A DNA stretch of 64,000 bases from Pedobacter cryoconitis (GTDB lineage Bacteria > Bacteroidota > Bacteroidia > Sphingobacteriales > Sphingobacteriaceae). The stretch's first letter is position 1. Each line of letters begins with the position of its first letter. Location of the stretch: contig NZ_JACHCC010000003.1 of assembly GCF_014207135.1 (NCBI RefSeq), positions 62,001 to 126,000 on the forward strand, given 5' to 3'. The translations under genes were made by a program, and so were the position numbers. This document shows, piece by piece, positions 1 to 64,000 of the stretch. Under the pieces are notes generated by a model. That model saw only the letters and a program-made list of their open reading frames with translations. It was not told the DNA's origin and did not search any database.

Positions 1-670
1 ACCCGGAAAAACTGGAAGGATAAGTTAATGAAGAGGCAGCATTTAAATAAACCCTGGAATGATCCGGCAAATTCAAGATATAGGTTTGGCCAACCGCAGT
101 GCTTAAGGTATTCATTTTCCCTTCTGTGCTGCCGGCTGTTCCTGAAATTGTATATTCCAGTTGTCCATCTTTGGTCTTGCTAATGCTGATCCCTGGCTCT
201 TCGGCCAGCTTGCCGTCTTTCTCTCCACCAAGCACGATCGTTTTACCATTGGACAAGGTCAAAGTAGCGCCAGTTTTTCCCGGTGCGATGTCATTGGTCA
301 AGAAATTTTTCGTCGTTGCGCTTCCCTCAAGATGACGTGAGGTATAAAACCAAATGCCACACATAAGGGCAATAGTTGCCGCTACGGCCACCCTATAATA
401 AATCCGTTGTAAAACTTTAAACTCCGTTTTTTTCGGTGCCTTAGCACTTTCCAATCGCTGTTGTACCTTGGCCCATATCGCGTCCTCATTTACAGACCGG
501 AAAACCTGTAAGTCGGCAGCAAGCAGTTCTTCACTAAAGCCCTCCATGAATTTCCTGTTGTCAGCTGAAGCTGCTATCCAGTTGTCCAGTTCGGCCTGTT
601 CTTCCGTATTAATGGTACCACGCAGGAACCGGGTGATCAATTTGGAAATATGGAACTGGTCTTTTAACAT
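1..670 (-). CDS. FecR-family anti-sigma factor (3' end cut off by window edge)
   Basis: This is the N-terminal ~223 residues of a FecR-type anti-sigma factor; the reading frame is open to the window edge. The start is the ATG read from the complement at 668-670 (MLKDQFHISKLITRFLRGT). It shows the usual layout: a helical N-terminal sigma-binding region (residues 1-75, with the DUF4880-like ..EEQAELDNWIAAS..), one transmembrane segment (about 86-106, VAVAATIALMCGIWFY), then the start of the periplasmic FecR domain with IAPGKTGATLTLSNGKT and LPDHSRVYLNAASSLTYP. Known role of the family: it holds an ECF sigma factor at the inner membrane until a SusC/TonB-dependent transporter senses its ligand. 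It lies 89 bp downstream of the ECF sigma gene in the same direction, so the two form a pair. The expected SusC/D genes would lie to the left of the window. Confidence 0.9.
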   Translation of the reverse strand, partial: MLKDQFHISKLITRFLRGTINTEEQAELDNWIAASADNRKFMEGFSEELLAADLQVFRSVNEDAIWAKVQQRLESAKAPKKTEFKVLQRIYYRVAVAATIALMCGIWFYTSRHLEGSATTKNFLTNDIAPGKTGATLTLSNGKTIVLGGEKDGKLAEEPGISISKTKDGQLEYTISGTAGSTEGKMNTLSTAVGQTYILNLPDHSRVYLNAASSLTYPSSFSG

Positions 671-759
671 AGGGACATAGATTTTTGATCGTACTTTAAT
701 CTGCTTTTAATAGTAAGACGTACAACCAAACCAAACAACCCAAAAAAACTTATTTATTT

Positions 760-1362
760 TTAAGGTGTGTCCAGCATCAGCGTCAAAGTCAATAGCATTG
801 CGCCTGAAAGTCCTTTTTTGAGCATCCCAGTTTTCAATAATTCTGTTGCCCGGGATTTGTAATTACGAATAGTTTGTATGTTCAGGCCAAGCTCGGTTGC
901 GATCTCACCCGTTTTTTTATGATCAAAGTAAATCATCCTGAATACCTCGCGGTAATTATCTGGCAGCAGTTCAATCTCGCGATGCAATTCATGCAATACT
1001 TCCGTTTTAATGATTTGGTACAGTACCGTTTCTTCAGCTTGTAGAAGCTGGTCAAAATAAGTCTGTTGGGCAATAGACCTGACTTTGATGTGGCGGAGGT
1101 AATCCAGACAAGCATTACGACATGCGACGTATAAAAAAGCCTTAATGTTTTCTTCTCCTTCAAATTCCAGGCGACGCTGCCACAACTTGAAAAAGCAATC
1201 GGCCACAATGTCCTCCGCTTCCTGGTCATCCTGTACGAACCGGAGTGAAAAGTAGGCTAAAGACTGATGATAGCGTTTAAAAAAATAGGCAAAAGCGGGA
1301 TCTGCTCCCTTACGGAACTCATTCATCCGATAAACCTTATCCTGTATTTCCGCAATCGGCAT
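760..1362 (-). CDS. ECF-type RNA polymerase sigma-70 factor (FecI-like)
   Basis: This 200-aa protein has the two-domain layout of Bacteroidota extracytoplasmic-function sigma factors. Region 2 lies at about residues 20-90 (FAYFFKRYHQSLAYFSLRFV, then QEAEDIVADCFFKLWQRR, the classical -10 recognition and core-binding helix). Region 4 lies at about residues 125-185 (LPDNYREVFRMIYFDHKKTGEIATELGLNIQTIRNYKSRA, a helix-turn-helix reading the -35 element). It lies directly upstream of the fecR-like anti-sigma gene and is co-directional with it, the standard arrangement for control of a TonB-dependent uptake system. The last ~20 residues form a hydrophobic tail (GAMLLTLTLMLDTP), which is common in this family. 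The chosen ATG gives a family-typical length. The function is secure; the regulated transporter cannot be seen. Confidence 0.93.
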   Translation of the reverse strand: MPIAEIQDKVYRMNEFRKGADPAFAYFFKRYHQSLAYFSLRFVQDDQEAEDIVADCFFKLWQRRLEFEGEENIKAFLYVACRNACLDYLRHIKVRSIAQQTYFDQLLQAEETVLYQIIKTEVLHELHREIELLPDNYREVFRMIYFDHKKTGEIATELGLNIQTIRNYKSRATELLKTGMLKKGLSGAMLLTLTLMLDTP

Positions 1363-1446
1363 TAATCACTGTTTTTATCTACCCCTAATCACAAATATTA
1401 TGATTTTTTCGCAATAAGTGTAAATCAATTCCCCTTTATTTCGTTA

Positions 1447-1866
1447 TTGATTAGACAAATATTTAAGATTTTATTTTTCAGCCATATATATAACATAGAG
1501 AATAGAGTGGCTATTGAAGACCGTTCTTTATTTGCAGATCCTGTTAAAGAAGGTACTTTTATTCACAGCACGGGGCATATAGGGTTAATGCCTAAAGTCC
1601 GCAAACCAACTGAACACCTCTGGCAGAATTGGAAAATACAAAAAACAGGTAACCAGATTTTTGTATGGATTAACAATGATGCTATAATCTCTTTAAATGA
1701 TACTACCGGGATAACAAAACCCAAAGGAAAGTTTGGTTTTGCTATCAATGGAGAAGCTATGATTAAAGATATCAAATTAATTAGAACAAGGGGAGAGGCG
1801 AGTTTACCGCCAAAGTCCTTCGTATGGAAATCTCCGCTTGAAAAGCCCCTTTTTATATTCGAATAA
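1447..1866 (+). pseudogene. Orphan C-terminal fragment of a jelly-roll (DUF1080/LamG-like) secreted protein
   Basis: The open frame codes for about 139 residues. From about residue 18 it reads like the C-terminal half of a beta-sandwich domain of the DUF1080/concanavalin-like type: WQNWKIQKTGNQIFVWINND, then GKFGFAINGEAMIKDIKL, where alternating strands lead to a final I-K-D-I-K-L strand. The first ~17 residues (IRQIFKILFFSHIYN) look like unrelated sequence joined to it, and there is no signal peptide or N-terminal half. I therefore read it as a stranded gene fragment in a decayed region. The family assignment rests on pattern memory only. Confidence 0.35.
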
Positions 1867-2198
1867 TAGTTAAGTATGGAACCTGTTTCTTATACTAAAA
1901 GGCCTTCCGATGGTCGTTTTTTAACTGAAGAATCAACTAGTTTACATGGAGCTAAGTTACTTTTTACAGAGATTATCCCTAAATTCTTTAGGACACATGT
2001 TAAAGTGACTTTGGAAAATCCTGACAAAATAAGAAGGAAAGACGAAATAATGTTGCTGCTGCCTTCACATTTTTTTGAATCTCCACTTTGCACTCAATGC
2101 TGCCTCTTGAAGAGGACAATGTTAAAGTAGAACCCGCAGTGGAAGTGGTTCTGGTAAAATTAAAAGTAAAACAAGAAGTTCCAAAGTGCTTTTAGGTT
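1867..2198. other. Stretch without a recognisable gene
   Basis: There is an 84-codon open frame at 1876-2130 on the plus strand, but its translation shows no family signature, its last third is poor in sense-like composition (cysteine-rich, no domain), and no ribosome binding site precedes it. I do not call a gene here. The stretch sits between two gene fragments and is probably decayed coding DNA. Confidence 0.4.
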
Positions 2199-2389
2199 CT
2201 ATAACTAATATTTGACAATTTTATTTAGCCTTTCCGAAACGTGACGCAGTGCGTCACTAATTAAGTTGGACGCATTATAGAATTATAAGCCGTCTAGAGA
2301 TAGAAACTCTGAGAAATCAATATGTGATGTATGCAATTGAAGAAGGTTGGAATACACGTACCTTACAACGTAATATCGCTAAGCTATAG
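2199..2389 (+). pseudogene. Remnant 1 of a DUF1016 (YhcG-type) N-terminal domain, two in-frame stops
   Basis: Translated in one frame this reads TNI-stop-QFYLAFPKRDAVRH-stop-LSWTHYRIISRLEIET.., then NQYVMYAIEEGWNTRTLQRNIAKL-stop. The phrases QFYLAFP, LSWTHYR and EEGWNTRTLQRNI are the conserved core of the DUF1016 N-terminal domain, which precedes a PDDEXK nuclease domain in complete proteins. Both internal stops differ by single bases from sense codons in the second copy near 5.8 kb (TGA versus CGA, TAA versus GAA), so they are point-mutation decay. The C-terminal nuclease half is missing. An intact but divergent DUF1016 gene lies near 40 kb. Confidence 0.75.
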
Positions 2390-2609
2390 AAACCAGCAAC
2401 CCATTGACTGGATAAAATTTCAATTTCGTGTCCATGTATTTTATAACAGCTGCGTATTTGCCGTTAATTTCCAGAGTTAAGTAATGAATTTCTGTAATTG
2501 TTCGGGGGAAAAATTGTCTTGTTTAAATTGCCCATTCATTTGTTTGGTTCTGGCATTCAGGTGCAAAAAAAATGAAGATAAAGCAAATTCAAGTATCGGT
2601 ATTGAGTCT

Positions 2610-2990
2610 TTATTTCTTTTTAAGTTTTGATTGTTTCATTTGTACGCGTCTATCTGTGGCAATACTATATAGTAAATCGAATTTTGATGAAATATGATTT
2701 ACTCTTTCGATTTGATTGGTCATGGTTATCTTTGATGATGACTCAAGACTGTCTATTTTTTCTGTAAGGCTCTTTTCAATGGCAATAGCTTTACTGTAAT
2801 CAGTACTGCCAGAATCGTCGTCTTCTATGACAATAACCTCGTACTTTTTAAGCAACTGATAACATGTGTCAATTTCGGCATCTCCAGGAGATAGAATAGG
2901 TTGTATAGTAATAATTTTCTCTGATGGCTTAGGATTACACGCGCTGAAAAATATAAAGGATAAAATTGTAAGAAAAATTGGTTTCGACAT
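2610..2990 (-). CDS. Small putative lipoprotein, function unknown
   Basis: A 126-aa protein begins with a lipoprotein signal peptide: lysine at residue 3, a hydrophobic stretch (IFLTILSFIFF) and a lipobox S-A-C with the modifiable cysteine at residue 18. The mature part is highly charged and probably helical (residues ~65-125, EKSLTEKIDSLESSSKITMTNQ), ending in a lysine-rich tail. It would sit on a membrane facing the periplasm. I recognise no family. It stands alone between the two DUF1016 remnants, so it may be cargo of whatever once mobilised this region. The signal peptide and lipobox make it a likely real gene. Confidence 0.55.
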   Translation of the reverse strand: MSKPIFLTILSFIFFSACNPKPSEKIITIQPILSPGDAEIDTCYQLLKKYEVIVIEDDDSGSTDYSKAIAIEKSLTEKIDSLESSSKITMTNQIERVNHISSKFDLLYSIATDRRVQMKQSKLKKK

Positions 2991-3415
2991 ATTTGTGTAG
3001 GTTCAATAAAGAAAATCAGGCTTTTGGCCGAATATAGATAATTTCTTCGACCAGGTTGGGATAACGTTTTTGAAATCCGGCTCCTTGTTCTAGTATATTA
3101 AATACCTGCCGTTATGTCAATTGCCTTTAGAAATAGCCTTACCTTTGTTTTCGTGGGCAATACAGATCAGAAAATAAAGAGTAATTCAGATCTATGGAAA
3201 GATAGGGCAGAAGGAACTATCCGATCATACTAATTTTAAGCAAACAGGTCAGGCAAATATTTACCGGGCGAATAAGAGTTTTTATTTCGGCGGGATTTAC
3301 ATCAAAGAGAATGATTTGTTTAAACTTGAAACTGTAAATCCAAAGCTGCTGGATCAGGCCGCCAGCCAATTATCAAAACACGTTGCACATCTTAAAAAAT
3401 GCAATATTATATATT
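2991..3415 (+). other. Intergenic stretch with a probable coding remnant (about 3176-3415)
   Basis: From 3176 a frame stays open and runs through and past the start of the next gene, in a different frame from it. It reads ..QIYGKIGQKELSDHTNF.., then IYRANKSFYFGGIYIKENDLF and NPKLLDQAASQLSKHVAHLKK, which is protein-like in composition and hydrophobic pattern. No start codon, signal peptide or family could be identified, so it is most likely the tail of a deleted gene. The first ~180 bases hold nothing I recognise. Confidence 0.3.
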
Positions 3416-5749
3416 ATGAATTATCAACCAACGCTGCTTCTACGCTTGAAGCAAAAGATATCAAAGAAGTTACTGCTCGTTTTTAGTGTTTGCTCCATTG
3501 CGGTGACTGGTATTGTAGTTGCTTGTGGCGATGGAGGTTACTATGATGATTATGAAGTTTCAAGTTTCGCGCCGGAAGCCTTTGTAAACGGCAATTATTC
3601 GCCATTTTTCTTTACAAGTTCATCTACTTATTATAATAGATATTACATGGACAACAGCAATACGCGTTATAACCAGCTGGTTGTTAGTGAATGGGATTCG
3701 TGGTTTGATAATCAGGTAGATACCGCTTCACTAAAGATACTGCTCATTAAATCGACTGCCGAAAGTATTGATTCAGCTTCGCGTCATTATAAAGGAAAAC
3801 TGAATGTCTTACCAGTTGGTTTTCCTGATTTAAAAAAATCAAAGGCAGATCAAAAGAAGGTAAATGCTTTTTTTGATTATCTGCTTTTAGCTAAAGAATG
3901 TGAAAGTTATTCTGTAGGTTCCGGTGATTACTGGTCTTATGAAAAAGAGCCGGTCAAAGAAGTGCCCGTAGCTTTAGAGACTACTTTAATGCAGGCTGTA
4001 AGTCAGTCCAAAGATCCTTTCATTAAAGAGCGTCTGTGGTTCCAAATGGTACGCTATTACTATTTTAAACAGAGACAGCACGCTGCAGATCCGGCAAAAG
4101 CTGATGTACCTTTGCCAGCTTATTTTGCTAAAGAAGGATCTTCTTTTCCAAAGAATATGATCTATTATCGTGCGCTTGGCTACCTGGCTGGATATTATTA
4201 TCAAAAAAGAGAGTATGCACAGGCAAATTATCTGTATAGCTTATGTTATAACTATTCATTTGAGATAAAAATCCCAAGCATATGGAGTTTTCATCCTCAA
4301 GATGAGAAAGATTGGATAGAAACTTTAAACCTTGCTAAAACCGGAGAAGAGAAAATCACTTTGTGGCATATGCTAGGCAGCAGCGGGGATGAAAAACGTG
4401 CAATTAAAGAAATTTATGCGATTGACCCGAAATCTGAAAAACTTGATCTATTGTTGAGCAGACTGGTTAATGTCAGAGAAGCAGAAGGTCAGGCATCAAA
4501 AGATACGAGTGCTACCAGTAAATCTAAACGTATTGAAACAGCTAGTGAGCGGACATTAGTTAACAAAATCGCCAACGAGAATAAAACGCTGAAACCTTAT
4601 TATTGGAATATGGCAGCAGGTTACTTGAACTCACTTTCTGGTAATTATACGGTTGCAAGAACATTTTATAGTAAAGCAAAAAAGCAATTACCTAAAAATG
4701 ACACATTGGTTATAGCACAGTATAAGTTACTTGATTGGTTACTTTACCTGAGACAACTCAAACATATTGATGCTAAAACTGAAGCTGAAATGGTGGAGCC
4801 GCTGAACTGGCTGAACAATTTAAGCAAAAATAAAAAATCTATCCCAAATCTTCGTTTCAACAGTGCAATAGCTCAAAGTATGAACATTTTATCGGATCTG
4901 TATAAGAAACAGGGGAATGTTCTAAAAGCTTATTTTTTTCATCCGGAAAGGGGTTTTTATAATAGCAATGCCAGGATAGAGGCTGCAAAAGCACTTTTAA
5001 ACAAGAAAAATAAAACAGCTTTTGAAGCTTCCATGTTAAATTACTACTCCATCAATGTTGGACAGTTAAGCTATTTACAGGCTATATTATTGGTATATCA
5101 GGAAAAATTGGAAGAAGCTGTTGTCTTAATGAAGCAGGCTGATACAGTGAACAGCTCTGTTATGTATGCTAATCCTTTTAATATCAATGTCAAGGATTGT
5201 TATGATTGCGATTTTGACGCTGATAAGGACAAAAAACATTTCACTGTATTAGGTTTTCTGGAAGCCTTAAAAACTATTAAAGGAGACCTGACTGCTGGTA
5301 AAAATGTATCCAGAAATGCAGCTTTAATGGCAAATGCTTATTATAATATTACCCATTATGGTAATGCGCGTGTATTTTACTATTCGGCTACCATAACCGA
5401 AAGTTATGGAGATTCACCTTACAGCATTCCTTTGCCTTATAGAAAGATAGTAACTAATAGCAAAATAGCAGAGAAGTATTATCTTTTGGCCAGATCCAGT
5501 GCTAAAACAAAGGAACTAAAGGCGAAATATACTTATATGGCCGCTAAATGTGAACGAAACGAGATCTATAATACGCAATATAATAATCCAGATAACAAAA
5601 GAAAATATCGTAGGAAATTTGATTTGAGCAACATACCTACGGGTAAATATTTTGCAGAGTTAAAAGCGCAGTACAGCCAGACAAAGTATTATCAGGAAAT
5701 ATTAAATGAATGCGGTTATTTCAAAAAATACGTGAGTAAAAAACATTAA
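3416..5749 (+). CDS. Large lipoprotein with TPR-like helical repeats, function unknown
   Basis: I place the start at 3416 rather than 3383. The shorter form (777 aa) gives a proper lipoprotein signal, with basic residues, the hydrophobic run KKLLLVFSVCSIAVTGIVVA and a lipobox V-V-A-C followed by GDGG. The mature protein is rich in tyrosine and helices. Repeated helical-hairpin phrases (FKQRQHAADPAKADVPLPAY, YYQKREYAQANYLYSLCYNY, YWNMAAGYLNSLSGNYTVAR, KLEEAVVLMKQADTVN) point to TPR or TPR-like solenoids across most of its length. Proteins of this size and style occur in Bacteroidota genomes without known function. It would be anchored in a membrane facing the periplasm or cell surface. A DUF1016 remnant begins in the same frame immediately after its stop codon. 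Confidence 0.7.
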   Translation: MNYQPTLLLRLKQKISKKLLLVFSVCSIAVTGIVVACGDGGYYDDYEVSSFAPEAFVNGNYSPFFFTSSSTYYNRYYMDNSNTRYNQLVVSEWDSWFDNQVDTASLKILLIKSTAESIDSASRHYKGKLNVLPVGFPDLKKSKADQKKVNAFFDYLLLAKECESYSVGSGDYWSYEKEPVKEVPVALETTLMQAVSQSKDPFIKERLWFQMVRYYYFKQRQHAADPAKADVPLPAYFAKEGSSFPKNMIYYRALGYLAGYYYQKREYAQANYLYSLCYNYSFEIKIPSIWSFHPQDEKDWIETLNLAKTGEEKITLWHMLGSSGDEKRAIKEIYAIDPKSEKLDLLLSRLVNVREAEGQASKDTSATSKSKRIETASERTLVNKIANENKTLKPYYWNMAAGYLNSLSGNYTVARTFYSKAKKQLPKNDTLVIAQYKLLDWLLYLRQLKHIDAKTEAEMVEPLNWLNNLSKNKKSIPNLRFNSAIAQSMNILSDLYKKQGNVLKAYFFHPERGFYNSNARIEAAKALLNKKNKTAFEASMLNYYSINVGQLSYLQAILLVYQEKLEEAVVLMKQADTVNSSVMYANPFNINVKDCYDCDFDADKDKKHFTVLGFLEALKTIKGDLTAGKNVSRNAALMANAYYNITHYGNARVFYYSATITESYGDSPYSIPLPYRKIVTNSKIAEKYYLLARSSAKTKELKAKYTYMAAKCERNEIYNTQYNNPDNKRKYRRKFDLSNIPTGKYFAELKAQYSQTKYYQEILNECGYFKKYVSKKH

Positions 5750-5986
5750 TATGTTACACTTGAATTTGGAAAAGGCTTTGATGAAAGTAACTTAAGAAAT
5801 ATTCGACAATTTTATTTAGCCTTTCCAAAACGTGACGCAGTGCGTCACGAATTAAGTTGGACGCATTATAGAATTATAAGCCGTCTAGAAACAGAAACTC
5901 TGAGAAATCAATATGTGATGTATGCAGTTGAAGCAGGTTGGAATCCACTAAAAAGTAGACAATGCCATTACATAGCTGGCCTTTGA
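5750..5986 (+). pseudogene. Remnant 2 of a DUF1016 (YhcG-type) N-terminal domain
   Basis: The frame reads YVTLEFGKGFDESNLRNIRQ, FYLAFPKRDAVRHELSWTHY, RIISRLETETLRNQYVMYAV, EAGWNP, and then diverges into unrelated codons (LKSRQCHYIAGL) before a stop. GKGFDESNLRNIRQFYLAFP and LSWTHYR are hallmark DUF1016 N-terminal motifs. There is no start codon and no nuclease domain. Over about 140 bp it is nearly identical to remnant 1 around 2.2 kb, but it keeps sense codons where that copy has stops, so it is the better-preserved sister. It begins directly after the stop of the preceding lipoprotein gene, suggesting a recombination joint there. Confidence 0.75.
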
Positions 5987-6094
5987 TTTTGAATCAGTTT
6001 ATTGCTGTTTTTGAACAAAGGGTTAGGGGCTGATACCCGAACCCCAAATTTCATTTACACAGTTTGTCGGATACTGCCAGTTATTCAAAACTAA

Positions 6095-7450
6095 CTATTT
6101 TAATAACCTGGCTATATTCGCCTGTACATTTTTAATTGCAATTTCTAATTCGTTACACTCATTTAATAGCGAAGCAATTGAGTTTGTTTTCTCTGGATAG
6201 ATACTCTCAGTTAGGTAAGAAGCACATTGTAGATCATAGTTGTTTTCTTTTAGTTGATTTAAAGAAACGACTGAAGAAATGCTATCTGTAGATTTTGTAT
6301 TAGTCCTAAATTGATCAACGATGTAGACAATTGATGAAATATCCGCTTCTGAAAAATTGTGTTTAAGCTTGCTTTTTGAACCCAATGAGGTAGCATCCAT
6401 TAATAAGATCCGATCATTAAATTTTGTTTTATTAAGAAATAGAATTGCGGCTTTGACACCTGTGTTATAAAACATTTTAGGAGGTAAAGAAATTGCTGCT
6501 TCAAGAATTCCTTCTTCAATCATTTTTTTTCGTAGTGATTCTACCTTTCCTCCAGATGACAATATCCCATCTGGAACCAAAATGGCTGCATTTCCGGCTT
6601 CAGATAGGTGATCTAAAATATGACAGAGGAAATCTATTTCAGAACGGCCATTGTTAAATTCGGTAGTCCATTCTCCTCCAGTTCTTTTGTTAGTTTTAAT
6701 TCCAAAAGGTGGATTAGTGATGATATAATCAAATTTCTCAGATACATCAGGAATAAATGTATTATTAATTGGCCTTATCCATTTTACATCAGATGTTTGA
6801 AGCATAAACATCTTTAGTTTGGCAGTTATTAAAGAAGCATTATGTAACGAGGACGCGACAATCTTGATTCCATTGTTTAAAAGCGAACCAATTTCGCTTA
6901 TAAATTCTCCTGTTCTGGCAAATGGGTCATAAATATTTTTAGCATTATCATTAATCAGTAAAGAGCTTGTAATTAATTTGACTACGTCTTTCGGTGTCAT
7001 AAAAGGACTGTCTGACCCATAACTATTTTCAACCGGAGTTTCTAATGCGTCAAAAAGTAGTAATATCTCCTCGTAAGACCAAATTACTTGATTGCGATCG
7101 ACGAAATCGTTCCATTCATTAAGAATTCTAAAAAAAGATTTATTTTGTACTCTATTAATGTCACTTATATCTAAGCCTAAAATTTCAGATGGAAATCCTG
7201 GAATTAAATTGATGTATTTTTTGAAAATGTTGGCTAAATCTTCACTAATTTCATTTGAATCTTTAAGCCTAACTAAATCTTCTTTGATTGCTATATCAGT
7301 AGTTAATTCAGGCGTTTTATTATTCAAATAACTTAGCAAAATACAAACTGTTATAATATCCAAACCTGATCGTTCCCTAATTCCAGAAGCTGAAAAAATA
7401 TTAAGCTGTGCATTTACCAGCACCCTAGCATCTTCAAAAGATATTTTCAT
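6095..7450 (-). CDS. hsdM: HsdM-like type I N6-adenine DNA methyltransferase subunit
   Basis: The ATG at 7450 (MKISFEDARVLVNAQ) is preferred over an in-frame ATG 66 bp upstream, because it overlaps the stop of the preceding small gene as ATGA, a sign of translational coupling. The 451-aa protein has an N-terminal helical domain (about 1-140), then the N6-methylase core: MTPKDVVKLI, the SAM-binding motif I DPFARTGEF (about residues 175-183), and the catalytic motif IV NPPFG (about 246-250). A C-terminal region for specificity-subunit contact follows (NYDLQCASYL). It should methylate adenine in a target chosen by the HsdS partner two genes upstream. No HsdR is present on either side, so this looks like a methylase-only or non-classical system. 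Confidence 0.85.
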   Translation of the reverse strand: MKISFEDARVLVNAQLNIFSASGIRERSGLDIITVCILLSYLNNKTPELTTDIAIKEDLVRLKDSNEISEDLANIFKKYINLIPGFPSEILGLDISDINRVQNKSFFRILNEWNDFVDRNQVIWSYEEILLLFDALETPVENSYGSDSPFMTPKDVVKLITSSLLINDNAKNIYDPFARTGEFISEIGSLLNNGIKIVASSLHNASLITAKLKMFMLQTSDVKWIRPINNTFIPDVSEKFDYIITNPPFGIKTNKRTGGEWTTEFNNGRSEIDFLCHILDHLSEAGNAAILVPDGILSSGGKVESLRKKMIEEGILEAAISLPPKMFYNTGVKAAILFLNKTKFNDRILLMDATSLGSKSKLKHNFSEADISSIVYIVDQFRTNTKSTDSISSVVSLNQLKENNYDLQCASYLTESIYPEKTNSIASLLNECNELEIAIKNVQANIARLLK

Positions 7451-7641
7451 GGAGCAATCATTTTGTAAAGGTTTAAAGCGTTTGTCGATACCCATTTTCC
7501 AACACCCCGCAACCAACCTGTTTTCTGCTTTTTATCGCTATTAGATTCGTTAATTACAATATTAAAATGGTTGTGAATCTCTTGTTGAAACACATTCACG
7601 GGGGCATCATTATCCCTGATATGATTATTATGAATTTTCAT
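7447..7641 (-). CDS. Unknown 64-aa protein between half-HsdS and HsdM
   Basis: The frame overlaps the hsdS-like gene upstream by 14 bp and the hsdM-like gene downstream by 4 bp (ATGA), so its translation is probably coupled to both; this is the main reason to call it real. The protein is polar and rich in His, Asn and Asp in its first half (NNHIRDNDAPVNVFQQEIHN) and ends in an amphipathic helix (GWLRGVGKWVSTNALNLYKM). I recognise no family. Position suggests a small third subunit, an assembly or dimerisation factor for a half-size specificity subunit, or a regulator. Its tight packing makes non-coding status unlikely. Confidence 0.65.
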   Translation of the reverse strand: MKIHNNHIRDNDAPVNVFQQEIHNHFNIVINESNSDKKQKTGWLRGVGKWVSTNALNLYKMIAP

Positions 7642-8230
7642 TTTTATTAAGGATTATGTTCCAAATGCGTTCATCTCTTAACTCTGCTCTTTTAACTAAT
7701 AATCTTTTCAATAGCACGTTCTCTCTATCTACTTCGTTAATCAGATCTACTACATGTTGCTGCTGTTGTAAGTGGGGGATGGGGATCAGTAAGTTTTCAA
7801 TTACAGGTTTGTTTATTGTAGGAATAGTAGTTCCGGTTTTTCTTTTTGATAGATAGCTTTTTATTGTTTCTTGTTCCAAATACCATTGCAGATATCTTGG
7901 GAGAATTTTTTCTATTGTAGGAGTTATGATAAAAAATGATGACGAGGCGAGTGTCTCTACATCATTTTCTTTATATAAAAATGTCGCGAATTTGGTTCCC
8001 TTGTTAGCGATTAATATATCTCCTGGTATTAATAAGTATTTATCCAAGCTTGTTATTAAAGCTCTATCAATTTTTGTAGAATTAAACGCTTCTGTATCTA
8101 AAATGTCTTTTGGTTGAATTACACGAACTGAATCTATCTGTGTACTTTCATCAAGGCCACTTCTAAAAGTATATCCGGTTTTAACAAAAGCTACATCTTT
8201 TAGTTTGATTTCTTCTACAGTATGCATCAT
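7628..8230 (-). CDS. hsdS: Half-size HsdS-like specificity subunit (single target-recognition domain)
   Basis: A 200-aa protein matches one half of a type I specificity subunit. It has one target-recognition domain (residues ~1-150, beginning EEIKLKDVAFVKTGYTFRSG and including IPTINKPVIENLLIPIPHLQ, the conserved end of the TRD) followed by one coiled-coil spacer (about 155-195, QQQHVVDLINEVDRENVLLK). Full HsdS proteins have two such units (~400 aa), and half-size forms are known to dimerise and recognise palindromic split sites. The chain starts MM, so the true start may be 8230 or 8227. It is the first gene of a three-gene operon with a 64-aa protein and hsdM. A perfect inverted repeat covers its start codon. 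Confidence 0.82.
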   Translation of the reverse strand: MMHTVEEIKLKDVAFVKTGYTFRSGLDESTQIDSVRVIQPKDILDTEAFNSTKIDRALITSLDKYLLIPGDILIANKGTKFATFLYKENDVETLASSSFFIITPTIEKILPRYLQWYLEQETIKSYLSKRKTGTTIPTINKPVIENLLIPIPHLQQQQHVVDLINEVDRENVLLKRLLVKRAELRDERIWNIILNKNENS

Positions 8231-8235
8231 ACTGT
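8217..8235. promoter_or_regulatory. Perfect inverted repeat over the hsdS-like start codon, with a half-site 50 bp upstream
   Basis: ACAGTATG-CAT-CATACTGT is an 8-bp perfect inverted repeat with a 3-base centre lying exactly over the ATGATG start. The core ATACTGTA occurs again at 8279-8286, 50 bp upstream of the gene. Repeated symmetric sites over a start codon suggest an operator for autoregulation, or a translational hairpin. No regulator gene is adjacent, so the binding protein is unknown. Confidence 0.45.
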
Positions 8236-8505
8236 AAATGTAAATACTTTAATTTGTTCTTCCAAATCTGTATGTCGTATACTGTATTTTTTTTTCTCCC
8301 AATTACTAAAGATTAAGAATAAATAGGAAAAAGGTTTATCCTTTAATAAATGTGATAGTCATATATTAAAGGGTTTTAGGCACTCCATTGTAGAAATTTT
8401 GATTATAATGGATGATTATTAATTTATTTACATTAGTAGTTGATTTTAAGATGATTGCGTTTTGTGCATCTGAAAGTGAAAACCCTTTATATATCAAATA
8501 AGCAT

Positions 8506-8757
8506 TTAACAAATCAGAAGCAGCCAATATCCACCGTCATTTTCTGTAGGTTCCCGATGAACACATGGTAAAACTTTTTGTTCAGGATGATCTACTGCTA
8601 ATTTCCAAAGATGACCTAATCCTAAGTTTATTGGCTGGGCACTGGGTTTAGGCTGATAATGCAGATCAAAATAATATTCCTTCAAAAAAGTTTCAAATTC
8701 TGCTTCTGAACCCACTATGAAATTCCGTATTAAGAGAGTTGGCCTTTTTTTTATCAC
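8506..8757 (-). pseudogene. Duplicated 3' end of a DUF1826 gene
   Basis: The last ~68 codons (from GSEAEFETFLKEYYFDLHYQ to LLLIC) are almost identical to the C-terminus of the complete DUF1826-like gene at 17.1-17.8 kb. The similarity spans 210 bp at the DNA level (8503-8712 against 17056-17265) with scattered substitutions. The first ~15 codons here (IKKRPTLLIRNFIV) are unrelated and merely happen to be open. The fragment lacks the N-terminal two thirds of the protein and is most likely non-functional debris of a partial duplication or recombination. Confidence 0.8.
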
Positions 8758-8824
8758 ACCTATGAATTACTTTGGAAGTTTTACAAATGAAATTTTGCAG
8801 CAAAATTAGAATCGAAATTTTTGG

Positions 8825-8862
8825 ACAAAAAAAAGCATCTATCTTTTAAGATAGATGCTTTT
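8825..8862 (-). terminator. Rho-independent terminator of the cold-shock gene
   Basis: A perfect 15-bp stem (AAAAGCATCTATCTT at 8831-8845, pairing with 8848-8862) with a 2-base loop is followed, on the minus strand, by a run of eight T residues. It lies 23 bp past the stop codon of the cold-shock gene and is oriented to end its transcript. Confidence 0.85.
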
Positions 8863-8885
8863 ATCAATTTATGAAGGAAATCTAA

Positions 8886-9077
8886 TTAGCTGATCTTAAC
8901 ATTAATTGCATTCAAGCCTTTTTTACCTTGCTCGATGTCGTAGCTTACTGAATCATTCTCACGAATGTTATCCATTAAACCAGATGAATGAACAAAGATT
9001 TCGCTATCGCCATTAGCAGGCACGATAAATCCAAAACCTTTTGTCTCATTGAAAAATTTTACTGTTCCTTGTTGCAT
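8886..9077 (-). CDS. cspA: Cold-shock domain protein (CspA family)
   Basis: I use the internal ATG at 9077 (MQQGTVKFFNETKGFGFIVP), giving 63 aa, the family-typical length; the longer frame adds eight residues with no family counterpart. The single OB-fold has RNP-1 KGFGFI (residues ~13-18) and RNP-2 EIFVHSS (~27-33), the single-stranded nucleic-acid binding motifs. Known role: an RNA chaperone or antiterminator active in cold shock or growth-phase changes. An AT-rich leader of about 100 nt precedes it, and such leaders often give cold-responsive translation in this family. A strong terminator follows, so it is monocistronic. Confidence 0.93.
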   Translation of the reverse strand: MQQGTVKFFNETKGFGFIVPANGDSEIFVHSSGLMDNIRENDSVSYDIEQGKKGLNAINVKIS

Positions 9078-9191
9078 TATATTGTATTTAATTATCTTCA
9101 AATATAATTAAAATATATTGATTATCAAATAATATTTTTAATTATATTTTAAAATTGAAATAATATTTTGTTGCTTTTGAAAAATTAAAGA

Positions 9192-9653
9192 TTAATCAAT
9201 AAAATGATATAAGAACACGACATCGCCATTATAAGCTGGTTTTGGCTGATCTTTAATAACAAGGGTTGCCTCAATTACAACTTTGGTAACTCCTCTCAAA
9301 TTCGCTATAGATTTCAGTTTAGCTTTTAATTGCACTTCGCTATCAACCAAAACCGCCTGTCCAAATTTAAATCGCTCTATGCCATAGTTTATTTCCATTT
9401 TAATGTTGCGGACATCTGCAATTTGCTTCCACAAATATGGGATTAATGATAAGGTTAAATAACCATGTGCGATAGTTGCCTTAAATGGGCCTTCAGTTTC
9501 AGCTTTCTGCTGATCAACGTGTATCCACTGGTGATCTAATGTTGCATCAGCAAATCTGTTAATCTGTTCCTGACTTATTTTATGCCAGTTAGAAACACCT
9601 AACTCTTTACCTAAATGCGATTGATACTCTTCGAAACTATTAATTATTAACAT
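9192..9653 (-). CDS. MaoC-family (R)-specific enoyl-CoA hydratase
   Basis: The 153-aa single hot-dog domain carries the hydratase-2 motif: FADATLDHQWIHVDQQKAET (residues ~34-53), with the catalytic Asp-x5-His pattern, and FKATIAHGYLTLSLIPYLW (~57-75). The family hydrates trans-2-enoyl-CoA to (R)-3-hydroxyacyl-CoA or acts as a related dehydratase in acyl-CoA metabolism. It is adjacent to and co-directional with a fatty-acid desaturase gene, separated by about 190 bp, consistent with a lipid-metabolism neighbourhood but not a tight operon. The physiological substrate cannot be read from sequence. Confidence 0.88.
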   Translation of the reverse strand: MLIINSFEEYQSHLGKELGVSNWHKISQEQINRFADATLDHQWIHVDQQKAETEGPFKATIAHGYLTLSLIPYLWKQIADVRNIKMEINYGIERFKFGQAVLVDSEVQLKAKLKSIANLRGVTKVVIEATLVIKDQPKPAYNGDVVFLYHFID

Positions 9654-9842
9654 ATGTCGGGTCTTTAGGATTTACAATTAGTTTAATGGTATATTAAACA
9701 GAGATTCTTTTATTCTTTAATAAAAAATCTTCACGTTTTAATTCAAAAAGGATTAGTTGTATAATTTAACACTATTTCAATATTAAACTAAATATTTTCT
9801 GTTCGAAGCATGGAAGTCATTTTGTGCTTGCAATTTTCTATT

Positions 9843-10880
9843 TTAAGAAGCTTCCTTTGTTTTCTGGTAAGGATTGTGGTGGTTTTTGAGAAAATGTTTC
9901 TTATAATCTTTATAGCTATTCACTGCGCCCAGAATGCTCATTATTTTAATGTAGTACCAAGCCAGGTCGATTTGGTGAGTTTTGAAACCACTTCTGGCGC
10001 TTTTAGGATATAAATGGTGATTGTTATGCCATTCACCGGCGACAATACCTGGCCACAATTGATTGATAGATTTGTCTTTATCACTGAAGTCTGTGCCTGC
10101 CCTTTGTTTGTCCTTTCCTTTCGCGTGGCCTTCGTAATTAAATGTCCTTACACCAACCGCCCAGAATCCTGCTGCTCCAAAGAGACTACAGGCGAGTGCG
10201 TGGCCACCGATAAGATAGAATGCTAAGTACCAAAAAGACCAGTTAAGTAGCCAGGACACTATTGCATACGATGGATTCACATAAGAACCCCATTTTTGAT
10301 ATTGTTTGTAAGTATTGGCTGTCACACCTGTATGCTGCATCAGCATTCTAACCCGGTTATAATCTGTTTCACACAAATCTTTTGCTATAGGCTGGTGGTT
10401 AACATCAGCAAGAAAACAATATAAAAAACCCGCCTGCGCATTATATGGGTCACCAGGTTGATCTGATTTGGAGTGATGTACATGATGTGAAATCACATAT
10501 ATTTCTTCTGGGATCACATTTAATGTTAAATTTTGTGTAAAAAACCGCCAGAATGAGTTGCGGAATTTATAGGCGCCATGCGTGCAATAGCGATGGTGCC
10601 AGATCGTTCCATGAGTACCCATAATAATCATGCTATAAACAAACGCAGCCAATACTGTCCACCAGCTTAAAAAATTGAACAGGAATACCAGAAAAAATGG
10701 AACCAGACAGGCTACTTTGAGCCAGCTAAAAAAAGGAAGCCAGTTTTTTCGGTCTTTAAATACATTTAACCTTGAAAAAAACTCGCGGAAGATTTGGTTT
10801 GTTGTTGGTTTTATTGATGTACCCTGGTCGTCTTGCCACCCATATGAGGGGCGCTGTAATACATAATCCAAAAATGGCAT
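9843..10880 (-). CDS. Acyl-CoA/fatty-acid desaturase (membrane di-iron)
   Basis: The 345-aa protein has the three histidine boxes of membrane desaturases: HRYCTH (residues 96-101), HHVHH (132-136) and HNNHH (near residue 290, EWHNNHHLYP), which together bind the di-iron centre. Hydrophobic segments at about 57-90 and 200-235 form the membrane pairs expected for the delta-9 stearoyl-CoA desaturase group. It should introduce a cis double bond into acyl chains in the inner membrane, adjusting fluidity. The proximity of a cold-shock gene fits a temperature-adaptation neighbourhood, but that link is inference. Length and motif spacing are normal. Confidence 0.92.
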   Translation of the reverse strand: MPFLDYVLQRPSYGWQDDQGTSIKPTTNQIFREFFSRLNVFKDRKNWLPFFSWLKVACLVPFFLVFLFNFLSWWTVLAAFVYSMIIMGTHGTIWHHRYCTHGAYKFRNSFWRFFTQNLTLNVIPEEIYVISHHVHHSKSDQPGDPYNAQAGFLYCFLADVNHQPIAKDLCETDYNRVRMLMQHTGVTANTYKQYQKWGSYVNPSYAIVSWLLNWSFWYLAFYLIGGHALACSLFGAAGFWAVGVRTFNYEGHAKGKDKQRAGTDFSDKDKSINQLWPGIVAGEWHNNHHLYPKSARSGFKTHQIDLAWYYIKIMSILGAVNSYKDYKKHFLKNHHNPYQKTKEAS

Positions 10881-11204
10881 AGCGTAAAAAAATTGGTTAG
10901 TTTATTAATAATCTTATGTATGTCAATCGAGGCGCAATTATAATAAACATATTAATTAAATGAAATAGAATTTCAAGGAAAATGTACATTTAACTCAATT
11001 TAAATCGAATATTGGAGGGGTATTGTTGCCATAGAGTTCTAATGTTATTATAGAAAGGGTTGCTCCGTGATAAGTGACCAATCGTGTCCCGGATGGTTTT
11101 TTATCTAATTTCTGATAAACAAAACTTGTATCTTATCGGTATCTGTGGTATTAAGTTTTACAGTTATGAAAAAAGTAAGTAGAAGATGGTTTATGCCGAA
11201 AATT
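10881..11204. other. Intergenic stretch without a supported gene
   Basis: This separates the desaturase start from the P-type ATPase remnant. A short plus-strand frame at about 11187-11275 (MVYAENFTDAQKKKIETSLK) looks protein-like but ends after ~29 codons and has no family, so it is not called. No hairpin or RNA gene was recognised. It presumably holds the desaturase promoter. Confidence 0.4.
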
Positions 11205-11702
11205 TTACTGATGCACAAAAGAAGAAAATAGAAACTTCATTGAAAAATGTTGTTGAATGGGGTAGGAGGCCCTGAGGAAACTAAAATTATTATTCGGGTT
11301 ACTGTTTACCATTATAATGCCAACTGATTCTGGGCGTATTTTATCTGATAGAGCGATGTATCCGGCAAGTTTGTGATCAATGATGACAAAAACTACAGTT
11401 TCCGTGTCGTTAGATTTAAATCCTTCAGGCACATTTATGCTTTCTTCCTTTAAATAATCTGGGCCAACCACTAATACGCTCTTATCCTCAACTATAGCTT
11501 CTACACCCTGGCCGGTAATGGCTTTAAAATCTTTGACCGGTGGCGTACTTATCTTTAGATCGCTAGCTTTTTTTAGAATACCGGTCGCAATAGGATGTTC
11601 TGATTTAGTAAGCATTCCGGTTTTATCAAAAACGACCGTGGTGATTTTCCTGGAATTTTCAAATGAAGTTCTATTCTTAATCAAAATAAACCGAATGCTC
11701 AT
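11205..11702 (-). pseudogene. Truncated copper-type P1B ATPase fragment
   Basis: The fragment has the phosphorylation loop and part of the nucleotide-binding domain of a CopA/CtpA-like ATPase: SRKITTVVFDKTGMLTKSEH (the canonical DKTGT is altered to DKTGM), then AITGQGVEAIV and VVFVIIDHKLAGYIALSDKI. The N-terminal metal-binding and transmembrane segments are missing, and after ~130 residues the sequence derails into unrelated codons before the hinge GDN motif. It cannot transport. Intact versions of this ATPase often sit with phosphoketolase and acetate kinase genes in Bacteroidota stress islands (recalled, not checked), and the metal-binding AraC regulator about 4 kb away supports a former metal-response link. 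Confidence 0.8.
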
Positions 11703-11743
11703 ATCCCGACAATGGTTGGGCCCGGGCGGTATCTGTAAGTTTC

Positions 11744-14134
11744 TCAGTTATCATCGCTTTGATTCCATTTCCAATTAAGTATCTCCGGCATATCCTCACC
11801 ATGGGCATCAATAAAGTGCTTATGTTGTATAAGTTTATCTTTCATCATTTGCTTCAGGTAATCTCCTTTAGCGCCAAGATTCGGAACACGGTCAACAATA
11901 TCCTGAACCAGGTGGAACCTGTCCAGCTCATTCTGTACGCGCATATCAAAAGGAGTAGTGATAGTACCTTCTTCTTTGTATCCCCTAACGTGCAAATTAA
12001 GGTTAGTACGACGATAAGTTATACGGTGGATCAACCACGGATAACCATGAAATGCAAAAACAATATGTTTATTTTTGGTAAACAGCGAATCGTAATCCTG
12101 GTCGCTCAGACCATGGGGATGTTCGCTGGCAGACTGTAGTTTCATCAGGTCAACAACATTAACTACCCGAACTTTCAAATCGGGTAAATGTTTGCGAAGA
12201 ATAGAAACAGCTGCCAGTACTTCTAAGGTAGGGGTGTCTCCGCAACTCGCCATAACCACATCTGGTTCCGATTCCTGGTCATTACTTGCCCATTGCCATA
12301 TCCCAATACCTTCAGTACAATGAATTACGGCAGCATCCATCGTTAACCATTGAGGCAGCGCATGTTTACCGGCAACAACCACATTTACATAATTCCTGCT
12401 GCGTAGGCAATGATCAAAAACTGATAAAAGGCAATTGGCATCGGGTGGTAAATATACCCGGACAATGTCGGCTTTTTTATTAATGACATGGTCAAGAAAT
12501 CCCGGGTCCTGGTGAGTGAAACCATTGTGATCCTGTTGCCACACATGCGAAGAAAGCAAATAATTCAGCGAGGCTATATTGCGCCTCCATGGCAATTCTT
12601 TAGTAACTTTCAACCATTTAGCATGTTGACTGAACATAGAATCGACGATACGAATAAAGGCTTCATAACTATTAAAAAGGCCGTGTCTGCCAGTAAGTAA
12701 ATACCCCTCAAGCCACCCCTGACACTGGTGTTCACTCAGTTGTGCATCCATTATCCGGCCTGATGGCGCTAAAAACTCATCATTTTCTTCTTTTTTTGCA
12801 TCCCATTGGCGGTTACTAACTTCAAATACAGCACCTAATAAGTTCGAGAGGGTTTCATCCGGCCCGAATACACGGAAATTATCTCGGTTGAGCTTAATTA
12901 TATCCCGGAAAAATTTTCCCAATATGGTGGTATCTCCAAGCTGTACTGAACCTGGCGAAGGTATAGTTACAGCATGGTCTCTAAAATCGGGCATATAGAG
13001 ATCGCGCAATAACATACCGCCATTGGTATGTGGATTTGCGCCCATACGCCGGTTGCCTTTCGGAGCCAAATCAGCTAGTTCGGGTATAAGTGTGCCGTTT
13101 TCATCAAATAGTTCCTCGGGCTTGTAGCTTTTCATCCAGATCTCCAGTTGCTCTACGTGTTCGGGATGTTTGATATCTACCAGAATAGGTACCTGGTGTG
13201 ACCGAAATGTTCCTTCATTAGGCAAACCATCAACTTCTTTTGGACCTGTCCAACCTTTTGGTGAGCGTAACACGATCATTGGCCAGCGCGGGCGGGTATT
13301 ATCATTATTATTTCGTGCATTTTCCTGATATTGCTTGATGTCTGCTATGGCCTGGTCTAACACACCTGCCATTAATTGATGCATAGTTTGCGGATCATCA
13401 CCCTCCACAAAATACGGTGTCCAACCGCAACCTTGCAGAAACTTCTCTAATTCCTCATGTTCGATTCTGGAAAGTAAAGTGGGATTGCTAATTTTATATC
13501 CGTTTAAATGCAAAATGGGCAACACCGCTCCATCCGTGATTGGATTTAAAAATTTATTGGATTGCCATGCTGTTGCCAGGGGGCCAGTCTCAGCTTCGCC
13601 ATCGCCAATAACACAGGCCACTATCAGATCTGGGTTGTCAAATGCAGCACCAAAGGCATGACTAAGCGAATAACCCAATTCTCCACCTTCATGGATGGAG
13701 CCTGGAGTCGTTGGTGCAACATGACTCGAAATACCACCGGGGAACGAAAATTTGGTGAATAATTTTTTCATCCCGGCTTCGTCTCTTGTAAAGTCTGGAT
13801 AAACGTCGCTCCAGGTACCTTCCAAATAAACGTTTCCTACGATAGCCGGTCCACCGTGTCCTGGACCGGCGACATAAAATAGGTTAAGGTCATACTTAAT
13901 AATGATGCGGTTCAAATGCACATAAATAAAATTTTGCCCCGGCGTGGTACCCCAATGTCCAACAACAAGCGGTTTAACGTGGGAGAGTTTTAAAGGCTCT
14001 CTCAAAAGTGGGTTGTCATATAAATAGATCTGTCCTACCGAAAGGTAATTAGCAGCGCGCCAGTAAGCATCCATATTTTTAAGTAACTCAGGGGATAGGG
14101 GTGCTGCCACTGTATTTATTGTTGCTGTTTCCAT
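11744..14134 (-). CDS. xfp: Xylulose-5-phosphate/fructose-6-phosphate phosphoketolase
   Basis: The 796-aa protein is full length for the family (~790-825 aa). TPP-enzyme landmarks are visible: [18 protein letters not shown] near the N-terminus, [12 protein letters not shown] (about residue 92), [20 protein letters not shown], and [20 protein letters not shown] (about 178-197), the TPP/Mg-binding motif. The enzyme splits xylulose-5-P (and usually fructose-6-P) with phosphate into acetyl-phosphate and a shorter sugar phosphate. The acetate kinase gene lies 5 bp upstream in the same operon and would convert the acetyl-phosphate to acetate and ATP, making a short ATP-yielding bypass of lower glycolysis. 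Confidence 0.96.
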
Positions 14135-14139
14135 AAATA

Positions 14140-15360
14140 TTAATTTTTAATGTTATAACTCAAAAGTTTATATACTGATTTCGCAATCATTAATTCTTCG
14201 TTAGTCTTGATCACCCAAACGGATGCCTTATCGGTACCTATTGAAATGAATGTTTCATTCTTGATATTTTTAGTTTCATCTAGTTCAATCCCTAAAAATT
14301 GAAGCCCTTTGCAGATCCGTTCGCGAATCTCAGGTGAATGCTCTCCTATACCACCAGAGAATATAAGTGTGTCCAAACCACCAAGTACAGCAGCAAAAGC
14401 GCCAATCCATTTGATCGTTTGGTAGCAAAAAAGCTCAACAGCCTCTGCAGCCCGATGATCGTGTTGCTGTATGTTTAGCAGTTCCTGCATATCGGCTGTA
14501 GTTTCTGAAATACCTAATAGACCCGACTCATGATTAATCAGGTGGTTGAATTTTTTAGGGGAAAGCTTTTCCGATTTTATTAAATACCAGGCAACGCCGG
14601 GGTCAATATCGCCTGTGCGGGTACTCATCGTTAAGCCGGATGCTGGCGTAAAACCCATACTGGTGTCCATGCTTTTCCTATCTTTTACTGCTGCAAGGCT
14701 TGCTCCGCTGCCCAAATGTGCCATGATAATTTTACCCATTGAGGCCTTAGCGCCTGCAATCTGTTCAAATTCTTCCATGAGATAAGAATAAGAAAGGCCA
14801 TGAAAACCATAACGCTTGATTCCTTTAACCTGATATTTACGTGGTATGGGCAATAGTTTTGCGATATTGGGCATTGAGGAATGGAAAGACGTGTCGAAAC
14901 AAGCCACCTGATCCAACTGCGGGAAGTGCTTTTTAAATGCTTCTACCAATTTGATCTCTGCGGGAAGGTGCTCTGGATCGTAGGCGCTGATCTCTTTTAA
15001 TTCCATTATCAATTTTGCAGTAATGAATTCAGGTGATCCATGATTCATTCCCTGGACTATCCGATGTCCTATTGCCTTTATCTGGACAAACTCGGTCTCC
15101 TTTGCAAGCCAGTTAACAAGCCAGTCCGCAGCTTCACAGTGGTTTGCCACTTTGATACCAATTTGGCGCTGTCGTTCTCCACCAGAACGCATAAAGTTGA
15201 GGTTTGTACTACTGCTTCCAATATTTTCCATTTCACCGACCAGCAATTGATTAAGTGAATCATCCATTTCATACAAAGCATATTTAATACTTGATGAGCC
15301 TCCGTTTATCGTCAGTAAGCAGTTTTTTGAACTATCATACATGGAATTTTCTCTCTTCAT
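14140..15360 (-). CDS. ackA: Acetate kinase
   Basis: The 406-aa protein belongs to the ASKHA kinase fold. It has the N-terminal phosphate-binding motif [16 protein letters not shown] (residues ~13-28), the second signature GYRFHGLSY-like [22 protein letters not shown] (ATP/acetate site), [11 protein letters not shown], and [15 protein letters not shown] near the C-terminus. It interconverts acetyl-phosphate plus ADP and acetate plus ATP. A later ATG at 15342 ([11 protein letters not shown]) is an equally plausible start and has an AAGAGAG purine run upstream. The gene sits between the cupin gene and xfp on one transcript, so its job is to harvest phosphoketolase-derived acetyl-phosphate. Confidence 0.96.
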
Positions 15361-15373
15361 GGTTTAGTTTTGA

Positions 15374-15739
15374 TTAATCATAACCACTTTTGATGATGGT
15401 TTGGATCATCTTGAACCGTCCGTTTGGTTTGATGAAACTGGAAAGATGGGCTGGAATGACAATACCTTGCCCAGATTTAAGATGGTTGGAGACCTGGTCG
15501 ATAACAATTTCAGCTTCTCCTTCAATGATCTGGGCGAACGTATCAAAAGGGGTTATCTTTTCAGTCAATCCTTCCCCACTGTCAAAAGACATAATGCTGA
15601 TGTTGCCAGTAGATTTTTTGATGATGGTCTTTATAACTACCGCATTTGGTACATATTCAATGATTTCCACGATAATGTGCGACTTCCCTTTTTCTATTTC
15701 ACTAATATTCAGCTCATCCTGTTTATTTTTTTGATCCAT
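15374..15739 (-). CDS. Small cupin-domain protein, first gene of the phosphoketolase operon
   Basis: From the ATG at 15739 (MDQKNKQDELNISEIEKGKS) the product is 121 aa and forms one RmlC-like cupin: SIMSFDSGEGLTEKITPFDT, FAQIIEGEAEIVIDQ, LKSGQGIVIPAHLSSFIKPN. The first cupin motif lacks the usual pair of histidines and has Glu/Lys there, so metal binding is doubtful. It lies 13 bp upstream of ackA. Small cupins in this operon position are likely to be binding or sensor proteins, or isomerase-like, but no activity can be assigned. An alternative start 39 bp upstream adds an unlikely histidine-rich N-terminus. Confidence 0.75.
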   Translation of the reverse strand: MDQKNKQDELNISEIEKGKSHIIVEIIEYVPNAVVIKTIIKKSTGNISIMSFDSGEGLTEKITPFDTFAQIIEGEAEIVIDQVSNHLKSGQGIVIPAHLSSFIKPNGRFKMIQTIIKSGYD

Positions 15740-15867
15740 AATCTGCTTTTTTGGAATAAATAAATGTATATGCATCATGCTTTACCTGGAAACGAGATTT
15801 AGTTCACGGCAATAGGATAACAGTAAACATTATAAAGATGAGGTTCCATTTTTTTGCAGTGTTACAC

Positions 15868-15904
15868 AACTTGATGAATAAGTTACATTATTCACACCTG
15901 TGAA
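15868..15904. promoter_or_regulatory. Two inverted repeats in the divergent promoter region upstream of the phosphoketolase operon
   Basis: In the ~350-bp gap between the cupin/ackA/xfp operon and the divergent HMA-AraC gene there are two symmetric sites: AACTT-N7-AAGTT (15868-15884) and TTCACA-CC-TGTGAA (15891-15904). The latter resembles a CRP/FNR-class half-site pair but with tighter spacing. Flanking GTTACA direct repeats add to the pattern. This is a candidate binding site for the neighbouring AraC protein or a CRP/FNR regulator. The rest of the gap shows nothing recognisable. Confidence 0.4.
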
Positions 15905-16092
15905 ATGAATTTTGTCTTTTACAATACGCTTAAATATGGCTTATCTTTTTAAAAATGAAACATTTACCCTTTTTGTCGGTTAATTACAGTAATAGCTATA
16001 AAATAGCTTAAGGTATAGAGCTGTTTATTCTCCCACATTTCAATCAGATCTTAATCCAGACAATCCTACATATTTAATAAATAGGTACAATC

Positions 16093-16653
16093 ATGAAACT
16101 TTATGTCAGAAATATGGTCTGTATCCGTTGCAAGATGATTGTCAAACAGGAGCTGAAAAAGCTTTCTTTGCATTTTGTAGTCGTAGAATTAGGTGAAATA
16201 GAGATCCTGGGAAATATTTCTCCTGCCCAATTGGAAGAACTTGATGTGGCTCTTTTGAAGTACGGTTTAGAGTTAATGGATAACAAAAAAAGTATTTTGA
16301 TAGAAAAAATCAAAAAAGTAATAGTGGAGCTAATCCATTATGCTGATGAGCAACAGAAAATTAATTTTTCTGATTATCTGAGTGGAAAACTAAACCATAA
16401 TTATACCTATTTAGCTAATTTGTTTTCTGATACGGTAGGAATTAACATAGAGCACTATATCATAATGCATAAGATAGAACGTGTGAAAGAATTACTGGTT
16501 TATGATGAGTTATCCCTCACCGAGATTTCCTATAAACTGCACTATAGCAGCGTTGCGCATTTATCCAATCAGTTTAAAAAGATTACAGGCTTAACGCCAT
16601 CGCACTTTAAGAAGTTGAAAGTATATAGAAAGGGTATTGTGAATCTAGAATAA
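16093..16653 (+). CDS. AraC-type regulator with an N-terminal HMA-like metal-binding domain
   Basis: The 186-aa protein fuses a ferredoxin-fold, heavy-metal-associated-like domain (residues 1-70; MVCIRCKMIVKQELKKLSLH has the CxxC metal-binding motif at residues 10-13) to a C-terminal AraC DNA-binding domain (~85-180; ELSLTEISYKLHYSSVAHLS then NQFKKITGLTPSHFKKLK). The first helix-turn-helix is around NHNYTYLANLFSDTVGINIE. The likely job is transcription control in response to Cu(I) or a similar soft metal, or to thiol state. It is divergent from the cupin-ackA-xfp operon, which ends beside a decayed copper ATPase, so it probably regulates that operon and once the ATPase too. The domains are clear; the effector is inference. 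Confidence 0.88.
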   Translation: MKLYVRNMVCIRCKMIVKQELKKLSLHFVVVELGEIEILGNISPAQLEELDVALLKYGLELMDNKKSILIEKIKKVIVELIHYADEQQKINFSDYLSGKLNHNYTYLANLFSDTVGINIEHYIIMHKIERVKELLVYDELSLTEISYKLHYSSVAHLSNQFKKITGLTPSHFKKLKVYRKGIVNLE

Positions 16654-16670
16654 TGCAATCTGACTGGATA

Positions 16671-16795
16671 TTAAGAATATTCTTTTAATAGTTGCCTATA
16701 ATCCATTAAGACGGATGATTTTGATCTAAATCCAATAAATTCATCGTCATCATTGATAACCTGCAGGTGCCCTGTGCCAGTTTCATCAAAATGTT
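16671..16795 (-). pseudogene. C-terminal remnant of a CBS-domain protein (possibly a ClC chloride channel)
   Basis: Translated on the minus strand the stretch reads HFDETGTGHLQVINDDDEFI then GFRSKSSVLMDYRQLLKEYS-stop. The pattern 'L-x-V-[IV]-[ND]-x-x-x-x-F-I-G-F-x-S-K-S-x-V-L' is the end of a CBS domain, and the DYRQLLKEYS tail recalls chloride-channel C-termini. There is no start, and upstream frames are broken. It lies between the HMA-AraC gene and the DUF1826 gene, in a 400-bp stretch that otherwise holds only decayed sequence. Confidence 0.5.
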
Positions 16796-17058
16796 AATGT
16801 CATGCAAGTATTTTAGGAGAAGAGAAAAACTATGCCGATCAGGGCATGATAGTCGCGTAATAACTTACCGTTTCCAGTACCAATGCGGTAAAGGTGATTT
16901 GCCTGGGTACATTTTGTTTAACCAGTTGATTCAAGAGACAGCCATTGCCACTCAATCCTCCTGTAGGCAAGCCTGATTAATAAACATGATAATGTGTTGT
17001 AATGTGTTTATTGTTAGTGTTTTGGGAGGTAAAAAACCTGTATACTTCAAATCATCAT

Positions 17059-17796
17059 TTAACAAATCAGAAGCAGCCGATATTCACCGTCATTTTCTAT
17101 AGGTGCCCGATGAACACATGGTAAAACTTTTTGTTCAGGATGATCTACTGCTAATTTCCAAAGATGACCTAATCCTAAAATTATTGGCTGAATATTGGGT
17201 TTAGGTTGATAATGCAGATCGAAATAATATTCCTTCAAAAAGGTTTCAAATTCCGCTTCTGAACCGTTATGTAATTCTTTGAGTTTTTCCCGGATTTCAG
17301 GAATCAATATTTTTTGTTCAACCTGATGATTGGGTAAGATTTCACTTGAAGCACCATGATAGGTGCATAAAAATGTATCCGTTCCAATAGTTGAACGATC
17401 TATATGATAAGAATATACATCTGTTGAAATGAAGTCTAACTCCTCATCTCTTTCGTAACTTTTAAGTAAATTGAGTGAAGGCGATGCTCCGAAATCTGCT
17501 AATAACTGTAAATCACTTAAGATAGTTTCCCTTGCCATATTACCTTTTTCTGATAATTGAAGCGCTAAAAGGTCTTCAATGAAAACTTCTGTAATGTTCT
17601 CTTTTAATTGAAGTTTAGACACAATTTCTTTAAAATCTCCAACTAAATTTCTGGACCAGCAAATTGCATTAATAGCTCCTTGAAAATTGGTATTTATAAG
17701 TTCAGAAAAAGTAGAAACCATTCCAATTTGATTGTTTTCAGGGAATTTATTTTTCATATTCTGGAATAAATAATTTAGTCGATTAATTCTTTGCAA
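17059..17796 (-). CDS. DUF1826 family protein
   Basis: The 245-aa protein matches my memory of DUF1826: an N-terminal helical part, a central phrase TDTFLCTYHGASSEIL (family consensus near L-x-C-T-Y-R-G-P-G-T-x-W), and a C-terminal HLWKLAVDHPEQKVLPCVHR followed by RLLLIC, where the conserved C-x-H-R-x-P and R-L-L-L close a cupin-like core. The family is uncharacterised; members in Proteobacteria are often near zinc-homeostasis genes, which I cannot confirm here. It is monocistronic. A 210-bp copy of its 3' end lies near 8.5 kb, so the locus has taken part in a partial duplication. The gene itself looks complete. Confidence 0.6.
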   Translation of the reverse strand: MQRINRLNYLFQNMKNKFPENNQIGMVSTFSELINTNFQGAINAICWSRNLVGDFKEIVSKLQLKENITEVFIEDLLALQLSEKGNMARETILSDLQLLADFGASPSLNLLKSYERDEELDFISTDVYSYHIDRSTIGTDTFLCTYHGASSEILPNHQVEQKILIPEIREKLKELHNGSEAEFETFLKEYYFDLHYQPKPNIQPIILGLGHLWKLAVDHPEQKVLPCVHRAPIENDGEYRLLLIC

Positions 17797-18184
17797 GAAT
17801 AGGGAATAGGTTAGAAGAAACCCAACATTATCGTTTCAAATTATCTTATGAAAAATACCATTGCTATTTTAAAAATACTTTCCTTTCATTTATGAATGTT
17901 CCGCCTTTTAAAGGAAGAGGACTTTGTCAAATCAAACATTCATTCTAATTGTACTGTGTATGCAGATAAAATCAACTTGTGAAATTACGCCTGGGCAAAT
18001 AGTTCGAATTCAACCCGGCCTTGGGGATTTACATACTTGTAGATTTCATCCCTCTGATGGTTTTCTAATTTTCGTTGAATTTCTGTTCGCGTTCCGCGAG
18101 GTGGAGCGCGAACAGAAGTTGAATTGCATTTTTTAAGATGTGAAAGCTTATAATAGTTTATTGGTTTGAAAAAATAACTGATTT
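17797..18184. other. Intergenic stretch without a gene
   Basis: Apart from the GC-rich hairpin described separately, this gap shows no coding pattern. A 70-codon plus-strand frame here has no start context, no family, and runs through the hairpin, so it is not called. The left part is AT-rich and probably carries the DUF1826 promoter. Confidence 0.4.
18081..18117. repeat. GC-rich REP-like palindrome
   Basis: TTCTGTTCGCG (18081-18091) pairs perfectly with CGCGAACAGAA (18107-18117). The pairing continues outward imperfectly (TTGAA on the left, TTCAA as reverse complement of the right). The 15-base centre TTCCGCGAGGTGGAG is itself partly self-complementary. The element is far richer in G and C than its surroundings, lacks a T-run on either side, and so looks like a repetitive extragenic palindrome rather than a terminator. 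Confidence 0.55.
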
Positions 18185-18550
18185 CTAATAAAAAAAGGTT
18201 TCGGTTATGATCTTATCGTCTTTTACGCCAAAAACTGCAATTTCTGCCAATTGTAAGCGCTGTCCATTTTTTAAAGTCATGTCCCTGCCCATGGCTACGC
18301 TAAAATAATTACCTCCAATTACAGGTTCGCTACAAAAAAAGCTGTGTACCTCTTCTATAAGTTCCTGCCTGGCCTTTGATTTTACTAGAACCGCTTCAAT
18401 ACCTTTGGTTATGGTAGGTACGCCCATTGCCAAAGCATGCTCGGGTTCGGTACAAACAATGTCGGCACTGTAAAGTTGTTCATAAATTTGTACTACTTGT
18501 CTTTGCTGAAAGAGATCGTAATAACGATTGGCTAATTCCTGAGTTGTCAT
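18185..18550 (-). CDS. SnoaL-like (NTF2-fold) protein
   Basis: The 121-aa protein has the NTF2/SnoaL pattern: a helical start (TTQELANRYYDLFQQRQVVQ), then IYEQLYSADIVCTEPEHALA, and a curved sheet ending NGQRLQLAEIAVFGVKDDKI followed by ITETFFY. Members include small isomerases, cyclases and ligand-binding proteins, so no reaction can be named. It is divergent from an AraC/cupin regulator 99 bp away, which is likely to control it. Such pairs of a SnoaL protein and an AraC regulator are common in soil bacteria and often respond to small aromatic or antimicrobial compounds, but the ligand is unknown here. Confidence 0.82.
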   Translation of the reverse strand: MTTQELANRYYDLFQQRQVVQIYEQLYSADIVCTEPEHALAMGVPTITKGIEAVLVKSKARQELIEEVHSFFCSEPVIGGNYFSVAMGRDMTLKNGQRLQLAEIAVFGVKDDKIITETFFY

Positions 18551-18649
18551 TTGTTTCTTGATTAATTAATAATCTAAAGGTAGCTCACCATTTGACACTT
18601 AAAGTGTTAGATAGTGTTGTATATTTGCTCAATCGTATCAATTTATTAA

Positions 18650-19561
18650 ATGGACGCTTTAAGTACAATATTAGAGGCAACCGGGCTAAGATGTGTTGTT
18701 TATAGTAAATTCCCCCTCGCGGCCCCGTGGGGACTTGATATTATTAAGGATGAAAATTCGCAGTTCTGGCGGTTAGTGAGTGGTAGTTGTACTATTGGTG
18801 CACCTGATGGTCGTATCATAGAACTGGTAGAGGGCGATCTGGTATTTGTGCCTCACGGAAGTGCTCACTGGATAGCAGATAAACCTACAAGTTTACGTAT
18901 ACCTTCACCACAGTTCGTTAAGGCACGCAGGGAAGGGATACCTATTTTTAATAGTGGTGGTGATGTAACTACACTTATAGCCGGCCATTTTGAATTTGAT
19001 TACCAGTCCTTACATCCTTTTTTAAAGGATTTGCCTTCAATTATTCATATTAAGCAATACAAGACAGAAAACCAGCTGTTACTAAAGCAAGTGACACAAC
19101 TAATGCTGAAAGAACTCAATAACGAAGGGCCGGGAAGCAGCGTAATGCTGAAATGTTTGTCAGAAATTATGTTTATCAATATCATCAGAGCATATATAGA
19201 ACAGGTATTGCCAGCTGGCGGTTTTCTTTCTGCATTAAATGACCCAAGGATCAGTAAGGCCCTAAAACTAATACAGGAGTCGCCCCAAAACAATTGGACG
19301 CTTGAATCTCTTGCATCGGAAATTGGTATGTCGCGTTCGGTTTTTTTTAATCAGTTTAAAAAGATGGTGCATGAAACACCGTTGAGCTATCTAACTAATT
19401 GGCGCATTAGGCGAGCTCAAAAGCTATTGACAACAGAGAACTGTAATATATCAGAAATCGCAGCAAGCGTAGGTTATCAATCGGAAGCGGCTTTTAACCG
19501 GATTTTTAAATCAAAAACGGGGCAGACTCCCGCAGTATATAGAAGAAGTAAGTTTTTTTAG
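18650..19561 (+). CDS. AraC-family regulator with N-terminal cupin
   Basis: The 303-aa protein combines a cupin-6-type effector domain (residues ~8-190; LRCVYSKFPLAAPWGLDIIK, FWRLVSGSCTIGAPDGRIIE, GDLVFVPHGSAHWIAD) with a double helix-turn-helix AraC domain (~200-300; DPRISKALKLIQESPQNNWT, LESLASEIGMSRSVFFNQFK and ISEIAASVGYQSEAAFNRIF, KSKTGQTPAVYRR). In this subfamily the cupin usually binds a small ligand. The gene is divergent from a SnoaL-like gene and probably controls it. It ends in a convergent arrangement with the marR-like gene of the carotenoid operon, about 110 bp away. Confidence 0.92.
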   Translation: MDALSTILEATGLRCVVYSKFPLAAPWGLDIIKDENSQFWRLVSGSCTIGAPDGRIIELVEGDLVFVPHGSAHWIADKPTSLRIPSPQFVKARREGIPIFNSGGDVTTLIAGHFEFDYQSLHPFLKDLPSIIHIKQYKTENQLLLKQVTQLMLKELNNEGPGSSVMLKCLSEIMFINIIRAYIEQVLPAGGFLSALNDPRISKALKLIQESPQNNWTLESLASEIGMSRSVFFNQFKKMVHETPLSYLTNWRIRRAQKLLTTENCNISEIAASVGYQSEAAFNRIFKSKTGQTPAVYRRSKFF

Positions 19562-19670
19562 TAATTTTTTTCTCTTGTATTCCTTTACAACTATGGTATC
19601 GCTACTATTAATCAACGCTCACAAGTAAATACATTTTTATACTGTTCTCTGGGTTTTTTATTGGTAAACA

Positions 19671-20279
19671 TCAAAACATCCCGTTTGATTCGATTTGATG
19701 AACTTTTTCAAGTTTTAAAAGGATGTTTATAAGGTTCATTTTCTCGTTGTGCGAAAGTGGTCCGGTCACTTGAGCAGATGCTTTTCTAATATTTCCCATG
19801 CTTTCATCCAGGAGTTTTTTCCCTTTTGGAGTGATATGGATCATTTTATTTCGTTTATCACTATCTAAAGCATGCTGTTCTGCCCATTCATTTTTAATCA
19901 GCCTGTTAATGATTTGTATTCCGGCAGATTTTTCATGAATATTTAGTCGGATGAGTGAAGTTTTACTCATACTTCCAAATGAAACTAAGCTGATTAAATA
20001 AATAAACTCGTCAGGAGTTGAAAAAGGAGTATTCACTATAGCCGTTTTTGCATGTATTTTTGCATATCTGTAAAGATGTACCAGCGAAGTATTGATTACA
20101 CTATCTGCAGACCGTCCTTTTTCTTTTCCTTCCCATTCCGGTTCTGGTAAATCATTATTGTGATTAGAATGCTGATCGAGCCAGTGCCTGAATGTATTTA
20201 GATCATGTGAAGTATGAACAGACTCTTTTTCATATATTTTCACCAGAGTGACCAGTTCGTTAATTAAGTCGTATAACAT
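19671..20279 (-). CDS. MarR-family transcriptional regulator of the carotenoid operon
   Basis: The 202-aa protein has a winged-helix MarR core (residues ~90-190): EFIYLISLVSFGSMSKTSLI, RLNIHEKSAGIQIINRLIKN (recognition helix), EWAEQHALDSDKRNKMIHIT, PKGKKLLDESM. The DSDKR...I-x-x-T-x-x-G-K wing is characteristic. The N-terminal ~80 residues are an unusual helical extension. It starts 24 bp downstream of crtY and is most likely the last gene of the crtI-B-unknown-Z-Y operon, so it is a candidate autoregulator of carotenoid synthesis. The signal is unknown. Confidence 0.88.
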   Translation of the reverse strand: MLYDLINELVTLVKIYEKESVHTSHDLNTFRHWLDQHSNHNNDLPEPEWEGKEKGRSADSVINTSLVHLYRYAKIHAKTAIVNTPFSTPDEFIYLISLVSFGSMSKTSLIRLNIHEKSAGIQIINRLIKNEWAEQHALDSDKRNKMIHITPKGKKLLDESMGNIRKASAQVTGPLSHNEKMNLINILLKLEKVHQIESNGMF

Positions 20280-20303
20280 GATTCAGTTGATTTAATGTAA
20301 TAG

Positions 20304-21455
20304 TTAAGTTATTATTCTTAGGGTTCGATTTAATAATGCAATTGCAAACTCCTTTTTATTTAAGGTTTTAAAGATATGCATCTCTTCAATTAGAGAGGTC
20401 TCATTATCCAGAAATTTCAAAATTTGTTTTGCCTTGTTTTTTTTGAACAACTTTGAAAAGATCTCTTCACCGGAAAGGCGTCCGCTGCCGAGTAAATGCA
20501 AAAGGGTAGCATCATAAGTTTTAAATCTCTTTGGAAAAATTGATGGAATAATCGGATTTCCGGATTTCTTTAGCCGCTCCACAATAGCGGCGGTATGTTT
20601 CTGTATAAAGCGGAAGGTATAACCTGTAGATCCCTTCGTAAATCCGCCGGCAGTACCAAGATAAATAATCCGGCCTTGTTGTCTTTGGACAGGATGGTCA
20701 GACATTGGAATTACCCCATATTCCTGCTCTTTAATAGTGTACTGTTCACAATGCAGTTGCTCGTGGATATATTGTTTTAAAGCGGTGGTATAATCTTCAG
20801 TTGCCAATTCCTGTTCGGAAAAGACCGTATACTCTACTAAAGCGAGCTTTGGACTTACTGGCAGCACATAGACGAATGATGTTCCTGTTTGCTGAGGAGT
20901 TTTAAAATCCATTAGGGTTGCACATTCAGCATCAAAAATAATGTTTTCTGTTTCTATGATCCAACCCATGAAATGTTGTAGCAAATATTGGTAACGTTCC
21001 GGTCTTTTGTTCTGGATAGGTGGAATGCTGGAGAAAGTATAATCGGAACTATAGACTTCTCCATCAATGATTGCATAGGCTTGTTCGTTTTCTGTATAGA
21101 GCCTTTCTACATTTCCTTTTATTGTTGTGATATGAGGGTTCCCTGATAGTTTTTCGTCAGTATAGGTATAGAAGTCTGTTGCCCGGATCATTTTATACTC
21201 ATAAGGATAGATATTTAATTCCTGACGGATAAAATAGCTGGAGAAGGATAAACGATTCCATTTTTTGTATACCACTGGTTCAAATACATCCATATGCTTT
21301 TCCCAGAAACACCATGTTTTATCATTACCTTTTTTTGGGGATTTATCTACAAGTAATAGCTGTTTATTAGAAGCTTTGAGATAAGGCAGCATGCGTATAG
21401 CCAAACTACGGCCGGAACACCCACTACCTGCAATAATATAATCAAAGTGCTTCAT
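20304..21455 (-). CDS. crtY: Lycopene beta-cyclase (CrtY type)
   Basis: I take the ATG at 21455 (MKHFDYIIAGSGCSGRSLAI), which overlaps the crtZ stop as ATGA, rather than one 27 bp upstream. The 383-aa flavoprotein begins with a Rossmann dinucleotide-binding motif (GSGCSGRS) and has CrtY landmarks: KTWCFWEKHMDVFEPVVYKK, MDFKTPQQTGTSFVYVLPVS, and GTAGGFTKGSTGYTFRFIQK near the C-terminus. It cyclises both ends of lycopene to give beta-carotene at the membrane without net redox change. It lies downstream of crtZ and upstream of the MarR gene. The length is normal. Confidence 0.94.
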   Translation of the reverse strand: MKHFDYIIAGSGCSGRSLAIRMLPYLKASNKQLLLVDKSPKKGNDKTWCFWEKHMDVFEPVVYKKWNRLSFSSYFIRQELNIYPYEYKMIRATDFYTYTDEKLSGNPHITTIKGNVERLYTENEQAYAIIDGEVYSSDYTFSSIPPIQNKRPERYQYLLQHFMGWIIETENIIFDAECATLMDFKTPQQTGTSFVYVLPVSPKLALVEYTVFSEQELATEDYTTALKQYIHEQLHCEQYTIKEQEYGVIPMSDHPVQRQQGRIIYLGTAGGFTKGSTGYTFRFIQKHTAAIVERLKKSGNPIIPSIFPKRFKTYDATLLHLLGSGRLSGEEIFSKLFKKNKAKQILKFLDNETSLIEEMHIFKTLNKKEFAIALLNRTLRIIT

Positions 21456-21919
21456 AATTGTTTTTCTTGAGACTGCTGCCAATATTTTCTGGAGGCGAAT
21501 AACATACCGAATGATTCCCCATGGTGTTTGTCCAGATGCTTATGATGCATTTTATGTGCGCGTTTAATGGTTTTGATGTACCTGTTGTTACTTCGTGAAA
21601 ACCATTTGAAGCGTTGATGGATAACCACATCATGTATGATAAAGTAAGCGATGCCATATATTAAGATACCCAGTCCCATGTAAAACATCCAATTGAACCC
21701 TGATTTAGCTCCAAAGAAAAACAGGAGAATGCTTGGGGTAGCAAAGATTAGAAAAAAGGTATCGTTCTTTTCAAAAAAATGAGGTTTTTTTTGATGATGG
21801 TCTTTATGTAATATCCATAATAAACCATGCATGACAAATCTATGGGTAAACCAGGCGACGCCTTCCATAAAAATAAAGGTGCCTGTTGTAATGAATAAAT
21901 AAATAATCCAGCTATTCAT
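21452..21919 (-). CDS. crtZ: Beta-carotene 3-hydroxylase
   Basis: This 155-aa integral membrane protein has the histidine clusters of the fatty-acid-hydroxylase superfamily: HRFVMHG (residues ~26-32), HKDHH (~38-42), HDVVIHQRF (~95-103) and HKMHHKHLDKHHGE (~117-130), which hold a di-iron centre. Hydrophobic helices lie at 3-22, 53-68 and 75-95. It hydroxylates the beta rings of beta-carotene to form beta-cryptoxanthin and zeaxanthin. It overlaps crtY by 4 bp and follows the small unknown gene by one base, so translation is coupled. No ketolase (CrtW) is visible, so zeaxanthin is the inferred product. Confidence 0.95.
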   Translation of the reverse strand: MNSWIIYLFITTGTFIFMEGVAWFTHRFVMHGLLWILHKDHHQKKPHFFEKNDTFFLIFATPSILLFFFGAKSGFNWMFYMGLGILIYGIAYFIIHDVVIHQRFKWFSRSNNRYIKTIKRAHKMHHKHLDKHHGESFGMLFASRKYWQQSQEKQL

Positions 21920-21920
21920 T

Positions 21921-22394
21921 TTAATGCAATTTAGAATTGGACAAATAGGTTAGGATATCTTGCTTCAGTTTTTGATCTTTTGTAGTTTTTAGGTTAGCCA
22001 GCAAATACTTTTTATCCTCATTTATATCGTTATGATAGCTAAGGAAGGCAGGAAGGTTTGTTTGAATCATAAATCTCAAAAAACGTATTTCCAGATTATG
22101 TGGTTCCTTTTTTACGGCCTCTTCTATCAATTTTTTTCCTTTTTTAAATCTTACGAACTTATTAATTGGGTTAGATTTATGTTTTGCCTGCATCATCTCG
22201 GCAGCACCTTTATAGCAGATCAAAAGAGGAGGAGAGGTATGGTCTACAGTAGAAAGGAGTTTTAAAAGTCGCTCTGCCACAACTTTATTATTTGCGGAGG
22301 CTCTGAACAAGATTTTTACTTCCTGAATTTCCGGCTCTGCTGAATAGGTTTTCGTTGTAAACAGCAGCAGAATTAAAAATACTGTGGCCTTCAT
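21921..22394 (-). CDS. Small secreted protein of the carotenoid operon, function unknown
   Basis: The 157-aa product starts with a signal peptide (KATVFLILLLFTTKTYSAEP, probable cleavage after YSA). The mature part looks helical: AERLLKLLSTVDHTSPPLLI, CYKGAAEMMQAKHKSNPINK, AVKKEPHNLEIRFLRFMIQT, DQKLKQDILTYLS; this has TPR-like spacing. It overlaps the crtB stop by 4 bp (ATGA) and ends one base before crtZ, so it is deeply embedded in the operon. I recall similar small proteins at this position in other Bacteroidota crt clusters, which would point to a conserved but unassigned role; this was not checked. A periplasmic carotenoid carrier is possible, but nothing in the sequence shows it. Confidence 0.72.
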   Translation of the reverse strand: MKATVFLILLLFTTKTYSAEPEIQEVKILFRASANNKVVAERLLKLLSTVDHTSPPLLICYKGAAEMMQAKHKSNPINKFVRFKKGKKLIEEAVKKEPHNLEIRFLRFMIQTNLPAFLSYHNDINEDKKYLLANLKTTKDQKLKQDILTYLSNSKLH

Positions 22395-23227
22395 ATCGTG
22401 TTTGTTTTATACCTGATGATGGAGTCGAACATCAACCCGAATTTATGTGCGTTGGAAATACGAATCCTTCCTGACATTACTTTTTCAGCAGTACTGCTTT
22501 TGATTTTATTAAATAAATTCTTATAATAAATATAGGCAAGATGAACACCATTTCTGGATGATGAAGGTAATTGCCGGATTCCGGTTAAGGCTAGTTTAAA
22601 GTCTGCTTCTATTTCTTGTTCAATGATCTTCTTTTCAATGTTGGAAAAGGCAGATAAGTTCACGTTTGGAAAATAAGTACGGCTTAAGGTATAATAATCT
22701 GCATTTACGTCTCTGAGGAAATTTACCTTTTGAAATGCAGAACCTAATTTCATTGCTGAATCTTTTAGTTTTTCATACTGTATTTTGTCCCCTTCAGTAA
22801 AGACCTGTAAACACATGAGACCTACTACTTGTGCAGAACCAAGAATGTATTGATGGTACTTTTCAGGCGTATAATATTCTTGTTTGAGATCCATTTCCAT
22901 ACTTTGAAGGAATAATTCTATCAATTCTTTATCGATATGGTATTTGTTCACAACCTGCTGAAAAGAGTTGAGCACCGGATTTAGGCTTATTCCGTCTTCT
23001 ATGGCCTCAAAGCAATCTCTTTTAAATTTTGAAAGTAAAATTACTTTGTCATAATCATGAAAGCTATCTACGATTTCATCGGCCAGTCTTACAAATCCGT
23101 ATATGGAATAAATAGGGTGACGAAGTCTTTCGTCCAAAAAATAAATACCCAATGAAAAACTTGTGCTGTAACGTTTAGTGATCATTTTGCTGCATTGTGC
23201 CGATAACTTGTCAAATATTTCTTTCAT
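22391..23227 (-). CDS. crtB: Phytoene synthase
   Basis: The 278-aa all-helical squalene/phytoene synthase has both aspartate-rich motifs: RLADEIVDSFHDYD (residues ~47-60) for the first diphosphate site and NFLRDVNADYY (~160-170) for the second. It condenses two geranylgeranyl diphosphates to 15-cis-phytoene, the first committed step of the pathway. It is 3 bp downstream of crtI and overlaps the next gene by 4 bp. The length is typical of compact bacterial CrtB proteins (270-310 aa). The geranylgeranyl diphosphate synthase (crtE) needed upstream is not in the window. Confidence 0.95.
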   Translation of the reverse strand: MKEIFDKLSAQCSKMITKRYSTSFSLGIYFLDERLRHPIYSIYGFVRLADEIVDSFHDYDKVILLSKFKRDCFEAIEDGISLNPVLNSFQQVVNKYHIDKELIELFLQSMEMDLKQEYYTPEKYHQYILGSAQVVGLMCLQVFTEGDKIQYEKLKDSAMKLGSAFQKVNFLRDVNADYYTLSRTYFPNVNLSAFSNIEKKIIEQEIEADFKLALTGIRQLPSSSRNGVHLAYIYYKNLFNKIKSSTAEKVMSGRIRISNAHKFGLMFDSIIRYKTNTI

Positions 23228-23230
23228 GGT

Positions 23231-24730
23231 TTATTTCTTTAAGTACTTTATGAGTTGTTGAGCTGCGACATTCCCTGAAATGATAGAGGGAGGAACTCCG
23301 GGGCCGGGTACAGTGAGTTGCCCGGCATAAAACAGATTGTGTATTTTTTTATTCTTTAACGATGGTTTGAGGTTGGCTGTTTGCATCAGTGTATTAGCCA
23401 ATCCATAAGCATTTCCTTTATAAGAGTTGTAATCTGCCATGAAATCACTTACGCAATAGCTTTTTTTATAATCCAGATGCTGACGGATCGGGGTTCCAGT
23501 ATAAGCTTCGAGCCGGTCCATGATTGTATTGAAGTATTGTTCTCGAATCGTTTCCGGATCTTTTACACCCGGAGCCAGTGGCATTAAAATAAATAGGTTT
23601 TCATGTTTATCAGGTGCAACGGTGGGATCGGAGACACTTGGACAGCATACATAAAACAAAGGTTTGGAAGGCCACTGAGCCTCTTTATAGATTTCGTGCG
23701 CATGTTGTTTTAAATCCTCGTCAAAGAAAAGTGTGTGATGATTTAAGCGACCTACTTTTGTACGAACCCCTAAATAAAAGATTAGACAGGAGGGGGCAAG
23801 AACTCTGTTGTCCCAATATCTTTCTGAATAATTTCTATGTGTGTGGCTCAGCAGTTTCTCTTCAATGTGATGGTAGTCTGCGGCGGCAATAATGCCATCA
23901 TAATGTTTAGTGTTTTTCTCGGATGTTAGATTTACAATGTGTTTTCCCTGTACCTCAAGTGCAGTTACAGCTGCATTGGTATGAAATTTTACACCTTGCT
24001 TTTCAGCAATATTTTTCATGGCCTGGATTACTTTTCCAAAGCCACCTTTGGGATACCAGGTGCCAAGTTTTAAACCAGCATAATTCATTAGACTATATAA
24101 TGCGGGTGTATCATCAGGCATAGCCCCAAGAAAAAGAACAGGAAATTCCATTAACGCAATGAGTCTAGGATCTTTGAAGTGCTTTTTTACATGAGAACTA
24201 AAAGAGGTAAACACCTGTAATTTAAACAAGCCTTTGATCAATGCTGGGTCTGCAAATTCTAATAAGGAAAGCCCTGGTTTATAAACCAGCTTTTCCATTC
24301 CTATTTTATATTTATATTCTGCCTCACTCAGGAAACGCTTTAAGCTTTCTGCACTTCCGATTTCTATAGATTCAAATAATTGACATAATTCTTCGAAGTT
24401 AGCAGGAATGTTCAACACGTCGTTAGCGCCGAAAACTACACTAAAGCCAGGATCAAGCAATTGTAATTCATAGAAATCTTCAGCTTTGTGACCAAAATCA
24501 TTGAAAAATTTTTCAAATACCTCAGGCATCCAATACCAGCTTGGCCCCATATCAAATACATAACCATTCTTTGTGATGAGTTGACGTGCCCTTCCTCCAA
24601 TTTCTCGATTTTTTTCATAAACATCTACCTGATAACCTTGCTTTGCCAGGTAAGCTGCAGAACTTATGCCGGCAAATCCAGAACCGATGACGGCTATTTT
24701 TAATACTTCTTGTTTCAATTTGTTTGGCAT
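23231..24730 (-). CDS. crtI: Phytoene desaturase
   Basis: The 499-aa FAD enzyme has the N-terminal dinucleotide fold IAVIGSGFAGISSAAYLAKQ and the following GGRARQL (residues ~13-48), the mid-region GGFGKVIQAMKNIAEKQGVK (~223-242), and the C-terminal carotenoid-desaturase signature YAGQLTVPGPGVPPSIISGN (near residue 470). It introduces four double bonds into phytoene to yield lycopene. It is the first gene of the carotenoid operon. Its promoter lies in the 155-bp gap shared with the divergent SDR gene. The length and motif order are normal. Confidence 0.95.
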   Translation of the reverse strand: MPNKLKQEVLKIAVIGSGFAGISSAAYLAKQGYQVDVYEKNREIGGRARQLITKNGYVFDMGPSWYWMPEVFEKFFNDFGHKAEDFYELQLLDPGFSVVFGANDVLNIPANFEELCQLFESIEIGSAESLKRFLSEAEYKYKIGMEKLVYKPGLSLLEFADPALIKGLFKLQVFTSFSSHVKKHFKDPRLIALMEFPVLFLGAMPDDTPALYSLMNYAGLKLGTWYPKGGFGKVIQAMKNIAEKQGVKFHTNAAVTALEVQGKHIVNLTSEKNTKHYDGIIAAADYHHIEEKLLSHTHRNYSERYWDNRVLAPSCLIFYLGVRTKVGRLNHHTLFFDEDLKQHAHEIYKEAQWPSKPLFYVCCPSVSDPTVAPDKHENLFILMPLAPGVKDPETIREQYFNTIMDRLEAYTGTPIRQHLDYKKSYCVSDFMADYNSYKGNAYGLANTLMQTANLKPSLKNKKIHNLFYAGQLTVPGPGVPPSIISGNVAAQQLIKYLKK

Positions 24731-24885
24731 TCAGTCAGTTAATTGTCGTATATAGTAGATCTCAATGTTTTACTATTAATAATACAAATATATACTAATA
24801 TAGTTTATTTTTGTGCTAATATGAATTGATGCAAATGTGGAATAGAAACTAAATCACTTATTGAATTATAATTTATCCTACGGAA

Positions 24886-26313
24886 ATGAAGATATTGCTA
24901 ACAGGTTCAACCGGTTATATTGCTCAGCGTCTGCTTCCTGTTTTGCTGGAACATCAGCATCAGGTTGTTTGCTGTGTCCGAAATAAGAACCGCTTTGATA
25001 AGGACAAATTTGCAGGTTTTGATTTAGAGGTGATTGAAATTGATTTTCTGAAAAAGGAAAGCCTTGCTGATATTCCTTCAGACTTAGATGTTGCTTATTA
25101 CCTGATGCATTCTATGTCATCCACAAAAAATGATTTTTCTGAGGCGGAACTATTAACCGCTAGTAATTTTAAATATGCCATTGAACAGACTGGTACAAAA
25201 CAAGTTGTCTTTTTGAGTGGAATTGTTAATAGCGGAAATTTATCCAAACATTTACTTTCCCGTTTAAATGTGGAAGAAACATTGAAATCTGATAAATATG
25301 CATTAACTACTTTACGGGCGGGTATTATTGTGGGCTCTGGTAGCGCCAGCTTTGAAATTATCAGGGACATTATAGAAAAACTTCCGGTAATGATTGCTCC
25401 AAAATGGCTCAATACGCGTTGCCAGCCAATAGGTATTCGGGATGTAATTCGTTTTCTTGAAGGGGTACTGATGAAGGTGTATACTTTTAATAAGGCATAT
25501 GATATTGGAGGTCCGGAGGTGATTACCTATAAAGAGATGCTCCTGAGGTTTGCTAAAGTGAGGGGGCTTAAACGGCGTATCTTTATCGTTCCGGTAATGA
25601 CCCCAAGGTTATCTTCCTATTGGCTTTATTTTGTTACTTCTACTTCTTACCCTTTAGCAAGTAATTTAGTGGAAAGTATGAAAGTTGATGTTATTGCAGA
25701 GTCCAATGATCTGTCGCAAAAATTGGGTATTGACACCATGAAGTATGAACAGTCCATAAAACTGGCATTCGGAAAAATTGAACAGAATCAGGTCATATCG
25801 AGCTGGAGGGACGCGATGAATAATGATGATTACCCCGATAGGTTTAAAAAGCTGATTACAGTTCCTCAGGAAGGATGTTTTAAAGATGTGCGATCAATGA
25901 AAGTAGATGACCCTGAAAGAGCGTTACATAATATTTGGTCTATAGGAGGATCAACGGGTTGGTATTATGCAGATTGGCTGTGGGATATTCGGGGATTTCT
26001 GGACAAATTATTTGGGGGAGTGGGTTTGCAAAGAGGGAGAACTAACTCCGACAGCCTGTCGACTGGTAGTGTCATCGATTTCTGGCGGGTGATTCTTGCA
26101 GATAAACAAAATCGGCGGTTGCTGCTATATGCCGAGATGAAATTGCCTGGTGAGGCCTGGCTGGAATTTAAAATAGATAAGGAAAATGTGTTTGTACAAA
26201 CTGCTACTTTTCGCCCGCTGGGTTTAGCGGGCCGGCTGTATTGGTATTCAGTCTTACCCTTTCATGCTTTTATTTTTAAAGGAATGATGAAAAATATTGC
26301 CAGCCATCGTTAA
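24886..26313 (+). CDS. SDR-family NAD(P)-binding protein with C-terminal DUF2867
   Basis: The 475-aa protein begins with an atypical/extended SDR Rossmann domain (KILLTGSTGYIAQRLLPVLL, residues 2-21, with the TGxTGxxG-type nucleotide loop) that covers about residues 1-290. It ends with a DUF2867 domain (about 320-475; GSTGWYYADWLWDIRGFLDK, then GLQRGRTNSDSLSTGSVIDF and GEAWLEFKI). Proteins with this layout are common in Bacteroidota beside carotenoid genes, which I recall but cannot verify here. The substrate is unknown; a role in carotenoid or isoprenoid lipid tailoring, or in redox sensing, is only inferred from divergence with crtI. The next gene (TspO-like) follows 54 bp downstream. Confidence 0.82.
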   Translation: MKILLTGSTGYIAQRLLPVLLEHQHQVVCCVRNKNRFDKDKFAGFDLEVIEIDFLKKESLADIPSDLDVAYYLMHSMSSTKNDFSEAELLTASNFKYAIEQTGTKQVVFLSGIVNSGNLSKHLLSRLNVEETLKSDKYALTTLRAGIIVGSGSASFEIIRDIIEKLPVMIAPKWLNTRCQPIGIRDVIRFLEGVLMKVYTFNKAYDIGGPEVITYKEMLLRFAKVRGLKRRIFIVPVMTPRLSSYWLYFVTSTSYPLASNLVESMKVDVIAESNDLSQKLGIDTMKYEQSIKLAFGKIEQNQVISSWRDAMNNDDYPDRFKKLITVPQEGCFKDVRSMKVDDPERALHNIWSIGGSTGWYYADWLWDIRGFLDKLFGGVGLQRGRTNSDSLSTGSVIDFWRVILADKQNRRLLLYAEMKLPGEAWLEFKIDKENVFVQTATFRPLGLAGRLYWYSVLPFHAFIFKGMMKNIASHR

Positions 26314-26367
26314 CCAAAATAACCACTTGATTTTTATGGAGAATAATATACTTTATCAAATCTATAT

Positions 26368-27150
26368 ATGAAAAAAACACTCGCAATAGCTAATGGCTTC
26401 GCTCTAATTGTCACGATTTTAATCAACTATCTTTCTAATGCCGGGATATTGAATGGCAATACCATGAAAACTGTATCTGATAAATATTTCAATTATTTTA
26501 CACCGGCAGGCTATGCCTTTTCAATCTGGGGACTTATTTATCTCGGTTTATTGGGTTTTGTATTTTATTCATGGCGTAATCTTCTTCAAGATAAAGAAGA
26601 AGATTCGGTACTCTTGAAAATAGGTTGGTGGTTTGTGCTTTCCTGTTGCGCCAATTCCCTTTGGGTTGTTGCCTGGTTATATGACTATACGGGGGCATCG
26701 GTTCTTATTATGGCTGTTTTACTAATTTCCCTATTGAAAATTATTACTAATACACGTATGGAATTGGATGCTTATCCCTTTAAAATGTATCTCTTCGTGT
26801 TTTGGCCCTTTGCATTATATTCTGGATGGATTACTGTCGCTTTAATTGCCAATATTGCCGCGTTCCTGACTAAAGTCAATTGGAGTGGGTGGGGCATTTC
26901 TAATGTTATCTGGACAATTGTTATGATTTGTATAGCAGGTTTGATCAATGTATTCATGATTAGTGTACGCAATCTTCGCGAATACGGATTAGTAGGGGTT
27001 TGGGGATTATTGGCTATTTCTGTATCCAATAATCATACTAATGGCAGCACAGCTGTAGCCTATACTTGTTATATTGTTGTGGCAATCTTATTGGTTTTTA
27101 TAGGAATAAGTGGCTTGAAAAACCGGGGAAACTCATTTGAAAAGATGTAA
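26368..27150 (+). CDS. TspO/MBR-like tryptophan-rich membrane protein
   Basis: The 260-aa membrane protein has about seven hydrophobic segments. Its signature YFTPAGYAFSIWGLIYLGLL (near residue 48) matches the PAGxxFxxWxxIY core of the TspO/peripheral-benzodiazepine-receptor family, in the longer form seen in Bacteroidota; other Trp-rich helices include NSLWVVAWLYDYTGASVLIM and FVFWPFALYSGWITVALIAN. TspO proteins bind tetrapyrroles and respond to light or oxidative stress in some bacteria. Linkage to the crt operon fits a light/oxidative-stress module. It is likely co-transcribed with the SDR gene. The family call is good; the function is inferred. Confidence 0.85.
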   Translation: MKKTLAIANGFALIVTILINYLSNAGILNGNTMKTVSDKYFNYFTPAGYAFSIWGLIYLGLLGFVFYSWRNLLQDKEEDSVLLKIGWWFVLSCCANSLWVVAWLYDYTGASVLIMAVLLISLLKIITNTRMELDAYPFKMYLFVFWPFALYSGWITVALIANIAAFLTKVNWSGWGISNVIWTIVMICIAGLINVFMISVRNLREYGLVGVWGLLAISVSNNHTNGSTAVAYTCYIVVAILLVFIGISGLKNRGNSFEKM

Positions 27151-27158
27151 AAATTAAG

Positions 27159-27186
27159 AGGGCGGCTTTAGGCCCTTATTATCTTT
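27159..27186 (+). terminator. Weak hairpin after the TspO-like gene
   Basis: AGGGC and GCCCT form a short stem around an eight-base loop and are followed by TATTATCTTTT. The stem is only 5 bp, so this is a possible rather than firm intrinsic terminator, but its position 9 bp past the stop codon is right. Confidence 0.35.
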
Positions 27187-27303
27187 TGTAATTAAATCAG
27201 GTCTGAATGATATGGTAATAATATTTTGTGGATTTTACTTTCATGTGAAATGGGCATTCATTGTAAATCCTATTATTGTAATTCATCATAGAGAAAAATT
27301 ATA

Positions 27304-28242
27304 ATGGATAAAGACTTATTGCAAATTGGTGCCCAGGCATTAAGAAAGGCAGCATTAAATGAAGATGCGAAGGCGTATGTACTGAATAACCCTGTCTTAT
27401 TCCAGCTTTTCAAGAAGGCCGCTGACAGATATATTGGAGGTGAAACATTGGAAGATACTATTGTTAAATCGAAGGCTTTTGACAACCAAAAATTCTCAAT
27501 GGAATTTATGGGTGAAAGTACCAGAACAGAACTAGAATCAAATGAGTCTACGCAGGAATTTATTCGTATCTGTGAACAAATAAGGCTGCAAGATTTGAAT
27601 GCTACAGTATCTCTTGACCTGTCTCATATAGGGTTAGCTGTGTCAAAAGATCTCTGTTTAAATAATTTGCAGTCTATATGTGATCAAGCCTCTAAATCAA
27701 ATATTGAAGTTATTATTAGTGCCGAAGGAACTGAGAGAACAGATGCTATAATTGACATCTATAAAAAAGCAATAAAAAATTATGATCATCTTGCACTCAC
27801 CTTGCAGGCATATTTATACAGAACAAAAGATGATTTTGATGAGATTAAAAAGGAAACAGGCAGGATCAGAATTGTAAAAGGAGCGTTTGAAACAACGGAA
27901 GGACTTTCTATACCCAGAGGTGAAAAGCTAGATGAAATTTATCTGGATTATGTAGATCAGTTACTCGCGCAAAACCATAAATGTTCAATTGCAACGCATG
28001 ACAGTAAAATACAGACGCAAGCCCAGCTATTAATTCAGAAACATAAACCTGCAAAGGAAAATTATGAGTTCGAAAGTCTATTTGGTATATGCAATGATCA
28101 ACTTTTCTTACTTAAAGACCAAGGCTATCAGACTAAGCTTTATTTTGTCTATGGAAAAGAATGGTACTTATATCTATGCAACAGAATAGCGGAATATCCA
28201 ATGAGTATATTTCAAGCTTTAAATGATCTTATGGCATTCTGA
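27304..28242 (+). CDS. Proline dehydrogenase (monofunctional, short type)
   Basis: The 312-aa protein has the proline-oxidase TIM-barrel signatures: FMGESTRTELESNE (residues ~69-82), SLDLSHIGLAVS (~102-113), a barrel strand RIRIVKGAFE (~192-201) and a C-terminal region with ATHDSK (~226) and KLYFVYGKEWYLYLCNRIAE (~280-299). It matches the size of PutB/FadM-type monofunctional ProDH (about 300 aa). It oxidises proline to pyrroline-5-carboxylate with FAD, feeding electrons to the quinone pool. It appears monocistronic; the P5C dehydrogenase partner is not in the window. Standard Bacteroidota ProDH is nearer 390 aa, so this shorter type is slightly unusual. Confidence 0.85.
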   Translation: MDKDLLQIGAQALRKAALNEDAKAYVLNNPVLFQLFKKAADRYIGGETLEDTIVKSKAFDNQKFSMEFMGESTRTELESNESTQEFIRICEQIRLQDLNATVSLDLSHIGLAVSKDLCLNNLQSICDQASKSNIEVIISAEGTERTDAIIDIYKKAIKNYDHLALTLQAYLYRTKDDFDEIKKETGRIRIVKGAFETTEGLSIPRGEKLDEIYLDYVDQLLAQNHKCSIATHDSKIQTQAQLLIQKHKPAKENYEFESLFGICNDQLFLLKDQGYQTKLYFVYGKEWYLYLCNRIAEYPMSIFQALNDLMAF

Positions 28243-28263
28243 ATGAAGGAGAGCTTCCATTGA

Positions 28264-28506
28264 TCAATTCAATATCCTGTATTGATTTGGTGTATATCCT
28301 GTGTTTTTTTGAAGGAACGGGTAAAATATCCTTTCTTTGGCTATTATATATTCTAAAGGTGTTTTGCCGGTTTCTTTCTTTATAAGATCGCCGAAATAAT
28401 TGGGTGATAGGTGCAATTGATTGGCACAATAACTTACGGGGGGCAGTCCGATTGTTTGAGGTTTGTCTGAATGAAAGTAACTAATTTTTTCTATTGACAT
28501 TATCAC
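28264..28506 (-). pseudogene. AraC-family regulator remnant with an internal deletion
   Basis: The 80-codon frame reads SYCANQLHLSPNYFGDLIKK, ETGKTPLEYIIAKERIFYPF and then NTGYTPNQYRILN. The first part is the first helix-turn-helix of an AraC domain, the last is the C-terminal end of the second (normally F-K-x-K-x-G-x-T-P-x-x-Y-R). About 45 residues between them and the whole N-terminal sensor domain are missing. It therefore cannot bind DNA normally and is a decayed gene between proline dehydrogenase and the M61 peptidase. Confidence 0.75.
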
Positions 28507-28544
28507 GAATTAAATAGACTTTATAAATCATATTTTATCAATAT

Positions 28545-30074
28545 TTATTGATTTATCCATGCTTTTCTCATTGAAAGCTGACTGGCCGAAGGGTTCTTAA
28601 TTTCAAGAACAGTCTTTGCTGATTCATTGTAATCAAGGCCGACTTTTAGCAAGCTCTCTTTCAAAGGAATTGGTCTTCCTGCTTCTACATAATCTTTAAA
28701 AAACTGACGAATCTCAGGGAATGTCAATACTGTAATTACGTTAAACAAATCTTCATCTTTAAAAGGTTTTTCAGGACCATATCTTTTAATCAGCTTCTGC
28801 ATCAATTCTTGGGTCCCCATATTTCCATTGGAAAGTTCTCTTAAACGAATATCAAGGCATAAACACAGCAGAGCCCCTTTTTGATAAAAATTCATATACT
28901 GGTCCTGCATTTTAATGGCATTAGTACTCATCTCAGTCATAGACAGTTTATTATTAAATTTGTCCATACCCTTAATTTTTCCTTCAATATTTTTAATAAA
29001 CTCCTGCATGTTAATCATATGCTGCTTTATGGGCATATGTATTGTAGCATATTCAGTCATGCCTTCATAAAGCCAAAGATGTCTGGATAGTCTGGGATTA
29101 AGAAAATTGAAATTCTGTACTTCCTCAGAATGGATACTGAGTGGAGTTAATATGTGAAAAAATTCATGCGAAGCAACGCCCATTAAGGCCTCAGGAAGTC
29201 TATCTAAAGTATTCGAACCATACAAGCACATTGTTGAATTGCTGTGCTCAAGGCCATCAGCCATCATTCCTTTGGGGATTTTTTCATGATAAATCAGAAA
29301 TGCATATTTATTAACTGGCAATTTACCTCCCAGGTATGCCTGCTGATTATTTAAAATTGTTTCTATTTTGGTGGCCAGGGTTTTTGAATAAGACCGGTTC
29401 TCCTTTGAATAAAAAGAAACAAGGACATTTGTATTCCCTACTTTTATCCACGTGGTATCAGGCAAGCAATAAAGTACAGGGGCATCGACCAGGTGACGGT
29501 AATCTTTTGCTGAAACAATATCTGTTGTATCGTTTTTACTGATATAATCCAAAGCGGATGAAGGAAAGAATTTTCTGTTTTTCTTTAGTGTGACGCTATA
29601 GGTTCTATTTTTAATCTCCTCAAAATAACCTACCAGGGAACTATAATTTATGATAAAGACACTATCTTTTTTAAACATACTCGCGGTGGATTTTCCATTA
29701 GAAGTATTTTGCATGAGATGCTCCCAGCCGCCAGATACCTTATAGCTTATTTTGGCGATATTCTTCAAGTCGGATACGATCCAGGTATTTGTATCTAATC
29801 TTTTAGCTGCGATACTTTTTCCATTCTTGTTAAAAGCCCGGAAATCTGAGATGTATTGACCAAGGTTCAGTGCGTCATAATAACCGGGAATTAGCTTAGG
29901 CATAACAAATTTACCCCGTTGAAGATTGTTTTTAGGCAGTATAAAGGAAACGTTTACTTTGTTGTTTTTCTCGTTCAATAAATCAATTTTATATTGATAA
30001 CTATCATCTTGCGGTTGCGCGAATAATTTCGATGTAGACACTAGCAGTGCAACAATTAAGAGCAATTTATTCAT
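28545..30074 (-). CDS. M61-family (glycyl aminopeptidase-like) metallopeptidase
   Basis: From the ATG at 30074 (MNKLLLIVALLVSTSKLFAQ) the product is 509 aa with a signal peptide cleaved after LFA. The N-terminal beta domain (~20-240) precedes the zinc-binding motif HEFFHILTPLSIHSE (~residues 280-294), where HExxH gives two zinc ligands, and RLSRHLWLYEGMTEYATI (~308-325) holds the third ligand Glu. It is a secreted/periplasmic aminopeptidase. The C-terminal PDZ domain common in M61 enzymes is not visible, and the chain is about 90 residues shorter than usual, with only ~40 residues after RQFFKDYVEAGRPIPL. It is monocistronic. Confidence 0.88.
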   Translation of the reverse strand: MNKLLLIVALLVSTSKLFAQPQDDSYQYKIDLLNEKNNKVNVSFILPKNNLQRGKFVMPKLIPGYYDALNLGQYISDFRAFNKNGKSIAAKRLDTNTWIVSDLKNIAKISYKVSGGWEHLMQNTSNGKSTASMFKKDSVFIINYSSLVGYFEEIKNRTYSVTLKKNRKFFPSSALDYISKNDTTDIVSAKDYRHLVDAPVLYCLPDTTWIKVGNTNVLVSFYSKENRSYSKTLATKIETILNNQQAYLGGKLPVNKYAFLIYHEKIPKGMMADGLEHSNSTMCLYGSNTLDRLPEALMGVASHEFFHILTPLSIHSEEVQNFNFLNPRLSRHLWLYEGMTEYATIHMPIKQHMINMQEFIKNIEGKIKGMDKFNNKLSMTEMSTNAIKMQDQYMNFYQKGALLCLCLDIRLRELSNGNMGTQELMQKLIKRYGPEKPFKDEDLFNVITVLTFPEIRQFFKDYVEAGRPIPLKESLLKVGLDYNESAKTVLEIKNPSASQLSMRKAWINQ

Positions 30075-30474
30075 TATCTTATTTTTTTGAAGATTCATTT
30101 ACTTTGCATAGTTTTTAACGGTAACTGCTATAGGTAAACGTAATAATATGATTTTGTTATAAACAAGCCAAATTAGTTAGACAACAATTACAATTAAGTG
30201 TTTTGTATTTGATGTATCGGCAAATAATTGAAAGATGTTTGCAGTTTTTTTCCATTCCCCACCACCCATCGTCAAATAATGAAAAGTAGGCTTTAATGGC
30301 GTCCGTTTGATTTAATTTTCTCCGGATTAGTTTAACAAAAGGAAAAAGTATCTATCCTGAAAAATAACATAGTAATGAGCTTATGAGCAAGAATAAATGA
30401 GCCGTAGAATAAAGATTTCATAGGGCTGAATGATTAATTTTGTCGTATTTCAATAGATAATTCATAGACATGAT
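30075..30474. other. Divergent intergenic region without a recognised element
   Basis: This ~400-bp AT-rich stretch lies between the start of the M61 peptidase gene and the start of an AraC-family gene, so it must carry both promoters. I see no coding pattern, no strong inverted repeat and no RNA gene in it. Confidence 0.4.
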
Positions 30475-31293
30475 ATGGAACAGACAGAAAAATTAAGAAC
30501 GATAAGCTATTCGGGTATATTTCTGTCATGCTTTTCTGATTATAGTGAAAAATGTATTCATGCTACCCCTGAGCATACGTTGGTGTATTTGTATTCAGGG
30601 GAACAGGTCATAGAGGATAGGAACAAAAAAATTACGATAAAAGCTGGTGAATGTGCATTTATCAGGCGCAATCACCGGCTTACGATGTATAAGAATAGCA
30701 ATGGTGAAGAACTGTATAAGGGTATTTCCCTTGCTTTTAAACGTAACGTTTTGCGCGAGTTTTACAGTAAAATGAACATGGCTGATATCCCCAAAAATTT
30801 AACTATTCCAGATGATAATGTATTCAGGATAAAACCTCGTGTTGATATGACTAGCTTATTTCAATCACTTCAACCTTATTTTGACGAAGATATGAAACCT
30901 TCTGAAAGCGTAGCAAATTTAAAATTACAGGAAGGAATTTATGCGTTGCTAAATAACGGCGAATTTTTTTACCCAATATTATTTGACTTTACCGAACCAT
31001 GGAAAGTGGACTTGATGGGGTTTTTGGGCGAAAACTATATGGATGAGCTTACCATGGAACAGATTGCAGCTTATACTGGTCGTAGTTTAGCGACCTTCAA
31101 ACGGGACTTTAAAAAGATCAGCAACCTTAGTCCGCAAAAATGGCTGATCAAAAAACGGTTGGAAGCTGCCTATACCAAATTGAAAGCAGGTAAAAAAGTA
31201 CAGGAAGTATGTGTGGAGGTAGGTTTTAAAAATCCGTCGCATTTCTCCACTGCATTTAAGAAACAATACGGCATTCCTCCTACCGAAGTATAG
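30475..31293 (+). CDS. AraC-family regulator with ExsA/cupin-like N-terminus
   Basis: The 272-aa protein has an N-terminal cupin-like fold (residues ~20-130; HATPEHTLVYLYSGEQVIED, KITIKAGECAFIRRNHRLTM), then a C-terminal AraC domain (~180-270; YMDELTMEQIAAYTGRSLAT, FKRDFKKISNLSPQKWLIKK, VQEVCVEVGFKNPSHFSTAF, KKQYGIPPTEV). The ExsA-like form of the N-domain often senses protein partners rather than sugars. It is followed by a strong terminator, so it is monocistronic. The downstream acetyltransferase gene has its own transcription start. The target genes are not evident. Confidence 0.9.
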   Translation: MEQTEKLRTISYSGIFLSCFSDYSEKCIHATPEHTLVYLYSGEQVIEDRNKKITIKAGECAFIRRNHRLTMYKNSNGEELYKGISLAFKRNVLREFYSKMNMADIPKNLTIPDDNVFRIKPRVDMTSLFQSLQPYFDEDMKPSESVANLKLQEGIYALLNNGEFFYPILFDFTEPWKVDLMGFLGENYMDELTMEQIAAYTGRSLATFKRDFKKISNLSPQKWLIKKRLEAAYTKLKAGKKVQEVCVEVGFKNPSHFSTAFKKQYGIPPTEV

Positions 31294-31334
31294 GATTCTG
31301 TTGTTTTACCTGAGCTTCTCAGAAATGTAAGTTG

Positions 31335-31366
31335 AGCCTCATAGCAACGTCGCTATGAGGCTTTTG
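31335..31366 (+). terminator. Rho-independent terminator after the AraC gene
   Basis: AGCCTCATAGC (31335-31345) pairs perfectly with GCTATGAGGCT (31352-31362) around a six-base loop and is followed by TTTTGCTTT. It lies about 40 bp past the stop codon of the AraC gene and is oriented to end it. Confidence 0.9.
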
Positions 31367-31406
31367 CTTTAATTTTGCTTTACAATAAATCACATAATTA
31401 AAGTGT

Positions 31407-31973
31407 ATGGAAGTTATAGCAGCAAATATTTTCGAGAGGCTGAAAGCTGGAAAGCCCAAAAGACTGAACGATCCTGAATATGCAAAGATCAATGAGGTGG
31501 TTAGCAGGACAATGAAACTTTCCCAAAAGCTCAATACGGCTACTGACATTGATCAAATACGTCATTATTTGAGTGCTGTCATCGAAGCTAAGATCGATGA
31601 CAGCACCATTATATTTTCGCCGTTTTATACCAACTTCGGGAAGTTTACTCGAATTGGAAGAAATGTCTTTATCAACCATGCTTGTTCATTCCTTGATATG
31701 GGCGGCATTACGATAGAAGATTATGTTTTGATTGGGCCGAAAGTTAATTTGATCACAGAAAACCATCCTTTAGATCCCAGTGACAGAAGAGCCTTAGTCA
31801 CAAAATCCATTACTATAAAACGGAACGCTTGGATTGGTGCTGGTGCCACGATATTACCAGGAGTAACCGTAGGTGAAAATGCAGTTGTAGCAGCAGGAGC
31901 AGTTGTTTCTAAAGATGTGCCGGACAATACGATTGTAGGTGGTGTTCCTGCAAAGCACATTAAGAATATTTAA
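31407..31973 (+). CDS. Maltose/galactoside O-acetyltransferase-like (left-handed beta-helix)
   Basis: The 188-aa protein has an N-terminal helical segment (EVIAANIFERLKAGKPKRLN) and then left-handed parallel beta-helix hexapeptide repeats (~residues 65-185): FGKFTRIGRNVFINHACSFL, GGITIEDYVLIGPKVNLITE (with the NH catalytic region ENHPLD), AWIGAGATILPGVTVGENAV, VAAGAVVSKDVPDNTIVGGV, PAKHIKNI. The family transfers acetyl from acetyl-CoA to sugar hydroxyls (Maa/LacA/NodL group); the acceptor here is unknown. It is followed 16 bp later by a lipoprotein gene on the same strand, and probably shares its transcript. Confidence 0.88.
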   Translation: MEVIAANIFERLKAGKPKRLNDPEYAKINEVVSRTMKLSQKLNTATDIDQIRHYLSAVIEAKIDDSTIIFSPFYTNFGKFTRIGRNVFINHACSFLDMGGITIEDYVLIGPKVNLITENHPLDPSDRRALVTKSITIKRNAWIGAGATILPGVTVGENAVVAAGAVVSKDVPDNTIVGGVPAKHIKNI

Positions 31974-31989
31974 TTCAAGATTTATCAAA

Positions 31990-32451
31990 ATGAAAATCAT
32001 ACCCGCAATTTTTTTGAGTTTAATCTATATTCAACTTTATGCCTGCAATAAGGATACTATTGAATCAGGAAACAATTCCGATAACATGGAGCATATAGAT
32101 ACAACAAAACTAAAAATAACAGTTGGAACCAATGTTTTCACCGCCTCATTGTACAATAATTCAACAGTAACTGCATTCAAAGTAAAGTTGCCAATGAGTA
32201 TCAATATGATTGAACTGAATGGTAATGAAAAATATTTTGATTTATCAGGCAATATGCCTTTTAAGGCATTAAATCCTGAAATCATCCAAACAGGAGATTT
32301 GCTTTTGTATGGGGCTAACACATTGGTGTTATTCTACAAAACTTTTTCAACATCATATAGCTATACACGACTTGGACGTATTGAAAATGCTTCGGGATTA
32401 GCCTCTGCTCTTGGGTCAGGAAATGTAACTGTCAGGTTTGAACTGGAATAA
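31990..32451 (+). CDS. Cyclophilin-like-fold lipoprotein
   Basis: I use the ATG at 31990 (MKIIPAIFLSLIYIQLYACN): it gives a lipoprotein signal with a lipobox L-Y-A-C and avoids a 51-bp overlap with the acetyltransferase gene. The mature part (~45-153) matches the bacterial cyclophilin-like domain: ITVGTNVFTASLYNNSTVTA, FKVKLPMSINMIELNGNEKY, GDLLLYGANTLVLFYKTFST, SYSYTRLGRI. This single-domain fold has no demonstrated prolyl isomerase activity. It is likely co-transcribed with the upstream acetyltransferase and the downstream broken hydrolase. It would be membrane-anchored facing outward. Confidence 0.85.
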   Translation: MKIIPAIFLSLIYIQLYACNKDTIESGNNSDNMEHIDTTKLKITVGTNVFTASLYNNSTVTAFKVKLPMSINMIELNGNEKYFDLSGNMPFKALNPEIIQTGDLLLYGANTLVLFYKTFSTSYSYTRLGRIENASGLASALGSGNVTVRFELE

Positions 32452-32468
32452 ATATATCAATCAGAATC

Positions 32469-32790
32469 ATGAAAAATAAATTAAAGCAATTCATACTTAT
32501 AATAGCGTCTATGATGATGTTGGGGCATGCTTCTACTCAAATCAATCAGAAAAAAGAAGCAGATCAAAAACCATGATAACAATGAAACAGATAAAACCAA
32601 AAAACATACCACTTTTAAGGTAAGCGAGAACATACAGATGTATCAGGTTAGTTTCAAAAACCAGTACAAGATGACTGTTGTCGGGCATCTGTTTATACCT
32701 GAAAACTTAGATCAGCATAAAAAACATGTAGCCATAAAATCACTTTTCTACAATCAGTTTATGAGTTTCAGGAAATTAGCTTTCATTTGA
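32469..32790 (+). pseudogene. Frameshifted, truncated alpha/beta-hydrolase N-terminus
   Basis: The gene starts with a signal peptide (MKNKLKQFILIIASMMMLGH ASTQ) but hits a stop at 32574. The +1 frame continues the protein: THTTFKVSEN-like KHTTFKVSENIQMYQVSFKN, QYKMTVVGHLFIPENLDQHK KHVAIK. This is the N-terminal strand pair of the secreted dienelactone-hydrolase-like alpha/beta hydrolases found in Bacteroidota. The catalytic domain is then missing: the sequence ends in SLFYNQFMSFRKLAFI. One frameshift plus a large 3' deletion make this a clear pseudogene. Confidence 0.78.
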
Positions 32791-32804
32791 ATAACAATGC
32801 ATTG

Positions 32805-33506
32805 TTAAGAATTATTTAACCAGAATTTTACCTGCTCTGAATAACTTTCTCCAATAGGAAGTACGGCTTCGGATAGCTTTACTTTTTTGTGTTGTACAGA
32901 CTTTATCGCTGCCATAGCGACAATATAACTCCGGTGAATCCTTTTGAACTGCTGATCGGGAAGCATGGTCAGTACCTTTTTTAAAGTCATTAGAGTAAGT
33001 ACCGCTTTTTCTGTTTTGAGATGAATTTTGATATAGTCTTCTATACTTTCAATATATTCAATCTCTTTGAGCATGATTTTAATTATCTGGTAGGAGGAAT
33101 GGACGTAAATATAAGCGTCATCCTGTTCGGGCTGAGACATCATTTTATATTTTTTGAGCTCAATTGCTTTGTCCACTGCTTTGGAGAATCTATCAAAATC
33201 TATTGGTTTTAATAGGTAGTCGACGGCCTCCAGTTCGAAACCATCAAACGCAAATTTTTTATAAGCGGTAGTGAAAATTAGCATTGGTTTGCTTTTTAGC
33301 GCTTTCGCTAGATCAATTCCGGAAATGTCAGGCATGTTGATGTCCAGAAATATTAAATCCACCTGGGCTGCGGATAAGTACTCCGCACCAGAAATGGCAT
33401 CTTCAAAAGTGTGGGTGAGTTGTACATCGGGTCGGCGATCGACATAAGTGCGGATCAGTTCCAGTGCCAGGGGTTCATCATCAATCGCTATGCATTTTAA
33501 GAACAT
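32805..33506 (-). CDS. LytTR-type response regulator
   Basis: From MFLKCIAIDDEPLALELIRT (alternative start 6 bp upstream) the 233-aa protein has a receiver domain (~1-115; phospho-acceptor Asp in VDLIFLDINMPDISGIDLAK, switch Thr in LIFTTAYKKFAFDGFELEAV and Lys in DYLLKPIDF) and a LytTR DNA-binding domain (~135-230; IEYIESIEDYIKIHLKTEKA, TMLPDQQFKRIHRSYIVAMA). It is paired with the LytS-like kinase gene just upstream in the same operon. The divergent dioxygenase-like operon next to the kinase is the obvious candidate target. Confidence 0.93.
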   Translation of the reverse strand: MFLKCIAIDDEPLALELIRTYVDRRPDVQLTHTFEDAISGAEYLSAAQVDLIFLDINMPDISGIDLAKALKSKPMLIFTTAYKKFAFDGFELEAVDYLLKPIDFDRFSKAVDKAIELKKYKMMSQPEQDDAYIYVHSSYQIIKIMLKEIEYIESIEDYIKIHLKTEKAVLTLMTLKKVLTMLPDQQFKRIHRSYIVAMAAIKSVQHKKVKLSEAVLPIGESYSEQVKFWLNNS

Positions 33507-33541
33507 ACGCATAAATTATAGCATTAAATATAGAAATAAAA

Positions 33542-34627
33542 CTAGGATATCAGGAGGAGGCTGACGGTGAAAATCTTGTTTTGATCGTCAATTTTTAGCT
33601 CATGTTTTTCTGGATACAGATGTTCAAGGCGTTGTTTGGTGTTGGAAATTCCAAGCCCCTTGCGCTCGTTCAGATTCGTCATTTCTAATATAGTGTTTTG
33701 TGTAAAGAAGTAGATCCTCTCTGCCTCAATCTGGATCTTAATTTCAATCGTAGTCTCGGTATGATTGCTTAAACCATATTTAAAGACGTTCTCTATGAAG
33801 GTCATCAAAATTAATGGAGAAATCTGGTGCCCCTTAGGGTTTCCAGTTACTTCGTATATCAAATTCACTTTTTTTCCGAGACGGATCTTTTGGAGGTCTA
33901 TGAAGTTGTTTATGCAGTCTATTTCCCCCTGTAGGGGAACAAAATTTGTCTCGGCTTCATCTGTTATGTAACGCATGATATGAGATAACTTCATAATACT
34001 CTCGGCGGCCCTTTCGTTATTTGTGATACATAGGGTGTAAATATTGTTCAGCGTATTGTATAAGAAATGAGGATTGATTTGGGCTTTTAAAAAAGAAAGT
34101 TCTGCATTTGCTTTTTCTGCTTCCGCTAGGATAGCCCGTTTTTCAGTCAGCTGCCATTCTTTAATGGTCCTCAATGCAATTCCTATACCTACTACCATCA
34201 GGAAAATGAAGAGGCTATTGATGTCGAAACGAAAACCTTTGTGGCGATTATCTGGCTTCGGAAAGGGCGGTCTCTCTCTCTCTTTCTGTAAATGTGGACG
34301 GGATATGGGTGGTGGGCCTTCGTGTCGACTAAGTGCCATGAGCTGATCAAAAGGCTTTATCATGAAAACAATGATTAGTAAGGCGATTATGGAAAGGAAA
34401 TACAATAGGTATTTCTTGTGGAAGTATAGCTTTGGGAAGAGGTAATAGTTGTTCAGATAAAAAATGATCACATACAACAGGCTGAACTTAATATAGCTCC
34501 ATGGATTTATTTCCATAAAGGAATTCATGAAGTTGTTTTCCTGATTCATGAAAATTATGGGAAAACACATAAACAGGAGCCAGGCGGCAATATGAATAAT
34601 GGCAGCGGATAATCTTGCTCTGGTCAT
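33542..34627 (-). CDS. LytS-type sensor histidine kinase (HisKA_7TM-less, His_kinase family)
   Basis: The 361-aa protein has four predicted transmembrane helices in its first ~165 residues (AAIIHIAAWLLFMCFPIIFM, FSLLYVIIFYLNNYYLF, LLYFLSIIALLIIVFMI, SLFIFLMVVGIGIAL), with a charged Pro/Arg-rich loop between (about 105-130). Then follow the histidine motif LKAQINPHFLYNTLNNIYTL (~194-213) and an ATPase domain ending KGLGISNTKQRLEHLYP. This is the YehU/LytS-like architecture that works with LytTR regulators. It is 35 bp upstream of the regulator gene. The signal is unknown and no extracytoplasmic sensor domain is present. Confidence 0.93.
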   Translation of the reverse strand: MTRARLSAAIIHIAAWLLFMCFPIIFMNQENNFMNSFMEINPWSYIKFSLLYVIIFYLNNYYLFPKLYFHKKYLLYFLSIIALLIIVFMIKPFDQLMALSRHEGPPPISRPHLQKERERPPFPKPDNRHKGFRFDINSLFIFLMVVGIGIALRTIKEWQLTEKRAILAEAEKANAELSFLKAQINPHFLYNTLNNIYTLCITNNERAAESIMKLSHIMRYITDEAETNFVPLQGEIDCINNFIDLQKIRLGKKVNLIYEVTGNPKGHQISPLILMTFIENVFKYGLSNHTETTIEIKIQIEAERIYFFTQNTILEMTNLNERKGLGISNTKQRLEHLYPEKHELKIDDQNKIFTVSLLLIS

Positions 34628-34807
34628 CTACAAATCAACCAATTTTTCCTGGAATTTTTATTTTCTATCGGCTAATCGTATAAATGTGTAGGTGAATGAA
34701 TGGAAATTAAGGTTTCACCGATACAAAAGCCCTATTTGTCGGTACATCAGAAAACAATTCTTCCAGCTTTAACACATTTGTAGTAACACATCTTTAAAAA
34801 TAGTCAT

Positions 34808-35533
34808 ATGGAAAGAAAGAATTTTTTGAGAAGCCTAATGGTAGGTGCAGTTTCTTCTACGGTTATATGGGAGGCTTGCAAAAAGGATACTGCAGACGTA
34901 GTCAGTACTGAAACTGCATCTGGTTCAGGTGGCGGAAGCGGAAGCTCAACTTGTACGGTAACACCGACAGAAACAGAAGGACCGTTTCCTACGAAAATAC
35001 CTTCTGGTTATGTACGGAGTGATATTACTGATGGTAGGTCAGGCTATAAAATGACTGCAAAACTGACTATCGCAAATGTAAACAACAATTGTGCGGCATT
35101 AACCGGAGTCATTGTAGATGTTTGGCATTGCGACGCGGAAGGGAATTATTCTGAATACGGTGGTTCTGGAATGCAATCTACGAACTATCAATCTGTACAC
35201 TTTTTAAGAGGCAGACAGGTGACTGACGCGAATGGGTTAGTTACTTTTACCAGTATTTTTCCAGGTTGGTATAACGGGCGTGCGACACACATTCATGTAC
35301 ATGTTTACAATGCGGGCGGTACTTCTTTAAAGGTCACACAAATCGCTTTTCCTGAGGGTAGTGGTTCGGCAGTCGCAATAGTAAACGGGTATAATAAAGG
35401 CATGAGTGGCTATACGTACAATGCAAATGATAATGTTTTTAGTGATGATACGACTAAACTGGAGTTGGCAACGGTAACAGGCAGTATTGCTGCGGGCTTT
35501 GACTTATCAATCAGAATAAATGTAGCCGGATAA
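34808..35533 (+). CDS. Intradiol ring-cleavage dioxygenase-like lipoprotein
   Basis: The 241-aa protein begins with an export signal (RKNFLRSLMVGAVSSTVIWE ACKK; a twin Arg-like start and a lipobox-like E-A-C) and a Gly/Ser linker. The catalytic-core fold follows (~55-240): TETEGPFPTKIP, GVIVDVWHCDAEGNYSEYGG, FLRGRQVTDANGLVTFTSIF, PGWYNGRATHIHVHVY. The Tyr in NYSEYG, the Tyr of PGWYNGR and both His in HIHVH match the non-haem Fe(III) ligands of catechol/protocatechuate dioxygenases. Secreted members are found in Bacteroidota without a known substrate. It starts a three-gene operon and is divergent from a LytS/LytTR pair. Confidence 0.88.
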   Translation: MERKNFLRSLMVGAVSSTVIWEACKKDTADVVSTETASGSGGGSGSSTCTVTPTETEGPFPTKIPSGYVRSDITDGRSGYKMTAKLTIANVNNNCAALTGVIVDVWHCDAEGNYSEYGGSGMQSTNYQSVHFLRGRQVTDANGLVTFTSIFPGWYNGRATHIHVHVYNAGGTSLKVTQIAFPEGSGSAVAIVNGYNKGMSGYTYNANDNVFSDDTTKLELATVTGSIAAGFDLSIRINVAG

Positions 35534-36048
35534 TGGATCAAAGTGTTATCGTTTTTTGTTATAGAAAGATCATCGATGCCAATTCTTCTTCTCCTTGGGA
35601 AAAATTGGTATTCGATGATTCTTACCTGGAATTTAGAATGCAGTTTCAAAATTTCAATAAGGAACGTAAGTGTTTTACGTTTGCAGAGTTGATTCGTCAG
35701 CAGGCTGATGCGGAGCGTTTACATTTTTTAGTTAGTCCGTCTGTTTCAGGATATATTCAGCAACTGCGGGGGCAGATCCCAGATGTAGTGGATGTGTTGG
35801 GTAAGCAATTCCTGAATTTTAGTCGTTACCGGTTTGAGCTGATTAATTCGGATATCCGTCATGCACAGGGGCATCAGGTAGCTATCAATTTTTATTCTTC
35901 ATCGATGAACTGGTATCATACAATAGGCAATACACTTCTTTTGTCGGAGGATTCAGCTGAGTCTACTGATGAAGATAGTGCTATACAGACTTATCTTTAT
36001 CAATTACAGCCTTTTGTAAGCATACACACCTTAAAATTAAATCCATGA
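35533..36048 (+). CDS. Unknown 171-aa protein between dioxygenase-like and pirin-like genes
   Basis: The start overlaps the stop of the dioxygenase gene (TAATG) and the end overlaps the next gene by 4 bp (ATGA), so translation of all three is coupled. The protein is mixed alpha/beta with a possible two-half layout: QSVIVFCYRKIIDANSSSPW, YLEFRMQFQNFNKERKCFTF, then QLRGQIPDVVDVLGKQFLNF, SRYRFELINSDIRHAQGHQV. There is no signal peptide, so it should be cytoplasmic. I recognise no family. Its tight coupling suggests that it works with the pirin-like partner. Confidence 0.7.
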   Translation: MDQSVIVFCYRKIIDANSSSPWEKLVFDDSYLEFRMQFQNFNKERKCFTFAELIRQQADAERLHFLVSPSVSGYIQQLRGQIPDVVDVLGKQFLNFSRYRFELINSDIRHAQGHQVAINFYSSSMNWYHTIGNTLLLSEDSAESTDEDSAIQTYLYQLQPFVSIHTLKLNP

Positions 36049-36683
36049 CAGGGATACAGGGAAGAATTTTTATTGAACAAAGTGGATTCATAGAGTCTGG
36101 AGTGCTACAGTTGCGGGATCATGTATTGGTTGGTTCTGGGAAGCTGGAGCTTCATTTTGAAGAAGCTGTAAAGGTGTTGATAATACCGGTTACCGGTGAT
36201 TTATTTTATAGCTCGCCTGGAGATAAAGGCGCAGAAGTGAATGTAGGAGAGGTTAAGGTTTTAGCTATGCCAGCAAGGAGCAGCATGTATATCGCCAATC
36301 CTTATATTTCCTATTCAGTTAATTTTTTGGAAATCAGGGTTAACGATCAGTCAATTTTTGAGTACAACTCTTTTGATTCAGTTAGTTTTGATCTTAAGGA
36401 GAAGGAACATATACTGGAGGAGATCCTTTTAGGAAAGCTTTTTAACTATCTTCCATTAAGCTTAAGCATAGGTCGGTTTGCTGGAAGAACAGAAGTTAGT
36501 TATCAAATGAAAAATAAAGAGCTACGTTTTTTCGCGTTTGCTGTTGCCGGCGCGTTTGAAGTAGAAGGCAGATTGTTGCATCCCAGAGATGGCTTAATGC
36601 TCTGGAATGTAGATGTCGTGGAAATCGAGGCACTGAGTAACGACGCGGTATTAGTAGTGATGGAGTATGTTAATCATTGTTAG
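36045..36683 (+). CDS. Pirin-like bicupin protein
   Basis: The 212-aa protein appears to hold two cupin-type beta-barrels. The C-terminal half has the quercetinase/pirin C-domain phrase FFAFAVAGAFEVEGRLLHPR followed by DGLMLWNVDVVEIEALSNDA (residues ~160-200), where the family shows G-x-F-x-[VI]-x-G-x-x-L-x-x-x-D-G-x-x-[LI]. The N-terminal half (1-90; VKVLIIPVTGDLFYSSPGDK) is more diverged and lacks the usual histidine cluster, so quercetin 2,3-dioxygenase activity is doubtful. It is the third gene of the dioxygenase operon, consistent with a redox or aromatic-compound theme. Confidence 0.72.
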   Translation: MTGIQGRIFIEQSGFIESGVLQLRDHVLVGSGKLELHFEEAVKVLIIPVTGDLFYSSPGDKGAEVNVGEVKVLAMPARSSMYIANPYISYSVNFLEIRVNDQSIFEYNSFDSVSFDLKEKEHILEEILLGKLFNYLPLSLSIGRFAGRTEVSYQMKNKELRFFAFAVAGAFEVEGRLLHPRDGLMLWNVDVVEIEALSNDAVLVVMEYVNHC

Positions 36684-36713
36684 CACTTGTCCTTGTTTCG
36701 CTTGTTCCAACTG

Positions 36714-36845
36714 TTAATTCTGTTTTCCTTCTTTTATCTGTGCAAATGCAGACTCTACAAAATCGTTGACAGCAGGATGATCATCGTGTATGTCCGAGTT
36801 GGTAATTCCCATGTCACTATTAAGTATAGAAGAATGTACAAACAC
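36714..36845 (-). pseudogene. C-terminal remnant of a short-chain dehydrogenase
   Basis: The minus-strand frame reads HSSILNSDMGITNSDIHDDH then PAVNDFVESAFAQIKEGKQN-stop. The pattern 'D-M-G-I ... H-P-A-x-x-D-F-V-x-S-A-F-x-Q-[LI]-K-x-G-K' is the C-terminal end of DltE-like SDR proteins. No start codon and no Rossmann core are present. The rest of the 250-bp gap between the pirin-like gene and eptA shows no gene. Confidence 0.6.
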
Positions 36846-36933
36846 TCATAGGGAAATACTAAACCCAGTTTTGAACACATGAGAATCATATGCCAAAGGA
36901 AAGATTACGATCCTTCTTTTAATTTGAATGTGA

Positions 36934-38460
36934 TTATTTAAAAATGTTCATGTCCTCATTATAAATAGGACTTTGAATGCTTAAAAACTTTAGAACACTA
37001 TGGAACACATTGTTTTGAGATAACATTTTATTAGGCTTGACTTGTTTTGAACTGTCAGATAACCAAACTATAAAAGGAATCTCATATTGTTCTTTAGGAG
37101 CGATACTCATCGGTACTCCATGCATAAATAGATTTTTTTCTCCTAAAGATTCTCCATGGTCAGAGACAAAAATCATGGCACTATTATACTCTTTTAATTG
37201 TTTTAGATCATCAATTACTTTAGACAAAATATAATCGGTATAAACAATCGTATTGTCATAAGCATTGATGAGCTCTGCCTGAGAACAATTGCCTAATTCG
37301 ACACTATTACATACTGGTTTAAAAGTCTCAAATTGAGCTGGATATTTCTTACTATAGGTAGGCCCATGACTTGTGCTTGTGTGCAATACGATCAATATTT
37401 TATTTTTTTTACTGGCCAATATTTGTTCTTTTAGTCCAGTCAAAAGAATTTCATCGTAATTACATCCATCACCTTTGCAATCTGGCATTAAAGCCTCTTT
37501 ATTTTGATAATTTTTTATGTGAACTGGTGGTTCTCCCCAATTTGTGGTTCTCCAAATAACCTCTACATTATTTCTATATAAATAATTGGGTAAAATTTCA
37601 TATAAATCGTCAGTATTGGCATACTCTAAAATACATTTTACACCTGCGGTAGTATAAGTTGCACAAGAGGTCGCATCAAAATGAAATAAATTAGGTGTTT
37701 TGGAAAGCAGTGGATTGGTGTTTTTTTTGTAGCCATATAAAGAAAAATTTTGTCTTCTTGCAGATTCCCCTATGACTAAGACCATAACCGATTTCTTATT
37801 GTCCTTTATTGTGGCATTTGGCAATAAAATTTCTTTTTCATTTTTTTTGTATTTGTGAATATAAAAAAGCGAAGTATTTACTGAATAAGACCAGGGCATT
37901 GCAAGTGCACCTAATGTTTTTGAATTTTTATCAATCCATAACCAATTGCTCGCATTGGCATATGCTAAGATTAGCATAAATAGTAAGGTCAGCGAAGATG
38001 TAATTGAAAACCTCTTCAATGTTACATTTGTTATTTTAACCTTGATGATATAAATGGAAGGAATAATACCCAGTAGAATTATGTACACTACTAATTTTAT
38101 AGAGAAAAAACTACTGGCCTCTCCATAATGGGTATTGAGTATATTACCGATCATACTTTCATCTATCATAACACCATAAGTATTAATGAAGTAAAGTGCA
38201 ATTGCATTGATAATAAAGAATAGGACCAATAAAAATTTCCCAACAGAACGTGACAGAAAAAAGAACAGGTAAAAAACGAAAAAATTTGCAACCAACATTA
38301 TAATAACCAGACTAATAATGAGGGCAATGCCACCCAAACTTTTGTAATCAACTTTATTGAAGACAAAGGTGTAAAATGGGAGATGAAAGAATAAGAAGTT
38401 AATAAGACTCATTAATATAGCAAAATGAGTCAGTTTTAAATTATTTTTTAACGTAAACAT
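36934..38460 (-). CDS. eptA: Lipid A phosphoethanolamine transferase (EptA family)
   Basis: The 508-aa protein has five N-terminal membrane helices (to about residue 175) and a periplasmic sulfatase-fold domain. Landmarks of the family are visible: VMVLVIGESARRQNFSLYGY (metal-binding Glu), SCATYTTAGVKCILEY (nucleophile Thr region; TTAGV with conserved Thr), VLHTSTSHGPTYSKKYP, and MIFVSDHGESLGEKNLFMHG near the C-terminus with the Asp-His metal ligands. It transfers phosphoethanolamine from phosphatidylethanolamine to lipid A, lowering negative charge. It overlaps the upstream PAP2 gene by 20 bp, so the two are co-expressed. The known outcome of this chemistry is resistance to cationic peptides. 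Confidence 0.92.
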   Translation of the reverse strand: MFTLKNNLKLTHFAILMSLINFLFFHLPFYTFVFNKVDYKSLGGIALIISLVIIMLVANFFVFYLFFFLSRSVGKFLLVLFFIINAIALYFINTYGVMIDESMIGNILNTHYGEASSFFSIKLVVYIILLGIIPSIYIIKVKITNVTLKRFSITSSLTLLFMLILAYANASNWLWIDKNSKTLGALAMPWSYSVNTSLFYIHKYKKNEKEILLPNATIKDNKKSVMVLVIGESARRQNFSLYGYKKNTNPLLSKTPNLFHFDATSCATYTTAGVKCILEYANTDDLYEILPNYLYRNNVEVIWRTTNWGEPPVHIKNYQNKEALMPDCKGDGCNYDEILLTGLKEQILASKKNKILIVLHTSTSHGPTYSKKYPAQFETFKPVCNSVELGNCSQAELINAYDNTIVYTDYILSKVIDDLKQLKEYNSAMIFVSDHGESLGEKNLFMHGVPMSIAPKEQYEIPFIVWLSDSSKQVKPNKMLSQNNVFHSVLKFLSIQSPIYNEDMNIFK

Positions 38461-39313
38461 TAATGATTTTATATAGTGAAACGATCAAACTAATTATTGA
38501 TAAGTAAAATATTATCAAATTTTCATTCATTATTTTGTTGATCAATAAAATACAACAAATCAGAAAAAATAAAATAAAAATTGGATAGTATTTTTTATTG
38601 TTGATCCAGGTCCAGATTTTATATTTTTCGTTGATAAAAATACCTAAAAGTCCTGAGATATATCCGATAATACAGCCTATAATGACATCAAGGGGATAAT
38701 GTGCTCCTGCACCAACTCTCGCAAATGCAAAAATCAATCCTGTAATGACTATGAAAATGGACCATAGGATTTTATATTTCAGCTTTTTGGGCATAAATCC
38801 AAACAACAGGACTGTAAGTATTGTAAAAACTGTAATGGAGTGTCCGGAAGGTAAACTGTTGTTTCCAGTCAATGTTTTTCCGAGGATAACAAAACTATGA
38901 TTATCGAATACCGCAGCAGCTCTCGGTACTGCAAATATTTTCTTAAGTAAACTGGAAAATATTAATGAAACAAGCGAAGCTGATATTAAAGACTCCCAGA
39001 TTTTAGGAGCATACACAACAAAAATGCTTAAGAATGATAAAAATATTATTTCATCTCCAAACTGGTTAAGGTTAAATAGCGTATCCGGGTATTGTGATAA
39101 TTTTGAATTAAGAAAATAGAAACAATTCTTTTGAATTTGTATGTATTTGTCAACAGATAAAGAGTCTTGTTTATAAAGAAATAAAACAATTGTAATTAAT
39201 AAAAAAGCAGGTAAAAAAAATAAGGATAATTTGAGTTTTGAATAGTTATTAATAACATTTGTGTTCATTATGTTATTTGTTGATAGATCTGTTTTGATAT
39301 GTTTATTTAACAT
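38441..39313 (-). CDS. PAP2-family lipid phosphatase (LpxE/F-like)
   Basis: The product from the ATG at 39313 is ~290 aa; starts at 39382 or 39268 are also possible. Six hydrophobic helices surround the three acid-phosphatase motifs: KKIFAVPRAAAVF (K-x6-R-x), NSLPSGHSITVF (PSGH) and ARVGAGAHYPLDVIIG (R-x5-H-x3-D). Such enzymes remove phosphates from lipid A or undecaprenyl pyrophosphate. The first motif reads K-x6-R-A rather than the usual K-x6-R-P. It overlaps eptA by 20 bp; dephosphorylation followed by phosphoethanolamine addition (as in the LpxE-EptA pair of Helicobacter) is the natural reading, though undecaprenyl recycling cannot be excluded. A C-terminal extension adds two helices. Confidence 0.85.
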   Translation of the reverse strand: MLNKHIKTDLSTNNIMNTNVINNYSKLKLSLFFLPAFLLITIVLFLYKQDSLSVDKYIQIQKNCFYFLNSKLSQYPDTLFNLNQFGDEIIFLSFLSIFVVYAPKIWESLISASLVSLIFSSLLKKIFAVPRAAAVFDNHSFVILGKTLTGNNSLPSGHSITVFTILTVLLFGFMPKKLKYKILWSIFIVITGLIFAFARVGAGAHYPLDVIIGCIIGYISGLLGIFINEKYKIWTWINNKKYYPIFILFFLICCILLINKIMNENLIIFYLSIISLIVSLYKIINVYVKK

Positions 39314-39483
39314 AATACCGATGCTTTTATACTTTAATTGAGCTCTTGAATGATTTTGCAAGATAAAATGTCGAAAATACAACTAAATAAGGTTGCTTAT
39401 TGCATGTTTTTGGTTCATTCATCATAATGACTCGAGTAATGGTGTAATGATATTCAGTTTTTTAATGACTTTTGGGCGGTTAA

Positions 39484-40578
39484 CTATAATTTTTCCTGGT
39501 TCAATTCATTTCGAATGAATGTTTCTAAAATCTCCTTGCTTGGCAACTGAACTAAGTATTTGGAGACAAAGACTTCATTGGATAAGCCAGTGGTGGTATA
39601 TTCGACCAGGGCATCATTCTTATCTGCACATAAAATAATCCCTACAGGAGGATTATCTCCTTCACTCATTTCATGCTTGCGGTAATAATTCAGGTAGAGA
39701 TTCATTTGCCCGGCATCGGCATGGTCGTAGCGACCTAGTTTTAAATCCAGAAGGATGTGCGATTTCAGGATACGGTGGTAAAATACCAGATCGATACGAT
39801 AATGTACATTGTCAAAAGTAATGCGTTTTTGTCTTGCCTCAAAGCAAAATCCTCTGCCCATTTCTGTTAAAAAATGTTGGAGATGCTCAATAATGGCCGA
39901 CTCCATATCGTGTTCTGTGTATTCAGGTTTTTCTTCCAATCCTAAGAATTCCAATAGATAGGGGTTTTTGATCACATCTGCTATTCCAACTCTTTGATTG
40001 TCTCTGACTTTTGCAATCACATCGGCCTTGTTTACCGAGAGGCCTGTCCTTTCGAACAACAAAGTATCAATGGCACGGGCAAGATCCCGGACTTTCCAGG
40101 CATTTTTAATAGTTTCTACTTCATAGAAATGTCGTTTTAAAGTATCCTCTACACGGATCAGTTCAATGAAATGTGAAAAATTAAGTTGGGTCAGCAATTC
40201 CCAGGGGCTGAGAAAAGACCCTGAATCTTCTCTATGCATCAATTGGTCAGACAGCGTCTGACCAATTGATGCTAGTCCCAGTTGGCCAAATTGGTCGGAC
40301 GCGGTCTGACCAATCTCAGGGTAGATCTGATAAAACTGTCTGAACAACTTTAAGTTCGTCATTGACATCCCTTTGATATGGGTAAGTTTTCCAGCCAGGT
40401 TCTTTAATACCGCATTTCCATAGGTAGCACGGTCTTCACCATATTGTTCAAATTCTACGATATAATAACCAATCAGCCAGTTACGAAGAGTGTTGTAATA
40501 ATTGATCTGGCTAATTGCCTTGCTATTGAGCTTGGCATGGGTCTGTTCAATTGTAGTTAAAAGGCTTTCGAAATTCAT
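39484..40578 (-). CDS. PDDEXK nuclease domain protein of the DUF1016 (YhcG) family
   Basis: The 364-aa protein is complete: a DUF1016 N-terminal domain (~1-190; NYYNTLRNWLIGYYIVEFEQ, SMTNLKLFRQFYQIYPEIGQ, LLTQLNFSHFIELIRVEDTL, KNAWKVRDLARAIDTLLFER) and the C-terminal PDDEXK domain (~220-350; YRIDLVFYHRILKSHILLDL, KLGRYDHADAGQMNLYLNYY, GIILCADKNDALVEY). It is a predicted DNA nuclease, widely linked to mobile elements and genome defence. The linker between QFYQIYP and LNFSHF is expanded by repeats of IGQTxSDQ whose DNA forms long palindromes (described separately). Two decayed relatives lie at 2.2 and 5.8 kb. Confidence 0.93.
   Translation of the reverse strand: MNFESLLTTIEQTHAKLNSKAISQINYYNTLRNWLIGYYIVEFEQYGEDRATYGNAVLKNLAGKLTHIKGMSMTNLKLFRQFYQIYPEIGQTASDQFGQLGLASIGQTLSDQLMHREDSGSFLSPWELLTQLNFSHFIELIRVEDTLKRHFYEVETIKNAWKVRDLARAIDTLLFERTGLSVNKADVIAKVRDNQRVGIADVIKNPYLLEFLGLEEKPEYTEHDMESAIIEHLQHFLTEMGRGFCFEARQKRITFDNVHYRIDLVFYHRILKSHILLDLKLGRYDHADAGQMNLYLNYYRKHEMSEGDNPPVGIILCADKNDALVEYTTTGLSNEVFVSKYLVQLPSKEILETFIRNELNQEKL
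40236..40272. repeat. 17-bp-arm perfect inverted repeat inside the DUF1016 coding sequence
   Basis: GCATCAATTGGTCAGAC (40236-40252) and GTCTGACCAATTGATGC (40256-40272) are perfect reverse complements around a three-base centre AGC. It lies in frame inside the DUF1016 gene, in the codons of the IGQTLSDQLMH stretch. A perfect 34-base pairing in coding DNA is very unlikely by chance. Confidence 0.9.
40290..40314. repeat. Second, related inverted repeat inside the DUF1016 coding sequence
   Basis: ATTGGTCGGAC, centre GCG, GTCTGACCAAT: an 11-bp inverted repeat with one mismatch, 17 bases from the first and sharing its ATTGGTC/GTCTGACCAAT arms. It encodes the IGQTASDQF copy of the repeated peptide. 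Together the two elements look like a duplicated palindromic unit. Confidence 0.85.
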
Positions 40579-40960
40579 ATCAGGTACAGCATACTGTAAA
40601 ATTACTACTTTATATAACTAATGTGGTAATTTTAGTGCTGGGTAAGATTTTACGTATGTTGATGTTTTAAGTATGCTAAGTTTATAAGTCATATTGTAAC
40701 CTGAATTTTACGCAAACCGAATGAATTCTCCTCTAAAATCTGATATGTCTGGGAAAATAACTCTATTGTAAGCATAATAAGATCAGAACAAATAAGCAGT
40801 ATCCTGCATTCCATAGTAATAAAAAGAGCATTCTTTTTAAACGCGTGGTAGGTGCAGATATCAGTGATAATACCATAAATGGAAAGGTGATTGACCTGTT
40901 TGCAAATTAATAGAAAGATATAGATGAAATCACTCACCTATCTTTAGCGTGTTTTTAAGC
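40579..40960. other. Intergenic stretch between the DUF1016 gene and the RiPP-like island
   Basis: An 82-codon minus-strand frame at 40689-40937 is hydrophobic but has no family, no start context and lies beyond the terminator hairpin of the last precursor gene, so I do not call it. I see no other structure. This is the left border of the biosynthetic island. Confidence 0.4.
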
Positions 40961-40994
40961 AGGGTATAATAACATGATCACGCTATTATACCCT
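40961..40994 (-). terminator. Hairpin after the last precursor-peptide gene
   Basis: AGGGTATAATA (40961-40971) and TATTATACCCT (40984-40994) form a perfect 11-bp stem with a 12-base loop, 20 bp past the stop codon of the precursor gene. No clean T-run follows on the minus strand, so it could be a terminator or an mRNA-stabilising 3' hairpin. Confidence 0.5.
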
Positions 40995-41014
40995 ATAATG
41001 ATATTTAGAATTAA

Positions 41015-41191
41015 TTAAAATAGAATATCATTATCACTTCCAATATCTCCGGTTGCCCTTGCCATTGAGCAACTCTGAGGAGAAAATGCTTCACAAAGTG
41101 TAGCTACTTCTAATACCAGCCTTTCTTCTGTAGAATTAGGTTTAATCAGCTCTTTTTTAGTTAGTTCTGTTTTTAGCTGTTCTTTAGTCAT
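41015..41191 (-). CDS. RiPP-like precursor peptide 1 (58 aa)
   Basis: The small gene encodes MTKEQLKTELTKKELIKPNS at its start, then TEERLVLEVATLCEAFSPQS and CSMARATGDIGSDNDILF. It is clearly homologous to the two tandem peptide genes at the other end of the island: the leader part (K-E-Q-L-K-x-E-L-x-K-K-E-L-[IV]-K-P-N-S-T-E-x-R-L-x-x-E-V-x-x-L-C-E) is nearly invariant, the segment after Cys33 varies, and the C-terminus ends in N-D-I-L-F. This conserved-leader, variable-core, conserved-tail pattern is what a precursor family should show. It is the last gene of the left operon, after the C39 peptidase. Cys33, Cys41 and several Ser/Thr/Asp/Asn residues are candidate modification sites. No GG cleavage motif is present. 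Confidence 0.85.
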   Translation of the reverse strand: MTKEQLKTELTKKELIKPNSTEERLVLEVATLCEAFSPQSCSMARATGDIGSDNDILF

Positions 41192-41258
41192 GATTTTATA
41201 GGTTAAGATTAAAAATTATTTGAGGTTTGCTTTTAAAATTATCATATAATAGGTTGTA

Positions 41259-41699
41259 TTATGGTTTAGGTTCTAAAAGAATGATCCATCCTTGTTCATC
41301 CTGGTTTTCAGAATCGCTGAAAAATTCTTTATAATCCATCGTTCGTAGCCCCTCACCGGGATCTGCAAAACTAACCAGCTGATCAGCTATATTGTAGATC
41401 ACCACATAATGATTGTTTTTCCATAACATAATACAGGGGAGTATTGCCTTATTCAATAATGTAGTATCTCTGGTATTTACGACCAGAGATTTAAAGTTTA
41501 GCTGATTTAATGCTTTAACAAGGCTATAGATAGAAACCCCATCAGGATCCATCAATACGATTTCCCGCAAATATTCCAGATTTATATGTTTTCCATAAAA
41601 ATCGGACACCATTTTAAGACAGGATAAGGCGCATTCATTATCTTTTTGTTGCCGATCAAAAGGAAAGGAATGCAGAGTTTCGTTTTTATACATTGACAA
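41259..41699 (-). CDS. Stand-alone C39-type cysteine peptidase
   Basis: The 146-aa protein is a single C39 (bacteriocin-processing) domain. Catalytic residues are in place: the Gln of DRQQKD (oxyanion hole, residues 17-18), Cys23 in DNECALSCLKMV, His97 in LWKNNHYVVIYN and Asp113 in VSFADPGEG. In most systems this domain is the N-terminus of the ABC exporter; here it is a free protein without a signal peptide. It follows the degenerate condensation-like gene by three bases and precedes precursor 1. Since the island's PCAT-like ABC protein has lost its C39 active site, this free enzyme is the likely leader peptidase, though the precursors lack a double-glycine site. Confidence 0.85.
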   Translation of the reverse strand: MSMYKNETLHSFPFDRQQKDNECALSCLKMVSDFYGKHINLEYLREIVLMDPDGVSIYSLVKALNQLNFKSLVVNTRDTTLLNKAILPCIMLWKNNHYVVIYNIADQLVSFADPGEGLRTMDYKEFFSDSENQDEQGWIILLEPKP

Positions 41700-41702
41700 T
41701 AC

Positions 41703-43010
41703 TTAGAAGATAGTTAGAAATTTTTGAAAGTTTATTCGCCATAAGTCATTAAAATCATCAATAAATCTTTTGGTGTAAACCTGTTCATTAAATAAAACTC
41801 TATAGGTCATAAGACCTTTGATATCTATACAGAGCTCGAAGTTTGCATTATGTGCTCTGATATAATCAAATCTGATTTCTGTCAATTCATCAACGGGCTC
41901 CTCAACATTTACCACATTTAAAGGAGTATAGTTCACCAGCATATTACAATTGGAAAATAAAGCTCCTACATCTATATCATACATTTGATAATTATAAATA
42001 GCATGTGTCTTATAGGTTTTAAAAAGTTCCATTTGCACACTGGTGAGAAATTCTACCCCATCCATGGAAGTGGAGAGGTTGGTCATATAGAAATCACCAG
42101 AAAAATCACCAATCTGATGGCTCACGTATTTGTTGTTTTTATAATCCATCAGAAACTGGAAATAATATTTTTTTGTATGCAGCTCGTTCATCGCTTTTAA
42201 ATAGGCAGCAACTACAAGGGTATACAAACTGAATTTTTGAAATTTAATTTCAGTATACTTCGGTATAATCAGATAGGAAGATAACTGACAAAATACAGAT
42301 CCTTCAGGTTTTGTTTCCGGAGTGTGAAGGAAGTGTTTCCTGTGGTCAAAGGTTTTGGCAGTAATGGAATGAATAAAAGCTTCATTATTGCTCAGATCTA
42401 CAATAAGCTCATTTGGTTTTACCATTCCAGGGATAATGCTATTCAGTTTATGGCTATGAAAATCGTATTCGGTCAGAAATGACTTGCGTGACTGTGTTAT
42501 ATGATGAGATACATAATTTTCAAAAGAATACAATTGAAGGGAGGCAGAATCATCTTTATATACCTTTATGAAGTCTTCTTTAAGAATGCTTAGTGCTGCG
42601 GTGTTACCAATAATATGATTGATAAACAAAATAACAACAGAGTAGTCACTACATTCATAAACAGTTCCGTAAAATAACCGCTTATTATTTACAGGATACT
42701 TGTTCAGGATATTGATTCTTTGTGTAATCTGCTCCGCTAAATTATTGTCTTCTTCAACAGTTTCAAAGTCAAGGTGGAACAGTTCCTTGTCGAAAGAAAG
42801 TTCTTTTCTGTATAAATATCCATCCTGATAAATGAGCAGGGAACGTAAAATCTCCCTTTGACTTACCAGAGAATACCAGGCATTTTCAATTTTAAGGTGG
42901 CTTTTGCTTTTTAAGCCAATGGCTATATGTAAGTATTCGGCCCCGAGGCGATCGTAGAGCTCAAATGCAGCAATTTGTTTCGGACTTACTAAATGGTTTA
43001 CATCACTCAT
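41703..43010 (-). CDS. Condensation/acyltransferase-like domain protein 2 (altered HHxxxDG)
   Basis: The 435-aa protein has the size and motif order of a stand-alone NRPS condensation (or PapA-type acyltransferase) domain. The N-lobe has QREILRSLLIYQDG (residues ~51-64; family [RH]-H-E-x-L-R), then INHIIGNTAALSILKEDFIK at 130-149 in place of HHxxxDGxS. The catalytic second histidine is kept (His132) but the flanking His is Asn131 and the D-G pair is N-T. A later stretch (FQKFSLYTLVVAAYLKAMNE, IGDFSGDFYMTNL) recalls the conserved S-L-x-x-x-L-x-A-A and G-x-[FV]-x-N-x-[LV] motifs. It may be a weak or altered acyltransferase. No adenylation domain exists in the window. Confidence 0.72.
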   Translation of the reverse strand: MSDVNHLVSPKQIAAFELYDRLGAEYLHIAIGLKSKSHLKIENAWYSLVSQREILRSLLIYQDGYLYRKELSFDKELFHLDFETVEEDNNLAEQITQRINILNKYPVNNKRLFYGTVYECSDYSVVILFINHIIGNTAALSILKEDFIKVYKDDSASLQLYSFENYVSHHITQSRKSFLTEYDFHSHKLNSIIPGMVKPNELIVDLSNNEAFIHSITAKTFDHRKHFLHTPETKPEGSVFCQLSSYLIIPKYTEIKFQKFSLYTLVVAAYLKAMNELHTKKYYFQFLMDYKNNKYVSHQIGDFSGDFYMTNLSTSMDGVEFLTSVQMELFKTYKTHAIYNYQMYDIDVGALFSNCNMLVNYTPLNVVNVEEPVDELTEIRFDYIRAHNANFELCIDIKGLMTYRVLFNEQVYTKRFIDDFNDLWRINFQKFLTIF

Positions 43011-43036
43011 AAAATTGATATTATTTTTTAATGTCG

Positions 43037-44377
43037 CTAAACTATGGGGCTATAATTATTGATAAGATTTAAAACCAGCTCTTCTTCTTTGTATTTATTA
43101 TCGATCTGGCTCATTATGGTCTCCATGTTATTTCTATAATCATTTGCTCCAAGTAATTGAACAATTTTGTTCCTGATCATTTTAACAGAGTCTTTTTTCA
43201 GATCTCCAAATAACCCTATCTTTTTGCTCGCGATTTTTCTGGCATTCCCAATCTGATCAATATCAATCGGGTAAACAAGAAGAGGGACGCCGATAGCAAG
43301 ACTCTCCTTGATAGAATTTAACCCACCGTGAGTAATAAAAATATTGGCGTTCTTAAGCATCCACAATTGAGGGACATAAGGGAAAATGTGAACGTTTGAT
43401 AATTGCCGGAGATACTTTTCTTCCCATTTCTTTTTACCCAGTGAAAAGATAAAATCAACCTCTGTGAGTTGTCCCGCCACTTTATTGAGCTTTTTCATCA
43501 GAGAAAATATATCATGTACCCTGTGCTCACCAAATACAGTTCCGAAAGAGATATATACTACTTTCCTGCCTTTGGTAACAATTCTATCCAAACGATCATC
43601 AATAGTTATATCAATACGGTTTTTGTCTACAAAAAGCCCTAGATAATGATGATTGTCATGTTGGGGAGTATTAAAGAACTCGAGCTCAATAGGTGAAGTC
43701 AATAAACTGGGAATATTTTTGAAAATCAGGTCAAAGAAGTTTAACTCATCGAGTTTATAATGCGCTGGCAAACCCTCTTCCTTTATTTTTCTGTTTAAAA
43801 CAGAAAGTTCATCCTGTCCAAGGTAAAAGGTCTTATAGAATATCTGTCTTGTATTTTTTGATAATAACCTGAAAAAATGCTCCAAACGGATTTTTGTTTT
43901 CTGGTGAGGCATTGATCTGCTGTTCAGATAAGGATGACTGGCATTTCCAATACTGGATAACATAGTCTCCAGGTAAAAAAATTTGATACCTAAAGATTTT
44001 ATTCGTGTATATAATAAGAGAAAGTCAGTTCCGGCAAAAGTATCGGCAATAATTACGGTTGGTTTAATGGTATCGACCGCTGCATTAAGCTCACCTTTTC
44101 TTAAATCATAAAATAGTGCACTGCTCTTATTTTTGAGCTTATCAAAATAATTATAATCAATTTTCATCTGCCGGGCAAGAGAAATATCTGCATCTACCCC
44201 AAATGGAAAGGTATCAGAACTATAGAAATGAAAATGATTATTATTAACGTGATTATAAAAATCTTTCGGCATGAAGTAAAAAACCTCATACCCGTTGTTT
44301 TTAAGGATTTTTGCTATTTTAAACGACGCGTTGAGATGACTCAATGAAGGGTATTGGATGATTAATACTTTATTCAT
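43037..44377 (-). CDS. UGT-type (GT1/MGT-like) glycosyltransferase
   Basis: From MNKVLIIQYPSLSHLNASFK (alternative start 6 bp upstream) the 446-aa protein is a GT-B glycosyltransferase of the family that decorates natural products. The N-lobe has SHLNASFKIAKILKNNGYEV with the early acceptor-domain pattern, the C-lobe has KVVYISFGTVFGEH (residues ~275-288), and the nucleotide-sugar-binding signature ANIFITHGGLNSIKESLAIG then VPLLVYPIDIDQIGNARKIA (~355-395), including HGG and the D-Q-x-x-N-A pair. It overlaps the PCAT-like ABC gene by 8 bp. It most likely attaches a hexose to the mature peptide. Confidence 0.88.
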   Translation of the reverse strand: MNKVLIIQYPSLSHLNASFKIAKILKNNGYEVFYFMPKDFYNHVNNNHFHFYSSDTFPFGVDADISLARQMKIDYNYFDKLKNKSSALFYDLRKGELNAAVDTIKPTVIIADTFAGTDFLLLYTRIKSLGIKFFYLETMLSSIGNASHPYLNSRSMPHQKTKIRLEHFFRLLSKNTRQIFYKTFYLGQDELSVLNRKIKEEGLPAHYKLDELNFFDLIFKNIPSLLTSPIELEFFNTPQHDNHHYLGLFVDKNRIDITIDDRLDRIVTKGRKVVYISFGTVFGEHRVHDIFSLMKKLNKVAGQLTEVDFIFSLGKKKWEEKYLRQLSNVHIFPYVPQLWMLKNANIFITHGGLNSIKESLAIGVPLLVYPIDIDQIGNARKIASKKIGLFGDLKKDSVKMIRNKIVQLLGANDYRNNMETIMSQIDNKYKEEELVLNLINNYSPIV

Positions 44378-46469
44378 ATACACTCGGTTTGTTTTGCTCG
44401 AAGGTTTTGTTAAGAAAGGAAGGCGCAGTAGGGTGGGGATGACACAAAATAATAATAGTAATGTCGTCTTTTATCTGGTATAAAAATTCTTCCAGTATGA
44501 TTGTGCTGGTAGCTTCTGTTTCTAAATACTGCTCATCTATAAGCAGTATTCCGGCTCCTTGATACAGTGCCCTGGCAATAGCTATTATAATCTTGTCAAT
44601 TGTAGTTAATCCGTAACCGGAAGGACCTATAACCGTCGCCAGAGATTCAGGGAAGGATTTGATGTAATTATCCAGCTTATACTTAAATATAAACCTGAGT
44701 AAAGCCTCATGTATATGGGTGACATCATTAAATGCAATATTATATGCGATGGATTCATTGAAAATAAATGGCTCACACAATAAGGTGGTCACCATCTTTT
44801 TCCTTGTTGCACTGGCTATTTCCTGATAATTGAAATTGTCATTAATGATGATACGATAATTTTCAGAAGATTCTGGCTGACTAAATGTAAGAGTTAAATC
44901 TTTTCTGCTTTTGAAATCAACAGGCTGCAGATAATTCACTTCTCCTTTTATTGCTTTGAAATAAAGTGCTGGTTCTCCACTTTCAGCAGCGTAAATTTTA
45001 ATGCTTTCGGGATCTTCTGCGAAAACAGGATTGCTTGTTTTTTTAATGGAAGTAGCTTGGTTCCGGACTTCTTTATTGTTTTCAAAATATCCTGTTTTTA
45101 ATTCATCATATTCCAGCATACTAAAGGATAGCCTGTTTAGTAAAAATGCAAAACAAGCACTTAAGATTAGTGAAAGTGAAAATTGTCCGGGCATGACTTC
45201 TCTGCTCTTTAAGCCCTGAAGGTTAATCAATAAAATCAGGAAGAAAATAGAAACAAATGATACATTTTTATAGGTTACAAATCTGTTCCTTATTTTTTTT
45301 AACTGATAAAGCTGTTCCTGATAACTATAGTTTTCTTTCTTGAATTTGAGAAGGAATTCATTTTCCCTGTTTGAATCTGTAATAGCATTTATACTTTCTA
45401 ACATAGAATTAAAGCCACTTCTTAGCACTGTCTGATATTGCGAAAGCTTACTTTTTTTATCAGTAATATTAACTTTTGTTTTATTGACGATAAAAAAAAT
45501 GATCCCTGATAATAAAAAAAGACAGCTAAAGGTTTTTAAATCAGTAGTCAATAGATAAGAGCTAATCAGGAGCAGAAATAGTATTGTTGAAAAAGTATGC
45601 AGTAATAGGCTGAAAGACTGTGTGTTGTCGCGAGTCAGTTCCATGTAATTACCCCATAAATATTTACGGTTCTTTTCTTTAGATAGATCGGTTACAGTAT
45701 TGAAAATGTTAAGGCTGAAATTATTAAGCTGATAGCTGGAACTAATATAAGAACTTACATTTTTGAAATTTTCATAGAAAATCTGTGTAATTAGGAGGGT
45801 TGTCAGTAAGACGAAAATTTTTATTAATATGTCAACTGGTAGCTTTCCGTCAATGGAAGGAAGCCAGGAATCGATCAGTGATCTGAGCATGAAAAGCAGA
45901 GTAATAGCGGCACTGGCCTGAATTACATTTATAGTCGCAGCTGTGGCAAATATCGGCCATTTCCCTGCCATAGGTTGTAATAACCATTTAAAGATTTGTT
46001 TACTTTCTGGCGTGTCTGATTCCTGTTTGGTTAGCTCCATGGTCAAATAGACCCCAGAGTCCCATAATTGTTCAAGTGCTGCTTTAGAAAGAGAAAGCAT
46101 TCCTTTCATCGGATGGTAAAGTATATATGCTGGACCGGTTTTATGCTGATCAACTTTACACAATACTACATAGTTGTTTTTTCCAAGTTCAGGATCATCA
46201 ACAACCAGTATAACAGGATGAAGAATCGAATTTATTGTTTCAAAACCTGCCTGCCAGCATCCTACCTCAAAACCTTCTTCTTCGGCTAGCTTCAGCATTC
46301 CTTTTAAAGAATCTGAATCTTTCTGTACATGATGATAATTAGCAGGAGCACGTTTGCCTGCTATTCTGTTGTAATAGCGCAACAACCATAAAACACAAGC
46401 TTCTCCTGCACCAGATTTATTTTTTATAATAAAACTTATACTCTTCCACTTTCTTTTGATACCAGCCAT
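44370..46469 (-). CDS. Degenerate PCAT-like protein (dead C39-like domain, TM domain, NBD without Walker A)
   Basis: The 699-aa protein keeps the outline of a peptidase-containing ABC transporter. Residues ~1-135 align to a C39 domain, but D-C-G-x-A-C reads G-A-G-E-A-C (Ala21 for Cys), the His position is Asn99 (NNYVVLCKV) and the Asp is His119 (LYHPMKG). A five-to-six-helix TM domain follows (~165-470). The nucleotide-binding domain (~490-690) has no Walker A loop, has L-T-T-I-D for LSGGQ and C for the Q-loop Gln (LLCEPFIFNESIAYNI), yet retains a Walker B-like ILLIDE and the downstream His. It is unlikely to hydrolyse ATP. It could be a leader-binding membrane scaffold paired with the intact ABC exporter. 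It overlaps the glycosyltransferase gene. Confidence 0.82.
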   Translation of the reverse strand: MAGIKRKWKSISFIIKNKSGAGEACVLWLLRYYNRIAGKRAPANYHHVQKDSDSLKGMLKLAEEEGFEVGCWQAGFETINSILHPVILVVDDPELGKNNYVVLCKVDQHKTGPAYILYHPMKGMLSLSKAALEQLWDSGVYLTMELTKQESDTPESKQIFKWLLQPMAGKWPIFATAATINVIQASAAITLLFMLRSLIDSWLPSIDGKLPVDILIKIFVLLTTLLITQIFYENFKNVSSYISSSYQLNNFSLNIFNTVTDLSKEKNRKYLWGNYMELTRDNTQSFSLLLHTFSTILFLLLISSYLLTTDLKTFSCLFLLSGIIFFIVNKTKVNITDKKSKLSQYQTVLRSGFNSMLESINAITDSNRENEFLLKFKKENYSYQEQLYQLKKIRNRFVTYKNVSFVSIFFLILLINLQGLKSREVMPGQFSLSLILSACFAFLLNRLSFSMLEYDELKTGYFENNKEVRNQATSIKKTSNPVFAEDPESIKIYAAESGEPALYFKAIKGEVNYLQPVDFKSRKDLTLTFSQPESSENYRIIINDNFNYQEIASATRKKMVTTLLCEPFIFNESIAYNIAFNDVTHIHEALLRFIFKYKLDNYIKSFPESLATVIGPSGYGLTTIDKIIIAIARALYQGAGILLIDEQYLETEATSTIILEEFLYQIKDDITIIILCHPHPTAPSFLNKTFEQNKPSVYE

Positions 46470-46485
46470 CTATATCTGTAATAAA

Positions 46486-46665
46486 TCATCTACCGTAAAT
46501 AGCCTTAAACCAGGGACTCCAATCTATCGTGTCTTCATCAACAATATGATGCTGCTGATGAATTTCATTAATATTTAGTAATTTATCGTCTTGTTGTGTA
46601 TTGCTTTTACTTTGCATCAACTCTTTAAAGTCGTCAAGGGATAGTTTGGTTTTTGACTCTTCCAT
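46486..46665 (-). CDS. Candidate second-type precursor or accessory peptide (59 aa)
   Basis: The frame starts MEESKTKLSLDDFKELMQSK and ends DWSPWFKAIYGR, 16 bp before the PCAT-like gene on the same strand. Its N-terminal half resembles leader peptides (K-L-S-L-D-D-F-K-E-L-M), but it lacks the KPNSTE and NDILF motifs of the three homologous precursors. The C-terminal W-S-P-W-F-K-x-I-Y-G-R is aromatic-rich, a plausible core for radical or oxygenase modification. It is the first gene of the left operon. It may be a second substrate or a small carrier-type partner of the PCAT-like protein; the assignment is inference. Confidence 0.6.
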   Translation of the reverse strand: MEESKTKLSLDDFKELMQSKSNTQQDDKLLNINEIHQQHHIVDEDTIDWSPWFKAIYGR

Positions 46666-47036
46666 ATTAATCTATTTTAGGTTTAATGATTTGCATGGTA
46701 CCGGCGGTGATGTACATCGCCATTATCAAGATAATCAGTCAGATATTTTTAAAATTTAATTTTTAGTGGTTAAGTTATTTGTTTTTAATTTGGTTTTAAG
46801 TGTCAGAGCATAATATTGGTAAGTAGTTCCTATTTGGTTAATTAGTTCTTATTTTGAAATTCGTGTTATCTTATTGATTGATTTTCGGGTCATTGTTCTT
46901 GTAAAATAGGTATGCGTTACAAGGATTAACGTGGTTTTAATTGTTAAGGTGTTAATGTGAAATTACAATAGTCTAATGTAAAAGAATTTTCTTAAACTTG
47001 AACTAAGTTTTAAAAAGTTATGTACTAATTCTGAAA
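46666..47036. promoter_or_regulatory. Divergent promoter region of the RiPP-like island with a palindrome
   Basis: This AT-rich gap separates the minus-strand left operon from the plus-strand exporter operon and must hold two promoters. At 46703-46721 a near-perfect palindrome, GGCG-GT-GATGTACATC-GCC, with the fully symmetric core GATGTACATC, stands out by its GC content and lies about 40 bp upstream of the first left-operon gene. It is a candidate operator or leader hairpin. I see no gene. Confidence 0.4.
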
Positions 47037-47816
47037 ATGATAACAGTTATTTTAACCGTATGGAAGCGTAATAATTTAGAGGAGCAAATTAATGCACTTC
47101 TTTCTCAGACTGTTCTTCCATCTAAAATATGGGTTTATCATTGTAAATTTAATGTTGCCCCTGATATAAGTTTATGTGAAAGGTTTCCTATGGTTGAATA
47201 TCAGGTAAACACAGGGGATCTGGGGTATTTTGGAAGGTTTAGTCTGGCGCTTCACGCAAAAACTCCGTATATCTATATCCTGGATGATGATGTTATTCCT
47301 TCTGTAACCTGGCTGGAGACTTGTTTGGAGTTATGTTCAAGATATAACAGCATCATATCCGCTACCGGCAGGATTGTTCCGCAAGATGATTACATGCCTG
47401 AAAGGCCCAAAGGAGAAAAAGAGAAATTTATCAGGAAATATTTTGTCGGGGATAACTATGATGAATATGCAGAGAATTATTGTTTGAACAATACGGAGGT
47501 TGATTTTGGTTGTAACAGCTGGTTTTTTAAATCAGAATGGCTGATTTATTTCTGGGGAATAAGACCATTCACTACTCAAACCGGGGAAGACATTCATTTT
47601 TCTGCCTCATGTCTTTTACTCGGTGGAATTAAAACTATGGTACCGAGACAGGATATAACTAACGTTTCAGGGAATATGAGAAAACACTACGGTTATGATG
47701 ATTTTGCAACATGGAAAAAAAGTAATTTTATTGAGGATAGAGAAACCCTTTTTAGATATTGGATTCGGGATAAGGGATGGATACCAATTAGCTGGAATGT
47801 CGAAGAATTAAAGTAA
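47037..47816 (+). CDS. GT-A type (family 2-like) glycosyltransferase
   Basis: The 259-aa protein begins MITVILTVWKRNNLEEQINA LLSQTVLP, the usual first strand and helix of family 2-type glycosyltransferases, and has the metal-binding triad in TPYIYILDDDVIPSVTWLET (DDD at residues ~83-85). The C-terminal part has FGCNSWFFKSEWL and TQTGEDIHFSASCLLLG, where the ED pair matches the catalytic-base position of GT-A enzymes. It is soluble, with no membrane helices. First in an operon with an ABC exporter and a GT-B-like protein, it probably adds a sugar to the peptide product before export. Confidence 0.85.
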   Translation: MITVILTVWKRNNLEEQINALLSQTVLPSKIWVYHCKFNVAPDISLCERFPMVEYQVNTGDLGYFGRFSLALHAKTPYIYILDDDVIPSVTWLETCLELCSRYNSIISATGRIVPQDDYMPERPKGEKEKFIRKYFVGDNYDEYAENYCLNNTEVDFGCNSWFFKSEWLIYFWGIRPFTTQTGEDIHFSASCLLLGGIKTMVPRQDITNVSGNMRKHYGYDDFATWKKSNFIEDRETLFRYWIRDKGWIPISWNVEELK

Positions 47817-47855
47817 ATTTTTTTAAGAGGTTATTTTATAAAAATAATAGATAGA

Positions 47856-49523
47856 ATGAAAGAACAAATGACTTCTGGAAAGCTGATAAGAAAATTCTCA
47901 AGATACTTCAGGCCTTACCTGTTTTTGGAGATTTCCCTGATATTGTTACTGATTATAAGTAGTGTAGGTTCATTGGCAACACCTTATGCACTGAAAATAA
48001 TAATTGATGATATCTTTCCGCATGGTAATTTAAATGACCTGGTTTTATTACTTTCTATTCTCGTTGGAATTTATATTATAAGAATTGTTTCGACAGTTTT
48101 TAGTGATATTCTGCAGGTAAAGATCAGTCAGAAAATTGTGTCTGATATCCGGTTTGATATGCTGGGTAACCTGCTTAACCGACCAGTTGAGTTTTATAAG
48201 CGTACCAATTCAGGTGAGATTCTTTACATCTTTATGAATGATATCCAGAATATTCAGAATGCACTTTCATCTCTGATTATTTTGCTTTTGAATGATGGTT
48301 TGACGCTAATTGGTATTGTCGTTATGTTAGGGATACTAAACTTAAAGCTTACCCTGATCAGTTTACTGTGTCTGCCGATTATCTTATTCAGTCTGAAGAA
48401 ATTCACCCCATTACTTCAGGAAAGTTTTAAGAAGGTACAGCAGATGGAGGAAAAGTTAAATGTTTTTTTTATTGAACGGATGAAGAATATCCGTGTGATT
48501 AAAAGTTTCAATACTTTTTTTTACGAACTTCAGAAGCTCTCTTCCATACAATCAGGATTATTAGGTGCTTATCTGAGAAGTGTTAAAGTTTCCAGCTTAA
48601 ACAGCAATATCATTACCTTTTTTGTAGCTATAGGTCCTATCATTGTTTTAATCATGGGGGGAAAGGACGTGTTTAACGGCTTAATGACTATCGGATCATT
48701 AATTGCCTTCATTCAATATTTAAATCGATTGTACGCGCCTACAATCAATATTATGAAAAGCTATGATCAATTGACCAAGGCACTGGTTTCTATGGAAAGG
48801 GTAATTGATTATATAGGCGATGGTACATCTGCTTTGCCGATCGCAGAGACAAAATCAAAGGAGGGTTTAAAAGTTGAGACTATCAGTATAAATCGTCTGT
48901 CACTTAGTTTTGATGGTAAAAAGGTGCTTGAAAATATTGATATGACCTTTGAAACGGGGAAAATATATGGGATAACAGGCCCCAGCGGATCGGGAAAAAG
49001 TTCGATTATTAATCTTCTCTGTGGGTTTATGGAGCCAAGTGAAGGAGTGATTACAGTAAACAATAAGATACCACTTAACCAGATTCAGGACTGGACTTCA
49101 CACGTAGGGCTTATTGAAAAAGAAAATCAGTTGTTTAGCGGCAATATCCTTGAAAATTTGCTTTATGGCAGTTTCTCTGCTTCAAGAGAAGATATTGATT
49201 TTGCTATTGAATCCGGTAGATTTAAAAGTGTGCTGGAAGATTTGGAGTCAGGAGAAAATACAATTATAAATGATAATGGATCTATCCTCTCGGATGGGCA
49301 GAAACAGCGGGTGTCTATTGTACGGACGTTATTGAAAAAGCCGGCATTAATCATTTTTGATGAGGCGACCTCAAGCCTTGATTCAAAACTGGAATTAGAA
49401 ATCATTGATAAGTTAAAACTGCATTACAAAGATTCAATCATCATCATCATTACTCACCGTCTTTCTTCTGTTAAATCTTTTGATCATGTGTATGACATCT
49501 CGCAGGAGCTGTATGTTAATTAA
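47856..49523 (+). CDS. ABC exporter (fused TM and ATPase domains)
   Basis: The 555-aa half-transporter has six TM helices (about residues 20-320), with the family's first helix pair and coupling helices, and an intact ATPase domain: Walker A GPSGSGKSS (375-383), signature LSDGQKQR (478-485), Walker B ALIIFDEATSSLDS (497-510) and H-loop ITHR. It works as a dimer in the inner membrane. No C39 domain is attached. It is the likely exporter of the island's peptide or its lipidated form. It lies between two glycosyltransferase-like genes in a three-gene operon. Confidence 0.92.
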   Translation: MKEQMTSGKLIRKFSRYFRPYLFLEISLILLLIISSVGSLATPYALKIIIDDIFPHGNLNDLVLLLSILVGIYIIRIVSTVFSDILQVKISQKIVSDIRFDMLGNLLNRPVEFYKRTNSGEILYIFMNDIQNIQNALSSLIILLLNDGLTLIGIVVMLGILNLKLTLISLLCLPIILFSLKKFTPLLQESFKKVQQMEEKLNVFFIERMKNIRVIKSFNTFFYELQKLSSIQSGLLGAYLRSVKVSSLNSNIITFFVAIGPIIVLIMGGKDVFNGLMTIGSLIAFIQYLNRLYAPTINIMKSYDQLTKALVSMERVIDYIGDGTSALPIAETKSKEGLKVETISINRLSLSFDGKKVLENIDMTFETGKIYGITGPSGSGKSSIINLLCGFMEPSEGVITVNNKIPLNQIQDWTSHVGLIEKENQLFSGNILENLLYGSFSASREDIDFAIESGRFKSVLEDLESGENTIINDNGSILSDGQKQRVSIVRTLLKKPALIIFDEATSSLDSKLELEIIDKLKLHYKDSIIIIITHRLSSVKSFDHVYDISQELYVN

Positions 49524-49533
49524 AAAATAATCA

Positions 49534-51372
49534 ATGGAACAAATAAACAATATTTCAGTTTTTCATCATTTAAAGGACCCGAATCTGAGCAATCTTAAAA
49601 CGTGTAACTTCAATGTTTTGATCATCAATAACTTTCTGGATCAGATTGTTGATGAAAATATTGAACAAAGAATGGTCAGTCAGGTTTATATGATTTGTTA
49701 CCTTTTTAAAAATATAATTGAAGGGGATCGAGATAGGAAAATCCACTTATGTAGCGAAGAACAGTTTAATTATAGTTCCATATGGGAAAATGGGTCTCAA
49801 TTACAGGGGTTTTTAGATGAATTCATTTATAGTCAATCCTGGAAAAAAATGATGCTGACAGCTTATGATGTTATTATTTGTCACCCATTGTATGAAAAGG
49901 CCGTGCTCGAGCATATACAGGAAAATTATGCGGATGACTTTTTTAATGAAGAAGGGTTCCCAAAACTTTTCTCATTAGTGGATACCTCATCGACCGCATT
50001 AAGCCCTGAATTTATGCCTTATGTAACGCTGCTGACCGATCAGCTTCATCCCACCTTCAGCAAAAGTAAATTAGAAGAAATAGGCAGATTTAAAAGAATG
50101 ATTTCTTCTGATTATAAGGGTTTTGGTATGTTTGAGCAGGAGGCACAGTTTCAGGAGTTGATCAAAACTATTTCTATTAATAATGCAGATACTGCCAGAC
50201 ATTCTTTTGACAAAATTTTATTGATTGATGATCATAAAAGGTGTTTCTATATTGGTGATTCCTGTTTCTGGCTTCAATACATTAATGTTAATATAAAAAA
50301 GAATTTTCCGGGCGGAGATATCACTGTTGTCTGCAGGGATGAGCGGAAGATTAATTTCTTTAACAAAATATTCAAGCGCTCTCTGGATGAAAAACTAAGT
50401 TTTCAATATTCGGACTGGGAGAATGTGAACTTTCATGATTATGATATTATTCTGTACGATAGTGATATCAGTATCCGTTTTTTGACTTATGTTACTGAGC
50501 ATTATGAAAGCAAATTTAAAGGGATACCAATTCTTAATTATTCCAACAGGAATATTAAGGAAACGGAGTCTCTTTCAGAACTGCATTATAGTTACTTTTT
50601 TAAACTCAGACAACCTAAGGCAGATTTAATCAATAATATAAAAGCTGCGAAATCTAATTCAGAATTTGAAATCAGGATACAGGATCTTGAAAAACAAGAG
50701 GCTTGTCAGTGGCTTGAGTCGCAGGGCGTTCAGGAGAATGATAAAGTAGTTGTGTTAATTTTTAATAGCAGTTCTCCATTGAAGATGTTAAGCCACGATA
50801 TGCAGCAGGATATGATCAGAAGTATGGCATTGAATACGGTTGCCAAGGTACTACTGTTCGATGAAAAAGGAATAGGGATCAAGGATGATCTGCAGCATAA
50901 TCTGCCTGCTGCTGCAATGGATAAAATTATTGTTGCCACACAAATGGGGATCAGGATGGATATGGCATTATTAGCTAATAAGGCTGTTGTGGCAATTTTC
51001 AGTCCTTGTACCGGAATGATGCACCTGGCTAACGGGGTTTACCGGTACTTGAAAAAGGACGGGATAATAGACCGGAAAAGCATTCCGCTGATGTTGATCT
51101 ATAGTGGGAATTTTATGGATTTTGATATAGCCTATCATCCTAATAAGTGGTGGTTTAACTCATTAGTCAAATGTGCAGTTCTGGCGCAGTCTGATTCCGG
51201 AGTGGAATTATTGAAACTTAAAGATGTCCCTTCCGATATCCAGGAGTATAACAAAGTATCCAGGCCTTTGAAACAGATGTCTACCTGGCACCTGTTTAAA
51301 TTCCTCAAGAAAAATTATCCCGAATTGAGTTCGTCTTTATTTGTAAATGGATTTATGGATGAAATAAATTAA
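49534..51372 (+). CDS. Large GT-B-like protein (family 9-like C-terminus)
   Basis: The 612-aa protein looks like a two-domain GT-B fold. The N-terminal half (~1-380) is unassigned (FNVLIINNFLDQIVDENIEQ, KILLIDDHKRCFYIGDSCFW). The C-terminal half (~390-560) has the nucleotide-sugar domain pattern of heptosyltransferase-like enzymes: ENDKVVVLIFNSSSPLKMLS, NTVAKVLLFDEKGIGIKDDL and then MDMALLANKAVVAIFSPCTG, MMHLANGVYRYL, where the family normally reads D-T-G-P-M-H-L-A. No signal peptide is present. It ends by overlapping the convergent condensation-like gene by 20 bp. I consider glycosyl transfer to the product likely but not certain. Confidence 0.65.
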   Translation: MEQINNISVFHHLKDPNLSNLKTCNFNVLIINNFLDQIVDENIEQRMVSQVYMICYLFKNIIEGDRDRKIHLCSEEQFNYSSIWENGSQLQGFLDEFIYSQSWKKMMLTAYDVIICHPLYEKAVLEHIQENYADDFFNEEGFPKLFSLVDTSSTALSPEFMPYVTLLTDQLHPTFSKSKLEEIGRFKRMISSDYKGFGMFEQEAQFQELIKTISINNADTARHSFDKILLIDDHKRCFYIGDSCFWLQYINVNIKKNFPGGDITVVCRDERKINFFNKIFKRSLDEKLSFQYSDWENVNFHDYDIILYDSDISIRFLTYVTEHYESKFKGIPILNYSNRNIKETESLSELHYSYFFKLRQPKADLINNIKAAKSNSEFEIRIQDLEKQEACQWLESQGVQENDKVVVLIFNSSSPLKMLSHDMQQDMIRSMALNTVAKVLLFDEKGIGIKDDLQHNLPAAAMDKIIVATQMGIRMDMALLANKAVVAIFSPCTGMMHLANGVYRYLKKDGIIDRKSIPLMLIYSGNFMDFDIAYHPNKWWFNSLVKCAVLAQSDSGVELLKLKDVPSDIQEYNKVSRPLKQMSTWHLFKFLKKNYPELSSSLFVNGFMDEIN

Positions 51373-52732
51373 GTTTGTTTTTAAGGGCTTTAATGGTGAT
51401 ATGCTGATCGTTAATAACTGCCTCCAGTATCTCTTTATGAACTAAAGCCATCCATTCTATAAATAGGGCTGGAAAGATCGAGGTATTGTAATACCATTTA
51501 CAATCATAACCATCTTCTATTTGGGTCACCTCATAGGTAAGCATATAATAGGTACTGCCATAAACTTTGTGGCCTTCTGAAAATTCAACTTTATTTGGTT
51601 TTCCGGTAATGCCTTTGTGCTGAAAGTTAAGGTAAGCACTGCAATTGGTTCTTAATACCCCGGTATCGAGGTCCAGATTTTTATGGCTTGTAATTGCTTT
51701 GCGGCAACACTTGATGAAGTCAGTATAGGTTTTGGTTAACACATCTAAGAACTTTTGATCATCAGACAAGCTGCCTCTCAGGTATATACTTGCATCAAAA
51801 TTGGCAATAATGGAAGAGAGCACCGGAGTAGTTGCCCTTAAAGATACAGGAGAGGCTATAAGAACATCTTTCTGGTCATCTATAAGGTAAAAGAGAATAA
51901 ATAGGGAAGTGTATAAAGTTGAACTTATACCTGTTTTGGTGTATGCGGAAATATCTTCCAATCCATCATAAAACATCTGGCCCAGCTTTAAACCAAATTC
52001 AGCAGTATTGTCTTTTTCGAGTACATTTGATATAGATTCTTTATCTGTGATCTTTAAATTATTTACCGGATTGCTGGTCGAATATGTATAATGATTGAAA
52101 GCGATTTCCCAGTTGATTACTTTTGACAAATCGCCTATACTATCATTCCAGAACTTTTTCAGACTTTCTTTCTTGTTCAGATATACCTTGTTGTATTGTC
52201 TTATGTAATCTTTAAACTGAATTTTCAAGTCAGGGAGCTCTGGTTCATTATCATTTATATAAGCCCCGTAAAATAAATTAATATCGTTCTTTAAAAGGCT
52301 TAATGAGGGGATGTCGGCTATAATAGGATTCAGATAGAACCTGAATATAAAAGTTTCATCAGCAAGCTCAAAAATATATGCTTTTATTAAAGGAATTGAT
52401 TGCAGATTCTGCAGACATTTATTCCCCTCTTCCGTAATTAAATTGATTTCAAAATCCGTATCCTTAACTTCTTTTAAGTCGTGCAATATAACCTCAAAGT
52501 GTTTCCTGTCATATGGACTAACTTGCTGGATCAGCCTTCCGCCGGAGAAAATGAAAGAAGTACGCAGGGTTTCGTGTCTCTTAATAACAGAAGCAATAGA
52601 TTTTTTAAGTACCGGAACGTTAACATTTTTTTTTAAAAACCTAAGAGAAAGGAGTTTTGCCGGCTTACCTGATTTTTGATAAAGCCACGATTGTAATTGG
52701 GAGGCTGAGGCCTCGTATATTTCTTCTTCCAT
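51353..52732 (-). CDS. Condensation-like domain protein 1 with a lost catalytic motif
   Basis: The 459-aa stand-alone protein keeps the first condensation-domain motifs (ASASQLQSWLYQKSGKPA, and KRHETLRTSFIFSGGRL at residues 51-67, the classical RHExLRT), and the C-terminal S-x-R and N-[FY] regions (LIASPVSLRATTPVLSSIIA). The active-site HHxxxDG is replaced by N135-P136-I-I-A-D140-I141: both histidines and the glycine are gone. Transfer chemistry by this protein is therefore improbable. It may have become a binding partner for the carrier protein or peptide. It is the last gene of the central minus-strand operon and its 3' end overlaps a convergent gene. Confidence 0.78.
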   Translation of the reverse strand: MEEEIYEASASQLQSWLYQKSGKPAKLLSLRFLKKNVNVPVLKKSIASVIKRHETLRTSFIFSGGRLIQQVSPYDRKHFEVILHDLKEVKDTDFEINLITEEGNKCLQNLQSIPLIKAYIFELADETFIFRFYLNPIIADIPSLSLLKNDINLFYGAYINDNEPELPDLKIQFKDYIRQYNKVYLNKKESLKKFWNDSIGDLSKVINWEIAFNHYTYSTSNPVNNLKITDKESISNVLEKDNTAEFGLKLGQMFYDGLEDISAYTKTGISSTLYTSLFILFYLIDDQKDVLIASPVSLRATTPVLSSIIANFDASIYLRGSLSDDQKFLDVLTKTYTDFIKCCRKAITSHKNLDLDTGVLRTNCSAYLNFQHKGITGKPNKVEFSEGHKVYGSTYYMLTYEVTQIEDGYDCKWYYNTSIFPALFIEWMALVHKEILEAVINDQHITIKALKNKLNLFHP

Positions 52733-52755
52733 AATTTTAAATATATTACAGGTGT

Positions 52756-55164
52756 TTATAACCTGTTTTTTTCATCTTCATTATTTAGCTCTTTTGAAAC
52801 TTCTTTGATCTTTTTCTTGCCCTTAGAAATTACGTAAGAAAGACCAACAGCAACAGATCTGGTAGCCAGTGTTCTCCTGATGTCCCTGCGGAATGTAGTC
52901 TCATTGACATCATATCCGATTCGTGTTAAGTTAAAAGGGTCATTCAGGTTAAGACTGACAGATAATTTATCGTTCAGGAATGATTTTCTGAAAGCAAAAT
53001 TTATCTTTCCCTGTGGTAATAAATCATAAATACTAAAGAAGTTGTTGTATACATAATTTCCGTTAAGCTCGGCAAAGTATCCGTTTTTAAGTGTAAATCT
53101 ATTATTGATAAATATATTCGGAGAAAGCTTCTGATATGATTTTTGACGGTCTTTAACATATATTCTGGTGTAGGCTACACTGGCATAGGGGGTTATTTCC
53201 CACCATTTAGTGGGTTTTATAGATGTATTATAAGATAAACCTAATTTTTGCTCATTATTAAGATTTGCATAGGATTCTATGACAATCCGGTTTTCAGTGG
53301 AAAAAGATGTATTGATAATATTAGCTGTATTGGTGTAATAAAGACTGAAATTATGGACCGAATTCTTTGAATAATTCAGTTCAAACGAATTTGTAAAATA
53401 GGGAACCAGATAAGGATTACCTCTTGAGATATTATAAGGGTCTGAGACGTCCTCGAAAGGGTTTAAAGAATTATAAGATGGGCGGACTATTTTTCTGGAA
53501 TAGGCAAATGAAAATACATTTCCCTGAGATGGTTTTGCCTGTATAAAAACAGAAGGGAAAAAATCCCAGCGGCTATTCTCTAAAAAGGTTACCGGAGTAT
53601 TGTTGCTGTTCTGAGCGATACTTTCTCCTTTATAGCTGGTGTATTCCGCACGTAAGCCTAGCTTATAACTCCAGATTTTTAATGACTTTGTATAAGTTCC
53701 AAACAAACCAAATATCTTTTCATCATAGACAAATGCATTTGACCGCTGTTTGTCCAGTACCTGATCAGGGGGAATGCCGTAATAATAAGTGATCTTATTA
53801 TCAGTATGAGAAACATTATATTTCGAACCAAACTGAAGTTCCACACTATTTTTCAATATCTTTTTAAGACTGATATTTCCTGTCGATAAATCTACTTTTG
53901 TCGGGTTATTGAACTGAAGGTATTGTGGTTTTCTTATTTCAGAACCGTTTCCATAGAAAAATTGGTTATTCAAATCTGAATTTAACTCATTCCTGTATCC
54001 AACGTAACTATAGGTTGCATCAATTCTGCTGCCCAGAGAATCCAGGTTAATACGATACAGGAAGTTAGCCTGACGATTTTGCAGTGAGGTCAGCTTATTA
54101 TTTTTAGTGATAAAAAATGAATCCAGCATACTTGAATTGATAGAAGGATAAGTATTATTAGTCGCATTTGTTACTGATGATGCTTTGATGGACATAGATT
54201 GATAATCTATTGAAATCAACTGATTTTTAGCAATGTCATAATCAATTCCGAAAATGAAACTATTTAACCTGACAAAATCATCTATGTATTTATTCGTTTG
54301 AACAGAGTGTATGCCTGTATCGTAATATAATTGATCCTGATAATCATCAGAGAAGCTTTTTCCATTAAATTTATTGTAATTCACTTTGAAATTGAACTTT
54401 CCTGTTTTATAATTAAGCCCGATATTGTTACTGAACTGTCCGTATCTTGTTTGCTCAAAATTTGTACTTATTGTAGAAGTAAGCCCATATCTGGTGTTCT
54501 TTTTTAGGGTGATATTAATTACGACCCCTGTGCTGTTCCCCTCATATTCGGCTCCGGATATGGTCCTGACCTCATAAGTTTTAATATCCTCAGACGGAAT
54601 AGATTTGAGATAACGCATAAGTTCATCCCCCTGGAGATATATTTTTCTATCATCTATATAAACCAGAACGGAACGCTGGCCGCCATAACTTATGCCCATT
54701 TTGTCCGCGACAACCCCTGGGATTACATTAAATAAACTAAATCCATTTTCTGCGTGCTGATAGACACTATTCTCAATATTTATGACTGTTTTATCAAGCG
54801 TTCTGGTCATAAATGGTTTTTTGGAAACTATTTTAACCTCATTTAATGCTAAAATATCAGTTTCAAGATTAACATTGTGAATAAGGTTATCAGTTAAGGT
54901 AATTGTTTGACGTTGCGTTTTGAAACCTGAGCTGGAGATCACTAAAAGAAAATTTCCTTTCTGTAGGTTTTGAAAATTATATCTTCCATCATGGCTACTG
55001 CTAATACCTTTAAGCAACGAACTATCAGTAGCATTTTTCAGAATGACTGTAGCTTGGCTAACAGGGGTACCATTACTGATAATCTGACCAGATAAACTTA
55101 GACTTTGGGCATAAGACGTATTGAAAAAGATAATAAGAAAAAATGGCAGGTACAGGTATTTCAT
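52756..55164 (-). CDS. Outer-membrane beta-barrel protein with CarboxypepD_reg-like and plug domains
   Basis: The 802-aa protein has a signal peptide (KYLYLPFFLIIFFNTSYAQS), then a carboxypeptidase-regulatory-like beta-sandwich (~20-110; SLSGQIISNGTPVSQATVIL), a TonB plug-like region (~115-215; TVINIENSVYQHAENGFSLF, NVIPGVVADKMGISYGGQRS, VLVYIDDRK) and a 22-strand-type barrel (~225-780) of the OMP_b-brl_3 group. The final residues are Lys/Glu-rich (ELNNEDEKNRL) and do not show the usual aromatic terminus, which is slightly odd. It has no SusD partner. Placed in the peptide operon, it could export or re-import the product across the outer membrane. Confidence 0.9.
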   Translation of the reverse strand: MKYLYLPFFLIIFFNTSYAQSLSLSGQIISNGTPVSQATVILKNATDSSLLKGISSSHDGRYNFQNLQKGNFLLVISSSGFKTQRQTITLTDNLIHNVNLETDILALNEVKIVSKKPFMTRTLDKTVINIENSVYQHAENGFSLFNVIPGVVADKMGISYGGQRSVLVYIDDRKIYLQGDELMRYLKSIPSEDIKTYEVRTISGAEYEGNSTGVVINITLKKNTRYGLTSTISTNFEQTRYGQFSNNIGLNYKTGKFNFKVNYNKFNGKSFSDDYQDQLYYDTGIHSVQTNKYIDDFVRLNSFIFGIDYDIAKNQLISIDYQSMSIKASSVTNATNNTYPSINSSMLDSFFITKNNKLTSLQNRQANFLYRINLDSLGSRIDATYSYVGYRNELNSDLNNQFFYGNGSEIRKPQYLQFNNPTKVDLSTGNISLKKILKNSVELQFGSKYNVSHTDNKITYYYGIPPDQVLDKQRSNAFVYDEKIFGLFGTYTKSLKIWSYKLGLRAEYTSYKGESIAQNSNNTPVTFLENSRWDFFPSVFIQAKPSQGNVFSFAYSRKIVRPSYNSLNPFEDVSDPYNISRGNPYLVPYFTNSFELNYSKNSVHNFSLYYTNTANIINTSFSTENRIVIESYANLNNEQKLGLSYNTSIKPTKWWEITPYASVAYTRIYVKDRQKSYQKLSPNIFINNRFTLKNGYFAELNGNYVYNNFFSIYDLLPQGKINFAFRKSFLNDKLSVSLNLNDPFNLTRIGYDVNETTFRRDIRRTLATRSVAVGLSYVISKGKKKIKEVSKELNNEDEKNRL

Positions 55165-55193
55165 AGGGGGATCGTCTGTAAATTTATTCTGTT

Positions 55194-55565
55194 CTAGAGT
55201 TTTTTATAAGTAATCTCATAGTTACCGTCGGCATGTTTAGCTCTGAAAATAAATTTATACTTCTTGTGTTCTGTGTTCTTAACTGTCACTTCACCTGATT
55301 CTGAACCGGAAAGATTCTTCTGCAGAACGGTCTTGTCCGATGATTTAATTTCGAGCTGCAGTTGACCTTTCTTTAAAACTGTGGTATATTTCAGTGTGAA
55401 ACCATCCTTTTTATCCAATTTAACATTAAAATCCTGTTTGCCGTTAAAATCTTCAAAAGTTGCATAACTATGGCCTGGCAAGTCACTTCCTTGCCATTTT
55501 TTGGTGTAATTCGGAAATTGGAAGAGCAGACCCCCACAAAGAATATAATATTTAAGGTTGATCAT
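55194..55565 (-). CDS. Small beta-rich protein of the RiPP-like island, unknown
   Basis: The 123-aa protein overlaps the preceding 606-aa gene by 14 bp, so it is coupled to it. After a weakly hydrophobic start (INLKYYILCGGLLFQFPNYT, perhaps an export signal or an anchored start) it is a regular beta-rich domain: ATFEDFNGKQDFNVKLDKKD, GFTLKYTTVLKKGQLQLEIK, SSDKTVLQKNLSGSESGEVT, YKFIFRAKHADGNYEITYKK. This suggests a small immunoglobulin-like or carbohydrate-binding-like periplasmic domain. I recognise no family. Position next to the outer-membrane barrel gene makes a periplasmic partner, chaperone or immunity protein plausible. Confidence 0.6.
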   Translation of the reverse strand: MINLKYYILCGGLLFQFPNYTKKWQGSDLPGHSYATFEDFNGKQDFNVKLDKKDGFTLKYTTVLKKGQLQLEIKSSDKTVLQKNLSGSESGEVTVKNTEHKKYKFIFRAKHADGNYEITYKKL

Positions 55566-57372
55566 AGTATAGAATATTTGGTTTTTTAAGAAATAACGGG
55601 TTATGCTTTTTTAAATAACTCTTTAAATAAATTTTTAATGGTTTAATATTGGTTAATTGATTCTCTTCGTGCATAAATATATTAAAACTATTTAAATAAT
55701 ATATTTCATTACTGTTAGTAGATTCTTTTAGTAACTTTACCCAAGAGTAGATTTGAGTGTTTAATAAGTTATCTTCATTATTTACCATAATACTTAGTAT
55801 AAGATTTTCTCCCGGTTCAAATTGTGGATCTTTGATGTTCATTAATAGAATGCGCTCAATGGTTTCCATTACTGTGGCATTAAGCACAGCGGTTGATAAG
55901 GAATGAAACTGGGAAAAGTCCATCTCGGGACAGGATGCAGGTTGTGCACTATTAAGAATTAAATGAATGCATTCCAGCGTATACTTTTTCCAGTCAGTAA
56001 GGTTTTTGTTAAAAAGTGCCACTTTGGCTTTATTGGTCAGCATCTGGTAGACCACTAGGAATGCAATTTCAGCATTTGGATAGGATAACAGATTTATAGC
56101 ATGCTGAATACCCCTTTCAATGATCTGACTACTGGCTGCATAATTCTTCTTTTTATATTCCAGATAAGATTTAACTAATGTGCAGGAAGTTTGAATAAAA
56201 TCCTGTTCAAAACTGTTTTCTTTAAAAACTGAAGCCATCCTGTCTGCTTCCTTTGCACATAAGACCGACATATTTGGCAGATTGCTTTTTGATAGCTTAA
56301 AAGCATCATTATTTTCTTCAATCACGATATTAAGATAGGGTCTGTTTATCGCTGCTGAATTAGTGCAAATAATGCTTTCTAAGAGAATGTCAACTTGTTT
56401 TTTAATGTTAATCCTGTTCTTTACTCCAAAGTATGGAGATTCCTTCTCTTCTGCTCCGTGATCGTGCCTGGTGAAATGATTGATGTATTGCGGGATGGTG
56501 TTTTTGTACAAAGGACACACTATACGCTGGTCTGCAGTATAACCTCCACATCCTATAAGTAAAATACAATTCTCACAGGCTATATTTATTTCCAGTGATC
56601 CGGTGGTTTTTTTTAAAACTGAACTATCACAAACTAACCCTGAAAAAGGCAGCTCTTTCAAAAAGGCGAAACTGGAATTGATCAGTGAAAGCGAATACGT
56701 ATTCCTGAAGAAATTTATTTTTGAAAAATGATTTTTAAAGAAATCTTCTTTATAGGTATTACAGGAGTATTGAGTGATATTGTCTTCTTCAAAGCTGGAT
56801 TTAAGTGCTCCTTCTTTTATAAGGTGCTGTTTGTGAATTTGTTCTGCGATGTTTTTTTTGTCGTCTTTATATTCGCTTAAGCTAAGGTAATCCTGATCCT
56901 GGAGGGAGAATTTTAACGTGAAATAGCGTATTTTTTTGAACTGTGTATTTTGAACGGTTCTTTGTTTAAGAAAAGAAAGAATGTTGATGTGTTCCTTGTC
57001 CGGATTAATAAAAAGGAAGGCTAGTTGCGTTACCTTATGCAAATTGGCAAATGAATTTAAGCGGTGAATAAATTGATCATCTAACTCGTTATCAATAACA
57101 ATGGTCAATTTATCAAATACCTTCAGCCTTTCAATTAAGCTGTTTTTTTCATCCTGGTTTTCAGGAACAAGAATACCTTTATTGATTAATTCATAGAGCA
57201 AATCTTTTTTTAGCCTGTGGAATTGGCCGGAATCTATTAGCCTTTTATTCAGATCGTTTAAAGCGGCCCATTTCTTTAGTTTACAGTTAAAAAGTAAAAA
57301 TGATGACGGCTCATTTAAATCTTTCGTTACAATACAAAAGGAAGAGATTTTTAAAGATGCTGATTCTATCAT
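55552..57372 (-). CDS. Large protein resembling a degenerate radical SAM/SPASM maturase
   Basis: The 606-aa protein has the outline of a Bacteroidota peptide maturase but not its catalytic motif. The N-terminus (FLLFNCKLKKWAALNDLNKR ...ELINKGILVPENQ) looks like the winged-helix RRE/PqqD-like start of such enzymes. A barrel-like middle follows (LTIVIDNELDDQFIHRLNSF ANLHKVTQLAFLFINPDKEH) with no CxxxCxxC. A SPASM-like set of cysteines appears as C266-x2-C269-x5-C275-GG-x8-C286 (ENCILLIGCGGYTADQRIVC). The C-terminal ~220 residues are helical, TPR-like (SLLSYPNAEIAFLV region). It is best described as a pseudo-radical-SAM partner of the true maturase; this is inference. It precedes the outer-membrane part of the operon. 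Confidence 0.55.
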   Translation of the reverse strand: MIESASLKISSFCIVTKDLNEPSSFLLFNCKLKKWAALNDLNKRLIDSGQFHRLKKDLLYELINKGILVPENQDEKNSLIERLKVFDKLTIVIDNELDDQFIHRLNSFANLHKVTQLAFLFINPDKEHINILSFLKQRTVQNTQFKKIRYFTLKFSLQDQDYLSLSEYKDDKKNIAEQIHKQHLIKEGALKSSFEEDNITQYSCNTYKEDFFKNHFSKINFFRNTYSLSLINSSFAFLKELPFSGLVCDSSVLKKTTGSLEINIACENCILLIGCGGYTADQRIVCPLYKNTIPQYINHFTRHDHGAEEKESPYFGVKNRINIKKQVDILLESIICTNSAAINRPYLNIVIEENNDAFKLSKSNLPNMSVLCAKEADRMASVFKENSFEQDFIQTSCTLVKSYLEYKKKNYAASSQIIERGIQHAINLLSYPNAEIAFLVVYQMLTNKAKVALFNKNLTDWKKYTLECIHLILNSAQPASCPEMDFSQFHSLSTAVLNATVMETIERILLMNIKDPQFEPGENLILSIMVNNEDNLLNTQIYSWVKLLKESTNSNEIYYLNSFNIFMHEENQLTNIKPLKIYLKSYLKKHNPLFLKKPNILYYDQP

Positions 57373-57384
57373 AAATCTATAGTT

Positions 57385-57639
57385 TTATTCACTCAAATGG
57401 CTGTCCACGGTTTCAGCCAGGTAGTCTATACTATTAAAGAAGGTAATGTCAATTTCATCATCATTAAATTCTATAGAGAATTCATCTTCAAGTGTGGTAA
57501 CAAAAATCAGGGCAACCATGGATTCTGAGGTAATAGCTCTCAACTTCTCATCATCGCTGATCTCTAGCTTGTTCAATTCAGAATAATCACTATCGATCAC
57601 TTCATTTAATATAGTTAATATTTTATCTCTGGTTTTCAT
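57385..57639 (-). CDS. Acyl carrier protein-like
   Basis: The 84-aa acidic protein folds like an ACP: helix 1 (KTRDKILTILNEVIDSD), then SDDEKLRAITSESMVALIFV with Ser40 at the position of the phosphopantetheine-bearing Ser (motif E-S-M instead of D-S-L), and TTLEDEFSIEFNDDEIDITF. Hydrophobic spacing of helix 2 (MVALIFVTTLEDEF) matches the family. It is a candidate carrier of an acyl or amino-acyl group. There is no ketosynthase, acyl-AMP ligase or phosphopantetheinyl transferase in the window, so these would have to be supplied elsewhere. It sits between the prolyl-hydroxylase-like gene and the pseudo-maturase gene. Confidence 0.8.
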   Translation of the reverse strand: MKTRDKILTILNEVIDSDYSELNKLEISDDEKLRAITSESMVALIFVTTLEDEFSIEFNDDEIDITFFNSIDYLAETVDSHLSE

Positions 57640-57640
57640 C

Positions 57641-58201
57641 TTATTTCTTTTTTTTAAATTTCATGGCCAGGCTGAACCTGGATAATTTGCATATTCTGGT
57701 AGGTATAGTTCCCATATGTTCAATATTACCAGGGAAAATAACGACCCTGCCAGGTGTTGGAAGGACCGCAAGGCGGGATTGTTGGTTCTCATAAAAGATA
57801 GTTTCCCCACCGTATTTATAGTTCCATGTTTTGTTTACATAATATAGAACAGTCAGATCTGACTGTTCCGGATCACAATCAAAATGTGGGTACTCTACAT
57901 CTCCATAACTACAAAGATTAATGTAGCATCTGTTTAATTGATAATCAATTCCCTCGCTATAAGTTTGATTAAAGACCTCCCGGAGTTTTTTTCCTATAAA
58001 AGTGTCTGTTTCGAAGGTATCCGGAATGAAATCAGTACTGAAGATGGGGAATTCATCATATGATAAGCTTTTTTCCTTCTTTCTGAAAGAAAGACTGTTT
58101 ACATAATCATAAAATACTTCTACCTCATCTTCAGAAAAAGCCCCATCGATGATATGTATTTCTTTACCGTCTATTATTTCAGTCCTATTTTGCATAACCA
58201 T
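57641..58201 (-). CDS. 2-oxoglutarate/Fe(II) oxygenase, prolyl-4-hydroxylase type
   Basis: The 186-aa protein is a compact P4H-type oxygenase: YGDVEYPHFDCDPEQSDLTV gives the HxD pair (His106, Asp108), GRVVIFPGNIEHMGT gives the distal His162, and the basic residue for 2-oxoglutarate is one of Arg169/Arg175. Family members hydroxylate peptidyl Pro, Asp or Asn, or free amino acids. It follows the JmjC-like gene by two bases and precedes the ACP gene by one. An ATG two codons downstream is an alternative start. Two distinct oxygenases in one operon suggest two hydroxylation or related oxidation steps on the peptide. Confidence 0.88.
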   Translation of the reverse strand: MVMQNRTEIIDGKEIHIIDGAFSEDEVEVFYDYVNSLSFRKKEKSLSYDEFPIFSTDFIPDTFETDTFIGKKLREVFNQTYSEGIDYQLNRCYINLCSYGDVEYPHFDCDPEQSDLTVLYYVNKTWNYKYGGETIFYENQQSRLAVLPTPGRVVIFPGNIEHMGTIPTRICKLSRFSLAMKFKKKK

Positions 58202-58203
58202 AT

Positions 58204-59031
58204 TTATTTTTGAGTTTCCATTTCTATAAACCCTTCTTTGATAATCATTTCAATCTTACTTAAATTGTTTCTGTCATTATCATTTCTAAAATAGTTCCTT
58301 ACCAGGTCATAATTTGTTTCATTGATAAAGTTCTCTGTAAGGGAAAGGCTCCATTCCAGGTTGATGACCTGATGATAACAGTCGCCGGGTACAAAAATCA
58401 TATCTCCTGCATTTTGAATACATGTTAATGGTTTATAAGGCAAGTTTATAACATTACTCCAGTCGTTTTGATCAGGGACGATCTGATATGCAGACAGGTC
58501 TTTTTTGATAGCCTCCGAATAAATGGCAGGATATATTAGCCACAATTTTTTACCTCTTAAAAGATAATTCCAGGCACTGCTCCACCAGACATCACGATGA
58601 ATCTGGCTTCCTGTTCCCGCGTTTCCGGCGTAAATCCAGCTCAGGTTAGTCTTTGGGGGGGCTAATTTTGTGCCAGCGTACCAGCAGTTAAAAGGCTCAG
58701 GGGTTTTGTAGTCATTTTTAATCTCCGGGTTTAGGAAACCGCTGGTTTTAAAGTAAAGCCCGGCCGAAGGACTATTGAGATAATCTGCATAAGAAAGAAA
58801 TAATGGGGCTGAACCTTCATCATTCTCAACTTTTTCTTTTTTGACTAATGTTGCTGATAAGTATTCCTGTGTCCATTTTGTTTTAATCTGCATTTCCTGA
58901 AATGCATGAGTAAAGTTGACTGGTTTACCGGCATATCCATAAGTGTCATTGAAGTATTTCTTCGTTAACGGGGCAATATCATCTGTTGCAACTCCAGTAG
59001 TTTGTCTTAATAAGTCTGTTAAATTCTGCAT
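58204..59031 (-). CDS. JmjC/cupin-8 type 2-oxoglutarate oxygenase
   Basis: The 275-aa protein has the JmjC fold: NLSWIYAGNAGTGSQIHRDV WWSSAWNYLLRGKKLWLIYP (residues ~129-168), with Fe ligands His145 and Asp147, and NAGDMIFVPGDCYHQVINLE (207-226) with His220. RGKKLWLIYP is the typical lysine-containing strand that binds 2-oxoglutarate. Homologues hydroxylate Asp/Asn, Lys, His or Arg side chains in proteins and peptides. It is tightly packed (2 bp) between the S8-DUF1611 fusion and the prolyl-hydroxylase-like gene. Acting on Asp, Asn or Thr residues in the precursor core is the most natural idea, but not shown by sequence. Confidence 0.9.
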   Translation of the reverse strand: MQNLTDLLRQTTGVATDDIAPLTKKYFNDTYGYAGKPVNFTHAFQEMQIKTKWTQEYLSATLVKKEKVENDEGSAPLFLSYADYLNSPSAGLYFKTSGFLNPEIKNDYKTPEPFNCWYAGTKLAPPKTNLSWIYAGNAGTGSQIHRDVWWSSAWNYLLRGKKLWLIYPAIYSEAIKKDLSAYQIVPDQNDWSNVINLPYKPLTCIQNAGDMIFVPGDCYHQVINLEWSLSLTENFINETNYDLVRNYFRNDNDRNNLSKIEMIIKEGFIEMETQK

Positions 59032-59033
59032 TT

Positions 59034-60932
59034 TTACCCTTTTGAAAATTTGTTTATAATAATGTCTATTATTTTCTGGCTGTTATCTTTGTTCTTGATA
59101 TTGAATGTGGGGGAGTCTAAATTTTCATTGAAATAATTGAGTTTATCCTGATACTCCATTTCATCAAGCTGCCTGTATGATACACGGACCTGGTTGTTAA
59201 AGTGAATGGTATATTCAAAAGGAGTTAAAACATAAAACAAGACCTCACAATTTACAAATGCCTTTATAACATCGATAGTTCTTCTGATATAATCCAGACT
59301 GTCATTGGGACTTATCGTACAGACCAATGCGTCAGGGTAAAATGCCTTAACATAGCTCAGCATCTCTGCTGCATTAGAATCATTCATTGGATGCTTCGGT
59401 AAAATAGATCCCTGGCTTCCTGTGATAATAATATCTGGTTTAGTGTGTTCCTCTATCATCTGAGTCAGAAAACGCAAGGATTTATTCCATTCCATAATGT
59501 CCACATCAACAGTACCATTATGTCCAATTGGGAAGGTAATATCTGCCCCTAAAACAATACCTTGTGGTTCTGTTGCAAGATGGGATACTTTATATCCATT
59601 TTCCTTCAGTAACTCTTTTAAAATAAGCTGTGTGGTGAATTTACCTTGTTTTTTATTGGTTCCAACCACACAGATTGAAGGGGATTTTAGAACAGTATGC
59701 TCCATAGAAGCATATAGGTTTTCCTTGTCCTGCTTAGCGAACGCAGTTAAAAAAACTTTTCCGGTATAGGTTGTGGTTGAATCTGATATGACAGAATGGA
59801 TTAAGTCATTTACAGACCTGTCCCACACAATAAAATTTTTGTTTCTTTTTACACATTCTTTGATCAAAGAATAACCCTGATAAGAATTTTGGTCAAGCAG
59901 TTTATCCAAAAAATAACCAATGATAATAGTATCAAATGTGTTATAGGTCTGCTCTTCCAGCTCTCCAAACGAATATGGGATACCTTGTTTTTCAAGAAGG
60001 CTTATGCTCTTATCTAGTTTGATTGATCTTAAATTACCTATTGCTGCTGTAAGCTGATAGGGGAAGAGTTGTGGGAATTCTAAAATAGATTGCATCTCCT
60101 TCTCTTCAAATGGGTAGATGGCCACTTTAGAGATACAGGGAGCAGGTCTTAAAGAGTTATATAGCTCACCCGGAGAAAGCGCAGGGGTATTAGTGTGGTT
60201 CAGTTCATTTATTTTAGAATCGTGTTTAGTCAGGCTGATAATTGAAGGATCTGAATTTTTCAGAATCCATTTATTTAAAGACTCGATGTTATCCCATTGG
60301 TTTTCCAGTTTGGCCTTGCAGATAATTCCTGAAAAATGAGCTGTAGCAAGGCTTGTTCCTACACTGAACCTAAAGGTATTGCCAGGATAGGCAACCCTTT
60401 GAAAGCCTCCTTTGGCCAGGATATTGGCTGATCTGTTTTCAAGTTTTCTGAATTTGTACTTACTTTCTACAATACCCTGACCTATCCCCAGAACTGAAGT
60501 GAAATGAGCCGGGTAGCACAATTTATCATGTAAATAGTGGACTGCTGCAACCAGTATAACTCCTTGTTTGGAAGCTCTGTCGCAGGCAAGCCTTAATTCC
60601 TGAGAAGGATCGTTTGTTCTTATGCCCATGCTGATATTAATCACTTCGATATCATGATCATCCAAAAGATAATTAATAGCCCTTACCAGCAGCGCTTCAC
60701 TAATCCGCCCGTTTTCGGCTTCCAGCTTTACTACTTCAGTCTCAATAAAAGGTGCATGTTGTACAATTATTGATAAAATACCTGTACCATGCCCTTTGAT
60801 ATCATTAAAACTATTCTCTATCGTGCTTATTTCTTTGGCAAGATTCTCTAATAGCGTTATTCCTGTAATATGATGATGATTAAATCTTTTATGAGTATGG
60901 TCTACTCCCGTATCAATTATTCCGATTTTCAA
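59034..60932 (-). CDS. Subtilisin-like protease fused to a DUF1611-like P-loop domain
   Basis: The 632-aa protein has two parts. Residues ~1-220 are a minimal S8 subtilase with the full triad: Asp7 (IGIIDTGVDHTH), His48 (DIKGHGTGILSI) and Ser194 (SVGTSLATAHFSG). There is no signal peptide or propeptide, so it is cytoplasmic. Residues ~265-630 match my memory of DUF1611/DgcN-like proteins: an N-lobe (KVAIYPFEEKEMQSILEFPQ), then a P-loop GTNKKQGKFT (424-433), ATEPQGIVLGADITFP, DIIITGSQGSILPKHPMNDS and PDALVCTISPNDS. DUF1611 proteins include ATP/CoA-using N-acetyltransferases. The fusion could couple peptide cutting to nucleotide-dependent modification of the new end. It follows the radical SAM gene by 8 bp. 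Confidence 0.85.
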   Translation of the reverse strand: MKIGIIDTGVDHTHKRFNHHHITGITLLENLAKEISTIENSFNDIKGHGTGILSIIVQHAPFIETEVVKLEAENGRISEALLVRAINYLLDDHDIEVINISMGIRTNDPSQELRLACDRASKQGVILVAAVHYLHDKLCYPAHFTSVLGIGQGIVESKYKFRKLENRSANILAKGGFQRVAYPGNTFRFSVGTSLATAHFSGIICKAKLENQWDNIESLNKWILKNSDPSIISLTKHDSKINELNHTNTPALSPGELYNSLRPAPCISKVAIYPFEEKEMQSILEFPQLFPYQLTAAIGNLRSIKLDKSISLLEKQGIPYSFGELEEQTYNTFDTIIIGYFLDKLLDQNSYQGYSLIKECVKRNKNFIVWDRSVNDLIHSVISDSTTTYTGKVFLTAFAKQDKENLYASMEHTVLKSPSICVVGTNKKQGKFTTQLILKELLKENGYKVSHLATEPQGIVLGADITFPIGHNGTVDVDIMEWNKSLRFLTQMIEEHTKPDIIITGSQGSILPKHPMNDSNAAEMLSYVKAFYPDALVCTISPNDSLDYIRRTIDVIKAFVNCEVLFYVLTPFEYTIHFNNQVRVSYRQLDEMEYQDKLNYFNENLDSPTFNIKNKDNSQKIIDIIINKFSKG

Positions 60933-60940
60933 TTAATTTT

Positions 60941-62389
60941 TTATTTATTTGAGTGACCTGTATTTACTGCTGCCGCTGCGGTAGGCACATTGATCGTTTC
61001 TGGTTTATTGATCATTCTAAGGTATTGCTCCCGGATATAACTTTCTGTTTTATACTTCCATTCTGTACATTGGGGTACGGTATTTTTAATAGCCTCAAAA
61101 GAGCAGGAGATCTTATCGCAAACAGGTAAATATTTACAGTTTCTACAGACATCATTGTGTGAGTATCTGTTAAACGCGCTGTACTTATCAAATACTTTTG
61201 GGTCATAGCTATCAAATACTGAGCTTGGCGCTTTAGTATCGTCATGAATTGTTTCCCAGCATTTATGAATAAAACCATTAGGGTCTACAACCAGGCTTAT
61301 AGGGGATGCCCATGTTGCACAGGTGGACTGATAGGAGGGAAGATCCCATTTCAGTCTGGCCGATTTGGTATTGTGCAGGTTGGCCCAATTATTAAATCTT
61401 TCCAGCAGGTTGAGACGGAAATTTTGCTTAAAGTCAAAAAAAGCATCAACATGCATCCGGATATCTTTTTCATCCTCATCTAAAGCTATTTCTTCATAAG
61501 ACCTCAGCCATGCGGGATCAAAACTGAATTGCTTATACTTATTCGGCCAGATTCCAAAGCTCTGAAAATCATCCAGCATATCTGATGATGAATTGGCAAC
61601 TTCATGATCAACATTCATTCTCACCAATACATTGATGCCTTCTGGTATTTGAGAAAGGTTTTCTAATATCCTGTAATAGTTCTTGGCATTCTTTTGCTTA
61701 AGAGGTCTTTTTTTATCATGGATTTCTCTGGCTCCGTCAATAGTAACCTGTATTAATTCAACTTTGTTATCGATCAGTTTTTTAACATTGGTTTCTGTTA
61801 AATAAATTCCGTTTGTAATAATCTTTGCTGTATAGGTCAGGTTATACTTTTCTGCAAGCTCAATCAAGCCAACAGACATATCCTCAATTGCCTTTACATT
61901 GAGCAGTGGCTCTCCTCCATACCATGTAATGGAAAGGGTATGGATTTTTTGTTCTGCCTTTCGGATAATTTCATCAATATAAATGACAGTTTGTTTTTTA
62001 ACCTTATCATCTTTTAGTGTATGATTTGGCTTAACGAATTCAAAACAATAAGAGCATCCCATGTTACATGAAATTGTCGTCCCAATGGTAAGGTATATTG
62101 TTCCGGTATTCTTAAACTGATGATCAGTACTGTTTTTCTCAAAGATCTCAATCATGTTCTTCTCTGAGTCAATGATATATTCTTTGGAAATTAAATGCTC
62201 AAGTAATAATAAATTTTCAGGATAAACCTCTTTTTGAAAATATTTCAGGCAGGATAATTCTGATAAAAGTTTGCCTTCCTCGGAGTTTAATATTTCTATA
62301 CCTCCAGTAAGTGTATTGAAAATTAAAAACTCTTCCCTTTCATCGATTGGGATTAGAACATTGTATGGGCTGGATTTGAAAAGTTGCAT
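60941..62389 (-). CDS. Radical SAM/SPASM peptide maturase
   Basis: The 482-aa protein has an N-terminal leader-recognition-like domain (1-90; FLIFNTLTGGIEILNSEEGK, LLSELSCLKYF), the radical SAM cluster motif C108-x3-C112-x2-C115 (ISCNMGCSYCFEF), the following WYGGEPLLN and ITNGIYLTE strands, and a C-terminal SPASM region with cysteines 357, 377, 415, 418, 424, 429 and 441 for one or two auxiliary clusters. Enzymes of this class form C-C, C-S, C-O or C-N cross-links or epimerise residues in ribosomal peptides. It is the first enzyme gene after the two tandem precursor genes, separated by a hairpin. The crosslink type cannot be read from sequence. Confidence 0.94.
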   Translation of the reverse strand: MQLFKSSPYNVLIPIDEREEFLIFNTLTGGIEILNSEEGKLLSELSCLKYFQKEVYPENLLLLEHLISKEYIIDSEKNMIEIFEKNSTDHQFKNTGTIYLTIGTTISCNMGCSYCFEFVKPNHTLKDDKVKKQTVIYIDEIIRKAEQKIHTLSITWYGGEPLLNVKAIEDMSVGLIELAEKYNLTYTAKIITNGIYLTETNVKKLIDNKVELIQVTIDGAREIHDKKRPLKQKNAKNYYRILENLSQIPEGINVLVRMNVDHEVANSSSDMLDDFQSFGIWPNKYKQFSFDPAWLRSYEEIALDEDEKDIRMHVDAFFDFKQNFRLNLLERFNNWANLHNTKSARLKWDLPSYQSTCATWASPISLVVDPNGFIHKCWETIHDDTKAPSSVFDSYDPKVFDKYSAFNRYSHNDVCRNCKYLPVCDKISCSFEAIKNTVPQCTEWKYKTESYIREQYLRMINKPETINVPTAAAAVNTGHSNK

Positions 62390-62469
62390 ACTTAATTTGG
62401 TTAGGTGACGTCAACAAATAAGGATTAGTATTGCATATACGTAGGGCCAGGGCAGATTTTGAAGCAAAG

Positions 62470-62500
62470 AATACAATAGCATATTACATGCTATTGTATT
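62470..62500 (-). terminator. Hairpin between the precursor genes and the maturase gene (attenuator-like)
   Basis: AATACAATAGCAT (62470-62482) pairs perfectly over 13 bp with ATGCTATTGTATT (62488-62500) around a five-base loop. It lies 14 bp past the stop of precursor 2 and about 80 bp before the radical SAM start. On the minus strand the stem ends in TATT followed by CTTTGCTT, a weak U-rich tail. Partial read-through would give many precursor transcripts per enzyme transcript, a common arrangement in RiPP operons. Confidence 0.6.
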
Positions 62501-62514
62501 CAGATTACAACGTC

Positions 62515-62688
62515 TTAGAATAAGATGTCGTTTTCACCTCCGGTGTTGCCATTAGCTCTTGCAGTGTTACCTGTGCAGTCAAAAGTTTCACATAGTGATT
62601 CAACTTCCATTGCCAGTCTTTCTTCTGTTGAGTTTGGTTTTACCAGCTCCTTTTTCAGCAGCTCAGCTTTTAATTGTTCTTTGTTCAT
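62515..62688 (-). CDS. RiPP-like precursor peptide 2 (57 aa)
   Basis: The peptide reads MNKEQLKAELLKKELVKPNS, TEERLAMEVESLCETFDCTG, NTARANGNTGGENDILF. It is nearly identical in the first 33 residues to precursor 3 and closely related to precursor 1 at the far end of the island. The leader is amphipathic and charged; KPNSTE and the E-V-x-S-L-C-E segment are conserved, and the last residues N-D-I-L-F are invariant. Between them the residues F-D-C-T-G-N-T-A-R-A-N-G-N-T-G form the probable core, rich in Thr, Asn, Gly and with Cys38. It lies directly upstream of the radical SAM gene with a hairpin between. Confidence 0.9.
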   Translation of the reverse strand: MNKEQLKAELLKKELVKPNSTEERLAMEVESLCETFDCTGNTARANGNTGGENDILF

Positions 62689-62718
62689 GGTTTTAAGGAT
62701 TAAGTGGTTAGATAAATA

Positions 62719-62737
62719 ACCTGTCTTCGTGACAGGT
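62719..62737. repeat. Short inverted repeat between the two tandem precursor genes
   Basis: ACCTGTC-TTCGT-GACAGGT is a perfect 7-bp inverted repeat in the 63-bp gap between precursors 3 and 2. Without a T-run on the minus strand it is more likely an mRNA processing or stabilising hairpin than a terminator. Confidence 0.5.
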
Positions 62738-62751
62738 GTCTTTTATATATC

Positions 62752-62925
62752 TTAAAATAAGATATCGTTTTCGTGGCCCGTGTTCCCACTTGCTCTTCCA
62801 AGGTTTCCTGTACAGTCAAAGCTTTCACATAGTGATTCAACTTCCATTGCCAGTCTTTGTTCTGTAGAGTTTGGTTTTACTAACTCTTTCTTTAGTAGTT
62901 CTTCTTTTAATTGTTCTTTGTTCAT
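62752..62925 (-). CDS. RiPP-like precursor peptide 3 (57 aa)
   Basis: The peptide reads MNKEQLKEELLKKELVKPNS, TEQRLAMEVESLCESFDCTG, NLGRASGNTGHENDILF. Compared with its neighbour, the leader differs at two positions, while the segment after C-T-G differs at several (N-L-G-R-A-S-G-N-T-G-H against N-T-A-R-A-N-G-N-T-G-G), the pattern of a fast-evolving core between a constrained leader and a constrained C-terminal E-N-D-I-L-F. It is first in the central minus-strand operon. A Thr/Asn/Ser-rich core suits the two oxygenases and the glycosyltransferases nearby. Confidence 0.9.
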   Translation of the reverse strand: MNKEQLKEELLKKELVKPNSTEQRLAMEVESLCESFDCTGNLGRASGNTGHENDILF

Positions 62926-63062
62926 TGTTTTAAGAATTAATGGTTAAAAAAAATTGAATTAAAGATTTTTACAGCTTAAATAATCAGAGACTGTCCATTG
63001 GAAAATGATTGCCGCAGGCATTACTGATATTCAAAATATGTTGTACTGGCAGGTAGCGCTTT

Positions 63063-63081
63063 AAAAACCGATCCGGTTTTT
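63063..63081. terminator. Symmetric A/T-tailed hairpin between the S41 gene and the precursor genes
   Basis: AAAAACCG-ATC-CGGTTTTT is a perfect 8-bp inverted repeat that gives a T-tail on either strand. It lies about 140 bp past the S41 stop and about 140 bp before the first precursor gene, so it can end the S41 transcript and isolates the precursor promoter, which should lie within 62926-63062. The remaining intergenic DNA shows no gene. Confidence 0.65.
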
Positions 63082-63223
63082 GATAGTATTTTTAATTGTG
63101 TTTGTTTTAATACTTATTTCGTTTGCAGCCAGGATTTATTTAACAGTTCTTTGTGCATCATGTAAAAGTCAGGTAATTGAATATTTGGTTAATTAGTAAT
63201 TTTAATATACCCTATTATTTATT

Positions 63224-64000
63224 TCATAAATCAATTCTGCTGACCGCGGCTTGTAGCACCTTGTCTTTATAAGGCGCCAGATCTTCGACTTTTTCCAGCT
63301 TCACGCAGATGTCAGGAGTAATCCCTTTAGTCTCTATAGACTTTCCATTAACTAAAATTTTTCCGGGAGAGATTGCATTTGTTGTAAAAGAAGCATCCTC
63401 ATCGGGTAATACTACCTGATAGGTAAATGACAGCGCACCGATCGAATTCTCACTGCCAATAATTTTCACATCACGTAGTTCGCGTTTTAAACAGCTTGCC
63501 AGTAACTCTGTAACACAGGCACTGCTTCTGTTGATAATAAATGATATTTTTCCGTCTTTTCTGAAGTTCAGGGGAGAAAGATTTCCGTTTACTATAATAG
63601 AATCCAATTTTCCTGTAGCTACTTCTTCGAAATCAAAGTATTTAAAAGATTTATGGACAATTGAGGACAGTAGTCGGGCCCCTGCAAGGAAATCTCCTCC
63701 TCCACAATTCCTTAAATCAAGAACAAGATTTTTTTTGGTATTAATACTGTCCAGATTGGAGATAAACGTGGTAACAGAATGATCATTTATACTATTAATT
63801 TTGTAATACGCAGTTGAATCATTTAGAAATACATAGCCATCCCCCTTGTTTCCACTGTATTTTTTAGATATGATATACTTAGGTTTTAAAATGTAACTGA
63901 TCTCATTAAGACCTCCTTCGGGCCTTGCAAAGTTTATTGTCATTTTTTCTCCTGGTGCATTCTTCAGCGACTGGTTAAGACGGTCAATGGTGAAATCCTG
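63224..64000 (-). CDS. PDZ/S41-family peptidase (5' part beyond the window edge)
   Basis: The frame is open to the right window edge, so the N-terminus is missing; at least 258 residues are present. The first residues (DRLNQSLKNAPGEKMTINFA RPEGG) are the end of a PDZ domain. The S41 core follows: YVFLNDSTAYYKINSINDHS, KKNLVLDLRNCGGGDFLAGA RLL, ISFIINRSSACVTELLASCL, SIGALSFTYQVVLPDEDASF, ISPGKILVNGKSIETKGITP. The usual nucleophile segment (S-A-S-x-E) reads S-S-A-C-V-T-E, and the Lys of T-[FY]-G-K-G is not visible (N-S-I-G-A-L), so activity may be altered. Retained D-L-R-x-C-G-G-G is normal for the fold. It is upstream of the precursors, in the same direction but separated by a terminator. Confidence 0.85.
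   Translation of the reverse strand, partial: QDFTIDRLNQSLKNAPGEKMTINFARPEGGLNEISYILKPKYIISKKYSGNKGDGYVFLNDSTAYYKINSINDHSVTTFISNLDSINTKKNLVLDLRNCGGGDFLAGARLLSSIVHKSFKYFDFEEVATGKLDSIIVNGNLSPLNFRKDGKISFIINRSSACVTELLASCLKRELRDVKIIGSENSIGALSFTYQVVLPDEDASFTTNAISPGKILVNGKSIETKGITPDICVKLEKVEDLAPYKDKVLQAAVSRIDL

What the first reader, a model, noticed from the sequence alone, without database searches (positions are those of the whole stretch)
41015..64000. RiPP-like island combining radical SAM, S8-DUF1611, two oxygenases, ACP, condensation-like proteins and glycosyltransferases
Seen: three homologous short peptide genes bracket a set of co-directional, tightly packed genes for a radical SAM/SPASM enzyme, a subtilase-P-loop fusion, JmjC and P4H oxygenases, an ACP, an outer-membrane barrel, condensation-like proteins, three glycosyltransferase-like proteins, ABC proteins and a C39 peptidase. 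Known: radical SAM/SPASM enzymes, C39 peptidases and ABC exporters are RiPP hallmarks, while ACP and condensation-type folds belong to acyl/NRPS chemistry. Inference: a multiply modified ribosomal peptide, crosslinked or epimerised, hydroxylated and possibly glycosylated and acylated. I know of no described class with this set. Grasp-with-spasm, lanthipeptide and GG-Bacteroidales families each lack most of these parts.
Basis: partly seen in the sequence, partly recalled or inferred. Interest (0 to 1): 0.93.

Follow-up and report, generated by a model that had tools for sequence, protein, structure and literature searches.

The report
Ornithine peptide island with cysteine protease
This Pedobacter gene island encodes three copies of a recently named but structurally unsolved kind of short bacterial peptide together with enzymes predicted to crosslink, hydroxylate and trim it, and, just outside the window, one predicted to turn its arginine into ornithine; in 18 compared islands the presence of that last gene matches exactly whether the peptides carry an arginine, so gene content likely foretells the chemistry of a product nobody has yet described.

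Summary
The peptides and most of the genes are real. All three peptides exceed the NCBIfam cut-off for the FlmA ("DD(I/V)LF") RiPP family, the radical SAM protein matches FlmE/OhkG (737 bits), the P4H-like oxygenase matches FlmC, and a peptide arginase lies about 1 kb beyond the window. So this is not an undescribed class but a member of an orphan family published in November 2025, product unknown. New from comparing 18 clusters (39 precursors): every core has two cysteines; arginase presence matches core arginine (26/26 precursors with, 0/13 without; three clusters have Lys at that place); FlmC presence matches a basic residue after the second Cys (23/23 versus 0/16). Both patterns rest on about two evolutionary events each, and a distant relative breaks them in part. 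An S41-fold protease with PDZ domain occurs in 17 of 18 clusters with catalytic Ser replaced by Cys, Lys lost and an Asp-x-His kept; it is my best candidate for processing the C-terminal DILF tag, a question the published work left open. Roles of ACP, condensation-like and glycosyltransferase proteins stay inferred. As a whole the gene set recurs only in a P. cryoconitis genome, at a different place.

The parts
62752..62925 (-). FlmA-family precursor 1 (57 aa), core CESFDCTGNLGRASGNTGHENDILF
   Evidence: NF052472 62.1 bits, cut-off 30
62515..62688 (-). FlmA-family precursor 2 (57 aa), core CETFDCTGNTARANGNTGGENDILF
   Evidence: NF052472 67.4 bits
41015..41191 (-). FlmA-family precursor 3 (58 aa), core CEAFSPQSCSMARATGDIGSDNDILF, far end of island; no counterpart found in the P. 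cryoconitis cluster stretch
   Evidence: NF052472 45.2 bits
62469..62501 (-). hairpin between precursor 2 and radical SAM gene, likely attenuator or RNA-stability element
   Evidence: RNA fold of 62390-62514 z -4.1, sequence; hairpins in the same interval of several other clusters, by eye
60941..62389 (-). radical SAM/SPASM maturase, FlmE/OhkG family; predicted thioether-forming
   Evidence: NF052473 737 bits, cut-off 500; CxxxCxxC and SPASM Cys invariant
59034..60932 (-). S8 subtilase (QhpE-like) fused to DUF1611/TIGR04066 P-loop domain; predicted leader peptidase plus unknown P-loop function
   Evidence: PF00082, PF07755; NF049966 101 bits and TIGR04066 85 bits, both under cut-off; D7/H48/S194 invariant in 14 rows
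58204..59031 (-). JmjC 2OG oxygenase; nearest solved relative JMJD6
   Evidence: PF02373; phmmer to 3ld8 4.7e-22; H145 D147 H220 invariant in 15 rows
57641..58201 (-). FlmC-family 2OG-Fe(II) oxygenase
   Evidence: NF052475 271 bits, cut-off 240; H106 D108 H162 invariant in 10 rows
57385..57639 (-). acyl carrier protein-like, phosphopantetheine Ser kept (SES motif)
   Evidence: PF00550 17.2 bits, below cut-off 20.8; NF005480 27.8 bits, below 72; alignment
55552..57372 (-). 606-aa protein, no family; N-terminal ~77 residues weakly resemble the radical SAM N-terminal region
   Evidence: hhalign prob 25
55194..55565 (-). 123-aa small protein, no family over cut-off, possibly exported
52756..55164 (-). 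outer-membrane beta-barrel (OMP_b-brl_3) with CarbopepD_reg domain; export, uptake or immunity
   Evidence: PF14905 302 bits
51353..52732 (-). stand-alone Condensation-domain protein, HHxxxDG decayed to NPIIADI
   Evidence: PF00668 95 bits
49534..51372 (+). 612-aa protein without assigned family, recurrent next to the ABC exporter in relatives
47856..49523 (+). MsbA-type ABC exporter, Walker A kept
   Evidence: PF00664, PF00005
47037..47816 (+). GT2-like glycosyltransferase
   Evidence: PF00535 23.4 bits, cut-off 23.3
46486..46665 (-). 59-aa peptide, C-terminal 19 residues identical in P. cryoconitis; possible second precursor
44370..46469 (-). C39-like/ABC protein, probably degenerate (C39 Cys and Walker A not seen, by eye)
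   Evidence: PF03412 30 bits, no ABC_tran
43037..44383 (-). MGT/UGT-type glycosyltransferase
   Evidence: PF00201, PF04101, PF06722
41703..43010 (-). condensation-like protein (NHIIGNT in place of HHxxxDG)
   Evidence: no Pfam hit; profile grouping
41259..41699 (-). stand-alone C39 peptidase
   Evidence: PF03412 98 bits
63224..64000 (-). S41-fold protease, 3' part (full gene to window coordinate 65056, 610 aa): catalytic Ser replaced by Cys514, Lys lost, D291xH293 kept, PDZ domain ~305-396. Peptide arginase follows at window coordinates 65071-66000, outside the window
   Evidence: PF03572

Best explanation
The island encodes an FlmA-family ("DD(I/V)LF") RiPP whose two-cysteine cores are predicted to be thioether-crosslinked by the radical SAM enzyme, hydroxylated by two 2-oxoglutarate oxygenases and converted from arginine to ornithine by a peptide arginase just outside the window, then likely cut from the leader by the subtilase, exported, and trimmed at the DILF tail by an S41-fold protease whose catalytic serine is replaced by cysteine. 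Shown by sequence: family membership, conserved Fe, 4Fe-4S and S8 residues, the Cys-for-Ser switch, and the co-variation of arginase and FlmC with core residues. Inferred: each reaction, their order, that the leader motif [EQ]L[VIL][KEQ]P is the docking site, that FlmC acts at or near the ornithine/lysine after the second Cys, and that ACP plus condensation-like proteins add an acyl group in those clusters that keep both.
Against: No product is known. The co-variation rests on about two changes for each gene, was made and tested on the same 18 clusters, and G846 and G909 carry nearly the same five precursors each; a hoped-for held-out set gave none (1 of 394 genomes, the known one). Among more distant relatives G539 and G710 fit (no arginase, no core Arg), but L044 has no arginase in its 21 kb locus and an Arg in 1 of 4 precursors, and Lys after Cys2 without FlmC; L016 has an Arg but its contig is too short to tell; no precursor was called in G742, L018 and L069. 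L011 lacks a recognisable Cys-type S41. G846 and G909 have neither Arg nor Lys yet keep the S41 protein, and their JmjC hit is short (220 aa). Thioether chemistry rests on family resemblance: PapB model 95 bits against cut-off 340. Foldseek superpositions of the S41 model are modest as a whole (TM by query length 0.28-0.47 in the 50 rows listed).
Confidence: 0.6

Rival explanations
1. The S41-fold protein is a dead protease used as PDZ-type chaperone, receptor or self-protection for the DILF tail; maturation proteolysis is done by the S8 subtilase (and here C39) alone and DILF stays on, or is removed by a housekeeping protease.
For: Ser and Lys of the S41 dyad are gone; in the 12 of 24 places shown of a review of RiPP proteases 'S41' stood only inside DOIs (PMC10885120); S8 triad is conserved.
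Confidence: 0.3
2. The radical SAM enzyme does not make thioethers but another change (epimerisation or carbon-carbon crosslink), and the two Cys serve as a disulfide or metal site.
For: Best other curated neighbours TIGR04463, Clo7bot, CefB, PapB are all far below their cut-offs; solved relatives by profile include 5wgg (recalled as CteB) but also sulfatase maturases.
Against: Two core Cys in every one of 39 precursors, and those neighbours are mostly maturases of Cys-bearing peptides.
Confidence: 0.3
3. Two systems lie side by side: an FlmA cluster (51-66 kb) and a second peptide cassette (59-aa peptide, degenerate C39-ABC, MGT, condensation-like, C39; 41-46.7 kb), with flmA3 a stray copy.
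For: The 59-aa peptide's C-terminus is identical in P. cryoconitis; the 59-aa peptide and degenerate ABC gene were called in only 1 of 17 other clusters.
Against: 20 of 20 genes stay together in the P. cryoconitis stretch while 0 of 15 flanking ORFs are shared with the window's flanks; C39 also occurs in cluster L006; a third FlmA sits at the far end here.
Confidence: 0.35
4. An ordinary further copy of a known family, with arginase/Arg and FlmC/basic-residue matches being shared ancestry only.
For: Two changes each on the tree, only one forced by starred branches for arginase; L044 breaks both rules in part.
Against: Lys stands at the same ungapped position in three close Chryseobacterium clusters without arginase, and G926, first to branch in that half of the tree, keeps both arginase and Arg: this fits a functional link.
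Confidence: 0.3

Closest known systems
flm cluster of Flagellimonas meridianipacifica (FlmA1-3, FlmR; PMC12703449; locus L010)
   Same: FlmA precursors, radical SAM, FlmC, JmjC, S8-DUF1611, ACP-like, S41-Cys, arginase, MsbA-type ABC, condensation-domain protein
   Different: flm has its own AcpS, a 293-aa protein of unknown family, and a MacB-like permease nearby; the window's island has an OMP barrel, 606- and 612-aa proteins, glycosyltransferases, a C39 module and one core Arg per precursor instead of two
ohk cluster of Ohtaekwangia koreensis (OhkA1-2, OhkR; locus L012)
   Same: radical SAM, S8, JmjC, arginase, S41-Cys, ABC, ACP-like protein
   Different: no FlmC found, no DUF1611 hit on the S8 protein, ACP-like protein without the phosphopantetheine Ser, Arg lie between the two Cys
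Ranthipeptides and SCIFF-type maturases (PapB, CteB)
   Same: SPASM radical SAM with Cys-bearing core
   Different: below PapB cut-off (95 vs 340 bits); I recall no arginase, oxygenase or S41 set there
QHNDH maturation (QhpD radical SAM, QhpE subtilase)
   Same: S8 peptidase partnered with a crosslinking radical SAM enzyme (pairing recalled)
   Different: QhpE model 101 bits under cut-off 165; DUF1611 fusion absent there (recalled)
Clostridial peptide maturation system with TIGR04066 and TIGR04068 (CcpM)
   Same: TIGR04066-like C-terminal half
   Different: 85 bits under cut-off 200; no S8 part in that 361-position model
C-terminal processing proteases and CPAF (family S41)
   Same: S41 core, PDZ domain, N-terminal signal-like stretch

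Membership tests
FlmA / DD(I/V)LF-type RiPP | precursor ending in [DN]D[IV]LF and matching NF052472 | tested here: met
   3 of 3 over cut-off
FlmA / DD(I/V)LF-type RiPP | peptide arginase PF12640 close by | tested here: met
   1 genome match, 309-aa ORF just outside the window
FlmA / DD(I/V)LF-type RiPP | FlmE/OhkG radical SAM protein | tested here: met
   737 vs 500 bits
FlmA / DD(I/V)LF-type RiPP | core Arg converted to Orn | not testable with these tools
   needs co-expression and MS
NCBIfam NF052474 peptide arginase, FlmR/OhkR model | score over curated cut-off 350 | tested here: not met
   322.9 bits; filed only as a PF12640 peptide arginase
FlmC 2OG oxygenase NF052475 | score over cut-off, H-x-D...H | tested here: met
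   271 vs 240 bits; invariant in 10 rows
Ranthipeptide (thioether) RiPP | Cys-to-carbon thioether in product | not testable with these tools
   no product; invariant core Cys only
Ranthipeptide (thioether) RiPP | PapB/CcpM/SCIFF maturase model over cut-off | tested here: not met
   94.6/340, 71.7/500, 57.3/425 bits
S41 serine peptidase | Ser nucleophile and Lys base | tested here: not met
   Cys and Ala at those columns
S41 serine peptidase | S41 fold and PDZ domain | tested here: met
NRPS-type acyl transfer on a RiPP | ACP with phosphopantetheine Ser | tested here: met
   SES motif; Ser kept in 11 of 15 ACP-bearing clusters; ACP itself below Pfam cut-off
NRPS-type acyl transfer on a RiPP | condensation HHxxxDG | tested here: not met
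   own NPIIADI and NHIIGNT; HH kept in flm, G687, Chryseobacterium, Maribacter
NRPS-type acyl transfer on a RiPP | adenylation domain in the island | tested here: not met
   none among 20 island proteins scanned
Grasp-with-spasm | ATP-grasp ligase | tested here: not met
   none among 20 island proteins scanned
GG-Bacteroidales radical SAM system | TIGR04148 maturase over cut-off | tested here: not met
   50 vs 300 bits

The most novel reading that the evidence does not exclude
The conserved DILF tail is a follower read by the PDZ domain of a new cysteine-histidine type of S41 protease, and the thiol acyl-enzyme is a transpeptidase: it cuts before the tail and joins the new C-terminus to an amine of the peptide (ornithine or, in arginase-less Chryseobacterium, lysine), making a lactam outside the cytoplasm. 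This would be a RiPP class finished by a tail-specific protease with a switched nucleophile.
Probability: 0.12. Interest if true: 0.88.

Novelty: new variant of a known kind. Interest (0 to 1): 0.6.

Why it matters
The DD(I/V)LF peptides are an orphan family: their published description says that core, cleavage sites and the role of the conserved tail are unknown (PMC12703449, sections 2.1 and 3 seen). The comparison gives testable answers: which protease should take the tail, which residue FlmC should touch, and why arginase can be lost (Lys encoded instead in three clusters). A cysteine version of S41 would be new to me as a catalytic type; one literature search for it listed one unrelated paper. 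A P. cryoconitis genome carries the same gene set, and strains of that species can be engineered (PMC12181424, passages seen); whether the engineered strain carries the island was not checked.

Tried and rejected
Undescribed class: rejected once NCBIfam matched FlmA, FlmE/OhkG and FlmC and PMC12703449 was found. GG-Bacteroidales and grasp-with-spasm: rejected (membership rows). Pseudo-radical-SAM identity of the 606-aa protein: only its N-terminal part resembles FlmE (prob 25), left open. Glycosyltransferase identity of the 612-aa protein: no PDB sequence match at E<=1, model too poor to search. A first regular-expression reading of S41 paralogues was unusable and was replaced by profile alignment: of 18 loci, 16 gave a row, the cluster's own among them; 12 of the 15 others were readable at the nucleophile column. 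Chitinophagaceae as held-out set: no new cluster. Phage and plasmid collections: matches in 18 and 55 records, each under 60% identity.

Papers: the searches showed, in their listings, one paper on this family (PMC12703449). Most listed papers were not opened; five of the six, some on peptide arginases, are known to me only as listings. Supplements of PMC12703449 (gene tables) were not seen, so its authors may already list the S41, S8, JmjC or ACP genes.

Rows dropped before counts: of 514 relatives the best 80 were returned, and of those I used 11 (L006-L015, L017; L007 is the P. yulinensis stretch also fetched as G484). G687 has two radical SAM copies, counted once. G539, G710, G742, L016, L018, L044, L069 were examined but kept out of the 18-cluster tables, being below or far from the FlmE cut-off. 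One L010 precursor was not read by the pattern and was read.


Full report
What is there. The window is contig C3:62001-126000 of a 6.0 Mb genome. The next 18 kb add the rest of an S41-fold protease (610 aa) and a 309-aa peptide arginase; a gene on the other strand that I read by eye as an unrelated repeat protein follows, so the island ends near window coordinate 66000.

Identity. The three peptides score 45, 67 and 62 bits against NF052472 FlmA_fam_RIPP (cut-off 30), the radical SAM protein 737 against NF052473 FlmE/OhkG (500), the P4H-like oxygenase 271 against NF052475 FlmC (240). The arginase scores 322.9 against NF052474 (350, so below) and is over the Pfam PF12640 cut-off. PMC12703449 (seen: abstract, introduction, sections 2.1, 2.2, 2.5, conclusion and search passages; not seen: 2.3, 2.4, supplements) describes DD(I/V)LF precursors FlmA1-3 and OhkA1-2 and shows that FlmR and OhkR convert their core Arg to Orn; it leaves the product, the cleavage sites and the role of the DD(I/V)LF tail open.

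Distribution. FlmE at E<=1e-80: 1 of 395 genomes drawn across the phylum, the window's own, 7 of 399 in the own family, 4 over cut-off, 6 of 173 in the genus of G785, a Chryseobacterium, 1 of 394 in the family of G790, a Chitinophaga. With a named genome scan this gave 18 clusters including the window's. Called in all 18: precursor, radical SAM, S8, JmjC-type and S41-type proteins (for the 17 relatives; L011's S41-type hit is weak and lacks the motif). The P. cryoconitis cluster matches in 20 of 20 genes at 51-89% identity while 0 of 15 ORFs beside it match the window's flanks (41 kb and 13.6 kb; the rest of the genome not tested): the set behaves as a unit that sits at different places.

Co-variation. 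In 39 precursors from 18 clusters the core always carries two Cys. Arginase-bearing clusters (13) have a core Arg in 26 of 26 precursors; arginase-less clusters (5; no PF12640 match genome-wide at E<=0.001) in 0 of 13. In L008, L009 and G874 Lys stands at the ungapped place of the window's Arg. FlmC-bearing clusters (12) have Arg or Lys after the second Cys in 23 of 23 precursors, FlmC-less ones (6) in 0 of 16. The tree of the radical SAM protein needs two changes for each trait, so independent events are few and a sign test cannot reach significance; ten of the 13 and ten of the 16 negative precursors come from two near-identical clusters (G846, G909). Distant relatives: G539 and G710 agree with the arginase rule, L044 breaks both rules in part, L016 cannot be judged, and no precursor was called in G742, L018, L069. 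I infer that arginase supplies a side-chain amine at one place, that Lys can stand in for it, and that FlmC acts at or near that residue.

ACP and condensation-like proteins. An ACP-like gene is in 15 of 18 clusters and keeps the phosphopantetheine Ser in 11; the four ohk-type clusters (L012, L013, L014, L017) have lost the Ser in the alignment, and their S8 proteins are short (373-390 aa), with no DUF1611 hit in the one scanned, L012. A dedicated AcpS lies in the flm (L010) and G687 clusters beside the ACP, which argues that the ACP is loaded there. Condensation-like proteins occur in at least 7 clusters; HH is kept in flm, G687, Chryseobacterium and Maribacter but lost in the window's Condensation-domain copy. 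Acylation is therefore plausible for the family and doubtful for this strain.

Verdict. A real, intact-looking member of the orphan FlmA family with an accessory set that recurs as a whole only in P. cryoconitis among the 18 clusters (single parts recur elsewhere). The family was known; I did not find its Cys-type S41 protein or the gene-to-residue matches in the papers seen (searches, mostly listings).

Noticed in passing
window 62469-62501 (-): Perfect hairpin after the last precursor gene and before the radical SAM gene; strong hairpins of unrelated sequence lie in the same interval of PCRY (G707), G687, L006, L008, L009, L010, L015, G874 and G926, by eye; G846 and G909 show none of note.
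   Followed up: partly
window 60941-62389, C-terminus: The radical SAM protein ends in a conserved tail NTGHSNK (HQTHANK in ohk types; His and final Lys nearly invariant), which resembles the precursor stretch GNTGHEN.
   Followed up: partly
window 46486-46665 (-): 59-aa peptide whose last 19 residues are identical in P. cryoconitis; no family; might be a second precursor or signal.
   Followed up: partly
L012 15846-16118, L013 15808-16062, L014 15831-16097, L017 15840-16115: ACP-like proteins that lost the phosphopantetheine serine, in clusters whose S8 protein is short and, where scanned (L012), lacks the DUF1611 domain.
   Followed up: partly
L010 14439-15320, L012 11462-12322 and relatives: Conserved ~285-aa protein in 8 clusters (grouped by eye), without Pfam or NCBIfam match over cut-off in the two members scanned; absent from the window.
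   Followed up: partly
L133 (G926) 5575-7500: S8-DUF1611 gene appears as three separate open frames; possibly broken.
   Followed up: no
G000 (whole genome): 40 Condensation-domain matches, including very long NRPS frames on contig C1: an NRPS-rich strain.
   Followed up: no
L131, L132 (G846, G909): Chryseobacterium-group clusters with five tandem precursors each, without arginase, FlmC, or any core Arg/Lys.
   Followed up: yes
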